From: Larkinella humicola
GTDB lineage: Bacteria; Bacteroidota; Bacteroidia; Cytophagales; Spirosomataceae
Direction of reading: 5' to 3'
Assembly: GCF_008727875.1 (NCBI RefSeq)
Contig: NZ_VTWS01000011.1
Location: forward strand, 1 to 64,000
DNA length: 64,000 bases
The stretch's first letter is position 1. Each line of letters opens with the position of its first letter. Below, piece by piece: positions 1 to 64,000 of this stretch. The notes under the pieces were generated by a model that was not told the origin of the DNA, did no database searches, and was given only the letters and a program-made list of their open reading frames with translations. The position numbers and the translations under genes are program-made.

Positions 1-58
1 TAGGGGAACGGGGCAGAAAGCGAAAGAGTGATAGAATTATCAGACGTAAGTCCTAACT
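1..58. repeat. Partial copy of the CCCCTAAAGGGG-type palindromic element
   Basis: The first bases of the window (TAGGGGAACGGGG, then AAAGCG, then AGAATTATCAGACG and AAGTCCTAA) reproduce, in the same order, the right half of the palindrome at 6091-6236. The matching left arm would lie before the window. It follows the 3' end of the minus-strand symporter gene at a distance of about 115 bp. Bases 61-175 show no gene or other recognisable signal. Confidence 0.6.
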
Positions 59-175
59 ATTTTATTATGAGTCAATTACGTACCATAGGTACGACATGTT
101 TCCGGGTCGCCGGTGCGATAGTCTCATAGTTCGCATTACTATTAAGGATTTCACTGACTAAAGTCCGTGAGTACG

Positions 176-1831
176 TTAATAAAATACCGAGAATACAACA
201 ATCACCAGTCCGGTAATGACCGCAGCACCAATCAAAAACGATCTTGATACCCGGAACCAACTGGCTTCCACGGCAAAGGCTTTCGGCGAATCGTGGCCTT
301 TCGATTCGGCCAGGCTGATCACGACCTGTAAGGCGACACACGCCCAGAAAACCAGCCCCATCCGGTTCAGGAATGGAATGTCGGTTGCATTGAATTTCAG
401 GTAAGCCGACAGCGGAATGCTTAGCAACGCAGCCGCCAGCGCCCCGTTGGAGGTGGCTTTTCTCCAGAAAAAACCGAGCAGAAAAATCGCCAGAATCCCC
501 GGCGAAATAAAACCGGTGTACTCCTGAATGTATTCGAAACCCTGCCCGAAGTTCTTCAAAAACGGACTGATTACCAAGGCAATGAGGAATGAAACCACGA
601 TGGCTATCCGCCCCCGCCACACGGTTTGTTTTTCGGTCAGGTTGGTGTTGAAAAACTTACGGTGAATATCGAGCATGTAAATCGTCGCGATGCTGTTGGC
701 TTTCCCGGCCAATGACGCCACAATGGCTGCCGTCAAAGCTGCAAACGCCAGCCCTTTCAGACCCACCGGCAGCAGGTTGAGTAAAACCGGGTAGGAATTA
801 TCCGGTTTCACAATACCGCCTTCGGTAATGCCCCGAACAATCGCCGGTTCGGCGTTTTCCTGAAACAATACATAAGCGGCCAAACCGGGCAGAACCACAA
901 TCAGGGGCATCAGGATTTTGAGAAACGAAGCAAACAACAGACCGTTGCGGGCCGTGTTGAGGTCGGCCCCCAAAGCGCGTTGCGTAATGTATTGATTACA
1001 ACCAAAATAGTTGAAATTGACGATCCATTGCCCGCCAATCACAAACATCATCAGACCGGGCAGTTGAGTGTAGGCATCCGTAAAACCGCCTTTTCCGTCG
1101 TGAACCTGATACTGCCCCTTGCTGAAAATCATGTGCAGATGGTGGTCTGCTTTTTCGCGAATCAGGCCTAATCCTTCAAAAATACCCGCGCCCGTTCCGA
1201 CCCGGTCAGACAGCAGATCAAGAGCCAGATAGGTGGTGGCCAGTCCGCCCACGACCAGACAAACAACCTGAATGACGTCCGTATAGCCAATCACTTTCAT
1301 GCCGCCCAGCGTGATGAAAACCGCAAAAACCGTCAGAAAAACGGCGCAGGCCATGAACCCGAAGCCGGTCATTTTTTCCAGACTCAAAGCTCCCAGGTAA
1401 ATGATGGACGTCAGGTTGACGAGGATGTACAGCAGCAGCCAGAAAACCGCCATGATCGTTGCCAGCCGACCATCGTAGCGTTTTTGCAGAAACTGCGGCA
1501 TGGTGTAAATCTTGTTTTTGATGTACATCGGCAGAAAATACACCGCAATGATGATGAGCGAAAAACCGCCCACCAGTTCATACACCGAAATTGCCAGACC
1601 AAGTTGAAAGGCCTGCCCGCTCATGCCGATGAATTGTTCTGCCGAGATGTTGGAAGCAATGATCGACGCGCCGATGGCCCACCACGTCAGGGAACCTTCG
1701 GCCAGAAAAAAGTCTTTCGAATCGGCGGTTTGCTTGCCTTTGTGGGTGTATACCCAGTATCCGTACACCGCGACGATGACGAAGTAAATGAGGAAGATGA
1801 AATAGTCAACCGATTCGAGTCCGAGGGTCAT
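176..1831 (-). CDS. Sodium/solute symporter (SSS/SGLT family), probable sugar transporter
   Basis: This is a 551-residue polytopic inner-membrane protein with about 14 predicted hydrophobic segments and the SSS-type N-terminus. An amphipathic first helix (about residues 8-28) is followed by the SLTWWAIGASIIASNISAEQF region typical of the second helix of SGLT-like transporters. The family couples Na+ influx to uptake of sugars and other small solutes. It is the last gene of an araA-araB-araD run on the same strand, so L-arabinose (or an arabinose-containing sugar) is the inferred substrate. The start ATG at 1831 lies just downstream of the palindrome at 1855-1940. Substrate specificity cannot be read from the sequence. 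Family assignment is firm; the role in arabinose uptake rests on context. Confidence 0.9.
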   Translation of the reverse strand: MTLGLESVDYFIFLIYFVIVAVYGYWVYTHKGKQTADSKDFFLAEGSLTWWAIGASIIASNISAEQFIGMSGQAFQLGLAISVYELVGGFSLIIIAVYFLPMYIKNKIYTMPQFLQKRYDGRLATIMAVFWLLLYILVNLTSIIYLGALSLEKMTGFGFMACAVFLTVFAVFITLGGMKVIGYTDVIQVVCLVVGGLATTYLALDLLSDRVGTGAGIFEGLGLIREKADHHLHMIFSKGQYQVHDGKGGFTDAYTQLPGLMMFVIGGQWIVNFNYFGCNQYITQRALGADLNTARNGLLFASFLKILMPLIVVLPGLAAYVLFQENAEPAIVRGITEGGIVKPDNSYPVLLNLLPVGLKGLAFAALTAAIVASLAGKANSIATIYMLDIHRKFFNTNLTEKQTVWRGRIAIVVSFLIALVISPFLKNFGQGFEYIQEYTGFISPGILAIFLLGFFWRKATSNGALAAALLSIPLSAYLKFNATDIPFLNRMGLVFWACVALQVVISLAESKGHDSPKAFAVEASWFRVSRSFLIGAAVITGLVIVVFSVFY

Positions 1832-1854
1832 GATTGCAGGAAGGTTTAGGGGTA

Positions 1855-1940
1855 AACCCAGACAGCGGCCAACGGCCCTGTCTGCGGTTGAACTGGAGCT
1901 ATCAAAACCGCAGACAGGGCTGTTGGCCGCTGTCTGGGTT
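1855..1940. repeat. Long inverted repeat between araD and the symporter gene
   Basis: Two 35-bp arms (1855-1889 and 1906-1940) match at 34 of 35 positions around a 16-nt loop. The right arm overlaps the araD stop codon (TAA on the minus strand, 1939-1941). There is no clear U-tract, so it is not a textbook intrinsic terminator. In the operon transcript it would form a very stable hairpin between araD and the transporter gene. Confidence 0.9.
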
Positions 1941-2637
1941 ACTGTCCGTAATAGGCATCTTTACCGTGTTTCCGGAAATAGTGTTTGTCAATCAGGCTTT
2001 GCTTGATGCGGGGCGTGTCGGGGTTGATGGTCAGCGTGAGGTAAGCCATTTTGGCTAGTTCTTCCAGAACCGTCGCATTGTAAACGGCTTTCGCCGGATT
2101 TTTCCCCCAGGCAAAGGGCCCATGACAGGCCACCAGCACCATCTCGACTTCGCTGACCGAAAGGTTATTTTCCCGGAACACATTCAGGATTTGGTTGCCG
2201 GTTTCGTGTTCGTAATCGCCCTGAATCATCGCGTCGGACATCACCTCCGTCACCGGAATGGAAGCCACCAGATGGTCGGCGTGGGTGGTGCCCAGGTTCG
2301 GAATTTCGCGCATGGCCTGCGCCCAGGCGACCGCATACGCCGAATGTGTGTGGCAAATACCGCCGATGGTTTCGAAATGGCGATACAGTAAGGTATGTGT
2401 TTTGGTATCGGACGATGGCCGCATTTTTCCTTCCACCAACTGGTTGTCCAGATCCACAATGACGATGTCGTCGGGCGTCAGTTCGTCGTACGGAATACCG
2501 CTCGGTTTGATGCCCACTACACCCGCTTGCCGGTCGATTCCGCTGACATTGCCGAAGGTGTAGATCGCCAGCTTCTGCCGGGGAATTTCCATATTGGCTT
2601 CGTAAACCGCTTCTTTCAGGGATTGATATAAACTCAT
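1939..2637 (-). CDS. araD: L-ribulose-5-phosphate 4-epimerase
   Basis: AraD is the class-II-aldolase-fold, zinc-dependent epimerase that converts L-ribulose 5-phosphate to D-xylulose 5-phosphate in the cytoplasm, the last step of arabinose catabolism. The 232-residue length matches the family. Visible signatures include GNVSGID near the N-terminus, the zinc-ligand region around THSAYAVAW and GTTHADHL, and HGPFAWG near residue 170. It is third in the operon, after araA and araB. A palindrome lies on each side, and the downstream one includes the stop codon. Identification is firm from the motifs and from the two neighbouring genes of the same pathway. Confidence 0.96.
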   Translation of the reverse strand: MSLYQSLKEAVYEANMEIPRQKLAIYTFGNVSGIDRQAGVVGIKPSGIPYDELTPDDIVIVDLDNQLVEGKMRPSSDTKTHTLLYRHFETIGGICHTHSAYAVAWAQAMREIPNLGTTHADHLVASIPVTEVMSDAMIQGDYEHETGNQILNVFRENNLSVSEVEMVLVACHGPFAWGKNPAKAVYNATVLEELAKMAYLTLTINPDTPRIKQSLIDKHYFRKHGKDAYYGQ

Positions 2638-2649
2638 AGTAAATCGTTT

Positions 2650-2720
2650 TTTGCCCCAACCCCCTGAAGGAGACTTAGGACAATTCTTTTTAAGCCCCCT
2701 TCAGGGGGTTGGGGGCATTT
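2650..2720. repeat. Inverted repeat between araB and araD, overlapping the araB 3' end
   Basis: The left arm contains GCCCCAACCCCCTGAAGG (from about 2653). The right arm contains CCTTCAGGGGGTTGGGGGC (about 2698-2716). The right arm covers the araB stop codon (2701-2703) and the codons before it, so the last residues of AraB (MPPTP) are encoded by the repeat. The spacer holds ACTTAGGACAATTCT, which resembles sequence in the 6091-6236 element. Confidence 0.85.
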
Positions 2721-4356
2721 TTTTCTCAATAAATCCGCCCAAACTCAAATACCGCTCGTAAAGCACATCATACTCGGAGGCCCGTTCGGGACGGGGCGTA
2801 TACACCGCATCGAAAGCGGAAGCCATGGCTTTTTGGGCCTCAGCGAAGGTTGGGTAAATTCCGGCAGCGACAGCGGCACACACGGCGGCTCCCCGGGCAC
2901 AGCACTGGTCGGATTCGGCCACTTTGATGGGTACGTTCATGACGTCCGCCAGCGTTTGCATGACAAAAGCCGACTTCCGGGCCACCCCACCAATGGCAAT
3001 GACCTGCTGAATTGGAACGCCTTCTTCCACAAACCGTTCAGCAATCCGGCGTGCGCCATAGGCTGTGGCCTCGACCAGCGATTTGAAAACGTGCGCGGCA
3101 CTGCTGCCCAGATTTAACCCGGAAATAGCGCCTTTCAGCGTGTGATTGGCATCGGGCGTCCGACGGCCATTCAGCCAGTCGAGGGAGACGATGTCGGTTT
3201 CGCTGACGGGCAATTGGCTGGCCTGTTCGGCTAAATAGGGAAGCAAAGCGGTTTGAAGCGACGGAATCAAACTCGCCTGTCCTTGTTGCGTCAATACACC
3301 GGCGACCGGTTCCAGAATGAGCCTCGTAAACCAGGCGTAGAGGTCGCCAAACGCCGACTGCCCCGCTTCCATGCCGAGCATACCTGGCACAATGGAGCCG
3401 TCGACCTGTCCGCAAATGCCACGAATCAGCAAATGGCCGACGTCTTCGGAAGGCGCCATGAGCATGTCACAGGTGGAAGTTCCAATTACTTTCACCAGCG
3501 CGTAGGACTCAATATTGGCCCCAACCGCTCCCATGTGCGCATCAAAACCGCCGACACCAATGACCACCGTAGTCGGAACGCCCAGCTTTTCCGCCCATTC
3601 CGCCGAAATCGTACCCATCGGCTCGTCGGACGTGTAGGTGTGGCGAAAGAGACGGTCGCGCAGTCCCGCCAGCAGCGGATCGAGCGTGGTGAGAAATTCT
3701 TCGGACGGCAATCCGTCGAACTCGGCATGCCAGAGGGCTTTGTGACCAGCCGCCGTCCGGCTTCGTTTGAGTGTCAGTGGGTTGGTGTTGCCGGTCAAAA
3801 CCGCCGAGATCCAGTCGCAGTGTTCGATCCAGGAAAAAGCCGCCGGTCGGATGGATTCATCGACCCGCAGGGTGCGCAGGATTTTCGACCAGAACCACTC
3901 GGACGAATAGATTCCGCCCACGTATTTCGTAAAATCCGTATTCCAGCGGTGCGCCAACTGGTTGATTTCCTCCGCTTCCTGGTTGGCCGTGTGGTCTTTC
4001 CAGAGAATGAACATGCCGTTCGGATTGTCGGCAAACGGGGGAAGCAACGCCAAAGGGGTTCCGTTTTCATCGACCGGGCCGGGGGTCGACCCCGTCGTAT
4101 CGACCGAAATTCCCCGGATGTCGGCAATCACGTCCGGCGAAACCGCACGTAGCGCGCTCCGAACCGATTGCTCCAGCCCTTCCAGGTAATCGAGCGGGTG
4201 TTGCCGGAACTGCGAACGGGCGGGGTCACAATAGGCGCCGGTTTTCCACCGAACGTATTCATGAACACCGGAAGCCAATTCGTCACCGGTTTCGGCATTC
4301 ACCAAAACCGCCCGCACCGAGTCCGTTCCAAAATCGACCCCAATTACGTATGGCAT
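2701..4356 (-). CDS. araB: Ribulokinase
   Basis: AraB is a FGGY-family sugar kinase that phosphorylates L-ribulose with ATP, the second step of L-arabinose catabolism. The 551 residues start with the phosphate-binding motif VIGVDFGTDSVRAVLV. They carry GISVDTTGSTP, VGGFDAHMGAVG and a C-terminal FGGY-type segment (AIGGVARKSAFVMQTLADV), all typical of ribulokinases rather than xylulokinases. It lies between araA and araD on the same strand. The final residues MPPTP and the stop codon are read from a palindromic element, so the native C-terminus may have been replaced. Function is not expected to be affected. Confidence 0.96.
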   Translation of the reverse strand: MPYVIGVDFGTDSVRAVLVNAETGDELASGVHEYVRWKTGAYCDPARSQFRQHPLDYLEGLEQSVRSALRAVSPDVIADIRGISVDTTGSTPGPVDENGTPLALLPPFADNPNGMFILWKDHTANQEAEEINQLAHRWNTDFTKYVGGIYSSEWFWSKILRTLRVDESIRPAAFSWIEHCDWISAVLTGNTNPLTLKRSRTAAGHKALWHAEFDGLPSEEFLTTLDPLLAGLRDRLFRHTYTSDEPMGTISAEWAEKLGVPTTVVIGVGGFDAHMGAVGANIESYALVKVIGTSTCDMLMAPSEDVGHLLIRGICGQVDGSIVPGMLGMEAGQSAFGDLYAWFTRLILEPVAGVLTQQGQASLIPSLQTALLPYLAEQASQLPVSETDIVSLDWLNGRRTPDANHTLKGAISGLNLGSSAAHVFKSLVEATAYGARRIAERFVEEGVPIQQVIAIGGVARKSAFVMQTLADVMNVPIKVAESDQCCARGAAVCAAVAAGIYPTFAEAQKAMASAFDAVYTPRPERASEYDVLYERYLSLGGFIEKKMPPTP

Positions 4357-4373
4357 AATGAGTTATGAGTTAT

Positions 4374-4470
4374 GAATGATGAGTTATGAATGATGAACGA
4401 TGAATTGGCTGACGCACGCGAAACAAACGCGTCAGCCAATTCATCGTTCATCATTCATAACTCATCATTC
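4374..4470. repeat. Perfect 42-bp inverted repeat between araA and araB
   Basis: The arms 4374-4415 and 4429-4470 are perfect reverse complements over 42 bp with a 13-nt loop. The arms consist of near-tandem units related to GATGAGTTATGAAT, and two more degenerate units (4358-4373) lie outside the left arm. The element directly abuts the araA stop codon (4471-4473). In the araAB transcript it would form an exceptionally stable hairpin without a U-tract. Confidence 0.95.
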
Positions 4471-5970
4471 TTAATGCTTTAAGTGATAATATGCTTCGTT
4501 CCAACGCAGTTCCTGTTTGAGGGCATGGATGCGGGTTTCTTCGTTGATCAGGACGTATTCGACGCCCGCGATTTCGGCAAAATCTTCCATGTATTCGGAG
4601 GAAATCGCTTTGCTGAAAACCGTGTGGTGTGCGCCCCCGGCCAGAATCCAGGCGGCTGCGGCTGTTTTCAAATTGGGTTTGGCATCCCACAACACGCGGG
4701 CAACCGGGAGTTTCGGCAATGGTTTTTCCGTCGGAACAACGTCCACTTCATTGACAATCAATCGAAACCGGTTTCCCATATCGACCACCGACGCATTGAT
4801 GGCGGCTCCGGGGGCCACATTGAACACCAGCCGAACCGGATCAGCTTTCCCGCCAATCGACAGGGGATGAATTTCGCAGGACGGTTTTCCGTCGGCAATC
4901 GATTCATCGATTTCAAGCATGTGCGCCCCCAACACCCGCTGGCCGTTGGGCGACAGGTGGTAGGTGTAATCTTCCATGAACGAACTGCCGCCCGGAAGCC
5001 CCGCTCCCATCACTTTGATGGCCCGGCCCAGTGCCGCCGTTTTCCAGTCACCTTCGCCCCCGAAACTGTAGCCATCGGCCATGAGCCGTTGTACGGCTAT
5101 TCCGGGCAGTTGATTCAGGCCGTGCAGGTCTTCGAAAGTATCCGTGAATCCTTTGATCTGGTGATCGTCCAGAAAACCGCGTAAACCAATTTCGATTTTG
5201 GCAGCATCGCGCAACGAATTGTGGCGTAACCCGGCTTTTTGTAGTTCGGCAACAATTTGGTACCGTTGTTCATATTCACTTACTAATGTATTGATTTCCT
5301 GGTCGGTTACCTGGTTGACGTACGCGACCAAATCCCCAATCCCGTAGCCGTAGACCGAATACCCAAACTTGATTTGAGCCTCTACTTTATCCCCTTCCGT
5401 GACGGCCACTTCACGCATGTTGTCACCAAACCGGGCAAACCGGGCACCCTGCAAATCGTGCCAACCGGCGGCTACCCGTGCCCACACATTCAGTCGTTCG
5501 TGTACTTCAGGGTCTTCCCAGTGTCCGACAACGACCTTCCGTTCCAGGCGCAAACGGGCGTTAATGAATCCGAACTCCCGGTCGCCATGCGCCGACTGGT
5601 TGAGGTTCATGAAATCCATGTCGATGGTTTCCCAGGGAATGTCACGGTTGAACTGGGTGTGCAGATGCAGCAGCGGCTTGCGCAGAATCTTCAAGCCGTT
5701 GATCCACATTTTGGCGGGCGAAAACGTGTGCATCCACGTCATCAAGCCAATGCAGTTGGCAGCGCTGTTGGCTTCCAGACACAGTTTATAGATTTCATCC
5801 GGGCCCGTCAGAACGGTTTTGAAAACAATTCTGACTGGAATGGCCGACGACTGGTTGAAGGCATCTACGATGGTCCGGGAATGTTCAGCAACCTGTTTGA
5901 GGGTGTCTTCACCGTATAAATGCTGGCTACCGGTAACAAACCAGGCTTCTAAATGGTCAAAAGAAATCAT
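4471..5970 (-). CDS. araA: L-arabinose isomerase
   Basis: AraA is the Mn2+-dependent cytoplasmic isomerase that converts L-arabinose to L-ribulose, the first step of the pathway. The 499-residue length equals the family norm. The regions that carry the metal ligands and catalytic residues are visible: [28 protein letters not shown] and [10 protein letters not shown]. It is the first gene of the minus-strand arabinose operon. A candidate promoter and operator lie about 50-90 bp upstream of the ATG at 5970. Its stop codon directly abuts the perfect 42-bp palindrome. I see nothing anomalous in the coding sequence. Confidence 0.97.
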
Positions 5971-6022
5971 TGGTGAGTGGGGTGTTGAGGTGGCCTGTCA
6001 ACGATCGATCAGGCTCTGGGGG

Positions 6023-6056
6023 CAAATATAAATAATAAATGTATTTTTTACGTTTA
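6023..6056 (-). promoter_or_regulatory. Candidate promoter and operator of the arabinose operon
   Basis: On the minus strand, TATATTTG (6030-6023) matches the Bacteroidota -7 consensus TAnnTTTG. Immediately upstream, 6036-6056 is an imperfect dyad TAAATGTA-N5-TACGTTTA (7 of 8 matches) occupying the -33 area, where no TTTG box is seen. A regulator-dependent promoter is a reasonable inference. No regulator gene lies in the window. Confidence 0.45.
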
Positions 6057-6090
6057 TGAAAAGAGAAAATTTATACTGGAAATAATCCTG

Positions 6091-6236
6091 TTAGGACTTT
6101 CGCTTTTTGCCCCGTTCCCCTAAAGGACGGTCGGCCGCTGCCGGACTTGGACGCAGCTTAATCCAGATCCTATAAGTCCCCTTTAGGGGAACGGGGTAAA
6201 AAGCGACCGTGCAAAGAATTATCAGACGAAGTCCTA
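6091..6236. repeat. CCCCTAAAGGGG-type palindromic element upstream of araA
   Basis: The left arm at about 6101-6126 (CGCTTTTTGCCCCGTTCCCC and following) pairs with the right arm at about 6177-6205 with one mismatch. The outer ends TTAGGAC (6091-6097) and GTCCTAA (6230-6236) also pair. The right half is repeated at the very start of the window, and related cores occur at 2650-2720, 36511-36598 and inside leuS. The element lies in the 329-bp gap between araA and the helicase gene, which otherwise holds only the araA promoter and the helicase terminator. Confidence 0.8.
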
Positions 6237-6251
6237 AATTCGGAAAGGCAC

Positions 6252-6278
6252 AAAAAAAACAGGAATGCGATTCCTGTT
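6252..6278 (-). terminator. Intrinsic terminator of the DEAD-box helicase gene
   Basis: Read on the minus strand, a 9-bp perfect stem (AACAGGAAT / ATTCCTGTT) with a 3-nt loop is followed by an uninterrupted run of T. It sits 22 bp after the helicase stop codon. This is a classical Rho-independent terminator. Confidence 0.85.
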
Positions 6279-6299
6279 CAGTAGTTTTTGTCTAATCCG

Positions 6300-7553
6300 T
6301 TAGGCGGGTCGTTCCGAGCGGCCCCCGCCCCCTTTCGGGCGGTTGGAAGGTCCTTTTCGGGGACCCGTTCGTTTTTTACGCTGTGGAAAAGCGGCACTTT
6401 TCGCCGGATTGTATTCCAGGGTTTCACCCAAATGCGCCGGCATCGATACCTTGGTCACGGGCATCCCGAGCAAGCGTTCAATGGCCGCGAATTTCCGCTG
6501 TTCGGTTTCGCTGATAAACGTGTAGGCAATCCCGGTGGTTTCGGCGCGGGCCGTGCGGCCAATCCGGTGTACATAATCTTCGCCGTCGTGGGGAACGTCA
6601 TAGTTGATGACGAGGTCAATGTTGTCGATGTCGATTCCGCGCGACAGAATATCCGTTGCCACCAGAATTTTCAGTTTCCGGCTTCGGTAGGCCAGCAAAA
6701 CCTGCTCCCGTTCATTCTGTTCGAGGTCGGAATGAATCGCTTCGGCGGCAAAACCGGCCTGTTTCAGTTCGCGGGCCAGTTGCTTGACGTTTTCTTTCCG
6801 GGAACAGAAAATGAGCACCGACGGAAAATTATGTTCTTTCAGCAAGTATTTGACCAGCGCAATTTTCTGTTTCTGGTACACCACAAAAGCCTCCTGCACA
6901 ATCTTGGCCGGCGGTTTCGAGAGGGCCAGCGTAATTTCTTCGGGGTTGTGCAGGATTTTCCGCGCCAGTTCCCGAATCTTGGGAGGCATGGTGGCCGACA
7001 ATAGCAAGCTCTGCCGTTTGGCGGGCAAAAACGAAATGATTTTCACAATATCGCCGTGGAAACCCATGTCCAACATGCGGTCGGCTTCATCCAGAATCAG
7101 GTATTGCAACTGATCGATTTTGGCATACCCCATGTTCAGGTGACTGATCATCCGCCCCGGCGTGCAAATCACAATGTCGGCACCACCCGCCAGGGCCTGC
7201 CGCTCCGTGCTGTAAGATGCTCCGTCGCCCCCGCCATAGACGGCGATCGAGCTGACCGAAGTAAAATAGGAAAACCCTTCGAGGTTCTGGGCAATCTGAA
7301 TTGCCAGTTCGCGGGTAGGTACAATGACAAGGGCCTTGATCTGGTCATCGGGACCAGCCGACGTAATTTTGTGAAGAATGGGAAGCAGGTACGATGCGGT
7401 TTTGCCCGTGCCGGTTTGGGCCGAGACAATCAGATCTTTACCAGCCAATATAAGAGGGATAACTTGTTCCTGTACAAGCGTAGGCGTATCGTAATTCATG
7501 GCGTCGATACCTTCCATCAACCGATCATCGAAGCCAAAGTCTGAGAATTTCAA
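6300..7553 (-). CDS. DEAD-box ATP-dependent RNA helicase (RhlE-like)
   Basis: This is a 417-residue cytoplasmic helicase with two RecA-like domains. Visible motifs are the Q-motif region (FSDFGFDDRLMEGI), motif I AQTGTGKTASYLLP, Ia PTRELAIQI, motif II DEAD at about residue 150, motif III SATMPP, motif V ATDILSRGIDI and motif VI HRIGRTAR. The C-terminal tail, rich in Lys, Arg and Gly (about residues 390-417), is typical of RhlE-like proteins that remodel RNA in ribosome assembly or mRNA turnover. The gene is monocistronic with its own terminator. Domain assignment is certain; the exact RhlE orthology is likely but not provable here. Confidence 0.95.
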   Translation of the reverse strand: MKFSDFGFDDRLMEGIDAMNYDTPTLVQEQVIPLILAGKDLIVSAQTGTGKTASYLLPILHKITSAGPDDQIKALVIVPTRELAIQIAQNLEGFSYFTSVSSIAVYGGGDGASYSTERQALAGGADIVICTPGRMISHLNMGYAKIDQLQYLILDEADRMLDMGFHGDIVKIISFLPAKRQSLLLSATMPPKIRELARKILHNPEEITLALSKPPAKIVQEAFVVYQKQKIALVKYLLKEHNFPSVLIFCSRKENVKQLARELKQAGFAAEAIHSDLEQNEREQVLLAYRSRKLKILVATDILSRGIDIDNIDLVINYDVPHDGEDYVHRIGRTARAETTGIAYTFISETEQRKFAAIERLLGMPVTKVSMPAHLGETLEYNPAKSAAFPQRKKRTGPRKGPSNRPKGGGGRSERPA

Positions 7554-7751
7554 GCTAAAAAACTAGAGGTTAAGTGTAGATTTTGGTCAATATAACACTA
7601 TTTCAGACACTAAAGCAAATTCCATGTGGATGTTATGGCCGATTTCGCTCCGCCCGGCCCTTCTTCTTTTCCTCTGATTCGCTTACATTGCCAAATAAAC
7701 CGTTCATTCAGCTTCTCAAACTCATCGGGCCATTCGGTTGGCCCAAATCAT

Positions 7752-8909
7752 ATGATGCGTCTCAAACTTTCCGCTTTTGCCGTCCTGCTGGCATTTTCCA
7801 CCTGCCAACGCCCTGCGCAACGAGCGGATGCCCAGGCATCTGCGTATTACCCGGCTCCCGGTGATGCGTGGGAACGGCGAAAACCGGAACAGGTGGGTCT
7901 GGATGCCGCTTTGTTGCAGCAGGCCGTAGCCTTTGCCCAACAGCAGGAAACGAAGCAAATGCCGCGCGATTTTTCGACTCAGGAAGAAATATTCGGCACC
8001 CTGCTGGGGCCCATTCCCTCGGATCGCGCCCAAACCAACGGTTTGATTCTCAAACACGGTTATATTGTAGCGGAATGGGGCGAAACCGGACGGCCTGATC
8101 CGACCTATAGTGTAGCCAAAAGTGTACTTTCCATCATTCTGGGCTTGACCATCGATCGGGGCCTGATCAAGGATGTTCATGATCCGGTGGCGAATTCCAT
8201 TCAGGATGGCGGGTATGACTCCGAACAAAACCGCAAAGTGACCTGGGAACACCACCTCCGGCAAACCAGCGAGTGGGAAGGCGAGTTGTGGGGGAAGAAA
8301 CACGATTTTGTCGGGACGGCTGCTTACGGGCGTGGGGAACGCAAACCGCGAACCTTGCAGGAACCCGGCGCGTTCTACGAATACAACGACGTCCGCGTGA
8401 ACCGGCTGGCGCTTTCGCTGCTGCAATTATGGAAAAAACCGTTGCCCAACGTGCTGAAAGAGGAGATCATGGACCCGATTGGCGCGTCAAACACCTGGCA
8501 GTATGTGGGCTATCCGAACGCGCGGGTGAAAGTAGACGGAAAAATGATGTCGTCGGTCAGTGGCGGAACGCGCTGGGGCGGTGGTCTCTGGATCAACACC
8601 CGCGACGAAGCCCGGCTGGGGTATCTGGTATTGCGAAACGGTCGCTGGCGTGATCAGCAACTGGTTTCGGCCAACTGGTTGAAAGAATCGGTTAAAAAGG
8701 GGCCGACGGGTCAGGATTACGGTTATCTATGGTGGCTCAACACCGAAAAGAAAGCATGGCCTAACGCCCCGGCAACGAGTTTTGCCGCCATCGGCGCCGG
8801 ATCCAACATCATCTGGATCGACCCGGAACACGATCTGGTGATCGTCTGGCGGTGGCATGACGGCAATCCCGACGAGTTATTCAAACGGGTTCTGGCAGCA
8901 GTAAAGTAA
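7752..8909 (+). CDS. Serine hydrolase of the beta-lactamase/class C family
   Basis: The protein belongs to the penicillin-binding/beta-lactamase-like fold (PF00144). Catalytic signatures are SVAK (the SxxK serine-lysine pair, in [10 protein letters not shown]) and YND/YNDVRVN (the YxN motif). I chose the ATG at 7752, because the open frame extends 42 codons further upstream but only from here does the protein begin with a signal-like segment ([18 protein letters not shown]). The Cys could be a weak lipobox. Family members act in the periplasm as esterases, D-aminopeptidases or carboxypeptidases, so the substrate cannot be assigned. It is divergent from the helicase gene and 31 bp ahead of the DinB-like gene. 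Confidence 0.88.
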
Positions 8910-8940
8910 ACTTCATCCACACACACTCAACAACGCAAGT

Positions 8941-9468
8941 ATGTCAAATCCAAAGCCTGAAGTCTGGCAACGCGGCCCCGTCGCCGGAATTCCTGCCCTG
9001 CTGCAACCCGTCGCCCACGCCCTGTTGCAGGCGCGTGAAGAAGTCGATGCGCTGATGAAAAATTTCCCAAGCCGGTACCTCTGGCAAAAACCGGCCGGTG
9101 TGGCTTCGGTTGGTTTTCATTTACAGCACCTGACGGGTGTGCTGGACCGGCTCTTTACCTACGCCCGAAACGAGAGCTTATCTACCGCCCAACGCGAGTG
9201 GCTGGCCTCGGAGGGCAAGTCGTTTGAGTCCGAAAATCCGGTACAGGAGTTGATCAGCCGGTTTAACAGCCAAGTCGATCAGGCTCTTCAGCAGTTGGCC
9301 AATACCGATGAACAAACCCTGACTGATTTTCGGGGCATCGGCCGGGCGCAACTCCCCTCCACGGTTCTGGGCTTGTTGTTTCATTCCGCCGAACACACGC
9401 AGCGGCACGTCGGGCAACTTTTTGTGACCGTTCGGGTCTTGCTCACCTATCCAAACCCGGATCATTAA
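8941..9468 (+). CDS. DinB-like/DUF664 family protein
   Basis: This 175-residue protein is a predicted four-helix bundle of the DinB superfamily. Potential metal-binding histidines sit in HLQHLTGVLDR (about residues 60-70) and HSAEHTQRHVGQL (about 141-153), the usual placement for this fold. Members include metal-dependent thiol-S-transferases and many uncharacterised proteins, so no reaction can be assigned. It follows the serine hydrolase by 31 bp on the same strand and may share its transcript. The start is the only plausible ATG. Confidence 0.85.
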   Translation: MSNPKPEVWQRGPVAGIPALLQPVAHALLQAREEVDALMKNFPSRYLWQKPAGVASVGFHLQHLTGVLDRLFTYARNESLSTAQREWLASEGKSFESENPVQELISRFNSQVDQALQQLANTDEQTLTDFRGIGRAQLPSTVLGLLFHSAEHTQRHVGQLFVTVRVLLTYPNPDH

Positions 9469-9585
9469 TCAAGGGGATAAAATCGGAGTGATTTGTATGA
9501 TCAAATTGGGCACTGGCATTGTAGGAAACCGCCCGGTTGCCTATCTTGGCCTGTTTTCCAACCATTTCTCCAAAATTTCTTTTTT

Positions 9586-11529
9586 GTGACCAACCATTCT
9601 TCGGCCATCGACCGGGTCAATTACGCCGGTATGCTGATTGCCATTGGCATTGTTTTTGGTGACATCGGCACCAGTCCGCTCTATACCTTCCGGGCCATCA
9701 TCGAGGACCGGGCCGTTGATGAAATTCTGGCCCTGGGAGGAGTCTCGTGCATTTTCTGGACCCTGACGTTTCAGACCACCTTAAAATACGTTCTGATCAC
9801 CTTAAAGGCTGACAACAAGGGAGAAGGGGGTATTTTTTCGCTCTATACCCTGATCCGACGGTATGCGCACTGGCTGCTGATCCCGGCGATTGCGGGCGGT
9901 AGTTTTCTCATTGCCGATAGCATCATTACCCCGCCCATTTCGGTTTCGTCGGCCATCGAAGGGTTAAAACCGTTATACCCGGATTTGCCGGTTATTCCGG
10001 TGGTATTGAGTATTCTATTTCTCCTTTTCGTGGTTCAGCAAGCCGGTACCAACCGCATCGGAGCCGCTTTCGGGCCAGTCATGATCGTCTGGTTTAGCAT
10101 GATCGGTATTTTGGGGGCATCGCAACTGATGACCAACTGGTCAGTTCTGCGCGCGCTGAATCCCTACTATGCTTACCGCATGATCGCCGACTATCCCGAG
10201 GGTTTCTGGCTCCTGGGTGGCGTTTTTCTGTGTTCCACTGGGGCCGAAGCCCTTTATTCCGACATGGGGCATTGTGGCCGGCGCAACATTCAAGTCTCCT
10301 GGCTGTTTGTCAAAATCTGTCTGGTGCTGTGTTACTTGGGCCAGGCGGCCTGGCTGCTCAATCACGTCGGCCGACCTCTGGGCGACCAAAGTCCGTTTTT
10401 TGGACTGGTTCCCACCTGGTTTCTTTTACCCAGCATCGGTATTGCTACCCTGGCCACCATCATCGCCAGTCAGGCTCTGATCAGCGGCACCTTCACCCTG
10501 ATTTCCGAAGCGTTCCGGCTGTCGCTTTTTCCGAAACTACGCATCGTTTTTCCTTCGAATTTGCGGGGGCAGGTCTACATCCCGGCGTTTAACTGGCTGC
10601 TGATGTTCGGCTGTTTTGCCGTCGTTCTCTATTTCAGGGAGTCCAAAAACATGGAAGCCGCTTTTGGTTTGTCAGTGGGCCTGACCATGTTGATGACCAC
10701 CATCCTGCTGTCATTTTACCTGTATACGCGCCATGTCAATATCGTTCTGGTGGTCGGTTTGCTGCTGGTCTACCTAACGATCGAGAGTGCTTTTCTGGTC
10801 GCTAATCTGCGAAAATTTGCCCACGGCGGCTGGGTGACGCTGCTACTCGGCTTCATCCTGATGGGGATCATGCTGGTCTGGTACAACGGAAGCCGATTGA
10901 AACGACGACTTACTACGTATCTGGATTTGAAGGCGCATTTACCGATTTTGAAGGAACTCAGCAGCGATGTCGACGTTCCCAAATACGCGACCAACCTGGT
11001 TTTCCTGACGTCTTCCGATCACCCCGGCCTGGTTGAAGACCACATCATCAATTCGATTCTGGAGCGGCAACCCAAGCGGGCCGATGTCTATTGGCTGATT
11101 CACGTCGATCTGGTAGATGACCCCTATACGACCTCCTACCGCATTGATATTCTGGAACCGGAGGATGTCATCCGGATTACCTTTCAACTGGGCTTTCGGG
11201 TTCAGCCCCGTATGAATTTATTGTTCCGGAAAGTCGTGGAAGACATGGTCAAATTTCAGGAGGTGACGCTTGTGAGCCGCTACCATTCCCTCCGCCAGCA
11301 TGATGTGGTGGGCGACTTTAAATTCATTGTCATCAACCGGTTTTTGTCTTACGAACACGAACTTGATACGCTGGACACCTTCCTGATGAACGGCTACTTC
11401 TTCCTGAAACGCCTGAGCTTGGCGGATGAAAAAGCGTATGGACTGGATTACCAGAATGTTGCAACTGAACAGGTCCCCCTGATTGTAGACCGATCGAAAC
11501 CGATTGATCTGAAACGTCTTACCAAATAA
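9586..11529 (+). CDS. kup: Low-affinity potassium transporter Kup
   Basis: This is an integral inner-membrane K+ uptake protein of the KUP/HAK/KT family. The N-terminal core contains the signature GIVFGDIGTSPLYTFRAII, followed by KADNKGEGGIFSLY and 12 predicted hydrophobic segments. A cytoplasmic C-terminal domain covers roughly the last 180 residues. The open frame begins at 9493, but the 31 extra residues are not family-like. The GTG at 9586 gives a normal N-terminus (TNHSSAIDRVNYAGML), giving about 647 residues. An ATG at 9631 is an alternative. The gene stands alone between the DinB-like and VOC genes. Confidence 0.94.
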   Translation: MTNHSSAIDRVNYAGMLIAIGIVFGDIGTSPLYTFRAIIEDRAVDEILALGGVSCIFWTLTFQTTLKYVLITLKADNKGEGGIFSLYTLIRRYAHWLLIPAIAGGSFLIADSIITPPISVSSAIEGLKPLYPDLPVIPVVLSILFLLFVVQQAGTNRIGAAFGPVMIVWFSMIGILGASQLMTNWSVLRALNPYYAYRMIADYPEGFWLLGGVFLCSTGAEALYSDMGHCGRRNIQVSWLFVKICLVLCYLGQAAWLLNHVGRPLGDQSPFFGLVPTWFLLPSIGIATLATIIASQALISGTFTLISEAFRLSLFPKLRIVFPSNLRGQVYIPAFNWLLMFGCFAVVLYFRESKNMEAAFGLSVGLTMLMTTILLSFYLYTRHVNIVLVVGLLLVYLTIESAFLVANLRKFAHGGWVTLLLGFILMGIMLVWYNGSRLKRRLTTYLDLKAHLPILKELSSDVDVPKYATNLVFLTSSDHPGLVEDHIINSILERQPKRADVYWLIHVDLVDDPYTTSYRIDILEPEDVIRITFQLGFRVQPRMNLLFRKVVEDMVKFQEVTLVSRYHSLRQHDVVGDFKFIVINRFLSYEHELDTLDTFLMNGYFFLKRLSLADEKAYGLDYQNVATEQVPLIVDRSKPIDLKRLTK

Positions 11530-11571
11530 ATCCGTAAAAACCGGGCAGAAGCCCGTTACTCTGCAAACACG

Positions 11572-12057
11572 ATGGCCTATACCATTCCCGACCATACCCG
11601 CATCGGACACGTTCATCTGAAGGTGGCGAACCTGGAGCGCGCTCTGAGTTTTTACTGCGATCTGCTGGGCTTTACGCTCGTAACGACGTATGGAAAAGAT
11701 GCGGCATTTGTTTCGGCCGGCGGCTACCATCACCACATCGGGCTGAATACCTGGTACAGCAAAGATGCCCCACCTGCCCCGGTTCGCAGCACGGGCCTGT
11801 TCCACACGGCCATACTGTACCCAACCCGACGGGATTTATCGGTCGCCCTTCGGCGTCTGGTCGAAGCGAACTACGCCATTACCGGTGCTTCTGATCACGG
11901 CGTATCGGAAGCCATTTACCTGAATGACCCCGACCAGAATGGCGTTGAATTGTATTGGGATCGTCCGCACGACGCGTGGCCACGAAAACCCGACGGTTCG
12001 CTGGAAATGTATACCCGGCCATTGGATCTGGAAGCGCTGCTACGGGAGTCGTTGTGA
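11572..12057 (+). CDS. VOC family protein (glyoxalase/extradiol dioxygenase fold)
   Basis: This 161-residue vicinal-oxygen-chelate protein has two beta-alpha-beta-beta-beta modules. The motifs IGHVHLKVANLERALSFY, LFHTAILYP and DPDQNGVELYWDRP provide the expected His/His/Glu metal ligands (H near residue 14, H near 82, E near 127). The pattern resembles the CatE-like subgroup of catechol-2,3-dioxygenase relatives, but the reaction is unknown. It lies 42 bp after kup and converges on the old-yellow-enzyme gene across a bidirectional hairpin. Confidence 0.88.
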   Translation: MAYTIPDHTRIGHVHLKVANLERALSFYCDLLGFTLVTTYGKDAAFVSAGGYHHHIGLNTWYSKDAPPAPVRSTGLFHTAILYPTRRDLSVALRRLVEANYAITGASDHGVSEAIYLNDPDQNGVELYWDRPHDAWPRKPDGSLEMYTRPLDLEALLRESL

Positions 12058-12058
12058 C

Positions 12059-12103
12059 CCCCTCAGCCCCGAAGCGTTGGACCGACGCTTCGGGGCTGAG
12101 GGG
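12059..12103. terminator. Perfect 19-bp hairpin between convergent VOC and OYE genes
   Basis: The arms CCCCTCAGCCCCGAAGCGT (12059-12077) and its exact reverse complement (12085-12103) enclose a 7-nt loop. The hairpin starts one base after the VOC stop codon and ends 8 bp before the convergent gene's stop. The TTTCTTT that follows on the plus strand makes it a plausible terminator for the VOC gene. It also fits the window-wide stop-proximal palindrome pattern. Confidence 0.8.
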
Positions 12104-12111
12104 ATCTTTCT

Positions 12112-13176
12112 TTACTTCGCCCGAACGTACTGCGATGGCCAGGGCGTTTCGGCCCCCAGCTTCTGGGCTGCATGGAGCGGAAAATACGGATCGCGCAGGA
12201 ATTCGCGGGCCAGCAACACGAGGTCGGCCTGACCGCTTTCCACGATCTCATTGGCCTGTTCGGGCGTTGTGATTAACCCGACGGCCCCCGTCAGAATTCC
12301 ACTTTCTTTTTTAACTTTCTCAGCAAACGGAACCTGGTAGCCGGGACTCAGCGGAATTTTGGCACCCGCCACATTGCCTCCCGTCGAGCAGTCGATCAGG
12401 TCGACACCTTTGTCTTTCAAAACCGTCGACAGAGCCACCGAATCGTCGGCGGTCCAGCCGCCCTCGGTCCAGTCGGTAGCCGAAATTCGGACGAACAAAG
12501 GGTAGTCTTCTGGCCAAACCGTCTGCACCCGTTCGATTAGTTCGAGCAAAAACCGGATGCGGTTTTCAAACGAACCGCCGTAGTGATCCGTCCGGTGGTT
12601 GCTGAGGGGCGACAGAAATTCGTGCACCAGATAACCATGGGCAGCGTGCAGTTCGATCACTTTAAAACCGGCTTCCAGTGCCCGGCGGCTTGCCGCCACA
12701 AAATCAGCAAATATTTTCTCAATGGCTTCGGCCGTTAGTTCCAGCGGAACCGGCTCGGCCGGAATAAATGGAATCGGGCTGGGCGCAACGGTTTCCCAGC
12801 CCCGTTCGGAATCAGGGGCGATGAACTTGCCGCCGTCCCAGGGTCGGTTGTGGCTCGCTTTTCGCCCGGCATGCGCCAGTTGCATGGCCGGTACCGCACC
12901 GTGGGCTTCAATAAAAGCCGCTATGCGTTTCAAATTGACCAGATGCTCGTCTTTCCAAATGCCCAGATCGTCGGGCGAAATCCGGCCTTCCGGCGAAACC
13001 GCCGTGGCTTCCGTCATCACCAAACCTGCCCCGCCCACGGCCCGGCTGCCCAGGTGAACGAGGTGCCAGTCGTTGGCGAAACCGTCTTCACTGGAATATT
13101 GACACATGGGCGAAACCGCAATCCGGTTTTTCAATTCAACACTTCGGATGGTTAACGGACTGAATAAGTTTGGCAT
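12112..13176 (-). CDS. NADH:flavin oxidoreductase of the old yellow enzyme family (YqjM-like)
   Basis: This is an FMN-dependent ene-reductase, 354 residues, with a TIM-barrel fold. The sequence follows the YqjM/NamA branch closely: SPMCQYSS near residue 22 (the regulatory Cys), QLAHAGRKAS, the catalytic/ligand motif ELHAAHGYLVHEFLSP, SNHRTDHYGGSFENR, and LFVRISATDW. Such enzymes reduce activated C=C bonds and nitro compounds with NAD(P)H; the physiological substrate is not deducible. The gene is convergent with the VOC gene and ends 8 bp beyond the shared hairpin. Upstream (13177-13353) lies only a degenerate CCTGCCAGGTTTTCAAAACC-type hairpin. Confidence 0.93.
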   Translation of the reverse strand: MPNLFSPLTIRSVELKNRIAVSPMCQYSSEDGFANDWHLVHLGSRAVGGAGLVMTEATAVSPEGRISPDDLGIWKDEHLVNLKRIAAFIEAHGAVPAMQLAHAGRKASHNRPWDGGKFIAPDSERGWETVAPSPIPFIPAEPVPLELTAEAIEKIFADFVAASRRALEAGFKVIELHAAHGYLVHEFLSPLSNHRTDHYGGSFENRIRFLLELIERVQTVWPEDYPLFVRISATDWTEGGWTADDSVALSTVLKDKGVDLIDCSTGGNVAGAKIPLSPGYQVPFAEKVKKESGILTGAVGLITTPEQANEIVESGQADLVLLAREFLRDPYFPLHAAQKLGAETPWPSQYVRAK

Positions 13177-13353
13177 GATGCTTTACGATTGTATGCTTTT
13201 TTAACCAACAGCCCCCTTCAGGAGTTCGAAAAACTACCGATTTTTCATGCGCCCTGTCACCTCGCTTTACCTGCCAGGTTTTCAAAACCGGGCAGGTGCT
13301 CTCGTCCAATTGCCCGGCTACGACCTTCTCCAACACCTGTCAGGTCTGGTCCA

Positions 13354-13689
13354 TCAATCATGAATCAGAAAAAGGGGGCGCTGGAGGATGTCGGTCGGAA
13401 GCTGGGTTTCGCTGGGCACCCAGTGGTCGTCCCGGCTTCGCAGGTTCTGGGCAATGGCAATCATCTCATTTCCCACCTTGCCCTGCTCCTGTACGGTCAG
13501 TCGATCGAATCTTTGCTGCCGCACGGGCTCCCAGTAAAAAAGCTCGGTTTTATCGTCGTAAATGCCAAGGGGAATCTTCTTCTTCTTCGTGAACAGTTTC
13601 CGCAGTTCGGTGTCGGCTTCAGAATGGGTTTCACAGAGAATGTGGTGGTACTGTTTTTTAAAAAGATATAAAACTGAAAATCGTTTCAT
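13354..13689 (-). CDS. Hypothetical protein, 111 residues
   Basis: I do not recognise a family. The protein is small, basic at the N-terminal half (MKRFSVLYLFKKQYHH), with a central cluster of lysines (KKKKIPLGIYDDKTELFYWEP) and an acidic-to-neutral C-terminus. There is no signal peptide or transmembrane helix. Codon use and GC are like those of its neighbours, and the frame is free of the antisense look of shadow ORFs, so I judge it real. It lies alone on the minus strand, between the OYE gene and a 400-bp AT-rich gap. Confidence 0.6.
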   Translation of the reverse strand: MKRFSVLYLFKKQYHHILCETHSEADTELRKLFTKKKKIPLGIYDDKTELFYWEPVRQQRFDRLTVQEQGKVGNEMIAIAQNLRSRDDHWVPSETQLPTDILQRPLFLIHD

Positions 13690-14037
13690 GCTGATGAAAG
13701 TTAGTGAAAAGTTATTCGGCTGATGGTCGAACCCAAAACCAATTGGGGATCATCAATAGCTTCCGGTTACTTGCTTTGTATGCTTTTGGGAAGTGGGTCA
13801 GCCGGTCATTTTCAGAAAATGCTGACAGGAGGCAAAATTTTGGATAAACAGAATATGGCAGCCTCGGTGCCGATGTAGAATGTAGTGTAAACGTAAAAAC
13901 TAATTAGCAGACTAACAAGCAGTTCTTTGAAAGATTATAGTAAAAACATAAAAAATTTCAACAAACGATATATAACTATTTCAGGATACTATTTTTAATA
14001 TACAGGGATTCTGAATTCATTGATAGCAACAGTAGAA
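13690..14037. other. AT-rich intergenic stretch without recognisable gene
   Basis: About 350 bp separate the hypothetical gene from the hairpin behind the M48 peptidase gene. Base composition drops to clearly AT-rich after about 13870. I find no conserved frame, tRNA or repeat. It must hold the promoter of the minus-strand hypothetical gene, but no -7 box is convincing. Confidence 0.5.
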
Positions 14038-14090
14038 CTTCCGTCTGATGCCCCCGGTTTCCTATCGGAAAAAGGGTCATCAGACGGAAG
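14038..14090 (-). terminator. Hairpin downstream of the M48 peptidase gene
   Basis: Perfect 13-bp arms CTTCCGTCTGATG (14038-14050) and CATCAGACGGAAG (14078-14090) flank a partly pairing C/G-rich centre. The hairpin lies 8 bp after the M48 stop codon on the minus strand. There is no strong T-run. It is either a terminator or another stop-proximal palindrome. Confidence 0.65.
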
Positions 14091-14098
14091 CGGCAGGA

Positions 14099-15568
14099 TT
14101 AGCGTCCGATAATTTTGACGAGGGTGCCCTGAGCCACTTTGTCGTCGGGACGCAGACTGTTGAGCACGCCCAGTTCCTCAACGCGGCTGGCCGGCATTCC
14201 CAGCGACCCCATCACCTCGCGGAACGACCCCTCGCGGGAAACTGTCCGAACCTGCACCCGTTCGGGCTTGCGGTTGATCTTCTCCTGATCGGTCAAAGCC
14301 CGAAAGTTTTCGGCCACCGGACGGAAAGAACGGTAGGCCTTTTCAAAATCTCCGGCCGCCGACAGGCCGTGCAGCGCATAAACGGCATTGTTGTACTGAA
14401 TCAACCAGGTTCCAATTTGCAGGACGGTTTTCGGGTCCTGCTGTTGCTGAGGCTGTCCCTGTTGCTGCTGCGGTTGTTGCTGCGAAATGAGTACATAAGC
14501 CGGGTTGCCGTTGATGGTGGTGCGATTGCTTTCGAGCACTTTCAGACCGAGGTCGTTCACCAGCGTCTGGGAGGCTTCTTCCAGCGAATTCCCTTTGGCC
14601 AGCATCAGAATCATGGCTGATTTACCGTCTTTGGGAGCCATCTGAAATTGAGCCGGCGAATTCTGGTGCTGCCAACCGCGGGGTACCGGAAACTGAAACC
14701 GCAACTCCGGGTGGTAGAAGATGTCGTTTTCCACAAACCCCTGTTTGGGATCTTCCCCATACAGAATGCCGTCGATCATTTGCAAATACCGGTTGCGTTC
14801 TACCTGATAATTCGCTTTGTTCTGGGCCTGATAAGCCGTTGCCATTTCCTTCACTTTCCGGTTGCGATCCGCCGGATCAGGGTGCGTCGATAGAAACGTG
14901 GGTACCTGCTGGCCCGAGTTGTCGGAGATGCGCTTGATAGTACTGAAGAAATTAGCCATCTGCTTGGCATCGTACCCGATTTTACTCGAATATTCCACGC
15001 CAATTTTATCCGATTCCGACTCGTGATCCCGGCTGTATTTCATCAAAAACATGCCCAATCCCTGTTGCAGGGCTTCCAGGTTCTGGCCCAGTTGCGGCAC
15101 CAGAATGGCTCCGCCAATCATGCCGATGGTTCCCAGCAACTGCGTAGTTTGCTGCCGGGCCGAATGACGGGCTGTAATGTGCCCGATTTCGTGTCCCAAC
15201 ACCCCGGCAAACTCCGCTTCATTGTTGAAGTGGGCCATGATACCGCGTGTAAAGTACACGTAACCGCCCGGTACGGCGAAGGCGTTGACGACCGGCGAAT
15301 CGACGATGTAGAATTGGTAAGGCAAGTCAGGCCGGTGCGAAATTTTGGCCATCTCTTTCCCTTTCAGGTTGATGAAATCGGTCAATTTTTTATCGTCGTA
15401 GAGCCCCATCGTGGAAACCACCGAGGGGTGCGATTCCTTGCCAATGGCGATTTCCTGTTCGGTCGACATCAACGACAATTCACGTTTTCCGGTGACCGGG
15501 TTCCGGGAGCAGGCAAAAAATCCAAACAGTGTACTGAGGAGTACGAGATGGGAAAATGTCTTGTTCAT
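14099..15568 (-). CDS. M48 family metalloprotease, probable lipoprotein with poly-Gln linker
   Basis: This is a 489-residue zinc endopeptidase of the M48 (Ste24/HtpX/BepA-like) group, probably acting on the periplasmic side. The N-terminus is a lipoprotein-like signal (LFGFFAC). The zinc motif HEIGHITARHS lies near residue 127, and the third ligand region is ESESDKIGVEY. After the peptidase domain comes a region with a striking Gln-rich linker (QQQPQQQQGQPQQQQ, about residues 362-376). A C-terminal segment ending in DDKVAQGTLVKIIGR resembles the end of a LysM or SPOR-like module. The family processes outer-membrane and lipoprotein substrates. The gene is monocistronic. Confidence 0.92.
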   Translation of the reverse strand: MNKTFSHLVLLSTLFGFFACSRNPVTGKRELSLMSTEQEIAIGKESHPSVVSTMGLYDDKKLTDFINLKGKEMAKISHRPDLPYQFYIVDSPVVNAFAVPGGYVYFTRGIMAHFNNEAEFAGVLGHEIGHITARHSARQQTTQLLGTIGMIGGAILVPQLGQNLEALQQGLGMFLMKYSRDHESESDKIGVEYSSKIGYDAKQMANFFSTIKRISDNSGQQVPTFLSTHPDPADRNRKVKEMATAYQAQNKANYQVERNRYLQMIDGILYGEDPKQGFVENDIFYHPELRFQFPVPRGWQHQNSPAQFQMAPKDGKSAMILMLAKGNSLEEASQTLVNDLGLKVLESNRTTINGNPAYVLISQQQPQQQQGQPQQQQDPKTVLQIGTWLIQYNNAVYALHGLSAAGDFEKAYRSFRPVAENFRALTDQEKINRKPERVQVRTVSREGSFREVMGSLGMPASRVEELGVLNSLRPDDKVAQGTLVKIIGR

Positions 15569-15741
15569 ACCGCTTGAGATGGTTTCTTTTCTTATTTTTG
15601 ACTTTTTAGGGCTTAATTGATTCGTTAATCACCCTGAATCAGAGGGTATTTCAACATGAACTAGCAACGCCCCCCCTTTTGTTTTAGGATAGAGCCAATC
15701 TATTTTGAAAGTTAAATTTTCCGCATAATTAACATATTAAC

Positions 15742-15756
15742 ATAAATTTTGCGGAC
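15742..15756 (+). promoter_or_regulatory. Candidate promoter element shared with the cysH upstream region
   Basis: The 15-mer ATAAATTTTGCGGAC, which contains a near-consensus -7 box (TAAATTTTG), occurs here 58 bp before the TlpA-like gene and again at 47677-47691 before cysH. The surroundings (15569-15813) are AT-rich and gene-free. Confidence 0.35.
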
Positions 15757-15813
15757 ACGACGTATACGGATGCCTGCTTCTGCCTGCGTCGTTCGCTTAA
15801 AAACACCTGAATC

Positions 15814-16959
15814 ATGAAAGTCCTGTTCGCTAATCTGATTTTATGTCTTCTTTTTGTTGACAGTATTGCGCAACCGAAATCCGGCAAAAAACCGGCTCAG
15901 CAAGCTGTATCGGACGGTTATACGATTACCGGCAGCTTAAAAAATGCCGCCAATCGGAAAATCATTCTGACCGAAAACTCCTTTTACAAGACCAGGCAGC
16001 AGTCCGACACCACCACGGCGAACGCGAAAGGGCAATTCTCCTTCAGGGGCAAACTCGATGAGGCCACGTTTTTCAGCCTCAGTGTTGCGGGCAAAACCAG
16101 CCCTCAATACTTTTTTTTAGAGAACTCTCCCATCACCATCACCGGCAATGCCGATTCACTCTGGGCGGTCAAAATAAGCGGATCGAATGAAGAGAACATC
16201 CGGCAGAAAATCCAGCCAATGATGATGGACACCGCCATTGGTAACCGCTACAAACGTGCCGAACTCAAATACACCAACGCCCGGGCGGTGAATGATGTAT
16301 CGGCAATGAAAGCCGCCATCAAGGATCGGGAGCAAGCCGTTGCACAGGAACTGGTGCGGGTTAAAAACATCATTTCTACCTATTCGTCGTCCGCCGTTGG
16401 CGTCAATGTTCTTAGCGTGCTGATGAGTTTGGGCGATCTGTCCGGAGCCGATAGTCTATTGACCCTCATGGAGTCGAAGGAAATCGGTAAGACCGCCCAG
16501 GCAAAGTATTTCCGGCAGCAGATCGACGTCATGAGCCGGCTGAACATCGGCAAAGTGGCCCCGGAATTCGCCCAAACCGATACGCTGGGCCATGTCATCA
16601 AACTCTCTTCTTTCAAAGGCAAATACGTGCTGGTCGACTTTTGGGCAAGCTGGTGCGGCCCCTGTCGGGAAGAGAACCCCAACCTGGTGGCCACTTACCA
16701 AGCGTTCAAGGACAAAAACTTCACGATCTTTTCCGTTTCCCTCGACAACAACCGCCAGAACTGGCTGAATGCCATTCGGAAAGACAACTTGACCTGGTCG
16801 CACGTGAGTGATCTGAAGGGCTGGAAAAATGAAGTGGCGCAGCAGTACGGCATCAACAGCGTCCCGGCCAACCTTTTGGTCGACCCTACCGGAAAAATCG
16901 TGGCCCGAAATCTACGGGGTGAAGACCTGAATAAAAAAATTAAGGAGTTGATTCAGTGA
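15814..16959 (+). CDS. TlpA-like thiol-disulfide oxidoreductase with DUF4369-type N-terminus
   Basis: This is a secreted/periplasmic protein of 381 residues. It has a signal peptide (about residues 1-19, ending SIAQ), then a DUF4369-like beta-rich domain (about 35-140), a helical linker, and a C-terminal thioredoxin domain (about 245-381). The active site is WASWCGPCREE near residue 280, and there is a cis-Pro loop (NSVPANLLVDP). This architecture is common in Bacteroidota and reduces disulfides outside the cytoplasm, for instance in cytochrome c maturation or nutrient-linked loci. The exact client is unknown. It converges with the histidine kinase gene; a palindrome begins 20 bp after its stop. 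Confidence 0.92.
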   Translation: MKVLFANLILCLLFVDSIAQPKSGKKPAQQAVSDGYTITGSLKNAANRKIILTENSFYKTRQQSDTTTANAKGQFSFRGKLDEATFFSLSVAGKTSPQYFFLENSPITITGNADSLWAVKISGSNEENIRQKIQPMMMDTAIGNRYKRAELKYTNARAVNDVSAMKAAIKDREQAVAQELVRVKNIISTYSSSAVGVNVLSVLMSLGDLSGADSLLTLMESKEIGKTAQAKYFRQQIDVMSRLNIGKVAPEFAQTDTLGHVIKLSSFKGKYVLVDFWASWCGPCREENPNLVATYQAFKDKNFTIFSVSLDNNRQNWLNAIRKDNLTWSHVSDLKGWKNEVAQQYGINSVPANLLVDPTGKIVARNLRGEDLNKKIKELIQ

Positions 16960-16979
16960 CGGTTTTCAGTTCACGGTTC

Positions 16980-17052
16980 ACGGTTTTCAGTTTACGGTGG
17001 CTGACGCATTCTTGTCGAATGCACGCGTCAGCCACCGAAAACCGAAAACCGT
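16980..17052. repeat. Inverted repeat between convergent tlpA-like and histidine kinase genes
   Basis: The 28-bp arms 16980-17007 and 17025-17052 match at 26 positions around a 17-nt loop. The left side is preceded by two more units of the same ACGGTTTTCAGTTCACGGTTC type (16960-16979), so the arm itself is a degenerate tandem array. The outer copy starts directly at the stop codon of the TlpA-like gene, and the kinase gene ends 6 bp after the right arm. Confidence 0.9.
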
Positions 17053-17057
17053 ATAAA

Positions 17058-19478
17058 TCACCGCTTCACCGGCAGGTAGACGTGAAATGTTGTGCCTCTC
17101 TCCAGCTCGCTTTCGGCCCGGATGAGTCCGCCGTGGTTCTCCACGATTTTGCGGCACAGCGCCAAGCCGATGCCGGTGCCGCTGTAAGCCTTGCGGTGGT
17201 TCAGCCGTTGAAAAATTGTAAAAACCCGCTCGGAATATTCCTGCTCGAAGCCAATTCCATTGTCCGTAAACTGAATATGGACGTAGTTAAAACCCGGATC
17301 TAACCCGCTTAGCTGGGCCAGATCGGTTGGTCGAAGGGTTTTTGAAGCGATGGCGATGTGGGGGTCATTCACGGAGAATTTAAGGGAGTTGCCCATCAAA
17401 TTTGAAAAAAGCTGGTTCAACTGCATCGGTATTCCTTCAATCACCGGTAGCCTGTCGCGCTGAATCGTAGCCCGTTTCTGTTGAATCAGCAACTCGAAAT
17501 CGGTTTCGACATTTTCCAGAATCTGGTTGAGGTCGGTTTCGACAAAGGAGTCGGCGGTGGTCGACAAGCGGGAATAATTGAGGACGGATTTGATCAATTC
17601 GGCCATGCGCTTCGCCGACGTATTGATTTTATTCAGGTATTGGCCCGCGGCTTCTTCGTTGTTCAGATTAGCCTGGAGTAGTTCCGAAAAGGATTGAATT
17701 TTGCGCAATGGCTCCTGCAAATCATGGCTGGCAATGTAGGCAAACTGTTCCAGTTCATGATTGGTTTTGATCAATTCCTGATTACTCCGGTTCAGTTCCT
17801 CCGTACGCTGCTGCACCATTTGCTCTAGCTTGTCCGCCATCTTTTTCTGGTCGTCGATGTCGGTGCTGGTGCCAATCCACCACTGAATCCGGCCTTCTTC
17901 GTCCCGCATGGGCACGGCGCGGCTGAGTTGCCAGCGGTACTCCCCATCGTATCGTTGAAACCGGTGCTGAAAGTCGAAATCCTCGCCCGTCTCCATCGAT
18001 TTTAACCAACGGTCCAGGTTGGCCTGCCGATCGTCGGGATGCACAATGCGAACCCAGCCATGATCGGCCACCTCCGCGCTGGTCAGGCCGGAATAATCAT
18101 ACACCGCCTGATTGAAATAGTTCAGCATTCCGGACGAATCGGAAGCCCAAACAAACTGTGGCATGAAATCCGCCAGCAAGCGGAACCGCTCCCTGCTTTC
18201 TTCCAGGGCCTTTTGCACCGCCAGTTCAGGACGCAGATCCCGCATAACCGCCCCGATCGCCAGGGGCAGGCCCGTGTTCCGGTCGTCGACCCGCAGGCAA
18301 TTGTTATACAGCGGAATGGTCTCCCCGGTTTTCACATTCCGGGCGGCAAACCGACCCGACCAGCGGCCCGTTCCCATCACGGATGGGATAATTTCGGCGG
18401 CAACAAATTCAAATTGTTCCGGCGTATGCAGATCCGAGATCGGAATCAGCGAAACATCCTGATCGCAGTCGATGCCCAGCAGTTCTTTCCCGGCTTTGTT
18501 GATGTATGAATTGGTACCATCCAGTTCCAGAATCGACATCAGATCGACACTATTTTCAACCAGCGTCAACAATTTATGCTGTTCTGCCCGGCCCCGAACC
18601 TCCTCCGTGATGTCCTGTAAGGTTCCGTTAAACCGATAGGCTTTTCCTGTCTCATCAAAAAATGCCTTGCCTTTCGCCTTGACAAACCGTTCCCGTTTAT
18701 CAAGAAGGTTCACAATGGTATACTCGAGGTCATATTGTCCTGGCGAACCCGGTTTCAGAGCTGCCTGAATGGCTTCGGCGACTTTCTGCCGGTCTTTGTC
18801 AGCGATGATATCCAGAGCCATCGACAAATCGATTTCGACATCGGGAGCCAGCCCAAACCACGATTTTAGCCGGTCATTTCCGGTAAAGCGGTTTGTGGAC
18901 GGGTTCAGGTCCCAGGTTCCTAATTCAGCCGCATCGATGGCAAACTGCAACTGATCCTTACTTTCTTCAATTTTTTTAAGAGTCAGAATTTTCTCCGTCG
19001 TTTCCGTACAGGTGACGAACACCCCGCCCACGGCACCCGATTCCACATTGACCGGGCTGTAGCTGAAAGTCCAGTATACCTCCTCGATGTTGCCATTCCG
19101 GTAAATCGGAAGCAGTTGATCTTCGCTCCAGATGGCTTCACCACCCCGCACCACCTGATCAATCAGCGGTTGGATCGTCGACCAGATTTCCGGCCAGATT
19201 TCGGCGCCTTGTTGTCCCAAAGCCGAAGGATGTTTGCCGTTAACACCCAGACTGGGCCGAAAGGCGTCGTTGTAAAAACCGATCAGATCAGTTCCCCAAA
19301 ACAGAAACATCGGGAATTTGGAATGCAGAACAATGCTCAGCGTGGTCCGCAGGCTTTGCGGCCAGCTTTCGATGGCGCCTAATGGGCTTTCCGACCAGTC
19401 GAACGCATCGATCAACTGGCCCATTTCGCCCCCGCGGGCGAGGAATTGAGCAGAATTGGTCCGGGTTTGGTGTTCCAT
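17058..19478 (-). CDS. Multi-PAS sensor histidine kinase
   Basis: This is an 806-residue, apparently soluble kinase without transmembrane segments. In order it has four PAS-like domains (about 10-150, 160-285, 295-415 and 425-550), a short coiled coil, a HisKA domain with the phospho-acceptor His near residue 585 (SHDLQEPLRKI), and a HATPase_c domain (N-box NLMGNSLKF, G1 DNGIGF, G2 GTGIGLAL). The open frame extends to a TTG at 19493. I chose the ATG at 19478 because AAGGAG, a good Shine-Dalgarno sequence, lies 7 nt upstream. It is the second gene after the receiver protein and is almost certainly co-transcribed with it. The signal is unknown. Confidence 0.93.
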   Translation of the reverse strand: MEHQTRTNSAQFLARGGEMGQLIDAFDWSESPLGAIESWPQSLRTTLSIVLHSKFPMFLFWGTDLIGFYNDAFRPSLGVNGKHPSALGQQGAEIWPEIWSTIQPLIDQVVRGGEAIWSEDQLLPIYRNGNIEEVYWTFSYSPVNVESGAVGGVFVTCTETTEKILTLKKIEESKDQLQFAIDAAELGTWDLNPSTNRFTGNDRLKSWFGLAPDVEIDLSMALDIIADKDRQKVAEAIQAALKPGSPGQYDLEYTIVNLLDKRERFVKAKGKAFFDETGKAYRFNGTLQDITEEVRGRAEQHKLLTLVENSVDLMSILELDGTNSYINKAGKELLGIDCDQDVSLIPISDLHTPEQFEFVAAEIIPSVMGTGRWSGRFAARNVKTGETIPLYNNCLRVDDRNTGLPLAIGAVMRDLRPELAVQKALEESRERFRLLADFMPQFVWASDSSGMLNYFNQAVYDYSGLTSAEVADHGWVRIVHPDDRQANLDRWLKSMETGEDFDFQHRFQRYDGEYRWQLSRAVPMRDEEGRIQWWIGTSTDIDDQKKMADKLEQMVQQRTEELNRSNQELIKTNHELEQFAYIASHDLQEPLRKIQSFSELLQANLNNEEAAGQYLNKINTSAKRMAELIKSVLNYSRLSTTADSFVETDLNQILENVETDFELLIQQKRATIQRDRLPVIEGIPMQLNQLFSNLMGNSLKFSVNDPHIAIASKTLRPTDLAQLSGLDPGFNYVHIQFTDNGIGFEQEYSERVFTIFQRLNHRKAYSGTGIGLALCRKIVENHGGLIRAESELERGTTFHVYLPVKR

Positions 19479-19491
19479 GAAAAGCTCCTTC
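19479..19491 (-). promoter_or_regulatory. Shine-Dalgarno site that fixes the kinase start
   Basis: On the minus strand AAGGAG is followed by CTTTTC and then ATG at 19478. Strong Shine-Dalgarno sequences are rare in Bacteroidota, so this one is informative for choosing the start and for coupling translation to the receiver gene, whose stop codon overlaps this site. Confidence 0.6.
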
Positions 19492-19891
19492 AAGCCATCG
19501 GCTGATTGAATAACAGCTTAGCCAATCGGGTGGTCAGGGTTGAAATGAGGGGCGGCTTGGTCAAAAAATCGGTTGCTCCCAAGGCTTTGGTTTCGTGAAT
19601 ATCTTTGGGTTCCGACGATGTAGTATAAATGATGATGGGTATGTGTTCGATGCGGGCAATTTTCTTCAACTCCATCAAACACTGCTTTCCATGCATCCGG
19701 GGCATATTCAAATCCAGAAAAATAAACTGGGGCATGAACGCATCTTCCTCACGGAGCTTCTGGATGGCCTCTCCACAATCGTCAGCCACCACACACGTCA
19801 GCGTCGGGTCCACTTTTTTTAAAGCCAGCGTAAACAATTCCTGATCGTCTTCGTCATCGTCGATCAGAAAGCAAGTGACGGGTGAGTTCAT
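19490..19891 (-). CDS. Single-domain response regulator receiver protein
   Basis: The 133 residues form one CheY-like receiver domain with no output domain. The acidic cluster is DDDEDD (residues 11-16), the phospho-acceptor is Asp60 (FLDLNMPRMHG), and the conserved Thr (IYTTSS) and Lys (LTKPP) follow. It is of the subtype commonly paired with multi-PAS kinases (Rcp1-like), which signals through protein contacts or a phosphorelay. It is the first gene of the two-gene unit; its stop codon is 12 bp before the kinase start. The promoter must lie in the 169-bp divergent gap with the dehydratase gene. Confidence 0.93.
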   Translation of the reverse strand: MNSPVTCFLIDDDEDDQELFTLALKKVDPTLTCVVADDCGEAIQKLREEDAFMPQFIFLDLNMPRMHGKQCLMELKKIARIEHIPIIIYTTSSEPKDIHETKALGATDFLTKPPLISTLTTRLAKLLFNQPMA

Positions 19892-20060
19892 TCAATGAAA
19901 CGATTGAGTAATCTTGCGAAGATATTAAACTTATTGATGAAAAGTGCAAAGGCTTTCATTTACCAAAAACTTTCTAACTTACCGCCCAAAATCATTCGAC
20001 GACTCAAATTTCAGTTCCTAAAGTCAGTAAATCCTTCACTCACTAACCTCCAATTCAACA

Positions 20061-21767
20061 ATGCACCTTCGTTCCCAAGAATGGTTTGGCCGCACCGGCA
20101 AAGACGGTTTCATTTACCGGGCCTGGATGAAAAATCAGGGTTTCCCACACCATTTGTTTGAAAACAAGCCCGTTATCGGCATCTGCAATACGTTTTCAGA
20201 ATTAACGCCCTGCAACGCCCACTTCCGCGACCTGGCCGAAGCCGTCAAACGGGGCGTGTGGGAAGCGGGCGGTTTTCCGCTCGAATTCCCCGTCATGTCG
20301 CTCGGTGAGTGCCAGATGAAACCGACCACCATGCTGTTCCGAAACCTCGCCAGCATGGATGTGGAAGAGTCGATTCGCGGCAACTCGATGGACGCCGTGG
20401 TACTGCTGTGCGGTTGTGACAAAACCACACCCTCGCTGGTGATGGGCGCTTGCAGCGTCGACATTCCCACCCTCGTGGTGTCTGGTGGGCCGATGCTGGC
20501 GGGCAAATACAAAGGCCGCAACATTGGTACATCCGACCTCTGGCGGTTTGCCGAAGCCAACAAAAAAGGCGAAATGTCGCAGGAAGAATTTGTGGCCGCC
20601 GAAGCCTGTATGGCGCGAAGCCAGGGGCACTGCGCTGTGATGGGAACAGCCTCCACAATGGCCGCGATGGTCGAGTCGCTGGGGCTGGCCTTGCCCGACA
20701 ATGCCACCATTCCGGCGGCTGATTCGCGCCGGAAAGTGCTGGCCCACATGGCCGGGATGCGGGCCGTCGAATTGGTGAAACAAAACGTTCGTCCGTCCGA
20801 TATTCTCACCCGCCAGGCCTTCGAAAACGCCATTATGGTCAATGCCGCTCTGGGCGGATCCACCAATTTCATCATCCACCTGACGGCCATCGCCGGGCGA
20901 ATGGGCGTGCCCCTATCGATCGATGATTTTGACAAACTATCGGCAAAAATCCCGTTGTTAGCCAATTTGCAGCCTTCCGGTGAGCATTTTGTGGAGGATT
21001 TGTTTTACGCCGGTGGCCTGCCCGCCATCATCAAGGAGTTGCGGCAGTTTCTACACAACGACGCCATGACCATTAATGGCCGGACGCTGGGTGAGAACAG
21101 CCTTGCGGCCGAATGTTACAACCGGGAGGTGATCGCGTCGGTGGCCGAACCGTTCAAACCGGAATCGGGCGTGGCCATTCTGAAAGGCAATCTGTGTCCG
21201 AATGGGGCGGTTTTGAAACCCTCGGCGGCTTCGCCCGAACTGATGCAACACACGGGCCGGGCGGTGGTTTTCGAGAACATCGACGACTACAAAAAGCGCA
21301 TCGACGACCCGGAACTGGACGTCGATCCGTCGTGCGTTTTGGTACTGAAAAACGTGGGTCCGAAAGGCTATCCCGGTATGCCCGAAGTGGGCAATATGCA
21401 GCTACCCGCCAAAATTCTGGCACTGGGTGTTCACGACATGGTGCGGATTTCGGATGGGCGAATGAGCGGCACCGGTTTTGGCACGGTGGTTCTGCACGTT
21501 TCGCCGGAAGCAGCCATCGGCGGCAATCTGGCACTGGTTCAGGATGGCGACCTGATTACGCTCGACGTCGAAAACCGCCTGCTGAATCTCCACGTCGATA
21601 ACGAAGAGCTGGCCCGGCGGCTGACTCATTTCAAACCCATCGACCTGGGTTACGAACGCGGCTATACCCGAATGTACATCCACCACGTTTTACAGGCCCA
21701 CGAAGGCGCCGACTTCGACTTCCTGCAAGGCGGTTCCGGCCCGGTGGTGAAGCGAGACTCGCACTAA
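20061..21767 (+). CDS. IlvD/Edd family dehydratase, probable L-arabonate (sugar acid) dehydratase
   Basis: This is a 568-residue Fe-S, Mg2+-dependent dehydratase. Cysteines for the cluster appear in GICNTFSELTPCNAH, CGCDKTTPS and, later, the region around GHCAVMGTASTM. The CDKTTPS form, together with LRSQEWFGRTGKDG at the N-terminus, KPSAASPELMQHTGRAVVFE and the C-terminal VKRDSH, matches characterised L-arabonate/D-xylonate dehydratases rather than dihydroxy-acid dehydratase (CDKNMPG). The product would be a 2-keto-3-deoxy sugar acid. No dehydrogenase, lactonase or aldolase for an oxidative pentose route is nearby, so the pathway partner is elsewhere. The substrate is inferred from family resemblance. 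Confidence 0.88.
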   Translation: MHLRSQEWFGRTGKDGFIYRAWMKNQGFPHHLFENKPVIGICNTFSELTPCNAHFRDLAEAVKRGVWEAGGFPLEFPVMSLGECQMKPTTMLFRNLASMDVEESIRGNSMDAVVLLCGCDKTTPSLVMGACSVDIPTLVVSGGPMLAGKYKGRNIGTSDLWRFAEANKKGEMSQEEFVAAEACMARSQGHCAVMGTASTMAAMVESLGLALPDNATIPAADSRRKVLAHMAGMRAVELVKQNVRPSDILTRQAFENAIMVNAALGGSTNFIIHLTAIAGRMGVPLSIDDFDKLSAKIPLLANLQPSGEHFVEDLFYAGGLPAIIKELRQFLHNDAMTINGRTLGENSLAAECYNREVIASVAEPFKPESGVAILKGNLCPNGAVLKPSAASPELMQHTGRAVVFENIDDYKKRIDDPELDVDPSCVLVLKNVGPKGYPGMPEVGNMQLPAKILALGVHDMVRISDGRMSGTGFGTVVLHVSPEAAIGGNLALVQDGDLITLDVENRLLNLHVDNEELARRLTHFKPIDLGYERGYTRMYIHHVLQAHEGADFDFLQGGSGPVVKRDSH

Positions 21768-21777
21768 GAGAATTATT

Positions 21778-21868
21778 TCGCGGAGTTGAGCGGAGGAAAA
21801 AGGGAGTTAAGCGGAGATTTTTTTTAAAACTCTGCTTAACTCCCTTTTTCCTCCGCTCAACTCCGCGA
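21778..21868. repeat. CGGAGTTGAGCGGAG-family palindrome, copy 1
   Basis: The 39-bp arms 21778-21816 and 21830-21868 match at 38 positions with a 13-nt loop of mostly T and A. The palindrome starts 10 bp after the dehydratase stop and ends 14 bp before the convergent epimerase stop. Closely related palindromes are at 28908-29009 and 39507-39598. The arms are built from repeated GAGTTGAGCGGAG/GAGTTAAGCGGAG units. Confidence 0.95.
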
Positions 21869-21882
21869 TACAACTCAATTTT

Positions 21883-22818
21883 TTAAATCCCCTCCGCCAC
21901 TTTTTTCATTTTCTCCAGCCCGGTTTTTGCCACCAGCAGCGCGTCCTGCGCGTAGTAGGTTTTGTTGAACAGTTCGAGTGACAACACGATTGTTTTGCCG
22001 GGTGTTTTCAGTTGTTTCAGCGTGTCACGAACCGGTCCGATGCCGTCGCCCGGATACACGCGGTCGGCATCGACGATGGTTTCGCGGGGTGGATTCGCGG
22101 GGTAATCGTTCAGGTGGAAAACCTCAATGCCGGGTTTGCCCACCAACGGCAGGCTGGCAGGACTCGAACCGCCTTTATACAAATGGTAAATGTCCAGTAG
22201 CACCCGCGCCGACGGGTGCCCGCTCTCGACGGCAATGAACATCACCTCGCTCAGTTTATTCAGGTTTTTAGAACCGCCCCACAGTTCCAGTTGCGGGACC
22301 ACGCCCGTTTTATCTCCCAGTTCCAGAATTGTCCGGTAGCGTTCGGCGGCTTTTCGCAGATCCAGACCGGGCTGCTGGGTTGCTCCCATCGGCGGTGCTG
22401 CGGTGCGTTTGCAGCCAATCTGCGCCAGCAGTTCCATTTCCTGCTTTAGTTGTTCCACGCCCTTGGTTCGGGTGGTTTCATCATCCACAATCCACTGCGC
22501 AAACCCGATGGCGTTTTCAACTTTGATTCCCAGATCACCCAGCAGTTTGCGAACATCGGCAACGGTGTGGGTTTTCAGGTATTCCTGAAAGGAGTTCATC
22601 CAGATTTCGACCGAGCGAAAACCGGCTTTTGAAGCGACTTCCAGTTCTTTCACAAAACCGAGATTTTGCCCCCGGATGGTGCTCATATTCAGAGCAAACG
22701 TAAACGGCGGAGGGTCTTTTACCACTTCGGGTGCGGAATGGGCTAATAACGTTGAGGGCGACATAACGGCTCCACCAGTCGTGGCGGCTAAGGCAGCAAG
22801 GGTCTGACGACGGTTCAT
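21883..22818 (-). CDS. Sugar phosphate isomerase/epimerase-like TIM-barrel protein, exported
   Basis: The protein (about 311 residues from the chosen start) is a xylose-isomerase-like TIM barrel (AP endonuclease 2 superfamily). Motifs include GFRSVEIWMN, PQLELWGG, VLLDIYHLYKGG and VFHLNDYPANPPR with likely metal ligands Glu, Asp, His and Glu. The open frame starts at 22938, but the ATG at 22818 begins a twin-arginine-like signal (MNRRQTLAALAATTGG), typical of exported members of this family, so I prefer it. The substrate is unknown; relatives act on sugars, inositols or keto-sugars. The gene is convergent with the dehydratase, separated by the palindrome. Confidence 0.87.
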   Translation of the reverse strand: MNRRQTLAALAATTGGAVMSPSTLLAHSAPEVVKDPPPFTFALNMSTIRGQNLGFVKELEVASKAGFRSVEIWMNSFQEYLKTHTVADVRKLLGDLGIKVENAIGFAQWIVDDETTRTKGVEQLKQEMELLAQIGCKRTAAPPMGATQQPGLDLRKAAERYRTILELGDKTGVVPQLELWGGSKNLNKLSEVMFIAVESGHPSARVLLDIYHLYKGGSSPASLPLVGKPGIEVFHLNDYPANPPRETIVDADRVYPGDGIGPVRDTLKQLKTPGKTIVLSLELFNKTYYAQDALLVAKTGLEKMKKVAEGI

Positions 22819-23019
22819 GAAAGGTTTGGGAATAAGAACGTTTTGGAGCGAAAAATACGGAATTCCTGAGACTATACGACCCTCGACGTCAAGATTTCGG
22901 GCTTGATTTGTACTTTTCTGATTTTGGAGGGGAAGCAATCGCCCGGGATTTTCGGTTTTCCGGCTTGTCTATTGCCTTCCATCGCCTATCTTTCATCCCG
23001 GATTACAACCCACGCTTAT

Positions 23020-23589
23020 ATGGAATGGATACTCAGTTTTTGCCTCGGGATTGCGCTAAGTGCCTGCTGCGGTTTTCGGATTTTTGTACCCATGCTTGTC
23101 GCCAGCCTGGCCGTCAAGGTGGGCTGGATTGCCGTAACGCCCGGTTTTGAATGGCTGAGTTCGTGGACCGCCTTCTTTTTGCTGGCAACGGCTACTCTCA
23201 TTGAAATCGGGGCGTATTACATTCCGTGGCTCGACAATGCGCTGGATACGGTGGCAACGCCGGTTGCGTTCGTGGCCGGAGCCATCCTGACAACCTCATT
23301 TGTTGCCATCGACGAACCGGTTTTGAAATGGGGATTGGGCATCATTGCAGGCGGTGGAACAGCAGGACTGATTCAGGCCGGAACCAGTTTGCTGCGAATC
23401 GGCTCGACGGCCACGACCGGCGGTTTGGGCAATCCGGTGGTCGCCAGTGCCGAGAACGTCGCGTCTTTTGGACTTTCACTCCTTGCGGTCTTTCTTCCGC
23501 TGCTGGCTGCTTTTGTGGTGTTGGCTATTTTCGTGTTCATCATCCGGCTCATGGTGACCCGAAAACGGCAACCCCATCAGCCGACCTAA
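23020..23589 (+). CDS. DUF4126 family membrane protein
   Basis: From the ATG at 23020 the protein has about 189 residues, with hydrophobic segments near residues 1-35, 45-70, 85-110 and 150-185. Glycine-rich turns (AGGGTAGLIQAGTSLLR) are characteristic of DUF4126. The frame is open for 39 codons upstream, but that part is not family-like. Function is unknown; it is an inner-membrane protein conserved in many bacteria. It ends 10 bp from the convergent dipeptidase gene. Confidence 0.85.
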   Translation: MEWILSFCLGIALSACCGFRIFVPMLVASLAVKVGWIAVTPGFEWLSSWTAFFLLATATLIEIGAYYIPWLDNALDTVATPVAFVAGAILTTSFVAIDEPVLKWGLGIIAGGGTAGLIQAGTSLLRIGSTATTGGLGNPVVASAENVASFGLSLLAVFLPLLAAFVVLAIFVFIIRLMVTRKRQPHQPT

Positions 23590-23599
23590 TGCGACCCGG

Positions 23600-24679
23600 T
23601 CAACGCCAGGCTTTCTGCAAAAACCGCAACCAGTTCTTGTAAAAGATGTTTTCGATATCGGCCTGAGCATACCCCCGCGCAGCCAGTAATCCGGTCAACT
23701 TCTGCAGATCGGCAATGGTGTCCAGGTCGGTGGGCGACTGTTCGGTGCCATACGTTCCGTCCAGATCACTGCCGATGGCAATGTGCTGGCTGCTGCCGGT
23801 GAGCTGGCAAATGTGGTCATAATGCTCGATGATGGTTTCGATGGTGATGCCAAAATCAGCCGGATTGCTGATTCGCTGCGTAAAACCGGGTTTCATCATC
23901 CAGGCATCGAAGCACCCGCCGATCACCCCACCGCGTTCGGCCAACTGAAGAATCTGGTCGTCGGAAAGCTGACGCTGGTGCGGCACGAGCGTCCGGCAAT
24001 TGTGGTGGCTCGCCCAAACCGGGCCTTTGTAAAGGGAAAGAGCTTCCGAAAACCCCTCGTCGGTCAGGTGTGTGGCATCCAGAATGATCCCCAGCCGATC
24101 CATTTCCACCACCAGTTCCCGGCCCAGGGGCGTTAGCGGACCGCTCAATCCGGTGCCGGGGGCATAGCGACCGGTGCTGTAATGCGCCGGTCCCAACGCT
24201 CTCAAGCCGTACGCATAGGCTTTTTCCAGGTACGATAAATTCACCAGCGAATCAGCTCCTTCCAAACTCAGGATATACCCCACCGGTTTTTTCTCGTTCG
24301 GAATCGATGCATCGAGCCAGAGGGCAACGTGCTGATCAAGACCGGCGCGGTCGCGAATCTGGATCATCTCACCGGCGTCCTGCATGGCTTCATACCACGC
24401 CCGCTGCGCCTGGGTCATGGCCCAGGCCTGGTGGGGCGAATTCCAGCCTGCGCCGGGCAGGTTGCCGTTACTCTGATTAAACCGGGCGATTTGCGTAGCG
24501 ACCACAAGGCCAATGTCACCCCGGCGAAGATCGGGCAATGAAACCGTGCCTCTGGCCCGGTCAATTTTATCGGTCATTCCCGCTTCCACGTCCCGGATTT
24601 CGTGGGCCGACAGCCGGTAATCGCGGTTCCATTCAATCGCATTCAGGGAAATATCCAGGTGGGCATCAATCAAAAACAT
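23600..24679 (-). CDS. Membrane-dipeptidase-like peptidase, family M19
   Basis: This is a 359-residue zinc-dependent dipeptidase (renal dipeptidase family). Metal and active-site motifs are visible: DAHLD at residues 5-9, SLEGAD around 147-152 (bridging Glu), DATHLTDEGF, SHHNCR and GSDLDGTYG near 305. No signal peptide is evident, so a cytoplasmic location is likely. The family hydrolyses L,D- or L,L-dipeptides. It lies downstream of the secreted-protein gene on the same strand but is separated from it by an intrinsic terminator, so it probably has its own promoter. Confidence 0.94.
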   Translation of the reverse strand: MFLIDAHLDISLNAIEWNRDYRLSAHEIRDVEAGMTDKIDRARGTVSLPDLRRGDIGLVVATQIARFNQSNGNLPGAGWNSPHQAWAMTQAQRAWYEAMQDAGEMIQIRDRAGLDQHVALWLDASIPNEKKPVGYILSLEGADSLVNLSYLEKAYAYGLRALGPAHYSTGRYAPGTGLSGPLTPLGRELVVEMDRLGIILDATHLTDEGFSEALSLYKGPVWASHHNCRTLVPHQRQLSDDQILQLAERGGVIGGCFDAWMMKPGFTQRISNPADFGITIETIIEHYDHICQLTGSSQHIAIGSDLDGTYGTEQSPTDLDTIADLQKLTGLLAARGYAQADIENIFYKNWLRFLQKAWR

Positions 24680-24696
24680 GGCAGGTACTTTTCAGT

Positions 24697-24727
24697 AAAA
24701 AAGGGGCTAAAACGGTTTTTCAGCCCC
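24697..24727 (-). terminator. Intrinsic terminator of the secreted-protein gene
   Basis: On the minus strand the stem GGGGCT/AGCCCC, extended by pairing of the A/T-rich inner part, is followed by a T-run. It lies 10 bp after the stop codon at 24737 and just upstream of the dipeptidase start at 24679. Confidence 0.75.
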
Positions 24728-24736
24728 AAGGTAAGC

Positions 24737-25453
24737 TTATTTTTCGCGGCTCCAAACTTCACTAACCTTTCCGCCAGTCGAGTTTTGCCCCCGGTGATAC
24801 CAGTCGGTTCCCTTCAGTTCGGCATCGAATGGCAGGGAGCGGCCCACGCGGTTGTTGTCGCGGGAGAAAAATTCCAGTTTCTCGGTGTATTTGCCGTTTA
24901 CATAGGTATACGTGCCACCGCCCGTTCCCATAAACTGTTTGGTTTCCGGGTTAATGGCAGCCCACTGAAACCGATTGCCAGTCAGGAGTTTCAGGGTTTT
25001 CCGGGCGGTTCGCGGGCGCGTTTTCACCTGTCCACTGTCGTCAATGTTGCCCGTTATTCGCCATAAACCGGCCATTTGTGTTTGGGCCGTCGGGGTGTCG
25101 GTGCGTTCGTAGGTATCGGTTCCGTCATCGCTTTTCACAACCAGGCGATTGTTTTTAAATGAATCGATGGTCAGTGTTTGGGTGGTTCCAACTTGCAGGC
25201 TGTCTTCGGTATTGAATTCGTACGTAATTTTCAGTTGCTTACCATCGGTTTGATACGTTCCTCCCTGCGCCCCCAGAAACCGGCCGTTTTCGTGAAAGGC
25301 CCCCATTATATAGCTCTCTGAAAGAACAAATTCGACTGATGCTCCACCGCTATCGGTTAACCGCCAGGAACCGGCGAGCGAAGGTACGGCTTGGCGGGTA
25401 GCTGTGGCCATCCATAGCACCAGCAAAAGGGGAAAGATGGTTTTGATTCTCAT
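24737..25453 (-). CDS. Secreted protein with two lipocalin-like beta repeats
   Basis: This 238-residue protein has an N-terminal signal peptide (about residues 1-22). It has two related halves, each opening with a short aromatic/turn motif: LAGSWRLTDSGG (about 26-37) and MAGLWRITGNID (about 127-138). Each contains GxxGGTY (GAQGGTYQTDGK, GTGGGTYTYVNGK) and a WSR/YER-like ending. This internal duplication suggests tandem lipocalin- or avidin-like beta barrels. No catalytic residues are evident and no characterised family is recognised with confidence. It has its own terminator, and its ATG lies 22 bp from the palindrome at 25475-25588. Confidence 0.75.
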   Translation of the reverse strand: MRIKTIFPLLLVLWMATATRQAVPSLAGSWRLTDSGGASVEFVLSESYIMGAFHENGRFLGAQGGTYQTDGKQLKITYEFNTEDSLQVGTTQTLTIDSFKNNRLVVKSDDGTDTYERTDTPTAQTQMAGLWRITGNIDDSGQVKTRPRTARKTLKLLTGNRFQWAAINPETKQFMGTGGGTYTYVNGKYTEKLEFFSRDNNRVGRSLPFDAELKGTDWYHRGQNSTGGKVSEVWSREK

Positions 25454-25474
25454 GATTTGACGTGGTTAGGGTTG

Positions 25475-25588
25475 ATTGACGCTTTTAAACGGAACGCGAA
25501 TTCAGCGGATTGCACCGATCAAAACTGATTTTAATCGGTGCAAATCCGTTCAATCTGCTGAATCCGCGTTCCGTTTAAAAGCGTCAAT
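25475..25588. repeat. Nested inverted repeat in a divergent intergenic region
   Basis: The 37-bp arms 25475-25511 and 25552-25588 match at 35 positions. Inside the loop a second small stem (CACCGAT/ATCGGTG) can form. Its inner sequence AAATCCGTTCAATCTGCTG is similar to the repeat at 41069-41149, which is read as protein. This is one of the few palindromes not next to a stop codon: it lies between divergently transcribed genes, 22 bp from the start of one of them. Confidence 0.92.
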
Positions 25589-25737
25589 TTCAGGAAAACC
25601 GTCGATTATGACAAGCGTTTTTTCAACGCCTGGGGCATTATTCGACCAACGAGAGCGTTTTCCTCATAAATTACCATCGAATCGTAACATATTATCCATT
25701 CAATGGTTACCTAGGTAAACCCTTATTACCCCTCATC

Positions 25738-26046
25738 ATGAAAACTCAGGAACGAGCGGTTTCCATCAATCGGGCGGAAAATCGCTTTGAACTCGAAAAT
25801 TATGGACAGCTCTCTTTTATCGCCTACACCCCGAAAGACGAAAAAACGCTGGTGCTGACGCATACGGAAGTACCTTCAAGGCAGGAAGGTTCTGGTTTAG
25901 GTTCTCAATTGGTGGAAGGCACTCTGAAATACATTGAGAAATACAATTTAAAAATCATCCCATCCTGCTCATTTGTAGCAGCTTACATCAAAAATCATCC
26001 GGAATATAACCGGTTGATTAGTCAGGAGTACCGGAAGAAAGTGTGA
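25738..26046 (+). CDS. Small GNAT-like N-acetyltransferase (YidJ/YjdJ-type)
   Basis: The 102 residues match the minimal acetyltransferase-like family of about 90-100 residues. The central acetyl-CoA-binding segment HTEVPSRQEGSGLGSQLVEGTLKYIE resembles motif A (Q/RxxGxG/A). The C-terminal PSCSFVAAYIKNHPEY with a conserved Cys is typical of this group. The acetyl acceptor is unknown. It lies between the divergent palindrome and the convergent desaturase-like gene. Confidence 0.85.
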   Translation: MKTQERAVSINRAENRFELENYGQLSFIAYTPKDEKTLVLTHTEVPSRQEGSGLGSQLVEGTLKYIEKYNLKIIPSCSFVAAYIKNHPEYNRLISQEYRKKV

Positions 26047-26095
26047 CTGTGCCGTGCCCCCGGTTGACCCGGTGCATGTTGTTTCGTGCTATTTC

Positions 26096-26977
26096 TCAAT
26101 CCCGCTTTTTCCGAGCCAAAGCCTCATCACGCAACTGCCGGGTGGTTTTGCGGGAACCGTCGTGACTCCAGCCCGGCGGACCGAACACATACTGAATAGC
26201 CCGTCGAAACGAACCGGATTGGGCCACATCCCGGCTGATGTCCAGCCATTCGTGAAACGCAATCCGGATCGGGTTGTGAGTCTCAAGGTTCCTGGTTAGC
26301 CCGTATGTGGGCCGTTCTTCTTCCTGTTGAAATGTACCGAAAAACCGATCCCAGATGATCAACACCCCGGCATGGTTTTTATCCAGGTATTTCAGATCCG
26401 AACCGTGGTGGACCCGGTGGTGCGAAGGCGTATTGAAAACCGCTTCGATAATGGATGGAAACCGCTTGATGTATTCGGTATGAATCCAGAACTGGTATAA
26501 CAAGCTGATTGACTGCATGGTCAGAATGGCGGCTGGATGAAACCCGAGCAGCGGCAGCCAGATCCAGAAAACAAACGCCCCACTCAGATTGCCCGTCCAG
26601 GTTTGCCGCAGGGCTGTTCCCAAATTGTATTTCTGCGACGAGTGATGCACCACGTGGGACGCCCAGAAATACCGGCTGCTGTGGCTGATCCGGTGAAACC
26701 AGTAGTAACTGAAATCGTCGGCCAAAAACAACGCAGCCCACGCCCACCACCGGGTCATATCGATGGTAAAGAGCCGGTATTCATACACCAGCGCATAGGC
26801 TCCGTACACAATAATCTTGCCCAGCAATCCGATGATGACATTGCCAATGCCCATCGACAGACTGCTCAGGGTATCCCGGGTTTCGTAATAGTCTTTCTGC
26901 TGAACCGCCGTGACCACGACTTCCGTCAGCAGCAGCAGGACAAACCCCGGAATGGCGTAATGAATCAGATCATTCAT
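26096..26977 (-). CDS. Sterol desaturase/fatty acid hydroxylase superfamily protein
   Basis: This is a 293-residue integral membrane di-iron enzyme. Histidine clusters typical of the superfamily are present: HRISH and HVVHH in the middle, then HTEYI and HRVHHG (about residues 200-212). Hydrophobic helices cover about 5-25, 45-70, 80-100 and 145-165. Members hydroxylate or desaturate lipids such as sterols, carotenoids or alkylglycerols using O2. The substrate is unknown. The gene stands alone and is convergent with the GNAT gene. Confidence 0.92.
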   Translation of the reverse strand: MNDLIHYAIPGFVLLLLTEVVVTAVQQKDYYETRDTLSSLSMGIGNVIIGLLGKIIVYGAYALVYEYRLFTIDMTRWWAWAALFLADDFSYYWFHRISHSSRYFWASHVVHHSSQKYNLGTALRQTWTGNLSGAFVFWIWLPLLGFHPAAILTMQSISLLYQFWIHTEYIKRFPSIIEAVFNTPSHHRVHHGSDLKYLDKNHAGVLIIWDRFFGTFQQEEERPTYGLTRNLETHNPIRIAFHEWLDISRDVAQSGSFRRAIQYVFGPPGWSHDGSRKTTRQLRDEALARKKRD

Positions 26978-27212
26978 GCCTGTTGCTTAAAACTTAAAAA
27001 GACCGATTCGGCTCTGCTCTAATCCTTTCTACAAATCCGGTGCCGGATTTACTGCAACGAAACCGGTAACACTCACCCTCCCAACCACCCGCATATCGCG
27101 TTTTTGTGCCGTTCGAACCGTTTTTTTTCGAAAAATGTAACTTTTAAAAATTTCTACGTCTCAACGTAAACCCTTCGAAAAAAGGGCATCATCTTACAAC
27201 CAGACACAAGAA

Positions 27213-27770
27213 ATGAAAAAAGTAGTAATGAGTTTGCTGGTTTGCGCCCTGAGCGTAGCCGGCGTTTATGCGCAGAAAAATACGGTATTGGTGTATGGGT
27301 CGATCAAAGCCGAATCGCAAAAGACCAGCGAGAGTAATAAGGTCAATACCTTCAGTTTTTCACCGGCGGTGGGATACCAGTTTACCGATAACTGGACGGC
27401 CGGCTTGTCGCTTTCGACCGAAAGCTGGAAAACCACCACAAACGCTGTCGAGTCGAAGACCTCGGCTTTTGCCGTTGGCCCCTTTATCCGGTATGCCGTT
27501 CCCCTTTCGGACATTTTCGCCCTCTACGGCCAGTTTAACGCCGATTTTCTCTCAGGCAAGACCGGGGGCGTATCGGCAAATGGCTTTCGCGGCACTTTCT
27601 TCCCGGCAATTGGTGTTAATATGAAAAACGGGTTTGCGTTGAACTTTAGCTTCGGCGGGTTGAGCTACGCATCCCTCAAACCCAAGGGCGCTTCTGAAAG
27701 CACGACGAATTTTAAATTTGATTTTGGCAGTGGGGCGTCTTTCGGAATTTCGAAAAACTTTGGTTTATAA
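27213..27770 (+). CDS. Outer-membrane beta-barrel protein (porin/OmpA-like small barrel)
   Basis: The 185-residue protein begins with a clear signal peptide cleaved after AGVYA. It consists of alternating beta strands with aromatic girdles (FSFSPAVGYQFTDNWTAGLSL) and ends with a C-terminal phenylalanine-containing strand (SFGISKNFGL), as expected for Bam-dependent barrels of about eight strands. No enzymatic motif is visible, so a structural or small-solute role is guessed. An intrinsic terminator follows at 27816-27847. The 235-bp region before it is gene-free. Confidence 0.88.
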   Translation: MKKVVMSLLVCALSVAGVYAQKNTVLVYGSIKAESQKTSESNKVNTFSFSPAVGYQFTDNWTAGLSLSTESWKTTTNAVESKTSAFAVGPFIRYAVPLSDIFALYGQFNADFLSGKTGGVSANGFRGTFFPAIGVNMKNGFALNFSFGGLSYASLKPKGASESTTNFKFDFGSGASFGISKNFGL

Positions 27771-27815
27771 CGATAAAAGTGAGAGTAGAGTAGTATTTGT
27801 TGTTACTGTTTTAGA

Positions 27816-27847
27816 AAGCCGTCTCCTTTTTAGGGGACGGCTTTTTT
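27816..27847 (+). terminator. Intrinsic terminator of the outer-membrane protein gene
   Basis: The stem AAGCCGTC-T-CC pairs with GG-G-GACGGCTT across a short T-rich loop and is followed by TTTTTGTTTT. It lies about 45 bp after the stop codon. Confidence 0.85.
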
Positions 27848-27893
27848 GTTTTCTTTGTAAGTTGTGAACAACCGAAATTTTCCCTGTCAGGCT

Positions 27894-28925
27894 ATGCCTA
27901 TCGATTTACGAAGTGATACCGTTACCAAACCCAGCCCGGCCATGCTGGAAGCGATGTTCACGGCCGAAGTGGGCGACGATGTGTTAGGCGACGACCCCAC
28001 CGTGCTGACCCTGGAGGCAAAAGCCGCCCGGTTGTTCGGGATGGAAGCGGCCCTTTTCTGCACGTCCGGCACGATGACCAACCAATTGGCGATTCGCACC
28101 CACACCCGCCCGGGCGACGATGTGATCTGTGACCAGCTTTCACACGTTCACCTCTACGAAGGCGGGGGCATCGCCGTCAATGCGCTGGCGTCGCTCAGTC
28201 TGGCCCAAGGCGAACGCGGAAAACTGACGCCCGAGCTGGTGCGCGACCATATTCAGCCCGACGATCTGCACAAGCCGATTACACGGCTGGTTTGTCTGGA
28301 AAATACCGTCAACAAAGGCGGGGGCTGTTATTACACCATTCCCGAAATTGCCGCCATCCGGCAGGTTTGCGACGAACACGGGTTGAAACTGCACCTCGAC
28401 GGCGCGCGCTTGTTCAATGCGCTGGTCGAAACCGGGGAAAGCCCGGAAGCGTATGGTCAGCTCTTCGATTCGATCAGCATTTGCCTGTCCAAAGGATTGG
28501 GTTGCCCGGTGGGGTCGCTGTTGCTGGGGAAAACGGATGTGATCAAGCAGGCCCGGCGCTACCGGAAACTGATGGGGGGTGGCTGGCGTCAGGCCGGTTA
28601 TCTGGCCGCTGCGGGCATCTACGCCCTCGACCACCACATCAACCGCCTGAAACTCGACCACGCCCGCGCCCGGAAAATCGGTCAGATGCTGCTGCTGTTG
28701 CCGGAAGTGGAAGAAATTTACCCCATCGACACCAATATTGTCATTTTCCGGCTGAACCAGAACATCTTAGCCGCCGATTACGTTGACGAGTTAGCCCGCA
28801 AAGGAATTTTAGCCGTTACCTTCGGAAAACACCTGGTCCGGTTCGTGACACACCTGGACTTTACGGATGAGCACCTTTTGAGTTTAGAAGAGAAAATTAA
28901 AGAAGGCGTTGTTTCGCAGGGTTGA
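27894..28925 (+). CDS. ltaE: Low-specificity L-threonine aldolase
   Basis: This is a PLP-dependent aldolase of fold type I that cleaves L-threonine or L-allo-threonine to glycine and acetaldehyde. Conserved elements are IDLRSDTVTKPSPAM at the N-terminus, FCTSGTMTNQLAI, the Asp of LHLDGARLFNA, and the PLP-binding lysine in CLSKGLGCPVGS (about residue 200). I start at the ATG at 27894; the frame is open ten codons upstream. The last residues (VVSQG) and the stop codon lie inside the palindrome at 28908-29009, so the C-terminus is repeat-derived. The neighbouring GNAT-nitrilase gene follows 98 bp later. Confidence 0.94.
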   Translation: MPIDLRSDTVTKPSPAMLEAMFTAEVGDDVLGDDPTVLTLEAKAARLFGMEAALFCTSGTMTNQLAIRTHTRPGDDVICDQLSHVHLYEGGGIAVNALASLSLAQGERGKLTPELVRDHIQPDDLHKPITRLVCLENTVNKGGGCYYTIPEIAAIRQVCDEHGLKLHLDGARLFNALVETGESPEAYGQLFDSISICLSKGLGCPVGSLLLGKTDVIKQARRYRKLMGGGWRQAGYLAAAGIYALDHHINRLKLDHARARKIGQMLLLLPEVEEIYPIDTNIVIFRLNQNILAADYVDELARKGILAVTFGKHLVRFVTHLDFTDEHLLSLEEKIKEGVVSQG

Positions 28926-29009
28926 GCGGAGAAGGCAGAGTTAAGCAGAGAAAAATAAAAAAAGATCTCCGCTTAACTCCCTTAACTCTGCTCAACTCCG
29001 CAAAACAAC
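28908..29009. repeat. CGGAGTTGAGCGGAG-family palindrome, copy 2, overlapping the ltaE stop
   Basis: The 43-bp arms 28908-28950 and 28967-29009 match at about 32 positions. They share long blocks with the palindromes at 21778-21868 and 39507-39598. The left arm contains the ltaE stop codon (28923-28925). The right arm ends 14 bp before the start codon of the next gene. Confidence 0.9.
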
Positions 29010-29023
29010 CCCTGTTACAAAAC

Positions 29024-30619
29024 ATGCATATTCAAACCAGAACACTACAGAAATCCGATTACGCCGACCTGAAAGAGTCCATGATCGAAGTCTACAGCGG
29101 CATCGGTGGAGATTATTGGGAAAAGAACCTCATCGATAAACTGCTGAAAATTTTTCCGGAAGGGCAGTTCTGCGTGGAGGTCGATGGCAAGGTTGTGGCC
29201 TGTTCGCTGGCGATCCGGGTGAAGTACAGCGATTTTGGCGACAACCATACCTACGAGGAAATAACCGGTAATTACAGTTTCGATACGCACAATCCGAAAG
29301 GCAACTGGCTGTATGGCATCGAGTTATTCGTCCACCCCGAGTACCGGGATTTGCGACTGGGTCGACGGCTGTACGACGCCCGCAAGGAACTCTGTGAGTC
29401 GCTGAACCTGAAAGGCATTATGGCCGGAGGGCGGATTCCGAACTACGTCCGCTATGCCGGTGAAATGTCGCCCCGGGAGTTTATTGCCAAAGTGAAGCAG
29501 AAGGAAATCTACGACCCCACGCTGACCTTCCAACTTTCCAATGATTTCCACGTCAAGAAGGTGCTGCGCGGGTATTTGCCCGGCGACAGTGAATCGCTGG
29601 AATACGCAACGTTGCTGGAGTGGAACAACATCTATTACGTCGATGAAAAGAAGAAAAAGCCGCATACCAACGACATCATCCGGTTGGGAGTAGTGCAGTG
29701 GCAGATGCGGCTGTTTCCGAACATGCAGGCGCTGCTGGAGCAGGTCGAGTTTTTCGCCGATTCCGTCAGTGACTACAAAGCCGACTTTCTGGTTCTCCCA
29801 GAATTCTTCAATACGCCCCTGATGGCCGACTACAACGATTTGCCCGGCCCGGTTGCCATTCGCAAACTGGCCGAGGTGACCCACGAGGTACGTCAGCGGT
29901 TGTCAGAGTTAGCGATTTCGTATAATGTCAACATCGTCGGGGGCAGTATGCCCCTCATCGACGAAGGCAAACTGTATAATGTGGCCTACCTCTACCGACG
30001 GGACGGCTCGTTTGAAGAATACCGGAAAATTCACATTACACCCAACGAAGTACGACATTACGGCATGGTGGGCGGCAACGAAATCCGGACGTTCGATACC
30101 GACTGCGGAAAGATTGGTTTGCTGATTTGCTATGACGTCGAATTCCCGGAACTGAGCCGGATTCTGGCCGATCAGGGGATGCAGATTCTGTTTGTACCCT
30201 TCCTGACCGATACCCAGAATGGGTATAACCGGGTGCGGCATTGTGCGATGGCGCGGGCGATTGAAAACGAGTGCTACGTCGCCATTTCGGGCTGCGTCGG
30301 CAACCTCCCCCGCGTGGCCAACATGGACATCCACTATGCCCAGTCGGCCGTGTTCACCCCTTCCGATTTTCAGTTTCCGAATAACGCCATCAAAGCCGAG
30401 TCGACACCCAACACTGAAATGGTGCTGATCACCGACGTCGATCTGTCGCTGCTGACGGAATTACACGAGCAAGGCTCGGTTCAAATCCTAAAAGACCGCC
30501 GAACGGATTTGTACGACATTACGATGAAACGGCAGGCGCGTCATAAACCGGAAAAGAAAAAGGAATTGTCGGCTGAAGAGGAACTGAAAGTGCTGCCGCC
30601 AGTGATTGTAGTGCAGTAA
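29024..30619 (+). CDS. GNAT N-acetyltransferase fused to carbon-nitrogen hydrolase
   Basis: This is a two-domain protein of about 531 residues. Residues 1-190 form a GNAT domain with an acetyl-CoA loop in VHPEYRDLRLGRRLYDARKE. Residues about 225-505 form a nitrilase-superfamily domain with the complete catalytic triad: Glu in LVLPEFFN, Lys in YRKIHITPNE and Cys in LLICYDVEFPE. The C-terminus is a basic tail. The fused form is known in Bacteroidota and other bacteria, but its substrates are not established. One reading is that it acetylates and deamidates or hydrolyses the same amine- or amide-bearing metabolite. The ATG at 29024 is chosen because the upstream frame is palindrome sequence. Confidence 0.92.
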   Translation: MHIQTRTLQKSDYADLKESMIEVYSGIGGDYWEKNLIDKLLKIFPEGQFCVEVDGKVVACSLAIRVKYSDFGDNHTYEEITGNYSFDTHNPKGNWLYGIELFVHPEYRDLRLGRRLYDARKELCESLNLKGIMAGGRIPNYVRYAGEMSPREFIAKVKQKEIYDPTLTFQLSNDFHVKKVLRGYLPGDSESLEYATLLEWNNIYYVDEKKKKPHTNDIIRLGVVQWQMRLFPNMQALLEQVEFFADSVSDYKADFLVLPEFFNTPLMADYNDLPGPVAIRKLAEVTHEVRQRLSELAISYNVNIVGGSMPLIDEGKLYNVAYLYRRDGSFEEYRKIHITPNEVRHYGMVGGNEIRTFDTDCGKIGLLICYDVEFPELSRILADQGMQILFVPFLTDTQNGYNRVRHCAMARAIENECYVAISGCVGNLPRVANMDIHYAQSAVFTPSDFQFPNNAIKAESTPNTEMVLITDVDLSLLTELHEQGSVQILKDRRTDLYDITMKRQARHKPEKKKELSAEEELKVLPPVIVVQ

Positions 30620-30630
30620 TGAAACGCGAC

Positions 30631-30673
30631 AAAAAATGCCCGTCAGAACTTGAAGACCTGACGGGCATTTTTT
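30631..30673. terminator. Bidirectional intrinsic terminator
   Basis: Perfect 16-bp arms AAAAAATGCCCGTCAG (30631-30646) and CTGACGGGCATTTTTT (30658-30673) provide a GC-rich stem with a T-run on either strand. They lie between the convergent GNAT-nitrilase and GDPD genes, and the right end touches the GDPD stop codon at 30672. Confidence 0.92.
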
Positions 30674-31538
30674 ATTTCACCGCCTGATAGACCTCCAACG
30701 GCCGATCCGTCGACATCACGTCCGCGCCGTTTTTAGCAAACGTTTTATACACCTGATCGCCTTTGGCAACGGCCTGTTTGTCGAGGTTACCGAGGGTTCC
30801 CAGGATGCACGAAATCCCTTTCGCGTGCAAAAACCGGTATAATTCGGGGCGGGGTTCGGAAATACCGACAAACGCCACCATGTTGCGATCGGGAATGCCG
30901 AGGTCGTGGAGTCGCTGGTAGTCTTCTTCTTTCAGAATCGTCACCGACAACATCAGATTCGGATCAAGCCGGTAAACCTCAGCGGCTTGCGTGGCGCTGT
31001 AGGTGATCACCACTGAATAATCAGCCGCACCCGTCCGCCGAACCATCTCGACGACTTTGGCAAACGGCACGTTTTTCTTGACATCCAGCGTGTAAATGAC
31101 CTTGTCTTTTCCCCACCGCAACACCTGCTCCAGCGTCGGAATTTTGAAGTTCGTCACATTGCCAAAATTGTCTTCCAGGCGGTATTGCTGCGTTTCTTCG
31201 TAGGTTTTGCCGATGAGTTTACCGGTTCCGGTGGTCGTTCGGTCAAGGGTTTGGTCGTGCATCATCACCAGCACACTGTCGCGGGTCAGATCGATATCGC
31301 ATTCGATGATAACGGGCAGTTTTCCAGCCGCATACGCAAACGATTCGATGCAGTTTTCGGGGTAGCCCTTGATGTCACCTCCACCCCGGTGGAAGCTGAC
31401 CATCGGTGTTCTCCCGGGTACGTACTTGAAAAACGTGGATAACCCGCCTGCCGGAACCCGGTAGGTGTTGAGGACGGTTTTGGGCGCACAACCGGTTAGT
31501 AAACCGATCGTAAAACCAAGCCATAAAATTCGTTTCAT
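30672..31538 (-). CDS. Glycerophosphodiester phosphodiesterase family lipoprotein
   Basis: This 288-residue protein of the GDPD superfamily has a lipoprotein signal (LLTGC, Cys near residue 16), so it probably acts on the periplasmic side of a membrane. Catalytic motifs are HRGGGDI, YPENCIES, IIECDIDLTRD, MMHDQTLDRTTTGTG and TLDVKK, with the catalytic His pair and Glu/Asp metal ligands intact. The reaction is hydrolysis of glycerophosphodiesters to sn-glycerol 3-phosphate and an alcohol. A terminator is shared with the convergent gene. Downstream of fumC on the same strand, but two hairpins separate them. Confidence 0.93.
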   Translation of the reverse strand: MKRILWLGFTIGLLTGCAPKTVLNTYRVPAGGLSTFFKYVPGRTPMVSFHRGGGDIKGYPENCIESFAYAAGKLPVIIECDIDLTRDSVLVMMHDQTLDRTTTGTGKLIGKTYEETQQYRLEDNFGNVTNFKIPTLEQVLRWGKDKVIYTLDVKKNVPFAKVVEMVRRTGAADYSVVITYSATQAAEVYRLDPNLMLSVTILKEEDYQRLHDLGIPDRNMVAFVGISEPRPELYRFLHAKGISCILGTLGNLDKQAVAKGDQVYKTFAKNGADVMSTDRPLEVYQAVK

Positions 31539-31552
31539 GTGGTGAAGTGGGC

Positions 31553-31640
31553 ATACACCGGTCAGTTTTTGAAAACCTAACCGGTGTATTGATTAATCTA
31601 TCGTGCCAAAACTGGTTAAGTTCTGAAAACCTAACCGGTG
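31553..31640. repeat. Two adjacent hairpins of the ACCGGTTAGGTTTTCA type
   Basis: ATACACCGGT (31553-31562) pairs with ACCGGTGTAT (31580-31589), enclosing a TTTTTGAAAACC centre. A second degenerate copy (about 31609-31640) repeats TGAAAACCTAACCGGTG. The pair lies between fumC (stop at 31648) and the GDPD gene (start at 31538) on the minus strand, so it follows the fumC stop codon. Related CCAGGTTTTCAAAACC sequence occurs at about 13268-13290. Confidence 0.8.
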
Positions 31641-31647
31641 GTTATTT

Positions 31648-33051
31648 CTACACATCGATGGAACCCACCATGTCTTCGGGTTTCACCCATTCATCAAATT
31701 CCGCTTCCGTCAGGTAACCCAGTTTAACGGCGGTTTCCTTCAACGTACTGCCTTCGCGGTGGGCGGTTTGGGCAATTTCGGCGGCTTTGTAATAGCCAAT
31801 TTTGGTGTTCAGCGCCGTCACCAGCATCAGCGAGTTGTTGACGTGTTTCCGGATATTTTCCTCAATCGGACGAATGCCGACGGCGCATTTGTCGTTGAAC
31901 GACACACACACATCCCCGATCAGCCGCGCCGAGTGCAGGAAATTATAAATCATCACCGGTTTGAAAACATTCAGTTCGAAGTGGCCCATCGCACCGCCGA
32001 TGTTGATGGCAACGTCGTTGCCAAACACCTGAGCCGCCACCATCGTCATGGCTTCGCACTGCGTGGGGTTCACTTTCCCCGGCATGATCGATGATCCCGG
32101 TTCGTTGTCGGGAATGAAGATTTCGCCAATGCCGGCGCGCGGTCCCGACGACAGCATCCGCACGTCGTTCCCGATTTTCATCAGGCTGGCGGCCACGGTT
32201 TTCAAGGCACCGTGGGCTTCCACAATGGCGTCGTGGGCGGCCAGGGCTTCGAACTTGTTTTCGGCCGTAACGAACGGCAAACCCGTCAGGTCCGCGATGT
32301 GTTTGGCGACGTTTTCGGAATAATTCGGGGGCGTGTTGATGCCCGTCCCGACGGCGGTTCCGCCCAGAGCCAGTTCGCTGAGATGGGCCAGCGTGTTTTT
32401 GATGGCCCGTAAACCGTGCGTCAACTGGGAAACGTAACCCGAAAACTCCTGCCCCACCGTCAGCGGTGTGGCATCCATGAAGTGCGTCCGGCCAATTTTG
32501 ACGACATTTTTAAACTCTTTCGCCTTGGCATCCAGCGTATCCCGCAGTTTTTCAATTCCGGGAATCGTCACTTCAATCAGAATCTTGTAAGCCGCAATGT
32601 GCATCGCCGTCGGAAACGTATCGTTCGATGATTGCGACTTGTTGACGTCGTCGTTCGGATGCAGTGCTTTCTTTTCGTCGGTCAACTGGCCGCCCTGCAA
32701 CACGTGGGCGCGGTAGGCAACGACTTCGTTGACGTTCATATTCGACTGCGTACCGGAACCGGTTTGCCAGACTACCAACGGGAACTGATCGTCCAGTTTA
32801 CCGTCCAGAATTTCATCGCAGGCCCGCCCAATGAGATCACATTTTTCCTGCGACAACACGCCCGCGTCGAGGTTGGTCAGGGCTGCGGCTTTTTTCAGAT
32901 AGGCAAACGCCCGGACGATTTCGCGGGGCATTTTATTGATGTCTTGCGCAATTTTGAAGTTTTCAATCGAACGCTGGGTTTGTGCGCCCCAATACACGTT
33001 GGCCGGTACCTGCACCTGGCCCATCGTGTCTTTTTCAATCCGGTATTCCAT
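31648..33051 (-). CDS. fumC: Fumarate hydratase class II
   Basis: FumC is the iron-independent fumarase that interconverts fumarate and L-malate in the citric acid cycle. About 467 residues from the ATG at 33051 ([16 protein letters not shown]) match the family length. The frame is open 23 codons further upstream, but that part is non-homologous. Signature sequences are [13 protein letters not shown], the His region [12 protein letters not shown], and the fumarase/aspartase signature [13 protein letters not shown]. It stands alone on the minus strand. Nothing unusual is seen. Confidence 0.97.
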
Positions 33052-33158
33052 TTTGAGACAATAGACGTTAGACTTGAGACAAAAGATGCCGGCGGGTTTG
33101 CCCGGCGCTTCCGGTGGCAAAGGTAGAACACAAGCCAGTATAGTGTGTAAGGAAATAC

Positions 33159-33166
33159 TATATTTG
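33159..33166 (+). promoter_or_regulatory. Candidate -7 box upstream of the DUF2384 remnant
   Basis: TATATTTG is a full match to the Bacteroidota -7 consensus TAnnTTTG and lies 41 bp before the ATG at 33207. A -33 TTTG box is not evident. Confidence 0.4.
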
Positions 33167-33206
33167 TCTGATTGGTTTCAATGGAAAGCCGGTTATTTCA
33201 TCAATT

Positions 33207-33407
33207 ATGCAAAAGTCTCATTCACTTTCGGAAGTACATGCCAAAGGAATTGAAGTTTTTGAAAACCAGGAGGATTTCGAAGTATGGCTTCATGCAAAAA
33301 TACCAGCTTTACTGAATCAGAAACCGCTCGATTTAGTAGACTCTGAAATGGGTCGGAAGCAGGTTTTGAATATTTTGAACGCAATTTTACACGGGATTCA
33401 CACCTAA
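33207..33407 (+). CDS. Truncated DUF2384 (MbcA/ParS/Xre antitoxin, toxin-binding domain) protein
   Basis: The 66 residues align over residues 14-64 with the C-terminal toxin-binding domain of Xre/MbcA/ParS antitoxins: GIEVFENQEDFEVWLHAKIP, then ALLNQKPLDLVDSEMG, then RKQVLNILNAILHGI. Full-length antitoxins of this type have about 130-150 residues with an N-terminal helix-turn-helix. Here that part is absent, and no RES-domain toxin is encoded nearby. It is either a decayed antitoxin or a stand-alone toxin-binding protein. A good -7 box precedes it, so it may be expressed. The next gene starts 27 bp later on the same strand. Confidence 0.8.
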   Translation: MQKSHSLSEVHAKGIEVFENQEDFEVWLHAKIPALLNQKPLDLVDSEMGRKQVLNILNAILHGIHT

Positions 33408-33434
33408 AATATCCCCGATTAAAATAATACCGCC

Positions 33435-34052
33435 ATGCCTTTTTTAGTGCTTGACCTTGAAATGACCGGCCCGGAGCCGGATTGGAACGAAATTATTCAG
33501 GTGGGTGCCGTGCTTTTCGACGATCATTGGGTCGAAAAAGGGCAGTATCTGACCAATGTGTATCCCGAAAACGAAGACGCATTTTCGAGTTCGTCCGAGA
33601 AAATTCACAACCTGTCGCTGGCCGATCTGGAAGATGCGCCGATGATTTATGACGTGTTGCCGGAGCTGGAAGAGTGGATTATCACCCAGTTGGGCATCCG
33701 GAAAACCCAGACGACGACGGACAACAATCCGTACCTGCGTGATGTCATCATCTGTGGTCAGAGCGTGATCAACGACATCAATTTCCTGAAAGAAGCCTAC
33801 CGCCTGGAGAAACTCAAATGGCCGTATTCCCGGACGTTAATCGACCTGCACACGCTGAGTTATTTCTCATTTCGGATTCTGAAAAAGAACAACAAACCGG
33901 TTCCGCAACGGCTGAGTCTGAAAGACATTGCCGGTCATTTTGGCTTCGAACGCGAGTCCGACATTCACAACGCCCTCGAAGATGCGGTTTTAACAGCGAA
34001 GTGTTTGAAGGAGGTCTTTAAACTCGCGGACCACCTGAAGCTAGGCGAGTAA
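33435..34052 (+). CDS. DEDDh 3'-5' exonuclease, oligoribonuclease-like
   Basis: This 205-residue protein has the exonuclease fold of the RNase T/Orn group. Residues visible are Exo I FLVLDLEMTGPEP (Asp and Glu, residues 3-15), Exo II around QSVINDINFL, and Exo III with HNALEDAVLTAKCL (His and Asp). The LDLEMTG form is that of oligoribonuclease, which degrades 2-5 nt RNA fragments. The protein is slightly longer than proteobacterial Orn (about 180), with an insertion near residues 75-95. It may be the genuine nano-RNase or a related 3'-5' exonuclease. It overlaps convergently with nadR by 12 bp. Confidence 0.88.
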   Translation: MPFLVLDLEMTGPEPDWNEIIQVGAVLFDDHWVEKGQYLTNVYPENEDAFSSSSEKIHNLSLADLEDAPMIYDVLPELEEWIITQLGIRKTQTTTDNNPYLRDVIICGQSVINDINFLKEAYRLEKLKWPYSRTLIDLHTLSYFSFRILKKNNKPVPQRLSLKDIAGHFGFERESDIHNALEDAVLTAKCLKEVFKLADHLKLGE

Positions 34053-35006
34053 CCGATCAATCTCCCCCGTTACAATCGCCCAGCGCGTGGCCCAATCGCC
34101 CGACACATCGACGTAATCGATGTTGCGTTGGGCCAGGGCGGTTTTGAAGCGGTTATACATTTCTTCCCGGCGATGACCCAGGTCGCGCAAACCGTCGGCC
34201 ACCCAGGGTACGTCGATGTTCAGCAGAAAATAGCGGTCGTAGGTAACCTGTTTTTCCAGTTCGAAGAGAACCGGAGGAACTTCCTGTAAATAATGATCAG
34301 CGTATAATTCGGTCGTAATCAGATCCGTATCACAAATCAGCAGCTTGTTCGCTCTTTGGGTGGCCTCCAGCACCGCCTTCGTCTGGGCATGGCCGATCGT
34401 CACGTAATCGTCAAGCGTCAGGTCGTTGGACGTAATCAGATCGCGGGCCACTTCCTGTACAAATACCGTCTGGTAATGCGCAGCCAGTTGCTCTGCCAGC
34501 GTGGTTTTTCCAACGCTTTCAGAACCGTACAGGCAGATTTTCTTCACAAAATACGGCCGGACCACGTCAGGAATAAAATCCCAGTACCGGGCCGGGTGCT
34601 GCCGGATTTGCGTGGCCGAAACCGGCACTTGCTTCCGTTCAGAATCGAATTTGATGCAGGGCAATCCGAGGTGTTGCGACAACGGCACCCCGTACGGTTC
34701 GGAGCAGAAAAAACCCTCGATGTCCGGAAACCGCTGTTTGATAAAATCGCTCCACAAGCGGGTGGCTTCCCACAACGGCCGATCATCGTCCGAAAAATCA
34801 TCCAGCACCGACACCAATTCGATGTTCCTGCGATGGCCGAACAAAGCCCGCAGCCACGCCATCCGTTGTTCAGGATCAATCGGATCGGTGGGCGTGCAGT
34901 TCATGGACACAATCAGGTGGTCGCATTGGGCGGCCGCAAATTCAATCAGCGCGATATGGCCCCGATGAACCGGCATGAACTTCCCGAAAATCAGCCCCTT
35001 TTTCAT
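34041..35006 (-). CDS. nadR: NadR-like bifunctional NMN adenylyltransferase/ribosylnicotinamide kinase
   Basis: The protein has about 321 residues. The N-terminal nucleotidyltransferase domain has the motif FGKFMPVHRGHIALIEFA (HxGH). The C-terminal P-loop kinase domain (from about residue 155) has GSESVGKTTLAEQL and CDTDLITTELYAD. The enterobacterial N-terminal helix-turn-helix repressor domain is missing, as is usual outside enterics. Together with PnuC it salvages nicotinamide riboside: phosphorylation to NMN, then adenylation to NAD. Start ATG at 35006 overlaps the pnuC stop in an ATGA, so the two are translationally coupled. The frame is open further upstream but runs within pnuC. Confidence 0.95.
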   Translation of the reverse strand: MKKGLIFGKFMPVHRGHIALIEFAAAQCDHLIVSMNCTPTDPIDPEQRMAWLRALFGHRRNIELVSVLDDFSDDDRPLWEATRLWSDFIKQRFPDIEGFFCSEPYGVPLSQHLGLPCIKFDSERKQVPVSATQIRQHPARYWDFIPDVVRPYFVKKICLYGSESVGKTTLAEQLAAHYQTVFVQEVARDLITSNDLTLDDYVTIGHAQTKAVLEATQRANKLLICDTDLITTELYADHYLQEVPPVLFELEKQVTYDRYFLLNIDVPWVADGLRDLGHRREEMYNRFKTALAQRNIDYVDVSGDWATRWAIVTGEIDRLLA

Positions 35007-35671
35007 GCCGTGGTTGTGGGATAACTGCGGTATTCGCGCGTCCAGTGCCAGGCGCCAACAAACGCGATCAGGCAATAAAAACCATATTCAATACCCAGCA
35101 CTTTCACACCTTTGGTGAAGTACATGTAGGTACTGATCAGATCGACCAGCAGCCAGACGTACCAGCATTCCAGTTTCTTGCGAATCAGGAGAAAAGTCGC
35201 CACTATGCTCATGACCGTCGTGAACGAATCGAGGTACGGGAACGCGCTGGGCTGGCTGAACAGGACCGGAAACCAGGCGTGCAGGTTCTGCGCAATGGTG
35301 CCTAAAACCCCCGTTGCCAACACCCCCACGCCCAGCAAGAGGGCAAAGTTTTTCGTCGATAAGGGCGTAATTTTCAACTCATTCCGACGGTCTTCTTCAC
35401 CAGCTTTCGGGTGCGTCCACTCCCACCACCCCACGACGTTGGTAATGAAAAAGAACACCTGCAAAAACATATCGGGATAGAGTTGAATCTGGTAAAAAAG
35501 AAAGAGAAAGAGGATCACACTCACCATGCCCACCGGCCAGCTCCAGAGGTGAGCCCGCGCCGACAGCAGCGTTGCGACCGCCCCCGTAACGGTTCCAAAA
35601 AATTCGAGGTAGCTCATCGGATAGCCGAGAACCGTAAAGAAGATCGACTCAATATCGAATAATTCTTTCAT
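35003..35671 (-). CDS. pnuC: Nicotinamide riboside transporter PnuC
   Basis: This is a membrane protein of about 222 residues from the ATG at 35671, with about seven hydrophobic segments. The family signature region includes YLEFFGTVTGAVATLLSAR, SWPVGMVSVILFLFLFY and VVGWWEWTHPK. It takes up nicotinamide riboside by facilitated diffusion, trapped by the downstream NadR kinase. The start overlaps the stop of xth by 4 bp (ATGA) and its stop overlaps nadR by 4 bp. The upstream open frame to 35830 is an artefact inside xth. The pairing with nadR makes the assignment very secure. Confidence 0.95.
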   Translation of the reverse strand: MKELFDIESIFFTVLGYPMSYLEFFGTVTGAVATLLSARAHLWSWPVGMVSVILFLFLFYQIQLYPDMFLQVFFFITNVVGWWEWTHPKAGEEDRRNELKITPLSTKNFALLLGVGVLATGVLGTIAQNLHAWFPVLFSQPSAFPYLDSFTTVMSIVATFLLIRKKLECWYVWLLVDLISTYMYFTKGVKVLGIEYGFYCLIAFVGAWHWTREYRSYPTTTA

Positions 35672-36471
35672 CGCGTGACTTCGAGCCAGACCGGGCCGTG
35701 GTCGGAATGAACGGCGTCGGGAAGGTGCCCGGCGGCCACGATGCGATCTTTGTAGGGCTCGCTGACGGAAATGTAGTCGATCCGCCAGCCCTTGTTGCTG
35801 CTGCGCGCACCGGCCCGGTAACTCCACCAACTGTATTCGATTTTGTCCGGATTTTTGTAGCGGTAGGAATCGATAAAACCGCTATCGAACCACTTCGATA
35901 GCCACGCCCGTTCTTCCGGCAAAAAACCCGACGACGTTTTGTTCCGAACCGGATCATGAATATCGATGGCGGTGTGCGCGATGTTGTAGTCGCCGACGAC
36001 AATGACATTCGGTCGGGATTGGCGCAACTCCTGAACGTAGTCGAAAAAATCATCCAGAAACTGCATCTTGACGGTTTGCCGAATTTCGCCGGTTGTTCCC
36101 GACGGGAAATAGCAGTTCAGCAAGGTCAGGTCGCCAAAATCGGTGCGCAGAATCCGGCCTTCACAATCGTAAACCGACATACCGCAGCCCAAAACGACCT
36201 GATCCGGTGGCAGCTTCGAAAACGTGGCCACCCCGCTGTAACCTTTTTTCTCTGCCGCATGCCAGTGATACTGATAACCCAGCGCTTCAAACGGCAGCAA
36301 ATCGACCACGTCGTGGGTAGCTTTCACTTCCTGAAAGCACAGGATATCGAACGAATTTTGAGCAAGCCATTCGACCAGTCCCTTGCTCAGCGCCGACCGG
36401 ATGCCGTTGAGGTTGTACGTCAGAATTCGGACGGTTTCGCCGGGGTGGTTGGTTGTGTCGGTATTGGTCAT
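35668..36471 (-). CDS. xth: Exodeoxyribonuclease III (AP endonuclease)
   Basis: This 267-residue metal-dependent nuclease of the EEP superfamily cuts 5' to abasic sites in base excision repair. Motifs are LTYNLNGIRSALSKG, the metal-binding Glu in CFQEVKA, GDYNIAHTAIDIHDP, the Trp/Arg region EYSWWSYRAGAR, and the catalytic SDHGPVWLEV at the C-terminus. The first 14 residues (TNTDTTNHPGETV) precede the fold and may be a longer-than-needed start. It is the first gene of an overlapping xth-pnuC-nadR operon, which links DNA repair with NAD supply. Confidence 0.95.
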   Translation of the reverse strand: MTNTDTTNHPGETVRILTYNLNGIRSALSKGLVEWLAQNSFDILCFQEVKATHDVVDLLPFEALGYQYHWHAAEKKGYSGVATFSKLPPDQVVLGCGMSVYDCEGRILRTDFGDLTLLNCYFPSGTTGEIRQTVKMQFLDDFFDYVQELRQSRPNVIVVGDYNIAHTAIDIHDPVRNKTSSGFLPEERAWLSKWFDSGFIDSYRYKNPDKIEYSWWSYRAGARSSNKGWRIDYISVSEPYKDRIVAAGHLPDAVHSDHGPVWLEVTR

Positions 36472-36510
36472 TTGACAACGTAAGTTTATAAGAATTCGCT
36501 TCGTCCTGCG

Positions 36511-36598
36511 CCTTTGCCCCCGACCCCTAAAGGGGCGCGGACGTCGCTTTATCCGGATGGCTCGGCGTCCGTGCCCCTTTAGGGGTCGGGGGCAAAGG
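36511..36598. repeat. CCCCTAAAGGGG-type palindrome after leuS
   Basis: The 33-bp arms 36511-36543 and 36566-36598 match at 32 positions. The core GACCCCTAAAGGGG is shared with the 6091-6236 element. AGAATTCGCTTCGTCCT (36491-36507), outside the left arm, resembles the flank of that element. It lies 20 bp after the leuS stop codon (minus strand). Confidence 0.92.
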
Positions 36599-36618
36599 CC
36601 GGATTTAGTGACAAGTTG

Positions 36619-39480
36619 TTAAATCACCACGTTCACAATCCGCTTTGGCACCACCACCACTTTTTTCGGTGTTTTTCCTTCCAGCCACTTCAAAACCACC
36701 TCATTCGCCAGGACTTCTTTCTCAATGTCCGACGTAGCGGTATCGACCGAAAACACCAGGGTCGTTCGGACTTTCCCGTTGATTTGCACCGGGTATTCGA
36801 TGGTGTGTTCCACCAGATAAGCCGGATTGAAAACCGGGAATTCGGCGTAGCTCAGCGTACCGGCTTCGTTGCCCAAAGCCGCCCAGAGTTCTTCCGTGAT
36901 GTGGGGCGCAAACGGAGCCAGCACCACGACCAATTCCTGTAAAACCGCCTTTTTGTTACACTTCAAGGCCGATAACTCATTGACACACACCATGAACGCG
37001 CTCACCGAGGTGTTGAACGACAGGTGTTCAATGTCCTCCGCCACTTTCCGGATGGTTTTGTGCAGCACTTTCAGTTCGGCGGGCGTCGGTTTTTCGTCGA
37101 TCACCAGCCAGCGGCCGGGGCGCGTTTCCGTCGGTTCTTCGTAAAACAACCGCCAGAACTTTTTCAAAAACCGGTACACACCGTCGATGCCGTTCGTATT
37201 CCAGGGTTTGGCGTCGGTCAGCGGGCCGAGGAACATTTCGTAGAGCCGCAGCGTGTCAGCCCCATATCGTTCCACAATTGTGTCGGGATTGACGACGTTG
37301 AACTTCGATTTCGACATCTTCTCAATTTCGACCCCGCAGATGTATTTGCCGTCCTCCAGAATAAATTCCGCATTTTCGGCAAAATCCGGACGTGTTTTTA
37401 TAAAAGTCTCGACATCCAGCACATCGTTTTCAACGATATTGACATCGACATGCAAGGGTGTTACGTCATATTGACCCTTTAAACCGTTGGAAACAAAAAC
37501 CGGTATTTTGCCTTCACCAACCGATTCTTTCAACCGATACACAAAATTCGACCTGCCCAGAATCATGCCCTGATTCACCAGTTTCTTAAACGGCTCTTCT
37601 TCCGGCACAAAGCCCCGGTCTTTCAGGAACTTATTCCAGAATCGGCTGTAGAGTAAGTGCCCCGTTGCGTGTTCGGAACCGCCCACGTACAAATCCACAT
37701 CGCGCCAGTAGTCGATGGCTTTTGGATCGGCAAATGCCTGGTCGTTCTGCGGGTCCATGTAGCGGTACCAGTACCAGCTTGAACCCGCCCAACCGGGCAT
37801 GGTGCTTAATTCATACTCATATCCAGCCGACCCGTCTGCAAAGTCCCCTTTAGGGCCGGGGTCGCGAACGACTTTAGGGGCATATTTCCACCCTTCAGCA
37901 CGCGCCAACGGCGGTTCTCCGGTTTCGGTGGGAAGGTATTTATCGACCGGCGGTAATTCCAGCGGCAAATCCTGTTCGTCCAATAAATAAGGAAGACCGT
38001 CTTTGAAATAAACCGGAACGGGTTCACCCCAATACCGCTGGCGACTGAAAACCGCATCGCGCATCCGGAAATTGATTTTGGCTTTCCCGATGCCGTGTTC
38101 TTCCAGAAATTGAACCAAAACCGGCACGGCTTCCTGATAGGTCAAACCGTCGATGATTCCGGAATTGATGTAGCGACCTTCTTTGGTGTTATCCGCCTGT
38201 TTGTCAATGTCTTTCTGAGCATCCAGAATCGGGATGATCGGTAAATCGAAGTGTTTGGCAAACGCCCAGTCGCGCTGATCGCCCGAGGGAACGGCCATCA
38301 CGGCCCCGGTTCCGTAGCCCGCCAGCACGTAATCCGCCAGATAAATGGGTACACGCTCGCCGTTGAACGGATTGATGCAATAGCTTCCCGTAAACACACC
38401 CGAAACGGTTTTGGCATCGGCCATCCGGTCGCGCTCGGAGCGCATTTTGGCGGCAGTAACGTACGCATCAACAGCCGGTTTTTGCGCCAGCGTGGTCAAT
38501 TCAGCCACCAGTTCATGCTCCGGTGCCAGCACCATAAACGACACGCCAAAGATGGTGTCCAGCCGCGTCGTGAAAACTTTGATGTGTTCAACGCGCTGTT
38601 CAATCTGAAAACTCACCTCCGCTCCCGTCGATTTGCCAATCCAGTTGCGTTGTTGTTCTTTCAGCGAATCCGACCAATCGACGGTGTCCAGGCCGCGCAA
38701 TAATCGGTCGGCATATGCCGTAATCCGCATCATCCACTGGCGCATCAGTTTCTGCTCCACCGGATAACCGCCCCGCTCTGACACCCCGTCCTTCACTTCG
38801 TCATTAGCCAGAACCGTCCCCAAAGCCGCACACCAGTTGACGACGGCATCAGCCACGTACGTCAGGCGGTATTTCAGCGTGATTTCGTATTGCTCGCGTT
38901 CCGATTTGGCGTTCCATTCTTCGGCGGTGAAATGGGGCACATCGTCGTCGGACACGGTCTGAATTCCGTAGGTACCCGACGTTTCAAACCTGGCAATCAG
39001 TGTTTCTATCGGCTCGGCCTGGTCGGTTTCCTTGTTATACCAACTGCGGAATAGCTCCATAAAAATCCACTGCGTCCATTTGTAAAATTTCGGGTCGGAC
39101 GTGCGAACTTCGCGGCTCCAGTCGAAACTGAAGCCAATATTTTTCAATTGCTCAATGTAGCGGGTCGCATTCTCTTCGGTCGTAATCGCCGGATGCTGAC
39201 CAGTTTGGATGGCGTATTGCTCAGCGGGCAGACCAAACGAGTCGAACCCCATCGGGTGCAGCACGTTGAATCCTTTCAGCCGTTTGTAACGCGTAACGAT
39301 ATCAGACGCAATGTAACCCAGCGGATGGCCGACGTGCAAACCGGCGCCCGACGGATAGGGAAACATGTCGAGAATGTAATATTTCGGTTTTGAAGGGTCG
39401 TTTTCGGTGCGAAAGGTGTGGTTTTTCTCCCAGAACGCCCGCCAGTTTTCTTCAATCTTTTTGTGGTTGTATTCAGACAT
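36619..39480 (-). CDS. leuS: Leucyl-tRNA synthetase
   Basis: This is a 953-residue class Ia synthetase that charges tRNA-Leu. The HIGH-type motif appears as [16 protein letters not shown] (about residues 36-51), and the KMSKS loop as [10 protein letters not shown] near residue 720. The editing domain region contains [19 protein letters not shown]. An extra stretch of about 20 residues ([19 protein letters not shown]) interrupts the usual transition from [13 protein letters not shown] to [14 protein letters not shown]. Its DNA (37841-37881) resembles an intergenic palindrome family of this genome. Otherwise length and motifs are normal for Bacteroidota. Confidence 0.97.
37841..37881. repeat. 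Repeat-like segment inside leuS
   Basis: AAGTCCCCTTTAGGG followed by CCGGGG (37841-37861) closely matches AAGTCCCCTTTAGGGGAACGGGG at about 6174-6196. The segment ends in ACTTTAGGGG (37871-37880). It keeps the reading frame and encodes the extra residues [13 protein letters not shown]. It is interpreted as an in-frame insertion of the element, now partly decayed. Confidence 0.55.
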
Positions 39481-39506
39481 ATAAACTTCTTTTTATGCGC
39501 TTTAAA

Positions 39507-39598
39507 GTTGTTTCGCAGAGTTAAGCGGAGGAAATCAGAGTTTATCAGAGTTTTCTCTGCTGAACTCCTTTTTACTCTGATAAACTCTGCGAAACAAC
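39507..39598. repeat. CGGAGTTGAGCGGAG-family palindrome, copy 3
   Basis: The left arm starts GTTGTTTCGCAGAGTT and the right arm ends in its reverse complement AACTCTGCGAAACAAC, with weaker pairing inward. Bases are shared at length with the copies at 21778-21868 and 28908-29009. It lies between the minus-strand sorbosone-dehydrogenase-like gene (stop at 39622) and leuS (start at 39480). Confidence 0.92.
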
Positions 39599-39621
39599 TC
39601 ACTCGCAAAAGTAGGATTTTC

Positions 39622-41178
39622 TTATGGATTCGCCTGCGTATTTCTCTGAAGTCGGTTGAGGGTGTAGCAAACCAGGTGATTCAGAAGGTTTTGCTGGGTT
39701 GTGGAGCGAAGTTTACCCAGTTCGAGTTCGTAGATGTATCCGGCCTTGAGTTCCGACAGTTTCAGCGTCACGGTTTTCCCATCGGCCGAAAGTTCTGCCT
39801 TCGAAACCGCCACGGGCTGCACGTCGAACTGTTTGGAGCCGTAGGCTTCGTGGTATTCGTAATAATAGCGTTTGAACTGAAAATTAGCCACTTGTTTCGC
39901 CGTAACAGCATCGAGTGGCTGCGTGAACGTCAGCGCAAAACCGGTCGGCGTCAGTTTCATGTCGGCCAGTTCGAGCGGTACTTTCCCCTTCCAGCGAACG
40001 TGCTGAATGCCCCGATCGCCCGCCCAGCCGTGGTCGGTTTGGCCAATCCAGAGACTTCCATCGGCCGCAAAAGCCAGCCGGTTATTTCCTTTTCGCAAAC
40101 CACTTCCGACCAGAAACGGCGCACAGGCGCCCTGAATATGCCCATCGACGGTTTCGAGCATCAGCCGAACCAGGTACGGATGGTTCATCTCGCCAACCAG
40201 CATTTTTCCCGCAAACGGCCCAAACTTGCCACCGGTATTGTCCAGCACCGGCTGCGTCGGAGAATCCGCGATCCGGCTATGGGGAAACGCCACGCTCTCG
40301 ATTGTCCTGAGACTATCCAGCATTTTGACCGGCAATTTGATGGGCGTAAGATGCGGAAACCCTTCCTTCCACAACAGGCTCGCCGGATGGCCGTAGTGTT
40401 TCCCTTCCTGAACGTGATACAATTTGCTCGTTCCCAACCAATCGCCCTGATTATCAGAAGCAAACAGATTTCCATTGGCATCAAACCCGATGCTATTGGG
40501 CGACCGAAAACCGCTGGCATAGGGATGCAGTTTTCCGTCGGGGGTCAGTTTCATGATCCAGCCCCGGTATGGTACTGCTGAATACATCCGGCCCGGTCGG
40601 CCCAGGGTGTCCAGCTTCCCGCGTACTTCCGGAAAAATTCCGGCTCCGTTCGACGCACAATTCAGGGCAATGAACAGATTTCCCTGTTTGTCTTTTACGG
40701 GGCCAAAGGCAAATTCGTGGTAATTGCCGGACAGCCCAAAGTCATCGGTCACGGTAAGGTATTCATCCGCAACGCCGTCGCCGTTGGTATCTTTGATGCG
40801 GGTCAGTTCCGGGCGTTGCATTACCAGAATTTCGCTGTTGCTGACCGCCATAATCCCCAGCGGATCGTGAATCCCTTCGGCAAACAGCTTCCAGGTTTTC
40901 GTTTTGGGGTTATACATCATGATTTCCCCCCGGTGAAACCCCGCGACAATCCGGCCATCGGGCATAATCGCCAGACCATCCGTTTCTGCCGTCAGCCCTT
41001 TGGGCATCTGAATGGTTTCAACCTCGTAATAATCCGTAATCGTATCGGCGGGGAAGTTTTTTGATGAGAACGCAGATGATACAGATAGAACGGATAAAAA
41101 CAGATAAATTAAAATCCGTTTGATCCGTCCAATCCGTGTCATCCGTGTTCCTATCAAACTCGTAGTTGTCGTTTTCAT
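39622..41178 (-). CDS. Secreted PQQ-type glucose/sorbosone dehydrogenase-like beta-propeller protein
   Basis: The protein has 518 residues with an N-terminal signal-like segment (about residues 20-38, ILIYLFLSVLSVSSAFSS). It is followed by a six-bladed beta-propeller resembling PQQ-dependent sugar dehydrogenases, with motifs AETDGLAIMPDGRIVAG, RIKDTNGDGVADEY, ASGFRSPNSIGFDANGNLFASDNQGDW and ALNCASNGAG. The last 100 residues form a beta domain. The physiological substrate is unknown. It overlaps the upstream cupredoxin-like gene by ATGA and is therefore translationally coupled; electron transfer between them is conceivable. Oddity: the DNA for residues about 10-38 is a palindromic repeat (41069-41149), so the signal peptide is repeat-derived. 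Confidence 0.82.
   Translation of the reverse strand: MKTTTTSLIGTRMTRIGRIKRILIYLFLSVLSVSSAFSSKNFPADTITDYYEVETIQMPKGLTAETDGLAIMPDGRIVAGFHRGEIMMYNPKTKTWKLFAEGIHDPLGIMAVSNSEILVMQRPELTRIKDTNGDGVADEYLTVTDDFGLSGNYHEFAFGPVKDKQGNLFIALNCASNGAGIFPEVRGKLDTLGRPGRMYSAVPYRGWIMKLTPDGKLHPYASGFRSPNSIGFDANGNLFASDNQGDWLGTSKLYHVQEGKHYGHPASLLWKEGFPHLTPIKLPVKMLDSLRTIESVAFPHSRIADSPTQPVLDNTGGKFGPFAGKMLVGEMNHPYLVRLMLETVDGHIQGACAPFLVGSGLRKGNNRLAFAADGSLWIGQTDHGWAGDRGIQHVRWKGKVPLELADMKLTPTGFALTFTQPLDAVTAKQVANFQFKRYYYEYHEAYGSKQFDVQPVAVSKAELSADGKTVTLKLSELKAGYIYELELGKLRSTTQQNLLNHLVCYTLNRLQRNTQANP
41069..41149. repeat. Palindromic repeat read in frame as a signal peptide
   Basis: Arms 41069-41095 and 41123-41149 (27 bp) match at 21 positions. 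The arms are made of ACGGAT/ATCCGT units at 7-10 bp intervals. The sequence is akin to the intergenic palindrome at 25475-25588. It falls within the coding region of the sorbosone-dehydrogenase-like gene and encodes its hydrophobic leader. Confidence 0.85.
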
Positions 41179-42248
41179 TCCGCAGTCATCGTTATCGTGA
41201 AGTTCCTCGTTCCGACCGGCAGCCGCACCAAGCCGTCCTGAATTTTGCCGACCGACGGACGGTATTTGACGCCATCGCCGGATTTACAGGCAAAATAAAC
41301 CGGTCCGGAAACCGCCCCCAGGCTGAAATGCCGCACCAGCCCCCGCCCCGTCGGCAACGGTTTGATCATCTCCCGAACTTCGATTCCATTCACGGTATAC
41401 CTGAATTCCGGGTAGCGGTTGATAAGTTTGTAGCCTTTGAAATGGACTTCCGGCAGCCGGTCGGCGGTACCAAAGCGGATCGGAAAACCGCCCTGATCCC
41501 GAAAATAGACGTCGCCGACCACGTGCGTCGGTTTTTTACCGTTCCCATCCCAGTGGTCGCTTTGGTCGATGAATCCCCCTGTCCAGGCGTAGCGCAACCG
41601 GCAAGCTCCGGCATCCCAGCAATACGCCTGTTTGGGCGTCAGTCCGACCGCAATGGAGGCCGGGCCGGAGTCGGGCATAAAGGTTCGATACACCGTCGGG
41701 TATTTCAGTTCATACGGATGGTCGGGCATGTGTCCGGCATGATCAGCCATATCGTCTTTGCGGTTGGCCGCAACGTTGGGATCTTTGTCCAGCGGGGGAA
41801 GCGTTGCGGGCCGTCGGGTAACGTAAATGACGCCATACATCACAAAACCGTGCCCGGGATACGTGCAGACGTAGGAGTAAATCCCTTCCTGCGACAACAC
41901 AAAGCTGATTTTTTCCGATTTGCCCGGATCGACCGTCGCTGTATGGGCCACTACGTCCGGGGTGCGGGGAACATAATTGAGTTTGACAGCCTGATCTCCG
42001 AGCGCCAGCGACGTGTTGACCACCCGCAACCGCGAATTGGGCAGCGTAACCACCAGATTGTGAGCCATATCGTCGTAATTATCGAGGGTCAGATGGACCC
42101 GGGTGCCGGGGCGCACCACAAAACGCGGAACATCGTACTTCAGGCCTTCGATGGCCCGAATCGTCAAGGTTGTATCCTGAGCAAGGGCTATCGGAATTTT
42201 TAGGCCGCAAAGTGCAACGAAAAGCACTACAACTGCGTATTTTCTCAT
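41175..42248 (-). CDS. Secreted cupredoxin (plastocyanin/azurin-like) protein with C-terminal extension
   Basis: The ATG at 42248 starts a signal peptide (MRKYAVVVLFVALCG, cleaved after ALAQ). The frame is open 37 codons upstream but that part lacks a signal. The mature protein has a cupredoxin domain (about residues 25-145) with type-1 copper ligands: His in DDMAHNLVV, then Cys, His and Met in YVCTYPGHGFVMYG. A second domain of about 210 residues (from about 150) contains KQAYCWDAGACRLRYAW and resembles regions found next to cytochrome or heme-binding modules. It is co-transcribed with the downstream propeller dehydrogenase. Likely an electron carrier; the extension is not recognised. Confidence 0.85.
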   Translation of the reverse strand: MRKYAVVVLFVALCGLKIPIALAQDTTLTIRAIEGLKYDVPRFVVRPGTRVHLTLDNYDDMAHNLVVTLPNSRLRVVNTSLALGDQAVKLNYVPRTPDVVAHTATVDPGKSEKISFVLSQEGIYSYVCTYPGHGFVMYGVIYVTRRPATLPPLDKDPNVAANRKDDMADHAGHMPDHPYELKYPTVYRTFMPDSGPASIAVGLTPKQAYCWDAGACRLRYAWTGGFIDQSDHWDGNGKKPTHVVGDVYFRDQGGFPIRFGTADRLPEVHFKGYKLINRYPEFRYTVNGIEVREMIKPLPTGRGLVRHFSLGAVSGPVYFACKSGDGVKYRPSVGKIQDGLVRLPVGTRNFTITMTAE

Positions 42249-42455
42249 GAGGGAAAAGTATAGGAAAAAAAGCACATTAACGGCTTTTTCTACTAATCTG
42301 GTTTCATTTCTGCAAAATCGCAACCGCATGAAACCGGGTACAATTTTCGATTTTTCCATTCGTTAATTAATGAGGTCTTTTCACTGTAACTACATGAATC
42401 TTATCGATCTACCGCTACTTTTTTCATTTCCCGGCTTTCTTAGAAATCAATTCGT

Positions 42456-43631
42456 ATGCGGTGGACATTTTTATCGACTTGTGCTGTCAATGTCGCAATT
42501 CTCTCTCTATTAATCGGGTGTCAGTCTGATCAGGACGCCATTGGGCCTGCGGGCGACTGCCTGGTTCAGTCATCCATCACCAACGGACAAGCCATTGCCG
42601 GTTCGTACATTGTAACGTACAAATCCACGGAGAGCTTACCGGTCGTACCGAATGCACGGGTTGGTGCCGCCGTTCAGCAACTTTTAACCCGCCACGGTTT
42701 GAACGACCCGAATGCACAGGTGCTTTTTTCCGGCGAATCGACCGGTTTTCTGGCGCACGTGAGTGCCGCCGAAGCGGAAACGCTGAAAGCCGACCCATCC
42801 ATTGAACTCGTCGAACCCGACCGGGTTATCTCCATTTGCAGTTGCGTCGATGTGGCCGTCACCTCCACCCTGACCTGGAATGTGAAGCAGACCGGCTACG
42901 GACGGGGCGATCTGAATCCCGACAAAACCGCCTGGATTCTCGACACGGGTATCGATCTGGATCACCCCGACCTGAACGTCGATACGGGCCGGAGCCAGTC
43001 GTTTCTGACCGGCAAAACCGCCGATGACGAAAATGGCCACGGAACCCACATCGCCGGCATTATCGGTGCGTTAAACAACAACATTGGGGTAACCGGTGTT
43101 GCTTCGGGCGCCACGCTGGTGGCCCTGCGGGTGCTGGACAATGAAGGCGAAGGCAAACTGTCGGCACTGGTGCAGGCGGTTTCTTACGTCAATACCAACG
43201 GCAAAGCGGGCGATGTCGTCAACATCAGCATCGGTGGCGAAGGTACGTCGGCGAGTCTTGAACGGGTCATCAAACAGGCCGCCGACAAAGGAATCCTATT
43301 TGCGATTGCCGCCGGGAACGAAGGAGAATCCGCCGAGAAATACGCGCCGGCCAATGTTAATCACGCCAATGTGTTTACGGTTTCGGCGATGGACCAAAGC
43401 GGCAATTTTGCTTCGTTTTCCAACTATGGACCAACGGTCGACATCTGTGCCTATGGCGTCCGGATCACATCGACGTATCTGAATGGGCGGTATGCTTCTT
43501 TGTCGGGCACCTCGATGGCGTCTCCGCACGTGGCCGGTTTGCTGCTCATCCGGGGGCGCGCCATTCCCACCAACGGCTACGTCAAAAACGATCCGGACGG
43601 TACAGCAGACCCCATTGCGGGTGGCGAATAA
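42456..43631 (+). CDS. S8 family serine peptidase (subtilase) lipoprotein
   Basis: This is a 391-residue subtilase with a lipoprotein signal (LLIGC, Cys near residue 22). An I9-type propeptide covers about residues 45-130, and the catalytic domain about 150-380. The triad is Asp in AWILDTGIDLDHPDL, His in NGHGTHIAGIIGA and Ser in SLSGTSMASPHVAG, with the oxyanion Asn in IAAGNEGES. Presence of a propeptide indicates autocatalytic maturation, and the lipid anchor suggests surface or periplasmic attachment. The gene is monocistronic, followed by a 131-bp gap before the TauE/SafE gene. Confidence 0.94.
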   Translation: MRWTFLSTCAVNVAILSLLIGCQSDQDAIGPAGDCLVQSSITNGQAIAGSYIVTYKSTESLPVVPNARVGAAVQQLLTRHGLNDPNAQVLFSGESTGFLAHVSAAEAETLKADPSIELVEPDRVISICSCVDVAVTSTLTWNVKQTGYGRGDLNPDKTAWILDTGIDLDHPDLNVDTGRSQSFLTGKTADDENGHGTHIAGIIGALNNNIGVTGVASGATLVALRVLDNEGEGKLSALVQAVSYVNTNGKAGDVVNISIGGEGTSASLERVIKQAADKGILFAIAAGNEGESAEKYAPANVNHANVFTVSAMDQSGNFASFSNYGPTVDICAYGVRITSTYLNGRYASLSGTSMASPHVAGLLLIRGRAIPTNGYVKNDPDGTADPIAGGE

Positions 43632-43762
43632 TCAAGCACGTTTCTTGCTTTAATCCAACCTATTGCCCACCTTTGCATTCAAATTCGATCAACCCGGCGG
43701 CATTTCCAAATGCCGTTTTTCATGATAAGAATTCTCTACTAACTATATATAGCTAATTACTT

Positions 43763-44821
43763 ATGCAACCGATCTCAGCCTCCGACTCTTCGCCAGAAGC
43801 ATCCACTCCCGTCGGGCTGAACCTGAATGGATTGAAAATAACCGTTCAGGGTGAATCGGCCGCAGAGCAGGTGAAAGCCTTGCGAAAGGCGTTTCCTGAA
43901 TCCGAAATTGACCTGCTTTCCGACGCTCCACCACGGTCCATTTTGCTTCGCCGGCGCAACCGAACCGAAATTGCCATTTACATTTCTTCGGCGTTGGCCC
44001 TGATGATTGTCGGGCATTTGCTGTTCAGTTACCTCACACTCGACCGGCTGACACTGGTCATGACGTCGCTGGAACTGAACAGTGATTTCTGGTATTATGT
44101 AGCGGGCGGTTTTGTGGCCCAGATGATCGACGGGGCGCTGGGGATGGCTTATGGCGTGACGGCTTCGACGCTCCTGCTGACCGTGGGCGTGAGTCCGGCG
44201 GCTGTCAGTGCCAGTGTTCACAGTTCCGAAATATTTACCAGCGGAGTGTCGGGTTACATGCACCTGCGGTTCGGGAATGTCAACAGCAAACTCTTCAAAG
44301 CCGTCCTGATTCCCGGTGTCATTGGGGCCTGCATGGGCGCCTATGTGCTGGTGTCACTGGAACAATATTCGGTGTATATCAAACCCATCGTGGCGGTCTA
44401 TACGGCCATTCTGGGGGTTTTGATCATTCAGAAAGCCCTGGCCAAACGGGTTAAGAAAAAGCCGATCAAAAAAATTGGCTTGCTGGCCTGGTTTGGCGGA
44501 ACGATGGACGCCATCGGTGGTGGAGGCTGGGGGCCGATCGTGTCTTCCACGCTGATTGCCAGCGGGCGGCATCCGCGTTACACCATCGGCTCGGTCAACC
44601 TGGCCGAATTTTTCATTTCCCTATCCAGTTCCCTGACGTTTGTTACCCTCATCGGCCTGACGCACTGGCAAATCATCATCGGTTTGGTTCTGGGCGGTAT
44701 GATTGCCGCCCCCATTGCCGCCATCCTTTCGACCCGCTTGCCGATAAAAGCCATGATGATTATGGTCGGCGTTGTCGTAATAATCGTAAGTTTGCGGAAT
44801 ATTATAACAGTTTTATTTTGA
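43763..44821 (+). CDS. TauE/SafE family sulfite exporter-like membrane protein
   Basis: This 352-residue protein has a soluble N-terminal part of about 70 residues, then eight or so transmembrane helices of the TauE/SafE (DUF81) family. The family fold shows two related halves, with AQMIDGALGMAYGVTAST and GGTMDAIGGGGWGPIVSS as the paired signatures. Members export sulfite, sulfoacetate or related anions. The genes that follow (MetZ, CysH, CysD, CysN, sulfite reductase) make a sulfur role likely. It begins the sulfur region; metZ follows after 93 bp, with a hairpin between. Confidence 0.9.
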   Translation: MQPISASDSSPEASTPVGLNLNGLKITVQGESAAEQVKALRKAFPESEIDLLSDAPPRSILLRRRNRTEIAIYISSALALMIVGHLLFSYLTLDRLTLVMTSLELNSDFWYYVAGGFVAQMIDGALGMAYGVTASTLLLTVGVSPAAVSASVHSSEIFTSGVSGYMHLRFGNVNSKLFKAVLIPGVIGACMGAYVLVSLEQYSVYIKPIVAVYTAILGVLIIQKALAKRVKKKPIKKIGLLAWFGGTMDAIGGGGWGPIVSSTLIASGRHPRYTIGSVNLAEFFISLSSSLTFVTLIGLTHWQIIIGLVLGGMIAAPIAAILSTRLPIKAMMIMVGVVVIIVSLRNIITVLF

Positions 44822-44829
44822 GAAAAAAG

Positions 44830-44905
44830 AGGGTAGACAAGAGAGAAAAGACGCAAATCAACGGCTGCCACTTTCTTTATTCTCTTGTCTCATCTCTCTT
44901 GTCAA
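44830..44905. repeat. GACAAGAGAGA-type hairpin between TauE/SafE and metZ genes
   Basis: GGTAGACAAGAGAGAAAAGA (from about 44832) pairs imperfectly with TCTTGTCTCATCTCTCTTGTC (about 44883-44903). It begins directly after the stop codon of the TauE/SafE gene and ends 10 bp before the metZ ATG. Similar AGACAAGAGA units recur in the repeat at 56196-56300. Confidence 0.65.
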
Positions 44906-44914
44906 TTTCCATTC

Positions 44915-46105
44915 ATGAAAAGACAAACGAAAGCCATTCGGATCCAGACGAAGAAATCGCAGTACCGCGAACATTCGACGCCTTTGTTTTTGACTTCCAG
45001 TTTCACGTTTGAAAGCGCGGAGCAGGGAAAAGCCCTGTTTGAGGAAACCGAAGAAGGGAACATTTACTCCCGCTTCTCCAACCCGAACGTGACGGAATTT
45101 GTCGACAAGGTGTCCATGCTTGAGAACGCCGAAGCCGGCATTGCGACGGCAACCGGTATGGCTGCGGTTTTTGCGAGTATGGCGGCTTTGCTGAAATCGG
45201 GGGATCACATCGTAGCCTGCCGGGCGTTGTTCGGGTCGGCGCACCAGATCATTTCGCAAATTCTGGTGAAGTGGGGCATCACGTATACCTACGTAGACGC
45301 CGACGCGTCGGAAGCGGACTGGGAAGCGGCCATCCAACCCAACACCAAAATGGTGTACCTGGAAACGCCCTCGAACCCCGGTCTGGAACTCGTCGATCTG
45401 GAAATGCTGGTTCGTTTGAAAAAGAAATACGGTTTTATCCTGAACGTCGACAACTGTTTTGCCACGCCGATTCTGCAAACACCGCTTGATCTCGGTGCCG
45501 ACCTCTCGGTTCATTCCGCCACGAAGTACATGGATGGCCAGGGACGTGTGCTGGGTGGCGTTATCGTCGGCTCGGAAGAGTTGATGGCACCGATCCGGTT
45601 TTTTGCGCGGCATACCGGCCCGTCGATGTCCCCATTCAACGCCTGGACGCTGTCGAAAAGCCTGGAAACGCTGGAACTTCGCATGGATCGTCATTGTGCC
45701 AACGCCCTGAAACTGGCACAGGCCCTAGAGCAACACGCGGATGTCCACGCCGTAAAATATCCGTTCCTGCCCTCCCATCCGCAGTATGAACTGGCGAAAC
45801 GGCAGATGGAAGCCGGTGGTGCCATTGTTACCTTTGAGGTAGAAGGCGGTTTCGAGCGCGTTAAAGCCCTGTTTGAATCTTTGAAAATTGCCTCACTTTC
45901 TTCTAACTTAGGGGATACGCGGACGATTGTGACGAATCCGTTTACGACGACGCATTCCAAACTAAAACCGGACGAGAAAGCCGCTTTGGGCATCACGGAA
46001 GGGTTAATTCGGGTATCGGTTGGACTGGAAGACGCGGATGATCTGGTTGAAGATTTTGAACAGGCGGTTCGGAAGTCGGCGGAGGTGCTGCAATCGGCAT
46101 CCTAG
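44915..46105 (+). CDS. metZ: O-succinyl/O-acetylhomoserine sulfhydrylase (trans-sulfuration PLP enzyme)
   Basis: This PLP-dependent Cys/Met-metabolism enzyme has about 396 residues. The N-terminus YREHSTPLFLTSSFTFESA, the motif EGNIYSRFSNPNV, the PLP-phosphate loop TGMAAVFASMAALL, the Asp region LNVDNCFATP and the PLP lysine in SVHSATKYMDGQGRVLGG all fit the MetZ/MetB group. The SATKY context and the direct sulfide pathway next door favour homoserine-ester sulfhydrylation over cystathionine synthesis. It fixes the sulfide produced by the cys genes into homocysteine. Start ATG at 44915, ten codons inside the open frame. Specificity for acetyl or succinyl ester cannot be decided. Confidence 0.9.
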   Translation: MKRQTKAIRIQTKKSQYREHSTPLFLTSSFTFESAEQGKALFEETEEGNIYSRFSNPNVTEFVDKVSMLENAEAGIATATGMAAVFASMAALLKSGDHIVACRALFGSAHQIISQILVKWGITYTYVDADASEADWEAAIQPNTKMVYLETPSNPGLELVDLEMLVRLKKKYGFILNVDNCFATPILQTPLDLGADLSVHSATKYMDGQGRVLGGVIVGSEELMAPIRFFARHTGPSMSPFNAWTLSKSLETLELRMDRHCANALKLAQALEQHADVHAVKYPFLPSHPQYELAKRQMEAGGAIVTFEVEGGFERVKALFESLKIASLSSNLGDTRTIVTNPFTTTHSKLKPDEKAALGITEGLIRVSVGLEDADDLVEDFEQAVRKSAEVLQSAS

Positions 46106-46153
46106 TGAATTTTTGCAGTTGGGTTTCGAGCTATACGTTTAAATAACTGAACG

Positions 46154-46390
46154 ATAAAAACGCTAACGATTAATCTGCCTGATAGTCTTGATATAGAAGA
46201 ATTTGAAGCCAAAATGCTTTTTGCCGGTCAATTGTACGAAAAAGGCAAGGTATCGCTCGGGCAAGCGGCTGACATTGTTGGCATCAGCAAGCGATCCTTT
46301 ATAGAGATTATGAGACGGTTTGGGTTTAGGGTATTTAATTATTCCGTTGAAGAAGTAGAACATGACATTAGAGTTGCCCTTGGATATTGA
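46154..46390 (+). pseudogene. Start-codon-lost UPF0175 antitoxin
   Basis: From 46154 an uninterrupted frame reads I-K-T-L-T-I-N-L-P-D-S-L-D, then EAKMLFAGQLYEKGKVSLGQ, then AADIVGISKRSFIEIMRRFG, a clear UPF0175 (VapB-like) antitoxin of 78 codons. The expected ATG AAA ACG start is ATA AAA ACG here, and a TGA lies two codons before it. The first internal ATG (46214) would remove 20 residues, including the N-terminal strand. It is therefore a broken or non-canonically started gene. The following truncated toxin frame overlaps its end. Confidence 0.75.
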
Positions 46391-46457
46391 TGTAGCAATA
46401 TCAGATACGTCATGTTTTATTTTACTGGATAAAATAGATGCTTTAGGTCTGCGTTAA
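46362..46457 (+). pseudogene. Truncated PIN-like (DUF3368) toxin remnant
   Basis: Overlapping the antitoxin end in another frame, an ATG at 46362 opens 31 codons. The stretch VAISDTSCFILLDKID closely matches the N-terminal strand of DUF3368/PIN toxins (xVxSDTSxLIxLxKIg, with the first catalytic Asp). The frame ends at TAA after ALGLR; the remaining 130 or so residues are missing. Together with the preceding frame it represents a decayed UPF0175-DUF3368 toxin-antitoxin module. The remaining bases to 46543 carry no further toxin homology that I can see. Confidence 0.7.
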
Positions 46458-46543
46458 GCCATTCATTGAAAAAATCAGAACAACGAATTTTCATCTGAGC
46501 GAATCTTTACACACCCGTATTTTAAACAGCGTCGGAGAATAGC

Positions 46544-47659
46544 ATGGGATATCTAACCCGAACATTTTATGTCGCTCTTCTACTCATACCGATTATGAGT
46601 ACCAAGGTTTCTGCTCAAACCACTAAAAAACCGCTCCGCGTTGGGGTGGTCGGTCTGGTGCATTCGCATGTCGGCTGGATTCTGAACCGGGCGAAAAAAA
46701 CCGGCGACCCGGATATCGAAGTCGTTGGTATTGCCGAACCCAACCGGGAAGTGGCGGAGCGGTATATGCAACGCTACGGTTTACCGATGAGCCTGGTCTA
46801 TCCGACGGTGGAAGAAATGCTGGACAAAACTAAACCGGATGCGGTAACGGCCTTCAATGAGATCAGCAACCACATCAACGTCGTAAAGCTCTGTGCGCCC
46901 CGCGGCATTCACGTCATGGTGGAAAAACCGCTGGCGGTCAGCATCGATCAGGCCCGGCAGATGGAAGCCTTAGCCAAAAAGCACAAAATCCACTTGTTGA
47001 CCAACTACGAAACCACCTGGTACAGCAGCAACCACAAAGCCTACCAGCTTGCCGTAAAAGAGGGTGGTATTGGCCCGATCCGACGGATTGTCGTCCACGA
47101 CGGCCACGATGGCCCCAGCCGGATGAACAAGGAATTTGTGGCCTGGCTCACCGATCCGGTTACGAACGGCGCCGGGGCCTTGTTCGATTTTGGATGCTAC
47201 GGAGCCAATCTGGCAACCTGGCTGCTGAAAGGGGAACGACCAACGACCGTCAGCGCGGTTACATTGCAGATCAAACCGGAGGTGTATCCAAAGGTAGACG
47301 ACGATGCAACCATCGTACTGACCTATCCCAAAACCCAAGTTGTTATTCAGGCATCGTGGAACTGGCCGTTCAGTCGCAAGGACATGGAAGTGTACGGCGA
47401 AACCGGGTATGTGTTTACGCTCGACGGTACGCGAATGCGAATTCGGTTGAAGGAAGACAAAACCGAACAAACGGCGGAAGCGGCCAAAACCGATGCGCCG
47501 GTTACCGACCCGTTCGACTATCTGGCCCAAGTGGTGCGCGGTGAAACTAAATCCGTCGATGATTTGTCATCGTTGCAAGTGAACATGATTGTGATGGAAA
47601 TTCTGGATGCGGCCCGTCGTTCGGCCAAAGACGGAGGCAAACCCATCGCTTTGAAGTAG
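46544..47659 (+). CDS. Gfo/Idh/MocA family oxidoreductase, exported
   Basis: This 371-residue NAD(P)-dependent oxidoreductase has a signal peptide (about residues 1-24, cleaved after VSAQ). A Rossmann domain (LRVGVVGLVHSHVGWILNRAK) and the family motif EKPLAVS near residue 127 are present. The C-terminal half contains YETTWYSSNH, GGIGPIRRIVVHDGHDG and a GALFDFGCYGAN motif that normally carries the catalytic His/Lys region. Exported members are common in Bacteroidota and act on sugars or their derivatives. The substrate is not deducible. The remnants of a toxin-antitoxin system precede it. Confidence 0.9.
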   Translation: MGYLTRTFYVALLLIPIMSTKVSAQTTKKPLRVGVVGLVHSHVGWILNRAKKTGDPDIEVVGIAEPNREVAERYMQRYGLPMSLVYPTVEEMLDKTKPDAVTAFNEISNHINVVKLCAPRGIHVMVEKPLAVSIDQARQMEALAKKHKIHLLTNYETTWYSSNHKAYQLAVKEGGIGPIRRIVVHDGHDGPSRMNKEFVAWLTDPVTNGAGALFDFGCYGANLATWLLKGERPTTVSAVTLQIKPEVYPKVDDDATIVLTYPKTQVVIQASWNWPFSRKDMEVYGETGYVFTLDGTRMRIRLKEDKTEQTAEAAKTDAPVTDPFDYLAQVVRGETKSVDDLSSLQVNMIVMEILDAARRSAKDGGKPIALK

Positions 47660-47676
47660 GATAACTATAGCTTACT

Positions 47677-47691
47677 ATAAATTTTGCGGAC
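47677..47691 (+). promoter_or_regulatory. Candidate promoter of the cys operon
   Basis: ATAAATTTTGCGGAC, identical to 15742-15756, holds a near-consensus -7 box 36-50 bp upstream of the cysH ATG. A regulatory relation between the two sites is speculative. Confidence 0.35.
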
Positions 47692-47726
47692 CAAACGGGG
47701 TGACCCGCGCAATCCGTCGGTAAAAT

Positions 47727-48440
47727 ATGATCGCGGAACCTTCCTATACAATCGACAGCCTGGCGGAACGCCTGGCGGGCAAGAGCGAAGTTGAAAGCCT
47801 GCAAACGCTGGCCGAATTATTTCCAGGCCAGGTGGTTTTTTCATCCAGCCTGGGCTACGAAGACCAGGTGATTACGGACATGATCCTGGCCAACAACCTG
47901 CCCATCCGGATTTTTTCGCTGGATACCGGCCGAATGTTCAATGAAACGTATCAGGTTTGGCAGAAAACCAACAGCCGGTACGATACCAAAATTGAAGCTT
48001 ACTTCCCGAAAGGCGAATCGGTGGAGAAACTGCTGAACGAAAAAGGCCCGTTCAGTTTCTATGAATCGGTCGAAAACCGGAAAGAATGCTGTTTTATCCG
48101 GAAGGTCGAACCGCTGAACCGGGCACTGAAAGGCAACAAAATCTGGGTGACCGGTATTCGCGCCGAACAGTCGCAAAACCGCCAGACCATGACGCAACTG
48201 GAAGCGGATGATGCGCATCAGTTGATCAAATTTCATCCGCTGATGAACTGGTCGTTTGACGAAGTGAAAGCCTATGTACGCCAGCACAATGTGCCGTACA
48301 ACCCGCTTCACGACCGCGGTTTCGTGTCGATCGGTTGCCAGCCCTGCACCCGGGCCATTCAGGAAGGCGAAGACTTCCGGGCCGGTCGCTGGTGGTGGGA
48401 AGATAATTCGAAAAAGGAATGTGGTTTACATGCTAAATGA
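47727..48440 (+). CDS. cysH: Assimilatory adenylyl-sulfate (APS) reductase
   Basis: This 237-residue PP-loop-family reductase has the loop SSSLGYEDQVI near residue 38. It has the two Cys pairs of APS reductases that bind a [4Fe-4S] cluster: KECCFIRK (about residue 130) and GCQPCTRA (about 212), plus the catalytic KKECGLH at the C-terminus. PAPS-specific enzymes lack the extra cysteines. No CysC kinase is in the operon, which agrees with APS as substrate. The product is sulfite. It is first gene of cysH-cysD-[mntA-hepT]-cysN, with a palindrome separating it from cysD. Confidence 0.94.
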   Translation: MIAEPSYTIDSLAERLAGKSEVESLQTLAELFPGQVVFSSSLGYEDQVITDMILANNLPIRIFSLDTGRMFNETYQVWQKTNSRYDTKIEAYFPKGESVEKLLNEKGPFSFYESVENRKECCFIRKVEPLNRALKGNKIWVTGIRAEQSQNRQTMTQLEADDAHQLIKFHPLMNWSFDEVKAYVRQHNVPYNPLHDRGFVSIGCQPCTRAIQEGEDFRAGRWWWEDNSKKECGLHAK

Positions 48441-48509
48441 GTGATTGAGTGATTGAGTGAATTAGCGAAATGCCTTCACTCAATCGCCCATTCGCTCAAT
48501 CACTCAATT
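48437..48509. repeat. GAGTGATTGAGTGATT-type palindrome between cysH and cysD
   Basis: AATGAGTGATTGAGTGATTG units on the left pair with CAATCGCCCATTCGCTCAATCACTCAATT on the right (rc ATTGAGTGATTGAGCGAATG). It begins at the cysH stop codon and ends a few bases before the cysD ATG. The arms are near-tandem 8-9 bp units. Confidence 0.88.
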
Positions 48510-48512
48510 GAA

Positions 48513-49415
48513 ATGAAATTAGATTATCTCGATCAACTCGAATCGGAAGCGATTCAGATTATGCGCGAAGTGGCCGGCCAGTTTGAACGGCCCGCGCTGT
48601 TGTTCTCAGGTGGAAAAGATTCCATCACGCTGGTGCATCTGGCGCTGAAGGCTTTTCGCCCCGGCAAATTCCCGTTTCCGCTGGTTCACATCGACACCGG
48701 TCACAACTTTCAGGAAGCCCTCGATTTCCGGGACTGGCTGGCCGAAAGCCTGGGCGAAAAGTTAATTGTCCGGTATGTAGAAGATACCATCCGGGAAAAG
48801 AAACTGAAAGAACCGACGGGCCGCAACGCCAGCCGGAACGCGCTGCAAACGTTTACCCTGCTCGACACCATCGAAGAATTTGAGTTCGATGCCTGCATCG
48901 GTGGCGCCCGGCGCGACGAAGAAAAAGCCCGCGCCAAAGAACGCGTCTTTTCGGTCCGTGACGAATTTGGTTCCTGGGACCCCAAACTTCAGCGCCCGGA
49001 ATTGTGGAACATCTACAACGGCAAGATTCACAAAGGCGAAAACGTCCGGGTGTTCCCGATCTCGAATTGGACTGAACTCGACGTCTGGAACTACATCAAG
49101 CGCGAAAACATCGACCTGCCCAGCATTTATTTTGCCCACGAACGCGAGTTGATTCTGCGTGACGGCAAATTACTGGCAACGGCCAAAGGCGTGATTCAAC
49201 CCGAGGAAAGCGATCAGATTGTGACCCGGCGGGTTCGTTTCCGGACCGTTGGCGACATTTCCTGCACCGCTGCCGTTGAATCGGATGCCGATACGCTCGA
49301 AGCCGCCATTGCCGAAATTCAGGCCACCCGCATCAGCGAACGGGGCGAAACCCGGATCGACGATCAGGTGTCGGAAGCCGCCATGGAAGACCGGAAAAAG
49401 GGTGGGTATTTTTAA
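48513..49415 (+). CDS. cysD: Sulfate adenylyltransferase subunit 2 (CysD)
   Basis: About 300 residues from the ATG at 48513 (the frame is open 20 codons earlier through the palindrome). The PP-loop SGGKDSITLVHLALKAF (about residue 30) is the adenylate-forming site. GGARRDEEKARAKERVFS, FPISNWTELDVWNYI and the C-terminal GDISCTAAVESDADTLE are CysD signatures. With CysN it makes APS from ATP and sulfate. In other genomes cysN follows directly. Here a HEPN/MNT toxin-antitoxin pair intervenes, but the order and strand suggest the operon still reads through. Confidence 0.96.
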   Translation: MKLDYLDQLESEAIQIMREVAGQFERPALLFSGGKDSITLVHLALKAFRPGKFPFPLVHIDTGHNFQEALDFRDWLAESLGEKLIVRYVEDTIREKKLKEPTGRNASRNALQTFTLLDTIEEFEFDACIGGARRDEEKARAKERVFSVRDEFGSWDPKLQRPELWNIYNGKIHKGENVRVFPISNWTELDVWNYIKRENIDLPSIYFAHERELILRDGKLLATAKGVIQPEESDQIVTRRVRFRTVGDISCTAAVESDADTLEAAIAEIQATRISERGETRIDDQVSEAAMEDRKKGGYF

Positions 49416-49433
49416 GGGATAAAAAACAATACC

Positions 49434-49721
49434 ATGCAACCATTTGACTTTCAGTCATTTCAAATGTATTTGCGTAACAATCAAATTTTTGACCGGTTTG
49501 GTTTGGGTCGGATTGGTGTTTTTGGCTCATTCGCCCGAGGAGAGAGTTTTCAGGATATTGATGTAATGGTCGAGGATGACATTCCCTATCAACAATTGAT
49601 TCAGTTAAAAAATACCTTGCAGCATGATCTACATATTCCTGTTGATGTCATGCTAAAGCGATATGCTGAGCCCATTATCCTCCATAGGGCAATGAAAGAC
49701 GTAAAATATGCGACCCGGTAG
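49434..49721 (+). CDS. mntA: MntA-like nucleotidyltransferase antitoxin
   Basis: This 95-residue minimal nucleotidyltransferase has the motif GSFARGESFQDIDVMVE (residues 31-47) with the Mg-binding Asp41 and Asp43. It lacks two residues in the spacer compared with the usual GSX10DXD. MNT proteins neutralise HepT RNases by AMPylating a tyrosine next to their active site. It overlaps the downstream hepT by 14 bp. It lies 18 bp after cysD. AT-richer sequence than the flanking cys genes suggests later acquisition. Confidence 0.88.
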   Translation: MQPFDFQSFQMYLRNNQIFDRFGLGRIGVFGSFARGESFQDIDVMVEDDIPYQQLIQLKNTLQHDLHIPVDVMLKRYAEPIILHRAMKDVKYATR

Positions 49722-50151
49722 TAACAACGATCTGGTCTATTGCCTTCGAATCTTGGAAGCCATCGGAAAAATCAAACTTTACTCCAGTGGGTATACAGAC
49801 CCGTTTGATTTCTTTGAAGCCGATGACCAGAAAGATTTTAACGCCAGCCTGCTTCAACTACTCCACATCGGCGAACAGGCTAACCGGTTCAGTGAAGAGA
49901 CGAAGCAAATATATGATGCGGTTCCTTGGCAACGAATCAAAGCATTTCGCAACATTGTCGCACATGATTACATTGGGGTTGACAAACTGATTGTTTTTGA
50001 GACGATCCAGGTTCGATTGCCACAATTAAAGCAACAGATCGAACAAATAATACGGGACCTGCTGCTAAAAAAGGTATTCGATCCGGCTGAATACCAACTT
50101 TCAAAGGAAAGCCGCTATTACAAACACATTGATTTCGATACAATTGTCTAA
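49708..50151 (+). CDS. hepT: HepT-like HEPN-domain ribonuclease toxin
   Basis: This 147-residue DUF86/HEPN-type toxin has the catalytic motif RNIVAHDY (Rx4HxY, Arg81, His86, Tyr88). Tyr88 is the AMPylation target in characterised HepT proteins. The N-terminal two-thirds form the four-helix HEPN fold. A C-terminal extension of about 35 residues (from about 113) is longer than in typical DUF86 proteins. It overlaps mntA by 14 bp and its stop is only 2 bp before the cysN start, so cysN is likely translated by coupling to the toxin gene. Confidence 0.88.
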   Translation: MRPGSNNDLVYCLRILEAIGKIKLYSSGYTDPFDFFEADDQKDFNASLLQLLHIGEQANRFSEETKQIYDAVPWQRIKAFRNIVAHDYIGVDKLIVFETIQVRLPQLKQQIEQIIRDLLLKKVFDPAEYQLSKESRYYKHIDFDTIV

Positions 50152-50153
50152 AA

Positions 50154-51407
50154 ATGGACTTACTCCGATTTATTACCGCAGGTAGTGTCGACGACGGCAA
50201 AAGCACGCTGATCGGCCGCTTGTTATACGATTCAAAATCCATTCTGGCCGACCAGATGGAAGCCATCGAACGCGCCAGCAAAAGCCGGGATGACGGTGAA
50301 ATTGACCTGGCTTTACTGACCGACGGTTTGCGCTCGGAACGGGAACAGGGCATCACCATCGATGTGGCTTACCGGTATTTCCAGACCACGAAACGCAAGT
50401 TCATCATCGTCGATGCGCCGGGGCATATTCAGTATACCCGCAACATGGTGACGGGGGCTTCCAACTGCCAACTGGCGGTGGTCCTGGTCGATGCCCGTCA
50501 CGGCGTCGTGGAACAGACACGCCGGCACTCGCTCATTGCGTCCATGCTCGGCATTCCGCACCTAGTGGTGGCCATCAACAAAATGGATCTGGTCGGATAT
50601 TCCCAGGATGTCTTCTCCAATATCTGCATTCACTACAACGAACTGGCCCAAAAACTGAATGTTGGCGAAGTGACTTACATTCCGCTGAGTGCCTTAAATG
50701 GTGATAATGTGGTCGATAAGTCGGTCAACATGCCGTGGTACGAAGGCGAACCGTTGCTGAGCCACCTCGAAACCGTCGTGCTTGATCAGGATGAAAACCT
50801 GACGGATGCCCGTTTCCCCGTTCAGTATGTGATCCGTCCCCAGACCGCCGAATTGCACGATTACCGCGGGTACGCCGGAAAAATTACCAGCGGTATTTTC
50901 CGCAAAGGCGATGCCGTAACGGTTTTGCCGACCGGCGAAACGTCGACCATCGACGCTATCGAAATTGCCGAAACTCATTACGACGAAGCCTTTGCCCCCA
51001 TGTCGGTCGTTCTGCATCTGGCCGACGATGTGGATGTGAGCCGCGGCAATCTCATCGTGAAGTCGGACAACTTGCCGATTGTGAGTCAGAATGTCGAAGC
51101 CCTCCTGTGCTGGATGGATGCCAAACCGCTGAAGGTCGGTAGTAAATACACGCTCCAGCACGGTACGTTCCGGACCCGCTGCGCCGTGCGTGATATTGTG
51201 TATCAGTTGAACGTCAACACCTACGAAGAATTTACGGATGCCGAGAGCCTGAAGTTGAACGACATCGCCCGCGTTATTTTGAAAACGGCGAAACCCGTTA
51301 GTTTTGACCCATACGGCAAAAACCGGGTCAACGGCGGAGCCATCCTGATCGATGAAACCTCGAATGTAACCGTGGGCGCGCTGATGCTGCAGGGAGAAGT
51401 GGAATAA
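50154..51407 (+). CDS. cysN: Sulfate adenylyltransferase subunit 1 (CysN)
   Basis: This 417-residue translation-factor-type GTPase drives APS formation by CysD. G1 GSVDDGKSTLIGRLL, G2 region GITIDVAYRYF, G3 VDAPGHIQYT and G4 NKMD are intact, followed by two EF-Tu-like beta-barrels. The CysC kinase domain, often fused in other bacteria, is absent. Its start follows the hepT stop by two bases. This means the original cysD-cysN junction was interrupted and the gene's ribosome loading now depends on the toxin gene or its own internal initiation. Confidence 0.96.
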   Translation: MDLLRFITAGSVDDGKSTLIGRLLYDSKSILADQMEAIERASKSRDDGEIDLALLTDGLRSEREQGITIDVAYRYFQTTKRKFIIVDAPGHIQYTRNMVTGASNCQLAVVLVDARHGVVEQTRRHSLIASMLGIPHLVVAINKMDLVGYSQDVFSNICIHYNELAQKLNVGEVTYIPLSALNGDNVVDKSVNMPWYEGEPLLSHLETVVLDQDENLTDARFPVQYVIRPQTAELHDYRGYAGKITSGIFRKGDAVTVLPTGETSTIDAIEIAETHYDEAFAPMSVVLHLADDVDVSRGNLIVKSDNLPIVSQNVEALLCWMDAKPLKVGSKYTLQHGTFRTRCAVRDIVYQLNVNTYEEFTDAESLKLNDIARVILKTAKPVSFDPYGKNRVNGGAILIDETSNVTVGALMLQGEVE

Positions 51408-51514
51408 GCGATGCGTAAACTGTTAATGGGGTGATCGGTTTGTGTATAACCGCAGGTAATGACCAATAATAAAAAGTAGGTCTGTTTACGCCGGGACAGG
51501 AACTCATAAATGAG

Positions 51515-51570
51515 TACATTTGTATGTAAACCATACCCAAAAGTGCCGGAATACCTTCCGGCCTTTTATT
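51515..51570 (+). promoter_or_regulatory. Leader with -7 box and short hairpin upstream of sulfite reductase
   Basis: TACATTTG (51515-51522) matches the TAnnTTTG consensus. About 23 nt further the stem GCCGGAA/TTCCGGC (51545-51562, loop TACC) is followed by CTTTTATT, a weak terminator shape inside the 5' leader of the sulfite reductase gene (start 51622). Attenuation is a possibility; no known riboswitch family is recognised. Confidence 0.4.
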
Positions 51571-51621
51571 CAGAATACTAGTCTTTTAATTCTATCGACT
51601 ATCTCACTAAAGCAATACACC

Positions 51622-53766
51622 ATGTCCGTTCAATTCACCGATAACGTCAGCGCAGCCGCTAAACGCGATATTCTGGTTCTACAGGAAAAAATTGGCAGTT
51701 TTGCTTCCGGCGACATGGCCGAAGAAAACTTCCGCAAATTTCGTCTGGGACGCGGGGTATATGGCCAGCGCCAACCGGGTGTGCAAATGATCCGGATCAA
51801 ATTGCCCTACGGACGCATTACGGCGGATCAGTTGATTCGAATTGCCGATATTTCCGACAAATACGCTACCGGAAACCTGCACGCTACCACCCGTCAGGAT
51901 ATTCAGTTGCACTTTGTCAAACTGGCCGACACGCCCCAACTCTGGTCGGACCTCGAAGATGCTAAAATTACGCTACGGGAAGCCTGTGGGAATACCGTCC
52001 GGAACGTGACCGGTTCGGCCAAAGCAGGCATCGATCCGGAAGAACCGTTTGATATTACACCCTACGCCTACTCCATTTTCGACTATTTGCTCCGCAACCC
52101 GATTTGCCAGGAAATGGGTCGGAAATTCAAGATTGCCCTGTCATCGAGCGAGAAAGATGCCGCCTATGGCTACATGCACGACGTCGGTCTGGTTCCTCGC
52201 ATCAATGAAGAAGGCAAACGGGGCTTTAAGGTGATGGTCGGTGGCGGTTTGGGCGCGCAGCCTTACATGGCCGAAACCGCATTTGAATTCCTGGAAGAAG
52301 ATAAAATTATACCCTTTATTGAAGGCTGTATCCGTGTTTTCGACCGCTACGGCGAACGGACCCGTCGGCACAAAGCCCGGATGAAATTCCTGTTACAGGA
52401 CATTGGCCTGGAAGAATTTCTACGCCGGGTGGAAGAAGAACGGCTGGCGTTGAAAAACAAAACGTATTCGATCAATACCGATCTGGGTTTTACGTTCACC
52501 CCGGGCGAACCGTCATCCCAGATCAATCCGGCAGAATTATCAACCGACGCACCGTACCAGGCCTGGTTGAAAACCAACGTGTTCGAGCAGAAACAAAAAG
52601 GCTGGTATGCCGTTCAGTTGCGCGTTTTGCTGGGGGACATGCATTCCGACAAAGCCCGGGCCCTGGCGTCGCTGGTGAAACAATACGCCGGTGACGACAT
52701 CCGCGTGACCGTCAATCAGGGGTATCTGCTGCGGTTTGTGAGTCCGGAAAACCTGCGCGCACTCTACGCCGGGCTCGACACGCTCGGACTGGCAGCACCC
52801 GGTTTTGACTCGACGGCCGACATCACCACCTGCCCCGGGACCGATACCTGCAACCTCGCCATTTCGAGCAGCTACGGCATTACGCGGGTACTCGAAAAAA
52901 TGATGACCGCCGAGTTTCCCGATCTGATTTACAACAGCGACATCAAAATCAAGATTTCGGGTTGTATGAACGGTTGTGGGCAGCATTCGGTCGCCAACAT
53001 CGGTTTTCACAGCAGTTCGGTCAAAAACGGCGCTTACGTCATTCCGGCTTTGCAGGTGTTGCTCGGCGGTGGTTTCAACGGCAAGGGTGAAGGGCTGTTT
53101 GGCGATAAAGTCGTCAAAATTCCAACCAAACGCGGGCCCGACGGACTCCGGATTTTGCTGAACGATTACGAAACCAACGGGTTCGAAGGCGAATACTACA
53201 GCGACTATTACGCTCGTCAGGGGAAAAACTATTTTTACACCCTCTTGAAACCGCTGGCTGACCTGAAAACCCTGTCGCAGGAAGACTATACGGACTGGGA
53301 TCACACCGAACAGTTTGTAACCGAAATCGGAATTGGCGAGTGCGCGAGCGTCATGATCGACCTTGTGGCCACCACCCTGACCGAAGCCGCCGAAAAGCTG
53401 GGCTGGGCCAACGAAGCCTTCCGGGAAAGCCGCTGGGCCGACGCCATCTACCACGCCTACAACGTGTTCATTACCGGGGCCAAAGGCAGTTTGATGACAA
53501 AAGACATCAACACCAATACCCAGCACGGTGTCGTAAGCGATTTCGACAAAAACTTCATCGGCGAACCCGGATTCCATACCGAAGAAGGTGGCTTTAAAGC
53601 CCTGGTGTTCAGCATCAACAAAAACGAACCGACGGAAGAATTCGCGCAATCGTTTATTGCCCAGGCCGAATCTTTCATCGAGAGCGTAAAAGCGTACCGC
53701 GAACGCCAAATCGAACAGGATGGCCTGCCGGAATTGCGTGAACTGGTCATTGCGAAAGACAGCTAA
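51622..53766 (+). CDS. Sulfite reductase (siroheme, ferredoxin-type nitrite/sulfite reductase family)
   Basis: This protein of about 714 residues from the ATG at 51622 has two ferredoxin-like repeats. The siroheme/[4Fe-4S] ligand motifs are TCPGTDTCNLAIS and ISGCMNGCGQHS (four Cys, about residues 405-460). An N-terminal half-repeat contains LHATTRQDIQLHFV. The extra C-terminal region (about 560-714, including helical segments) is typical of the Bacteroidota HEPN-like-extended form. Given the neighbours it is assigned to sulfite rather than nitrite reduction: six-electron reduction of sulfite to sulfide. It is followed by siroheme biosynthesis genes. Leader features lie upstream. Confidence 0.92.
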   Translation: MSVQFTDNVSAAAKRDILVLQEKIGSFASGDMAEENFRKFRLGRGVYGQRQPGVQMIRIKLPYGRITADQLIRIADISDKYATGNLHATTRQDIQLHFVKLADTPQLWSDLEDAKITLREACGNTVRNVTGSAKAGIDPEEPFDITPYAYSIFDYLLRNPICQEMGRKFKIALSSSEKDAAYGYMHDVGLVPRINEEGKRGFKVMVGGGLGAQPYMAETAFEFLEEDKIIPFIEGCIRVFDRYGERTRRHKARMKFLLQDIGLEEFLRRVEEERLALKNKTYSINTDLGFTFTPGEPSSQINPAELSTDAPYQAWLKTNVFEQKQKGWYAVQLRVLLGDMHSDKARALASLVKQYAGDDIRVTVNQGYLLRFVSPENLRALYAGLDTLGLAAPGFDSTADITTCPGTDTCNLAISSSYGITRVLEKMMTAEFPDLIYNSDIKIKISGCMNGCGQHSVANIGFHSSSVKNGAYVIPALQVLLGGGFNGKGEGLFGDKVVKIPTKRGPDGLRILLNDYETNGFEGEYYSDYYARQGKNYFYTLLKPLADLKTLSQEDYTDWDHTEQFVTEIGIGECASVMIDLVATTLTEAAEKLGWANEAFRESRWADAIYHAYNVFITGAKGSLMTKDINTNTQHGVVSDFDKNFIGEPGFHTEEGGFKALVFSINKNEPTEEFAQSFIAQAESFIESVKAYRERQIEQDGLPELRELVIAKDS

Positions 53767-53774
53767 GAATGATG

Positions 53775-53852
53775 AGTTAAGAGTTAAGAGTTAAGAGTTG
53801 TCTTTCTGCTTGCGTTAGCCAACTCTTAATTCTTCACTCTTCACTCTTAACT
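53775..53852. repeat. GAGTTAAGAGTTAAGA-type palindrome after sulfite reductase
   Basis: Left: GTTAAGAGTTAAGAGTTAAGAGTTG (rows of 8-bp near-tandem units). Right: CAACTCTTAATTC followed by TTCACTCTTCACTCTTAAC. They pair imperfectly over about 25-30 bp. It starts 8 bp after the stop codon and ends 8 bp before the SUMT ATG. Confidence 0.85.
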
Positions 53853-53860
53853 TATTTCTA

Positions 53861-54610
53861 ATGAAATTAACGTTGGTAGGTGCGGGTCCCGGTGATCCGG
53901 ATTTGATAACTTTAAAGGGAGTGAAGGCATTGCAACAGGCCGATGTGGTCATGTATGATGCGCTGGTACATCCCGATTTACTGGACTATTGCAAACCGGA
54001 TGCGCTGAAAGTGTACGTCGGTAAACGTTTGAACGAATACTCTTGTACGCAGGAAGAAATCAACCCGCTGATCGTGCATTATGCCCAGAATTACGGCCAT
54101 GTTGTTCGGCTGAAAGGGGGTGATTCGTTCATTTTTGGACGCGGGTACGAAGAGATGGAATACGCCCGGCAATTTGGGATTGAAACCGAAGTCATACCGG
54201 GTCTATCGAGCAGTTATGCCGTGCCGGCACTGGCGGGCATTCCGCTCACCACGCGGGGTGTCAGCGAGAGTTTCTGGGTGGTTACCGGCACTACCAAAAC
54301 CGGGCAACTCTCTCAGGATCTGCACCTTGCCGCTCAGTCGACAGCGACTGTCGTCATTCTGATGGGCATGCACAAGCTGGCCGAAATCATGACGGTTTTT
54401 GGCGCCTTTGGCAAAGCCGGGTTGCCGGTTGCCATCATTCAAAACGGTTCGCTTACGGAGGAACAGGTGGTTACCGGAACGGTTTCGACCATTCTGGAGC
54501 AAGTAGCTACCTCAAATATTAGCTCTCCGGCCATCATCGTCGTTGGCGAAGTTGCCCGGCTGCGGGAGTTGCAGTTGGCTGATTTACAGCAGGCTATTGC
54601 CAGCAACTAA
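53861..54610 (+). CDS. cobA: Uroporphyrinogen-III C-methyltransferase (SUMT)
   Basis: This 249-residue SAM-dependent methylase converts uroporphyrinogen III to precorrin-2. Motifs are VGAGPGDPDLITLKGVKAL (residues 5-23), VRLKGGDSFIFGRG, the PGLSSSYAVPALAGIPLTTRG segment and the C-terminal PAIIVVGEVARL. It supplies the siroheme precursor for the sulfite reductase just upstream. Single-domain form rather than the CysG fusion. The dehydrogenase/ferrochelatase partner is the next gene. Confidence 0.95.
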   Translation: MKLTLVGAGPGDPDLITLKGVKALQQADVVMYDALVHPDLLDYCKPDALKVYVGKRLNEYSCTQEEINPLIVHYAQNYGHVVRLKGGDSFIFGRGYEEMEYARQFGIETEVIPGLSSSYAVPALAGIPLTTRGVSESFWVVTGTTKTGQLSQDLHLAAQSTATVVILMGMHKLAEIMTVFGAFGKAGLPVAIIQNGSLTEEQVVTGTVSTILEQVATSNISSPAIIVVGEVARLRELQLADLQQAIASN

Positions 54611-54618
54611 TCCAATTA

Positions 54619-54702
54619 CTTTTACATTTAGTATTTAACATTTTACGTTTTAAATTATCTTTTAATATTAAATGTAAAATGATAAATATTAAATGTAAAA
54701 GT
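54619..54702. repeat. AT-rich palindrome of TTTACATTTA type
   Basis: Left ACTTTTACATTTAGTATTTA (54619 onward) pairs with right TTAAATGTAAAAGT (about 54689-54702). Additional TTAAATGTAAAATG units lie inside. It follows the SUMT stop by 8 bp. It differs sharply in base composition from its neighbours. Confidence 0.85.
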
Positions 54703-54739
54703 GGGTTGTGATGGTATTTTTTGCTTTCTTTCCTCATCC

Positions 54740-55309
54740 ATGAACACCCTCTTCCCTATTTTCGTAAAAATTGAAAATCTGCAAACGTTGGTGGTGGGTG
54801 GCGGTTATGTTGGGCTGGAAAAAGTAACGGCGCTCCTCTCCAACGCGCCCAACGCACCGGTTACATTGGTTTCGCCCGAAATCCGGCAGGAAATTGTGGT
54901 TCTCGCGGAACAACACGCCAATCTCCACCTGATCTACGATTCCTATGCCATCAAGTATCTGGACAACAACGATTTAGTCATCGTAGCGACAAACGATAAA
55001 GCCGTTAATGTTCAAATACAAACCGACTGCAAAACCCGCCGGATTCTCGTCAATGTAGCCGATACGCCCGATCTGTGCGATTTTTACCTGAGTTCGGTTG
55101 TCAAGAAAGGGGATTTAAAAATTGCTATTTCGACCAACGGAAAATCGCCGACGTTTGCCAAGCGGTTTCGGGAAGTGCTGGAGGACATATTGCCGGACTC
55201 CTTGCAGGAAACCCTCGACAACCTGCAAGCGATTCGCAACCGCCTGAAAGGTGATTTTCAGCACAAAATGGAGCGATTGAACGAGATTACGAAGGTAATG
55301 AAATCCTAA
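54740..55309 (+). CDS. Precorrin-2 dehydrogenase/sirohydrochlorin ferrochelatase (CysG N-terminal type)
   Basis: About 190 residues. The Rossmann nucleotide-binding loop is VVGGGYVGLEKVTALL (about residues 16-31). DNDLVIVATND and the helix-rich C-terminal dimerisation region, with SPTFAKRFREVLEDILPD, are those of Met8/CysG-N proteins. It completes siroheme synthesis (precorrin-2 to sirohydrochlorin to siroheme) for the upstream sulfite reductase. Start ATG at 54740, 13 codons inside the open frame. Its stop overlaps the convergent membrane protein's stop by 4 bp. Confidence 0.93.
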   Translation: MNTLFPIFVKIENLQTLVVGGGYVGLEKVTALLSNAPNAPVTLVSPEIRQEIVVLAEQHANLHLIYDSYAIKYLDNNDLVIVATNDKAVNVQIQTDCKTRRILVNVADTPDLCDFYLSSVVKKGDLKIAISTNGKSPTFAKRFREVLEDILPDSLQETLDNLQAIRNRLKGDFQHKMERLNEITKVMKS

Positions 55310-55641
55310 AACCGGGGCAGTAGTCCTGCCAGGTTGAGCGGTTCTTTCCTCAGAATGAAAACGTAGATCAACCCGGCCAGAACCAGGTACATCACAATCA
55401 GCCACTTCTTTTTCTGCTCAAATTCAGCGGGATGATGGTAGTAATCGTAGTACATCGATGCCGATAGTGCCAACACCATCAGAAAGAAAGAGAACACCGC
55501 ACAATCCGTCCGATACGCCACCAGATCGTGCATGAAACGGGCCCCCATCAAAATGTAAAGCAGCCAAAAACCGAACCCGGCGCGGTATAAGTAAACGCTG
55601 AACCGCCGGTCGTTTTTTAAATCAAAGAGTCGGTCCGACAT
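55306..55641 (-). CDS. Small membrane protein, 111 residues, unknown function
   Basis: I recognise no family. Three to four hydrophobic segments (about residues 18-36, 46-66 and 78-95) and basic stretches (EQKKKW) mark it as an inner-membrane protein. The N-terminus MSDRLFDLKNDRRFS is cytoplasmic by the positive-inside rule. It overlaps convergently with the siroheme gene and is divergent from osmC-like. Similar small proteins occur in Cytophagales as 'hypothetical membrane protein'. Confidence 0.65.
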   Translation of the reverse strand: MSDRLFDLKNDRRFSVYLYRAGFGFWLLYILMGARFMHDLVAYRTDCAVFSFFLMVLALSASMYYDYYHHPAEFEQKKKWLIVMYLVLAGLIYVFILRKEPLNLAGLLPRF

Positions 55642-55731
55642 GATTGTCAGGAATTTATTCGAGTGAAATTACGTAATTTATGAGAAACAAGCAATTTTGT
55701 AACGAGTCCGTATACCACTAACGAAAAAACC

Positions 55732-56193
55732 ATGCTAAGTGAGCAATCCAATACCGTTTCTCCGAAAGTAAAAACCATGAAAGTGGAGCTGAATCGCGTC
55801 GACGACGCTTTCCACTTCGAAGCAACCGGGGTTTCCGACGTTCCCATCCACATCGATGGTGCTGTCGACATTGGCGGTCACAACGCCGGTGCACGGCCCA
55901 TGGAAATGCTGCTGATGGGGCTGGCCGGTTGTAGCGCCATCGACGTCATTCTAATTCTGAAAAAACAGCGCCAGGTGATCGAAGACTTCCGCATCACCGT
56001 CGAAGGACAACGACCCGCCGATGTCACGCCCGCTCCTTTTCAGTCCATTCATTTGCACTACATTTTGAAAGGCGATCTGGACGATGACAAGGCACGCCGG
56101 GCCATCGACCTGTCCATGGACAAATACTGTTCGGCTACGGCCCAGCTTCGTCCGACGGCCAGCATCACGTATTCGCTGACCATTGAAAAATAA
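55732..56193 (+). CDS. OsmC/Ohr family protein
   Basis: This 153-residue OsmC-like protein has the reactive-Cys region [23 protein letters not shown] (Cys near residue 66). The Ohr second Cys is not evident around residue 130; [15 protein letters not shown] provides the second cysteine of the OsmC type (Cys near 140). The family reduces organic hydroperoxides with thiols. The first 15 residues before MKVELNRV may be an over-extended start. A GACAAGAGA-type repeat and a terminator follow before thyA. Confidence 0.9.
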
Positions 56194-56195
56194 AA

Positions 56196-56300
56196 ATAGA
56201 CCAGAGAGGAGAGACAAGAGAAGGTAGACAAGCTGTTCGTTCTCTGACCACTAGCTTTCCAGATTCTTTTTTCTCCTGTCTATTCTCTCTTGTCATAAAT
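56196..56300. repeat. GACAAGAGA-type palindrome downstream of osmC-like gene
   Basis: AGACCAGAGAGGAGAGACAAGAGA units (56199-56224) pair imperfectly with TCTCCTGTCTATTCTCTCTTGTC (about 56272-56294). It starts right after the stop codon. Related units occur at 44830-44905. Confidence 0.7.
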
Positions 56301-56315
56301 CTTTTATCTTCCGAA

Positions 56316-56345
56316 AGGCTTTTTAACCCGAAAGCCTTTTTTTAT
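56316..56345 (+). terminator. Intrinsic terminator before thyA
   Basis: AGGCTTT (56316-56322) pairs with AAAGCCT (56331-56337) across an 8-nt loop and is followed by a T-run. It ends 10 bp before the thyA ATG, so thyA must start from a promoter within or directly after it, or by read-through. Confidence 0.7.
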
Positions 56346-56354
56346 TTTGGCAGT

Positions 56355-57149
56355 ATGAAACAGTATCACGACCTGCTCCAACATATTCTGGCCAACGGCA
56401 CCCGTAAAACCGACCGAACCGGAACGGGCACACTCAGCGTTTTTGGACACCAGATGCGGTTTGATTTACAGGAAGGCTTTCCGCTCGTTACGACGAAAAA
56501 AATACATCTGAAGTCGGTTATTCACGAATTACTGTGGTTCATTAAGGGCGATACGAACATTGGATACCTGACCGAACACGGGGTGAAGATCTGGGACGAA
56601 TGGGCCGACGAAAATGGCGAACTGGGTCCGGTGTACGGCAAACAATGGCGAAGCTGGGAAGCGCCGAACGGTCAGCTCATCGATCAGTTACAGGATGTTC
56701 TGAAGCAACTGAAATACCGCCCCGACTCGCGCCGGATGATCGTCTCGGCCTGGAATCCGGCCGACGTTCCCAACATGGCGTTGCCGCCCTGCCATGCGTT
56801 GTTTCAGTTCTATGTGGCTGAAAATCAACTTTCCTGCCAGTTGTACCAGCGTAGTGCCGACGTCTTTCTGGGCGTTCCGTTTAACATTGCTTCCTATGCA
56901 CTACTCACCATGATGATCGCGCAGGAATGCGGCTATGAAGCACACGAGTTTATCTGGACGGGCGGTGATACGCACCTGTATCTCAACCACCTGGATCAGG
57001 TAAAGGTGCAACTTTCCCGCGAACCACGTGAGTTACCGGTGATGAAGCTGAATCCGGCGGTGAAGTCGATCTTCGATTTCAAATACGAAGACTTCAAGCT
57101 GCAGAACTACGATCCGTATCCGGCCATCAAAGCACCGGTAGCGGTTTAA
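56355..57149 (+). CDS. thyA: Thymidylate synthase
   Basis: ThyA makes dTMP from dUMP using 5,10-methylene-tetrahydrofolate. The 264-residue length is exactly that of E. coli ThyA. Signature residues are [17 protein letters not shown], the catalytic Cys in [13 protein letters not shown] (about residue 146), [20 protein letters not shown] and the C-terminal IKAPVAV. A terminator hairpin lies directly upstream. It ends 4 bp from the convergent 2TM gene. Nothing unusual. Confidence 0.98.
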
Positions 57150-57153
57150 CGGA

Positions 57154-57495
57154 CTACAGACCGTGGGTCCGTTTGAGTTTTTCATATTCGCGTTCCGCCA
57201 GGCTTTTTTCATTAAAACCGTGGTAAACGCTGAAATAATGAGAGATTAAGCCGATTCCCCAGCCCAGTGTTGTCCAGAGAGGCCACGGGTAGGTGCCCCA
57301 TTTCTCCTGAAAAACCAAAAAGATAACCAGCCAGATCAGCCAAAGAACAACGTTGACAAACAGATAAGTCCGCAGATGCATTTTAAAGCCGGCACGGGCT
57401 TTAGCCTGCTTCCAAAGATGAGGGTCGCGTGTGTCCATGAAGGGGTCTACGAGTGTTGGGAGAATTAAGTTAATGAGATTCGAACCATAATCCAT
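57154..57495 (-). CDS. 2TM domain-containing protein
   Basis: This 113-residue protein has two closely spaced hydrophobic helices (about 48-65 and 78-95), a short loop WGTYPWPLWTTLG between them, and the C-terminal motif FNEKSLAEREYEKLK. This is the 2TM (PF13239) family, often fused to LytTR regulators or histidine kinases or found alone in Bacteroidota. Role unknown. The frame could begin at the Met codons near residue 20 (MDTRDPHLWKQAKARAGF), where the conserved part starts. Confidence 0.85.
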   Translation of the reverse strand: MDYGSNLINLILPTLVDPFMDTRDPHLWKQAKARAGFKMHLRTYLFVNVVLWLIWLVIFLVFQEKWGTYPWPLWTTLGWGIGLISHYFSVYHGFNEKSLAEREYEKLKRTHGL

Positions 57496-57580
57496 ATGTT
57501 ACGCCAACTTTCTTTTGCAGCGGGACTGTAAGAAACCGTACTTAAAAGATTGGTAACAAAAACCGCCCTTTCCCGATACC

Positions 57581-59275
57581 ATGACCAACACCGAAATTAT
57601 CGATATTCTGGAACTGACGGCCAAGCTCATGGAGCTTCACGATGTGGATGCGTTCAAAACCCGGTCGTTTCAGGCGGCCGCTTTCAACCTCGACAAAATC
57701 AGTGAAGACCTCACCAAAATGTCATTTCCGGAACTGCTCAAGTTGCCGGGCGTTGGTAAATCCGTAGCCGGAAAAGTGTTGCAGATTATCGAAACCGGAC
57801 GGCTTCAGGACCTCGATGATTTGCTGGCCCAAACCCCCGAAGGTGTGCTGGAAATGTTTCGGATCAAAGGCATCGGTGCCAAAAAAATCCGGGTCATCTG
57901 GCGCGACTTCGGAATCGATACAATCCGGGATTTGCGGCTGGCCTGTGAGAGTGGTGAAATCGCCAAAATCAAAGGGTTCGGCGAAAAAACGCAGCAGGCC
58001 ATTCTCGAATCACTGGCCTTTCTGGAAAACCAGTCCGGCAAACTCCGCATGGACAAAGCCGAAGCCTTGTCGAATATGCTGTTGGACGTGTTTGAAAAGG
58101 AGTTCAGCCGCGTGGAAGTGGCCGGGCAAATCCGCCGAAAGAGCGAGGAGGTCGATACCATTCAATATGTTGCCAGTACTTCCGATCCGATCGCTGCCTT
58201 TGAATTTCTGAACTCCCTCTCCTACCTAGAACAGAACGAAATTGACTCCTCGCCTTTCATCTGGCGGGGACAGGCCAGCGGATACGACGTTCAGGTCGAG
58301 ATCATTACCACGCCGGCCGATCGGTTTGAAAGCCAGTTATTCACGCATTCGGCGGCCGAAAAACACCTGACGACAACCGGCGCATCGGGCCGAACATTAT
58401 TACAAACCAGCCGGGCGTTTCCGTCCGAAGCCGAAGAAGCGGTGTATAAACGAGCCGGACTGCCCTTCATCGTACCGGAAATGCGCGAAGGTGGTTTTGA
58501 GTTCGACTGGGCGCAAACCCACTCCCCCGATGATCTGGTGACCTGGGACGCACTGCGCGGCATTCTGCACAACCACAGTACCTATTCCGACGGAAAGCAC
58601 ACGCTTGAACAGATGGCGACCTACTGCCGGGATCTGGGTTTTACCTATTTCGGTATCGCCGATCACTCCCAATCGGCCACGTATGCCAAAGGGCTGGAAC
58701 CATACCGTGTGCAGCAACAGCACGAAGAAATCGACCGGCTAAATACTCAGTTTGGCGGTTCGTTCAAGATTCTGAGAGGAATCGAATCTGACATTCTGGG
58801 CGATGGTTCGCTGGATTACAGCGACGACCTGCTGGCCACCTTCGATTACGTCGTGGCATCGGTGCATTCCAACCTGTCGATGACCAGCGAAAAAGCAACG
58901 GCCCGGCTGATCAACGCCATTCAGAATCCCTACACGACCATTTTAGGACACCCGACGGGTCGTTTGTTGCTGGCCCGGGCGGGCTATCCCATCGATTACA
59001 AGGCCGTGATCGATGCCTGTGCCCAACACGGCGTTGTGATCGAAATCAACGCCAGCCCCTGGCGGCTCGATCTCGACTGGCGCTGGATTCAATATGCCGT
59101 GAATCAGGGCGTTATGCTGAGTATCAATCCCGATGCGCACGAAATGCCCGGTTTTCACGACATGCACTATGGCGTGGCGGTTGCCCGCAAAGGCGGTTTG
59201 ACTAAAAGCATGACGTTTAATGCCCTCAGTTTAAATGAAATAGAAGCGCATTTACAAAAAAGAAGGCGTCAGTAG
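57581..59275 (+). CDS. polX: PolX-like protein: helix-hairpin-helix, degenerate polymerase and PHP domains
   Basis: This 564-residue protein has an N-terminal HhH region (about 1-150, LPGVGKSVAGKVL and FRIKGIGAKKIRVIW). A family-X nucleotidyltransferase-like region follows (about 155-315), then a PHP domain (about 325-560). The polymerase signature GSxRRGx5DxD is degenerate: AGQIRRKSEEVDTIQ (181-195) has Gln183, Thr193 and Gln195 instead of Ser, Asp and Asp. The PHP metal motifs HNHSTYSDG, ADHSQ, GIESDI, SVHSN, GHPTGR and NPDAH look intact. It is therefore probably a nuclease/phosphoesterase, not a polymerase. It may act in base excision repair. Confidence 0.92.
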   Translation: MTNTEIIDILELTAKLMELHDVDAFKTRSFQAAAFNLDKISEDLTKMSFPELLKLPGVGKSVAGKVLQIIETGRLQDLDDLLAQTPEGVLEMFRIKGIGAKKIRVIWRDFGIDTIRDLRLACESGEIAKIKGFGEKTQQAILESLAFLENQSGKLRMDKAEALSNMLLDVFEKEFSRVEVAGQIRRKSEEVDTIQYVASTSDPIAAFEFLNSLSYLEQNEIDSSPFIWRGQASGYDVQVEIITTPADRFESQLFTHSAAEKHLTTTGASGRTLLQTSRAFPSEAEEAVYKRAGLPFIVPEMREGGFEFDWAQTHSPDDLVTWDALRGILHNHSTYSDGKHTLEQMATYCRDLGFTYFGIADHSQSATYAKGLEPYRVQQQHEEIDRLNTQFGGSFKILRGIESDILGDGSLDYSDDLLATFDYVVASVHSNLSMTSEKATARLINAIQNPYTTILGHPTGRLLLARAGYPIDYKAVIDACAQHGVVIEINASPWRLDLDWRWIQYAVNQGVMLSINPDAHEMPGFHDMHYGVAVARKGGLTKSMTFNALSLNEIEAHLQKRRRQ

Positions 59276-59292
59276 CCGGTTTCGGTATCGAT

Positions 59293-59336
59293 CAAATAAC
59301 GAATGTAATTTTAATCCTAAGTTTATTCGTTATTTA
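59293..59336. terminator. Inverted repeat between polX and the receptor gene
   Basis: CAAATAACGAAT (59293-59304) pairs with ATTCGTTATTTA (59325-59336) at 11 of 12 positions around a 20-nt AT-rich loop. It follows the PolX stop by about 18 bp and precedes the receptor start by 54 bp. It could be a weak terminator or an operator. Confidence 0.5.
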
Positions 59337-59389
59337 CTATTCAATATTTGATCTTTACAACACGAAACCAATTTTACAACCTGACCTAC

Positions 59390-61792
59390 ATGCGATTTTT
59401 CTACTTCACCATTGTGTGCAGTTGGCTTATCTTTTCTGTTGCGGCAGCCCAGCCCAAAAGCGACCAATCCAATCATTCCCTCACGGGCTACATTCGCGAC
59501 GCAATCACCAAAAAACCCATTCAGGGCGTAACGGTTTTTATTACCGAAAACCGCCGGGGCGTTAACACGAGTCGCGACGGTTTTTTTGTCATTCCCCTCC
59601 CCGACGGCACCTATAACGTCAAATTTACCCACATCGGTTTTCGGCCGCAAACGCATTCCATTGTCCTGAACAAAACGGTTTTGACAGAAATTTTGCTGGA
59701 AGACGATTCCAAGGATCTGGAAGAAGTGACCGTCACGACCGAAGCACCCGACCGGAATGTAAAGAAAGTGGAACTGGGCGTCACGCAGATGTCCATCAAA
59801 ACCATCAGGCGCATTCCGGCTTTTATGGGGGAAGCCGACGTGGTGCGGAGTCTGCTGCTGCTGCCGGGCGTTACCACCGTGGGCGAAGGCGCTCCCGGCA
59901 TCAATGTTCGGGGGGGCAGCACCGACCAGAATCTGGTGCTGATGGACGACGCGCCTATTTTCAATTCGAGCCATTTGATGGGCTTTTTCTCGGTTTTTAA
60001 TCCGGATATTGTCCGCGACGTTACGCTCAACCGGGGCGGTATTGCGCCGAGTATGGGCGGAAGGGCGGCATCCGTGCTCGACATTCGGGTGAAAGAACCG
60101 GAGATCGACAAACTCAGGGTAAATGGCGGGATCGGAATCGTCGCCAGTCGATTGGGCCTTGAGGGGCCTTTATTCAATAAAAAACTCTCGTTTCTGCTGG
60201 CCGGGCGGGCGTCGTTCAATGATTTTCTGTTTAAACTCATGCCCCGCAGTATTCGGGAAACGAAAGCGAATTTCTACGACCTGACGACTAAATTAAAATT
60301 CCAACCCAGTGAAAAACATACCGTTACGTTCACGGGGTACACGAGTCACGACGAATTTAAACTGGCATCCGATTCACTTTCGACCGTAGAAGTCAATGCC
60401 TCTTCCACGGTTTTTGAATACCGAACCGTCAATGGTACGCTGAAATGGAACTATTTCATCAACGATCGTTTCAATCTGACTACCACCGCCATATACAGCC
60501 AGTACCGCCCCGAAACCTCCGCGCCCGACCCGGCCAATGCGTTCCGGCTCACCTCGGAAATTTTGCACCGCCAACTGAAAGCCGACCTGAGTTATGCCGC
60601 AACGAGTAACCACCAGTTGCAGGGTGGCATCAGCCTGATCGATTATTACCTCCAGCCCAATAAGCTCGTCCCCGGTTTTCAATCGAACGTGCTGCCGAAA
60701 GCGATGCCCATCGAACGGGCGTATGAACTGGCGGTGTATGCTCAGGATGAATGGAAAGTGAATGAAGCCTTTTCCATTCTGGGTGGGATTCGCTATTCCC
60801 AACTGCTGAACCGGGGACCGGCCAGCGTTCCGATTTATCAGGAAGGCGTTCCCCGCGAACCCGAAACGACATCCTCTTCCACCGCCCACACCAAAGGACA
60901 GATTTACCACCAGGCAGGCGGTATCGAACCACGTCTGGCGTTGCGCTGGACTGTGGCCGAAGGTCAGTCCATCAAGGCGGGTTACAACCGCCTGCGGCAA
61001 TACATTCACCTGATTACCAACACAACTGCCGCGCTGCCCGTCTCGCGCTGGAAGCTGAGCGATTCGTTCGTGAAGCCCCAGATTGCTGATCAATGGTCGG
61101 TGGGCTATTTCAAAAATACCGCCGGAAATGCGTTTGAAGCGTCGGCGGAAGTGTACTATAAAACGTTGCAAAATGCCATTGATTTCAAGGATGGGGCGGA
61201 ATTGGTGCTCAATCCGACCCCCGAAACCGAGTTGTTGCAGGGAACCGGCCGGGCCTACGGACTGGAAACCCAGCTCCGCAAAAATAAAGGCCATTGGATC
61301 GGCTGGGTCAGTTACACCTACTCCCGGTCATTCTATACCATCAACGGCCCTTTCCGGGAAGAAAAGGTGAATAATGGCATCGAATATCCGACCAACTTCG
61401 ACAAACCGCACACGCTGAATGCCATGACAACCTTTCGGCCCAACAGCCGGGTGAATGTGTCGTTCAATTTCACATACAGCACCGGCCGCCCCGTGACCCA
61501 GCCCTACGCCCGGGCCCGCGTCAACGGCATCGTCGTCCCCATTTATGTAAACCGGAACCAGCAGCGGATTCCCGATTACCACCGGCTGGATTTTGCCGTC
61601 GAGTTCAATCAGAATCCAGCCCAAAAAAGGCAGTGGGAACGGAGCTGGGTCTTTTCGATCTACAATGTATACGCCCGGAAGAATGCCTATTCAGTGTTCT
61701 TCAAGGTCAATTCGGCATCGTTGTCCGATGGCTACAAACTGTCGGTGTTTGGATCGGCCTTCCCATCACTGACCTACAATTTCAAGTTTTGA
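59390..61792 (+). CDS. TonB-dependent outer-membrane receptor with carboxypeptidase-regulatory-like domain
   Basis: The mature protein starts after a signal peptide (MRFFYFTIVCSWLIFSVAAA). It contains a CarboxypepD_reg-like domain (SLTGYIRDAITKKPIQGVTVFI, about 30-110), a plug domain (VRSLLLLPGVTTVGEGAPGINVRGGSTDQNLVLMDD, about 150-200) and a 22-strand beta-barrel ending in TYNFKF. About 800 residues. Such receptors import large or scarce substrates using TonB energy. The partner downstream is a DUF4249 lipoprotein, a conserved pairing in this phylum. Substrate unknown. Start ATG at 59390 chosen for the signal peptide. Confidence 0.95.
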   Translation: MRFFYFTIVCSWLIFSVAAAQPKSDQSNHSLTGYIRDAITKKPIQGVTVFITENRRGVNTSRDGFFVIPLPDGTYNVKFTHIGFRPQTHSIVLNKTVLTEILLEDDSKDLEEVTVTTEAPDRNVKKVELGVTQMSIKTIRRIPAFMGEADVVRSLLLLPGVTTVGEGAPGINVRGGSTDQNLVLMDDAPIFNSSHLMGFFSVFNPDIVRDVTLNRGGIAPSMGGRAASVLDIRVKEPEIDKLRVNGGIGIVASRLGLEGPLFNKKLSFLLAGRASFNDFLFKLMPRSIRETKANFYDLTTKLKFQPSEKHTVTFTGYTSHDEFKLASDSLSTVEVNASSTVFEYRTVNGTLKWNYFINDRFNLTTTAIYSQYRPETSAPDPANAFRLTSEILHRQLKADLSYAATSNHQLQGGISLIDYYLQPNKLVPGFQSNVLPKAMPIERAYELAVYAQDEWKVNEAFSILGGIRYSQLLNRGPASVPIYQEGVPREPETTSSSTAHTKGQIYHQAGGIEPRLALRWTVAEGQSIKAGYNRLRQYIHLITNTTAALPVSRWKLSDSFVKPQIADQWSVGYFKNTAGNAFEASAEVYYKTLQNAIDFKDGAELVLNPTPETELLQGTGRAYGLETQLRKNKGHWIGWVSYTYSRSFYTINGPFREEKVNNGIEYPTNFDKPHTLNAMTTFRPNSRVNVSFNFTYSTGRPVTQPYARARVNGIVVPIYVNRNQQRIPDYHRLDFAVEFNQNPAQKRQWERSWVFSIYNVYARKNAYSVFFKVNSASLSDGYKLSVFGSAFPSLTYNFKF

Positions 61793-61798
61793 TTCGTT

Positions 61799-62893
61799 AT
61801 GAAAAGCCTGATTCCTACCGGTTTTCCTTTGCTGTTTTTTCGCCCGAGACTGGCCTTTCTGCTGATTTTGGGTCTGGTCAGCTCGTGCATCAGCCCCTAT
61901 CAGCCGGATACACAATCCATCGGGCGGGCTCTGGTCGTGGAAGGATTGATCACCGACCAGCCAGGGCCCTATGCTGTCAACCTCACGCAAACCGCCGACT
62001 ACACGTATTCGGGTTTGAACCTGCTGGTCAGTGGTGCCACGGTAACGCTATCCGACAATGCCGGGAATCAGGAGGTGCTTCGGGAAGCCAGTCCGGGCTA
62101 TTACCAAACTGCGGCAACCGGCATCCGGGGCACTGTAGGCCGCTCGTATAAAATCGCCATCCGAACCACCGACGGGAAACAATATGAATCGTCTCTGGAA
62201 GTATTAAAAACCGCCCCGCCGATTAGCCAACTGAGTTACGAATACCAGTATAATACGGCATCCTTCGAAAACGACAAACGGAACACCTGGGCCGTTTATC
62301 TGGACACCAAAGACCCGGAAACGCCCGGCGATTATTACCGGTGGGTGTGGAAGAATTACGAGTTTACGGCAGCCTGTCAGTTGAGCCCCAATATCAATTC
62401 GGAGGGATACTACATGGGGTTACCTTGCTGCACGGATTGCTGGGATATTAACCAGTGCTACAGCAACTGCATCAACATCAGCTCCGACGCGGCCATCAAC
62501 GGAAAAGCCATTAGCCGTCAATATATTATGAGCGTACCGTTTACGTCGCGCGGCATGTATTACGTGGAAGTGGAGCAGCAATCGATCAGTCCGGGTGCCT
62601 ACCAGTTTTTCAACAGTGTCAAAAAACTGGTCAACAACACGGGCGGTTTATTTGATGCCGCTCCGGCGGCCGTTGGCGGAAATATCAAGTGTACCAGCAA
62701 TCCGGGCGAGGTCGTTTACGGGTATTTTGGGGCCGCCGGGGTTAGCGTAATGGCTTTAAAAGTCGATCGGTCGAAAGAGGCCGTCGGCATTCCAAACGGC
62801 AAGAATATCCTGCTCGATAACCTGGCGCCCTGCCTTGCCTGCGAAAACAGCATCTACCGAACACCCAACAAACCCCGATTCTGGGATCAGTAG
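61799..62893 (+). CDS. DUF4249 domain lipoprotein
   Basis: The 364-residue protein has a lipoprotein signal (about residues 1-30, LVSSC) and a DUF4249 fold of mostly beta structure. It starts with VVEGLITDQPGPYAVNLTQT and has a Cys-rich insert (CCTDCWDINQCYSNCINI, about residues 203-220). It is probably the surface partner of the receptor encoded 6 bp upstream, comparable in context to SusD-like proteins. The last codons and the TAG stop (62891-62893) lie inside a REP-centred palindrome, so its C-terminus WDQ is repeat-derived or mirrored into the repeat. Confidence 0.9.
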   Translation: MKSLIPTGFPLLFFRPRLAFLLILGLVSSCISPYQPDTQSIGRALVVEGLITDQPGPYAVNLTQTADYTYSGLNLLVSGATVTLSDNAGNQEVLREASPGYYQTAATGIRGTVGRSYKIAIRTTDGKQYESSLEVLKTAPPISQLSYEYQYNTASFENDKRNTWAVYLDTKDPETPGDYYRWVWKNYEFTAACQLSPNINSEGYYMGLPCCTDCWDINQCYSNCINISSDAAINGKAISRQYIMSVPFTSRGMYYVEVEQQSISPGAYQFFNSVKKLVNNTGGLFDAAPAAVGGNIKCTSNPGEVVYGYFGAAGVSVMALKVDRSKEAVGIPNGKNILLDNLAPCLACENSIYRTPNKPRFWDQ

Positions 62894-62956
62894 CTTCCCA
62901 CCCCGTCAGCGGTCGCAGACCCTGACAGCGGTGGGAAGCCACTGATCCCAGAATCG
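62876..62956. repeat. REP-centred palindrome overlapping the DUF4249 stop
   Basis: Arms 62876-62902 and 62930-62956 (27 bp) match at 26 positions. The only mismatch is in the stop codon TAG (TGG in the mirror arm). The centre is the REP core 62901-62928, identical over 28 bp to 63715-63742. The outer arm sequence is that of the gene's 3' end, thus specific to this locus. Confidence 0.93.
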
Positions 62957-62999
62957 TCCAAATAAACCGCTAATAGGGTCCCAAATAACACCTTCCAAG

Positions 63000-63071
63000 G
63001 TCATCCAATCAGGATCCGCACCCCGTCAGGGTCTTCGACCGCTGACGGGGTGCGGATCCTGATTGGATGAC
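63000..63071. repeat. REP-centred perfect palindrome upstream of the RAYT gene
   Basis: Perfect 29-bp arms 63000-63028 and 63043-63071 with a 14-nt loop contain the CCCCGTCAGGGTC...CTGACGGGG REP core in the opposite orientation to the first REP. The outer 21 bp are locus-specific. It precedes the RAYT ATG by about 40 bp. Confidence 0.95.
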
Positions 63072-63112
63072 TTTTAGTACCGGTTTTCGTCAAAACCTAA
63101 AACGAAAAACCG

Positions 63113-63739
63113 ATGGAAGAAATTGAGCCCCTCGAGCCAGGGCGGTATTACCACATTTACAACCGTGGAATCAATGGAACAGCCCTTTTTTCCACCGCCC
63201 ACCATTATCGTTTCTTCTTAATACAATATGCCAACTACCTAACTCCGGTTGTTGACACGTTTGCATATTGCCTCATGAAAAACCACTTTCATCTGATGGT
63301 TCGGGTAAAAGAAGTGCATGAATTTGATCAGGAGAAACTTTTAAGCGAACGGGGCTGGTTGAAAGTCCCCAATGCCAGCCGACAATTTTCCAATCTCTTC
63401 AACAGTTATGCGCAAGATTTCAATGCCAATACCCAACGAACCGGCAGTTTGTTCGAACGCCCTTTTCACCGGAAAGTGGTTACGGATGACTCTTACTTTA
63501 CCCGGCTTATTTTCTACATTCACAATAACCCCGTTAAACACGGCGTAACCGGAGATTTGACAACGTATTTGTCTTCTTCCTACCAGAGTCACCTATCGGC
63601 TAAGCCTACTTTATTGATGCGGGAAGCGGTTTTGACGTGGTTTGGCGGGAGAAAAGAATACATTCATTTCCACCAGGACATGAGCAACGAGGACTTTGGC
63701 GACCTATTCACCCACCCCGTCAGCGGTCGCAGACCCTGA
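63113..63739 (+). CDS. REP-associated tyrosine transposase (RAYT, IS200-like)
   Basis: This 208-residue Y1-type single-strand transposase has the HuH-like motif MKNHFHLMV (His58, His60) and the catalytic tyrosine in FYIHNNPVKHG (Tyr135). The N-terminus RYYHIYNRGINGTALF and the sequence GSLFERPFHRKVV are typical of RAYTs. RAYTs process REP hairpins and are thought to spread them. REP pairs flank it on both sides. Its last residues (HPVSGRRP) and the stop codon are encoded by REP 63715-63742, so the gene ends inside its own presumed substrate. Confidence 0.93.
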   Translation: MEEIEPLEPGRYYHIYNRGINGTALFSTAHHYRFFLIQYANYLTPVVDTFAYCLMKNHFHLMVRVKEVHEFDQEKLLSERGWLKVPNASRQFSNLFNSYAQDFNANTQRTGSLFERPFHRKVVTDDSYFTRLIFYIHNNPVKHGVTGDLTTYLSSSYQSHLSAKPTLLMREAVLTWFGGRKEYIHFHQDMSNEDFGDLFTHPVSGRRP

Positions 63740-63742
63740 CAG
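63715..63742. repeat. REP element within the RAYT 3' end
   Basis: CCCCGTCAGCGGTCGCAGAC followed by CCTGACAG is identical to 62901-62928 (28 of 28). It encodes the C-terminal HPVSGRRP and the TGA stop of the RAYT. Together with the inverted copy at about 63780-63810 it forms a REPIN-like pair. Confidence 0.92.
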
Positions 63743-63756
63743 GGTTGAAATCCGGG

Positions 63757-63833
63757 CCCTACTTGATTGTGATACCCTACCGCTGTCAGGGTCTGCGACC
63801 ACTGACGGGGTGGGGTATCACAATCAAGTAGGG
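63757..63833. repeat. REP-centred palindrome downstream of the RAYT gene
   Basis: Arms CCCTACTTGATTGTGATACCC (63757-63779, with two more bases) and its complement (63811-63833) match at 22 of 23 positions. The centre is a REP core (GCTGTCAGGGTCTGCGACCA and CTGACGGGG) inverted relative to 63715-63742. The outer arms again are unique to this site. Confidence 0.93.
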
Positions 63834-63901
63834 TCACCATTCGCACAGGTTTTACACCTTTCCTTCAAATATCTCCCGGCCATATCGTAAATTTGGCGGC
63901 A

Positions 63902-64000
63902 ATGCATACCACCCCTGCCAAGTTTCTGATTATCCGGTTTTCGTCCATCGGCGACATCGTGCTGACGACGCCGGTTATACGTTGCCTGAAACAACAGGTT
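63902..64000 (+). CDS. Glycosyltransferase family 9 (heptosyltransferase-like), truncated by the window end
   Basis: Only the first 33 codons are present: MHTTPAKFLIIRFSSIGDIV followed by LTTPVIRCLKQQV. The pattern FLIIRFSSIGDIVLTTPVIRCLK is the nucleotide-sugar-binding N-terminus of GT9/ADP-heptose:LPS heptosyltransferase-type enzymes, which extend lipopolysaccharide cores. TAAATTTG, a consensus -7 box, lies just upstream (63888-63895), so the transcript may start almost at the ATG. The remainder of the protein lies beyond the window. Confidence 0.85.
   Translation, partial: MHTTPAKFLIIRFSSIGDIVLTTPVIRCLKQQV

Follow-up and report, generated by a model that had tools for sequence, protein, structure and literature searches.

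That quasipalindromes can be corrected is an idea older than the present analysis and was reportedly put forward by van Noort in 2003. In a study of inverted repeats in yeast coding sequences, homogenization of the arms together with inversion of the spacer is the signature of template switching (PMC8604942), and a second paper proposes that template switching creates and maintains RNA stems (PMC8794818). REP and REPIN elements are short palindromic words with numerous intergenic copies that frequently form inverted pairs (PMC3733652, PMC3116915, PMC2817692). TAACTGA-type heptamers are intergenic direct repeats of the Beggiatoaceae, Cyanobacteria and some Bacteroidetes whose dispersal is unexplained and which, in the best-studied genome, lie mostly just upstream of starts (PMC4679880). 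Bacterial inverted repeats are stated to peak 50-80 bp after stop codons (PMC13155455). No description of gene-end palindromes from Larkinella, Spirosoma or Bacteroidetes of the kind reported here was found among the matches listed from the open-access literature, and one may exist elsewhere; in a search of that literature for spacer inversion in bacterial intergenic regions, only the yeast paper among the matches listed holds the term.

The window, a stretch of 64,000 nucleotides from the Larkinella humicola genome (G000), was analyzed together with two other contigs of that genome, C13 and C16, and this sample of 464 kb contains 95 long hairpins. The strict scan, which accepted ungapped hairpins with a score of at least 14 (match +1, mismatch -2), returned 18 hairpins in the window (W), 42 in C13 and 35 in C16. 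Dinucleotide shuffles gave 0, 0 and 0 hairpins for the window, 0, 0 and 0 for C13, and 0, 1 and 0 for C16, so each shuffle of a stretch yielded at most one. The intergenic palindromes listed in an initial annotation of the window are real, as 17 of the 21 places coincide with a hairpin of the strict scan; the other four (28908-29009, 31553-31640, 44830-44905 and 56196-56300) score 11-13, below the cut-off. Loss of the hairpin nuclease SbcCD does not explain this abundance since Sbc(C)D-like genes are present: an sbcD match exceeds its cut-off, and beside it is an SbcC-like frame below its own cut-off, as is likewise the case in 13 of 14 control genomes.

Proximity to stop codons, which the same annotation had described, is borne out at 17 of the 21 places, each overlapping a stop codon or lying no more than 20 bp from the nearest one. 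The exceptions are 6091 (63 bp), 39507 (23 bp), 63000 (106 bp) and 25475, which is at a divergent junction with no stop. None of 2000 random placements put hairpins as close to stops as the real ones. Across 1.61 Mb from eight Larkinella genomes, hairpins are present at 190 of 693 co-directional, 76 of 142 convergent and 18 of 209 divergent junctions. With these counts high at convergent and low at divergent junctions, hairpins follow gene 3' ends, and there are about 0.27 hairpins per 3' end, or one at about a quarter of the ends checked. The median distance in these genomes is 9 bp to the stop and 38 bp to the next start; 165 of 196 co-directional hairpins are nearer to the stop than to the start, and 39 abut or overlap the stop codon. 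Palindrome arms can reach into coding ends and provide the stop codon. Sister species with about 97% protein identity were compared at orthologous junctions, and the features of the window, none of which is assigned to a strand, are given here with their counterparts.

1855-1940: palindrome with 35-bp arms that overlaps the stop (1939-1941) of a gene of the class II aldolase family, with an SSF transporter gene next; the loop is flipped compared with sister G004, and G007 retains only a remnant of about 27 bp.
2654-2714: family B palindrome (GCCCC..CCCCTRAAGGGG) enclosing the TGA (2701-2703) that ends the FGGY kinase gene; missing in G007.
4370-4474: palindrome with 46-bp arms, heptamer units (GAATGAT/GAGTTAT) and a GGCTGACGC head, lying between the genes for arabinose isomerase and kinase; counterparts in G004 and G007 have arms of 22 and 27 bp and differ in sequence.
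6091-6236: family B palindrome with its scan core at 6100-6206; the loop is flipped compared with G004, and the palindrome is missing in G007.
12059-12103: palindrome with 19-bp arms at a convergent junction that is occupied by different sequences in G004 and G007.
14038-14090: hairpin with 17-bp arms, retained at this position in both G004 and G007.
16980-17052: family H palindrome (CGGTTTAC heptamers and the GGCTGACGC head) at a convergent junction; missing in G004.
21778-21868: family C palindrome (TTTCGCRGAGTTRAGCGGAG, 10-bp units) at a convergent junction.
25475-25588: palindrome with 45-bp arms at a divergent junction, an exception to the stop rule.
28904-29013: imperfect family C palindrome (score 13) containing the stop of the upstream gene (28923-28925); counterparts in G004 and G007 are far better matched (score 37 each).
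30631-30673: ordinary two-sided U-tract terminator outside the palindrome families, missed by the initial annotation.
31553-31640: a pair of short AAACCTAACCGGT-type palindromes, not a simple long one.
36510-36599: family B palindrome after leuS; missing in G007.
39506-39599: family C palindrome upstream of leuS; found in G004, G007, G008 and G005, missing in G006.
44830-44905: imperfect palindrome of the AGACAAGAGA type.
48437-48509: palindrome of 8-bp units (ATTGAGTG); family C occupies the same junction in G004.
53774-53852: palindrome of GAGTTAA heptamers.
54618-54702: palindrome of ACATTTA heptamers; G007 has another sequence with perfectly matched 33-bp arms.
56196-56300: AGACAAGAGA-type palindrome, followed (by eye) by a separate short T-run hairpin; loop orientation opposite between G004 and G007.
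62876-62956: palindrome with a central family A core; its 5' arm is the coding end of gene 61799-62893 with the TAG stop (62891-62893), and its 3' arm is an inverted copy of that coding end.
63000-63071: second family A hairpin, core orientation opposite; arms differ in G004 and G007 yet match within each.
63711-63833: inverted pair of family A cores (63711-63814, arms 32, loop 40), overlapped by the hairpin initially annotated at 63757-63833.

The presence of a palindrome differs between sister species at the same junction. Summed over the three regions, the comparison of G000 with G007 gives 21 palindromes found only in G000, 7 only in the sister and 45 in both. The initial annotation had named two outcomes that would count against its proposal, an absence of stop proximity and invariant presence across relatives, and neither occurred. 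Among the presence/absence junctions listed, one empty/filled site, C13:108076, has an imperfect flanking direct duplication, to which no weight is given.

Within the arms, double changes between G000 and G007 are compensated in 53 cases and uncompensated in 8, where 25.3 doubles of any kind would be expected if the two sides were independent. When the partner was slid by +3 or -3, compensated and uncompensated doubles numbered 7 and 20 or 8 and 15, respectively, in a control that needs no starting pair and is thus an imperfect match to the real comparison. Compensated changes likewise predominate between G000 and G004 (20 versus 5, expected 8.7; slid controls 1 versus 8 and 3 versus 10) and between G008 and G005 (6 versus 2), with little excess between G001 and G002 (6 versus 5, expected 4.8). 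Homogenization of the arms is partial because one-sided changes between G000 and G007, of which there are 131, outnumber the compensated doubles. Loops were inverted in 11 of 111 orthologous comparisons and had the same orientation in 26. These calls used a threshold of 22, set at the 99% point of controls from mismatched loci, but the highest control reached 86 because some same-family or same-locus loops had been admitted. A conservative set of seven flipped loci was kept, those after C13:125336 (an exact flip at 18/18), C16:129730, C16:182092, C16:192107, W:1831 (exactly at the threshold), W:5970 and W:56193. Dropped from the 11 inverted rows were G004-G007 at 69428, which represents two different hairpins of one junction, and two weak word matches between G008 and G005; C16:182092 appears twice. 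The seven loci have arms of 15-38 bp and loops of about 15-53 bp.

It is probable that these gene-end quasipalindromes have been extended, homogenized and flipped by template switching during replication. Both signatures of that process were observed, arm homogenization (weak in G001-G002) and in-place loop inversion at the seven loci. The sequence comparisons suggest that one half of a palindrome has repeatedly been recopied from the other half during DNA replication, in which case the palindromes would resemble a by-product of copying errors more than conserved RNA signals. When a replication fork meets a hairpin, the nascent strand would jump to the other arm, on the same or the sister strand, and copy it, and such arm-to-arm copying would repair mismatches, lengthen the arms into the flank and flip the loop. 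Because the arms contain degenerate units of 7 or 10 bp, they could pair out of register, so that arm length would also be expected to change by slippage. Gene 3' ends would tolerate palindromes in that the last codons and the stop are replaceable, whereas elsewhere promoters and ribosome sites would be disrupted; retention, and not RNA function, would then be the main reason for their position. Template switching leaves the dispersal of palindromes to new loci unexplained, which counts against it.

Alternatively, though with distinctly lower probability, the palindromes could be hairpins of transcript 3' ends that serve as intrinsic or bidirectional terminators or as stabilizers of operon mRNA and are kept complementary through selection on the RNA. 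A function in transcripts also predicts the strong link to gene 3' ends and the distribution over junctions seen here, convergent junctions would suit two-sided termination, and most of the 21 places fold very stably. The mismatches within the arms argue against selection on RNA since G·U (72) does not clearly exceed A·C (59) on the sense strand at co-directional junctions, whereas U-tract terminators gave 10 G·U and 1 A·C (Fisher p 0.025 versus palindromes), a small control of 11 mismatches in 27 terminators, some of which may be the same locus in sister species. Only co-directional junctions entered the count, as no sense strand can be defined at the others, where the + strand has 31 G·U and 23 A·C mismatches at convergent and 4 and 18 at divergent junctions. 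This strand-asymmetry test, with its small control, found no RNA-level selection on pairing, and the near equality of G·U and A·C suggests DNA-level rather than RNA-level pairing. For the same reason, the results give no support to the protection of mRNA 3' ends, offered by the initial annotation, as what maintains arm complementarity, even if the hairpins may have an RNA-level effect. U-tracts are as rare as that annotation had claimed, with at least 5 T in the next 8 nucleotides in only 34 of 196 co-directional hairpins, and at least one palindrome (56196-56300) is followed by a hairpin with its own T-run. Of the three palindromes in the ara gene cluster, G007 lacks one, has a remnant of another and a shorter version of the third, which further weakens a role for these hairpins in the transcript.

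The arms, which reach 59 bp, are variable in length and locus-specific, and consist of degenerate 7- or 10-bp units. Within 70 arms, identity peaks at lags of 7, 14 and 21 (z 10.1, 6.2 and 4.7) and of 10 and 20 (z 4.3 and 3.5), in agreement with the near-tandem units, different in each family, that had been noted from the window. The best period is significant (p <= 0.05) in 29 of the 70 arms, where about 3-4 are expected by chance, and is 7 or 14 in 18 of these and 10 in 8. A 12-mer is common to another hairpin in 64 of the 95 hairpins, whereas intergenic DNA without hairpins, matched in length, gives a mean of 8 and at most 21 of 95. Two words that were tested range from 0 to 82 copies across nine Larkinella genomes and have zero copies in almost every one of 112 genomes sampled from other genera; judged from these copy numbers, the word families are expanded within Larkinella. 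Iterated folding, with palindromes nested inside arms, was considered and rejected (3 of 55 arms; shuffled mean 1.1, maximum 3). Cases in which the words of the 5' arm might show a strand preference at divergent versus other junctions were few by eye, too few to test.

These families largely uphold the earlier idea of a self-propagating class at gene ends, given their dispersal, their variation in copy number and the differences in presence between sisters. The description as mobile is not borne out if it means transposition of an element whose ends are fixed, as the arms are partly locus-specific and no mover was linked to the families of the window. A rather doubtful extension of template switching is that the palindromes are selfish DNA without a transposase, in which hairpin-forming words of period 7 or 10 would be the replicator. 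Such words would grow, be repaired and be flipped by template switching, and long-range template switching or ectopic conversion would carry them to new gene ends; the tolerance of 3' ends would give them a refuge, where they would rewrite C-termini and stops.

The palindromes are improbable candidates for REP/REPIN elements mobilized by RAYT (Y1_Tnp) transposases. The genome has seven Y1_Tnp matches, three of these have neighboring words that are found again in dispersed palindromes, and the palindrome families are dispersed and lineage-variable. Flank words at L153 are also in C13:26576 and C13:104407, those on one side of L201 are also in C13:1-46, C13:66411 and C16:1-50, and the flank of L202 shares a single 12-mer with C16:1792. 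At L201, the Y1_Tnp match is followed after about 120-160 bp by family H words, on one side only, and preceded by a family B palindrome at a distance of about 1.3 kb. A 14-mer of 1855-1940 and a 13-mer of 14038-14090 recur at L154, each of them within a called gene. RAYT-REP pairs usually have REP words on both sides of the RAYT gene, but a family of the window was found on both sides in none of the seven neighborhoods (about 1.5-2 kb each side), the RAYT-linked words cover only about 6 of the 95 palindromes, and the arms are locus-specific and variable in length, without a fixed element end. A RAYT as mover of the families of the window was not convincingly found in the seven Y1_Tnp neighborhoods.

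Very little probability attaches to the idea that assembly or short-read artifacts produced the apparent differences or flips between genomes. Two sampled contigs of G000, C13 and C16, begin inside a palindrome, and arms as long as the word size of an assembler can mask loop orientation; however, the one-contig genome G002 also shows hairpins and turnover, one flipped locus has arms of only 19 bp in G000 and 26 and 15 bp in the sisters, and we know of no assembly error that makes compensated point changes within arms. A site-specific recombinase flipping the loops in the manner of a phase-variation switch, to which the in-place inversions seen at several loci would be suited, is hardly credible given that the flipped loops are so short and that there is no obvious common recombination site because arm sequences differ between flipped loci.

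Changes that compensate one another in a hairpin are usually taken to prove that an RNA structure is conserved. Since compensation occurs here without RNA-level asymmetry, covariation at gene ends in bacteria could arise from DNA copying alone. Changes in palindromes may account for fast-changing gene ends, stop codons and short C-terminal tails. Larkinella, whose studied genome has about 2 such hairpins in every 10 kb and whose sister species are about 97% identical, would be a natural laboratory for rates of template switching.

Intrinsic transcription terminators are, like the Larkinella palindromes, hairpins after stop codons, but the Larkinella arms are long, mostly without a U-tract, in some cases inside gene clusters, and do not have clearly more G·U than A·C mismatches. 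TAACTGA-type repeats share with them intergenic units of 7 bp; the Larkinella units differ in forming inverted pairs, in lying mostly downstream of stops and in comprising many different degenerate heptamers. REP and REPIN elements are likewise dispersed palindromic intergenic repeats, whereas the Larkinella arms, of up to 59 bp, are variable and locus-specific, their loops flip and their arms change together, and no RAYT is convincingly linked to the families of the window. There is a close likeness in behavior to template-switch quasipalindromes, in which arms are also made identical and loops inverted in place. In contrast to those cases, Larkinella has many long palindromes at gene 3' ends within one bacterial genus, their arms belong to dispersed word families of 7- or 10-bp units, and the changes extend into coding ends and stop codons.

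Contig C2 in the 7.86-Mb genome of L. humicola (G000), a member of the Spirosomaceae, begins with the 64 kb of the window. The majority of 20 scanned window proteins are ordinary metabolic or regulatory proteins, and the window carries an ara cluster encoding L-arabinose isomerase, an FGGY kinase, a class II aldolase-family protein and a sodium:solute symporter. A hairpin scan that required ungapped arms and allowed a loop of up to 80 found 18 hairpins in the window, 42 in a 200-kb stretch of contig C13 and 35 in one of contig C16, compared with 0-1 in dinucleotide shuffles (three for each stretch). The three together hold 95 hairpins in 464 kb, which extrapolates to about 1,600 in G000. The palindromes reported in the initial annotation are real; 17 of its 21 places passed the scan, the remaining four being weaker. 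Genes were called with a purpose-made hexamer-based caller, whose starts are approximate and stops less so. Hairpins at co-directional junctions (57) lie on average 26 bp from the upstream stop codon, with overlaps counted as 0, while random placement in the same gaps gave a mean of 73 +/- 15 and 0 of 2000 placements gave one as small as that observed. Among junctions of 30-1500 bp in 14 stretches from eight Larkinella genomes (1.61 Mb), hairpins occur at 190 of 693 co-directional, 76 of 142 convergent and 18 of 209 divergent junctions, counts that are not independent because sister species have many loci in common. The co-directional hairpins start 25 bp or less from the stop in 161 of 196 cases; 39 of the 196 abut or overlap the stop codon and 2 overlap the start of the next gene.

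Identity within the arms peaks at lags of 7, 14 and 21 as well as 10 and 20 (70 arms of at least 20 bp). The best period was significant in 29 of the 70 arms, and in 26 of those 29 it was 7, 14 or 10. The words involved are as follows.
Period 7: GAGTTAA/GAATGAT, CGGTTTA, GAATATC and TTTACAT.
Period 10: GCAGAGTTAA/GCGGAGGAAA.
GC-rich families with no clear period: CCCCTAAAGGGG; the core CAGGGTCTKCGACCGCTG.

Of the 95 hairpins, 64 have a 12-mer in common with another hairpin; when matched hairpin-free intergenic pieces were drawn 20 times, the number averaged 8 and never exceeded 21 of 95. Exact copies of the family C word TTTCGCRGAGTTRAGCGGAG number 72 in L. humicola, 82 in L. punicea (G004), 24 in the Larkinella genome G007 and 0 in L. 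soli (G006), with 1 copy among 112 sampled genomes from other genera of the family. For the family A core, these four genomes have 32, 41, 14 and 0 copies, Larkinella genomes G001 and G002 have 0, and its 11 copies outside the genus are confined to two of the 112 sampled genomes. Judging from these copy numbers inside and outside Larkinella, both expanded within the genus. Nearly loop-free palindromes of the AGACCTGTCAGGTTTT/AAAACCTGACAGGTCT type occur at C13:84652-84736 and at window 31553-31640 and its sister junctions, and are paired at some junctions.

Sister genomes were compared over regions whose median protein identity is 96.7-97.7%; aligned sequence outside hairpins diverges by 8.6% in the G000 comparisons. 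Summed over three regions, the G000-G007 junctions comprise 143 with no hairpin, 45 with one in both genomes, 21 where only G000 has one and 7 where only G007 does; the corresponding G000-G004 counts are 95, 41, 3 and 11 (G004 only). Positions at which both arms had changed often kept their pairing (compensated double changes), as listed here with the doubles of any kind expected if the two sides were independent.
G000-G007: 53 compensated, 8 uncompensated, 25.3 expected; 131 one-sided changes.
G000-G004: 20 compensated, 5 uncompensated, 8.7 expected; 85 one-sided changes.
G008-G005 (two further Larkinella genomes): 6 compensated, 2 uncompensated, 2.5 expected; 24 one-sided changes.
G001-G002: 6 compensated, 5 uncompensated, 4.8 expected; 26 one-sided changes.

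Sliding the partner position in G000-G007 gave 7 compensated and 20 uncompensated changes at +3, and 8 and 15 at -3. Homogenisation of the arms is incomplete, since one-sided changes are still commoner than compensated doubles.

Selection on the transcript is one way in which pairing could be kept, in which case G·U should be tolerated on the sense strand and A·C should not. On the sense strand of the co-directional palindromes, G·U mismatches number 72 and A·C mismatches 59 (binomial p 0.29), and the scan scores the two identically. The corresponding numbers in 27 one-directional U-tract terminators from the same stretches are 10 and 1; the difference has p 0.025 with loci common to sisters counted separately. 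The near-equal counts in the palindromes, set against those in the terminators, argue for arm pairing that would reflect copying at the DNA level, with which a hairpin effect on transcripts remains compatible.

Loops of at least 10 bp were compared 111 times. They are in the same orientation in 26 cases and inverted in 11, the threshold being the 99% point of mismatched-locus controls; the maximum of these controls is 86, because some control pairs are related loops. The inverted rows include one comparison of non-orthologous hairpins, two weak matches of words and a locus that appears twice; once these were dropped, seven flipped loci were retained.
Window 1855-1940: G000 versus G004, score exactly at the threshold.
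Window 6091-6236: G000 versus G004.
Window 56196-56300 junction: G004 versus G007.
Elsewhere in G000: C13:125336, C16:129730, C16:182092 and C16:192107.

Two others, C13:84642 and C13:189333, look inverted in the sister alignment but are not among the rows passing the loop-orientation test. The seven loci have arms of 15-38 bp, which are too short and too near one another for ordinary homologous recombination. Published work explains in-place loop flips by replication strand switching (PMC8604942).

Coding sequence can itself form an arm. In the palindrome at 62876-62956, the terminus of gene 61799-62893 together with its TAG stop makes up the 5' arm, of which the 3' arm is an inverted copy; the arms have CGATT/AATCG in G000 where G007 has CGTTT/AAACG. 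The G008 counterpart has the core repeat alone after the gene stop, followed downstream by a second core in inverted orientation. G004 has a shorter 3' arm at this place. The palindrome at 2654-2714 contains the TGA stop of a kinase gene, and in G007 the palindrome is absent and the gene end is different. We infer from these comparisons that the core came first, its flank then being copied into the arm.

Dispersal by RAYT-like proteins bears on few of the palindromes. There are seven Y1_Tnp (RAYT-like) matches in G000, and words near three of the genes recur in a few dispersed palindromes.
L153, C13:803680-807024: AACCGTTTTAACGGTT, recurring in C13:26576 and C13:104407.
L201, C13:522601-526800: the CTCCGGAGGAGCGG word, recurring in C13:66411, C13:1-46 and C16:1-50.
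L202, on contig C15, C15:286700-290800: a single 12-mer, ACGGCACGCGGG, in common with C16:1792.

On the evidence of these words, minor REPIN-like sets exist in G000, apart from the families of the window; RAYT-linked words account for about 6 of the 95 palindromes, with zero window palindromes among them. Beyond the Y1_Tnp match in L201, at a distance of about 120-160 bp and on a single side only, there are family H words, and locus L154 has a 14-mer and a 13-mer in common with two window palindromes, within a called gene; these we take as neighbouring-junction and chance matches. The contig starts C13:1-46 and C16:1-50 fall inside the same CTCCGGAGGAGCGG palindrome, which probably breaks the assembly, since both sampled contigs start within it. 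An inverted array of CGACCGAGGGCTCCGACG-like units with 117-bp arms lies near a RAYT gene at L155:2176-2478.

Breadth was surveyed at 80 named loci around leuS (1.69 Mb, chiefly Bacteroidota by record titles, three of them Larkinella), which contain 181 hairpins versus 2 in one shuffle each, at densities of 0 to 5.2 per 10 kb. Overall, G000 has about 2.0 hairpins per 10 kb, and the window has 2.8; at the leuS region of other Larkinella the density is 1.25 (G002) to 2.6 (G004). By eye, short terminator-like stems make up many of the hairpins at the other loci, and several long ones occur at some loci, such as L039 from Spirosoma arboris and L075 from a Cytophagales MAG. The densest of the 80 is L075:1-22925, with 12 hairpins in 22.9 kb, 7 scoring at least 20. 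LeuS of the window is 84-98% identical over matched stretches to that of the eight other Larkinella genomes; in L. knui (G003), G001 and G002 (loci L009, L010 and L011) the match is split in two near residue 652-674, with a longer open frame of 1009-1026 aa that points to an in-frame insertion.

The initial annotation had proposed a self-propagating palindrome class at gene ends, which comes close. Maintenance of the palindromes is best accounted for by template switching, a known process. What is new here is the scale, the location at gene ends, the architecture of 7/10-bp units and the extension of arms into stop codons.
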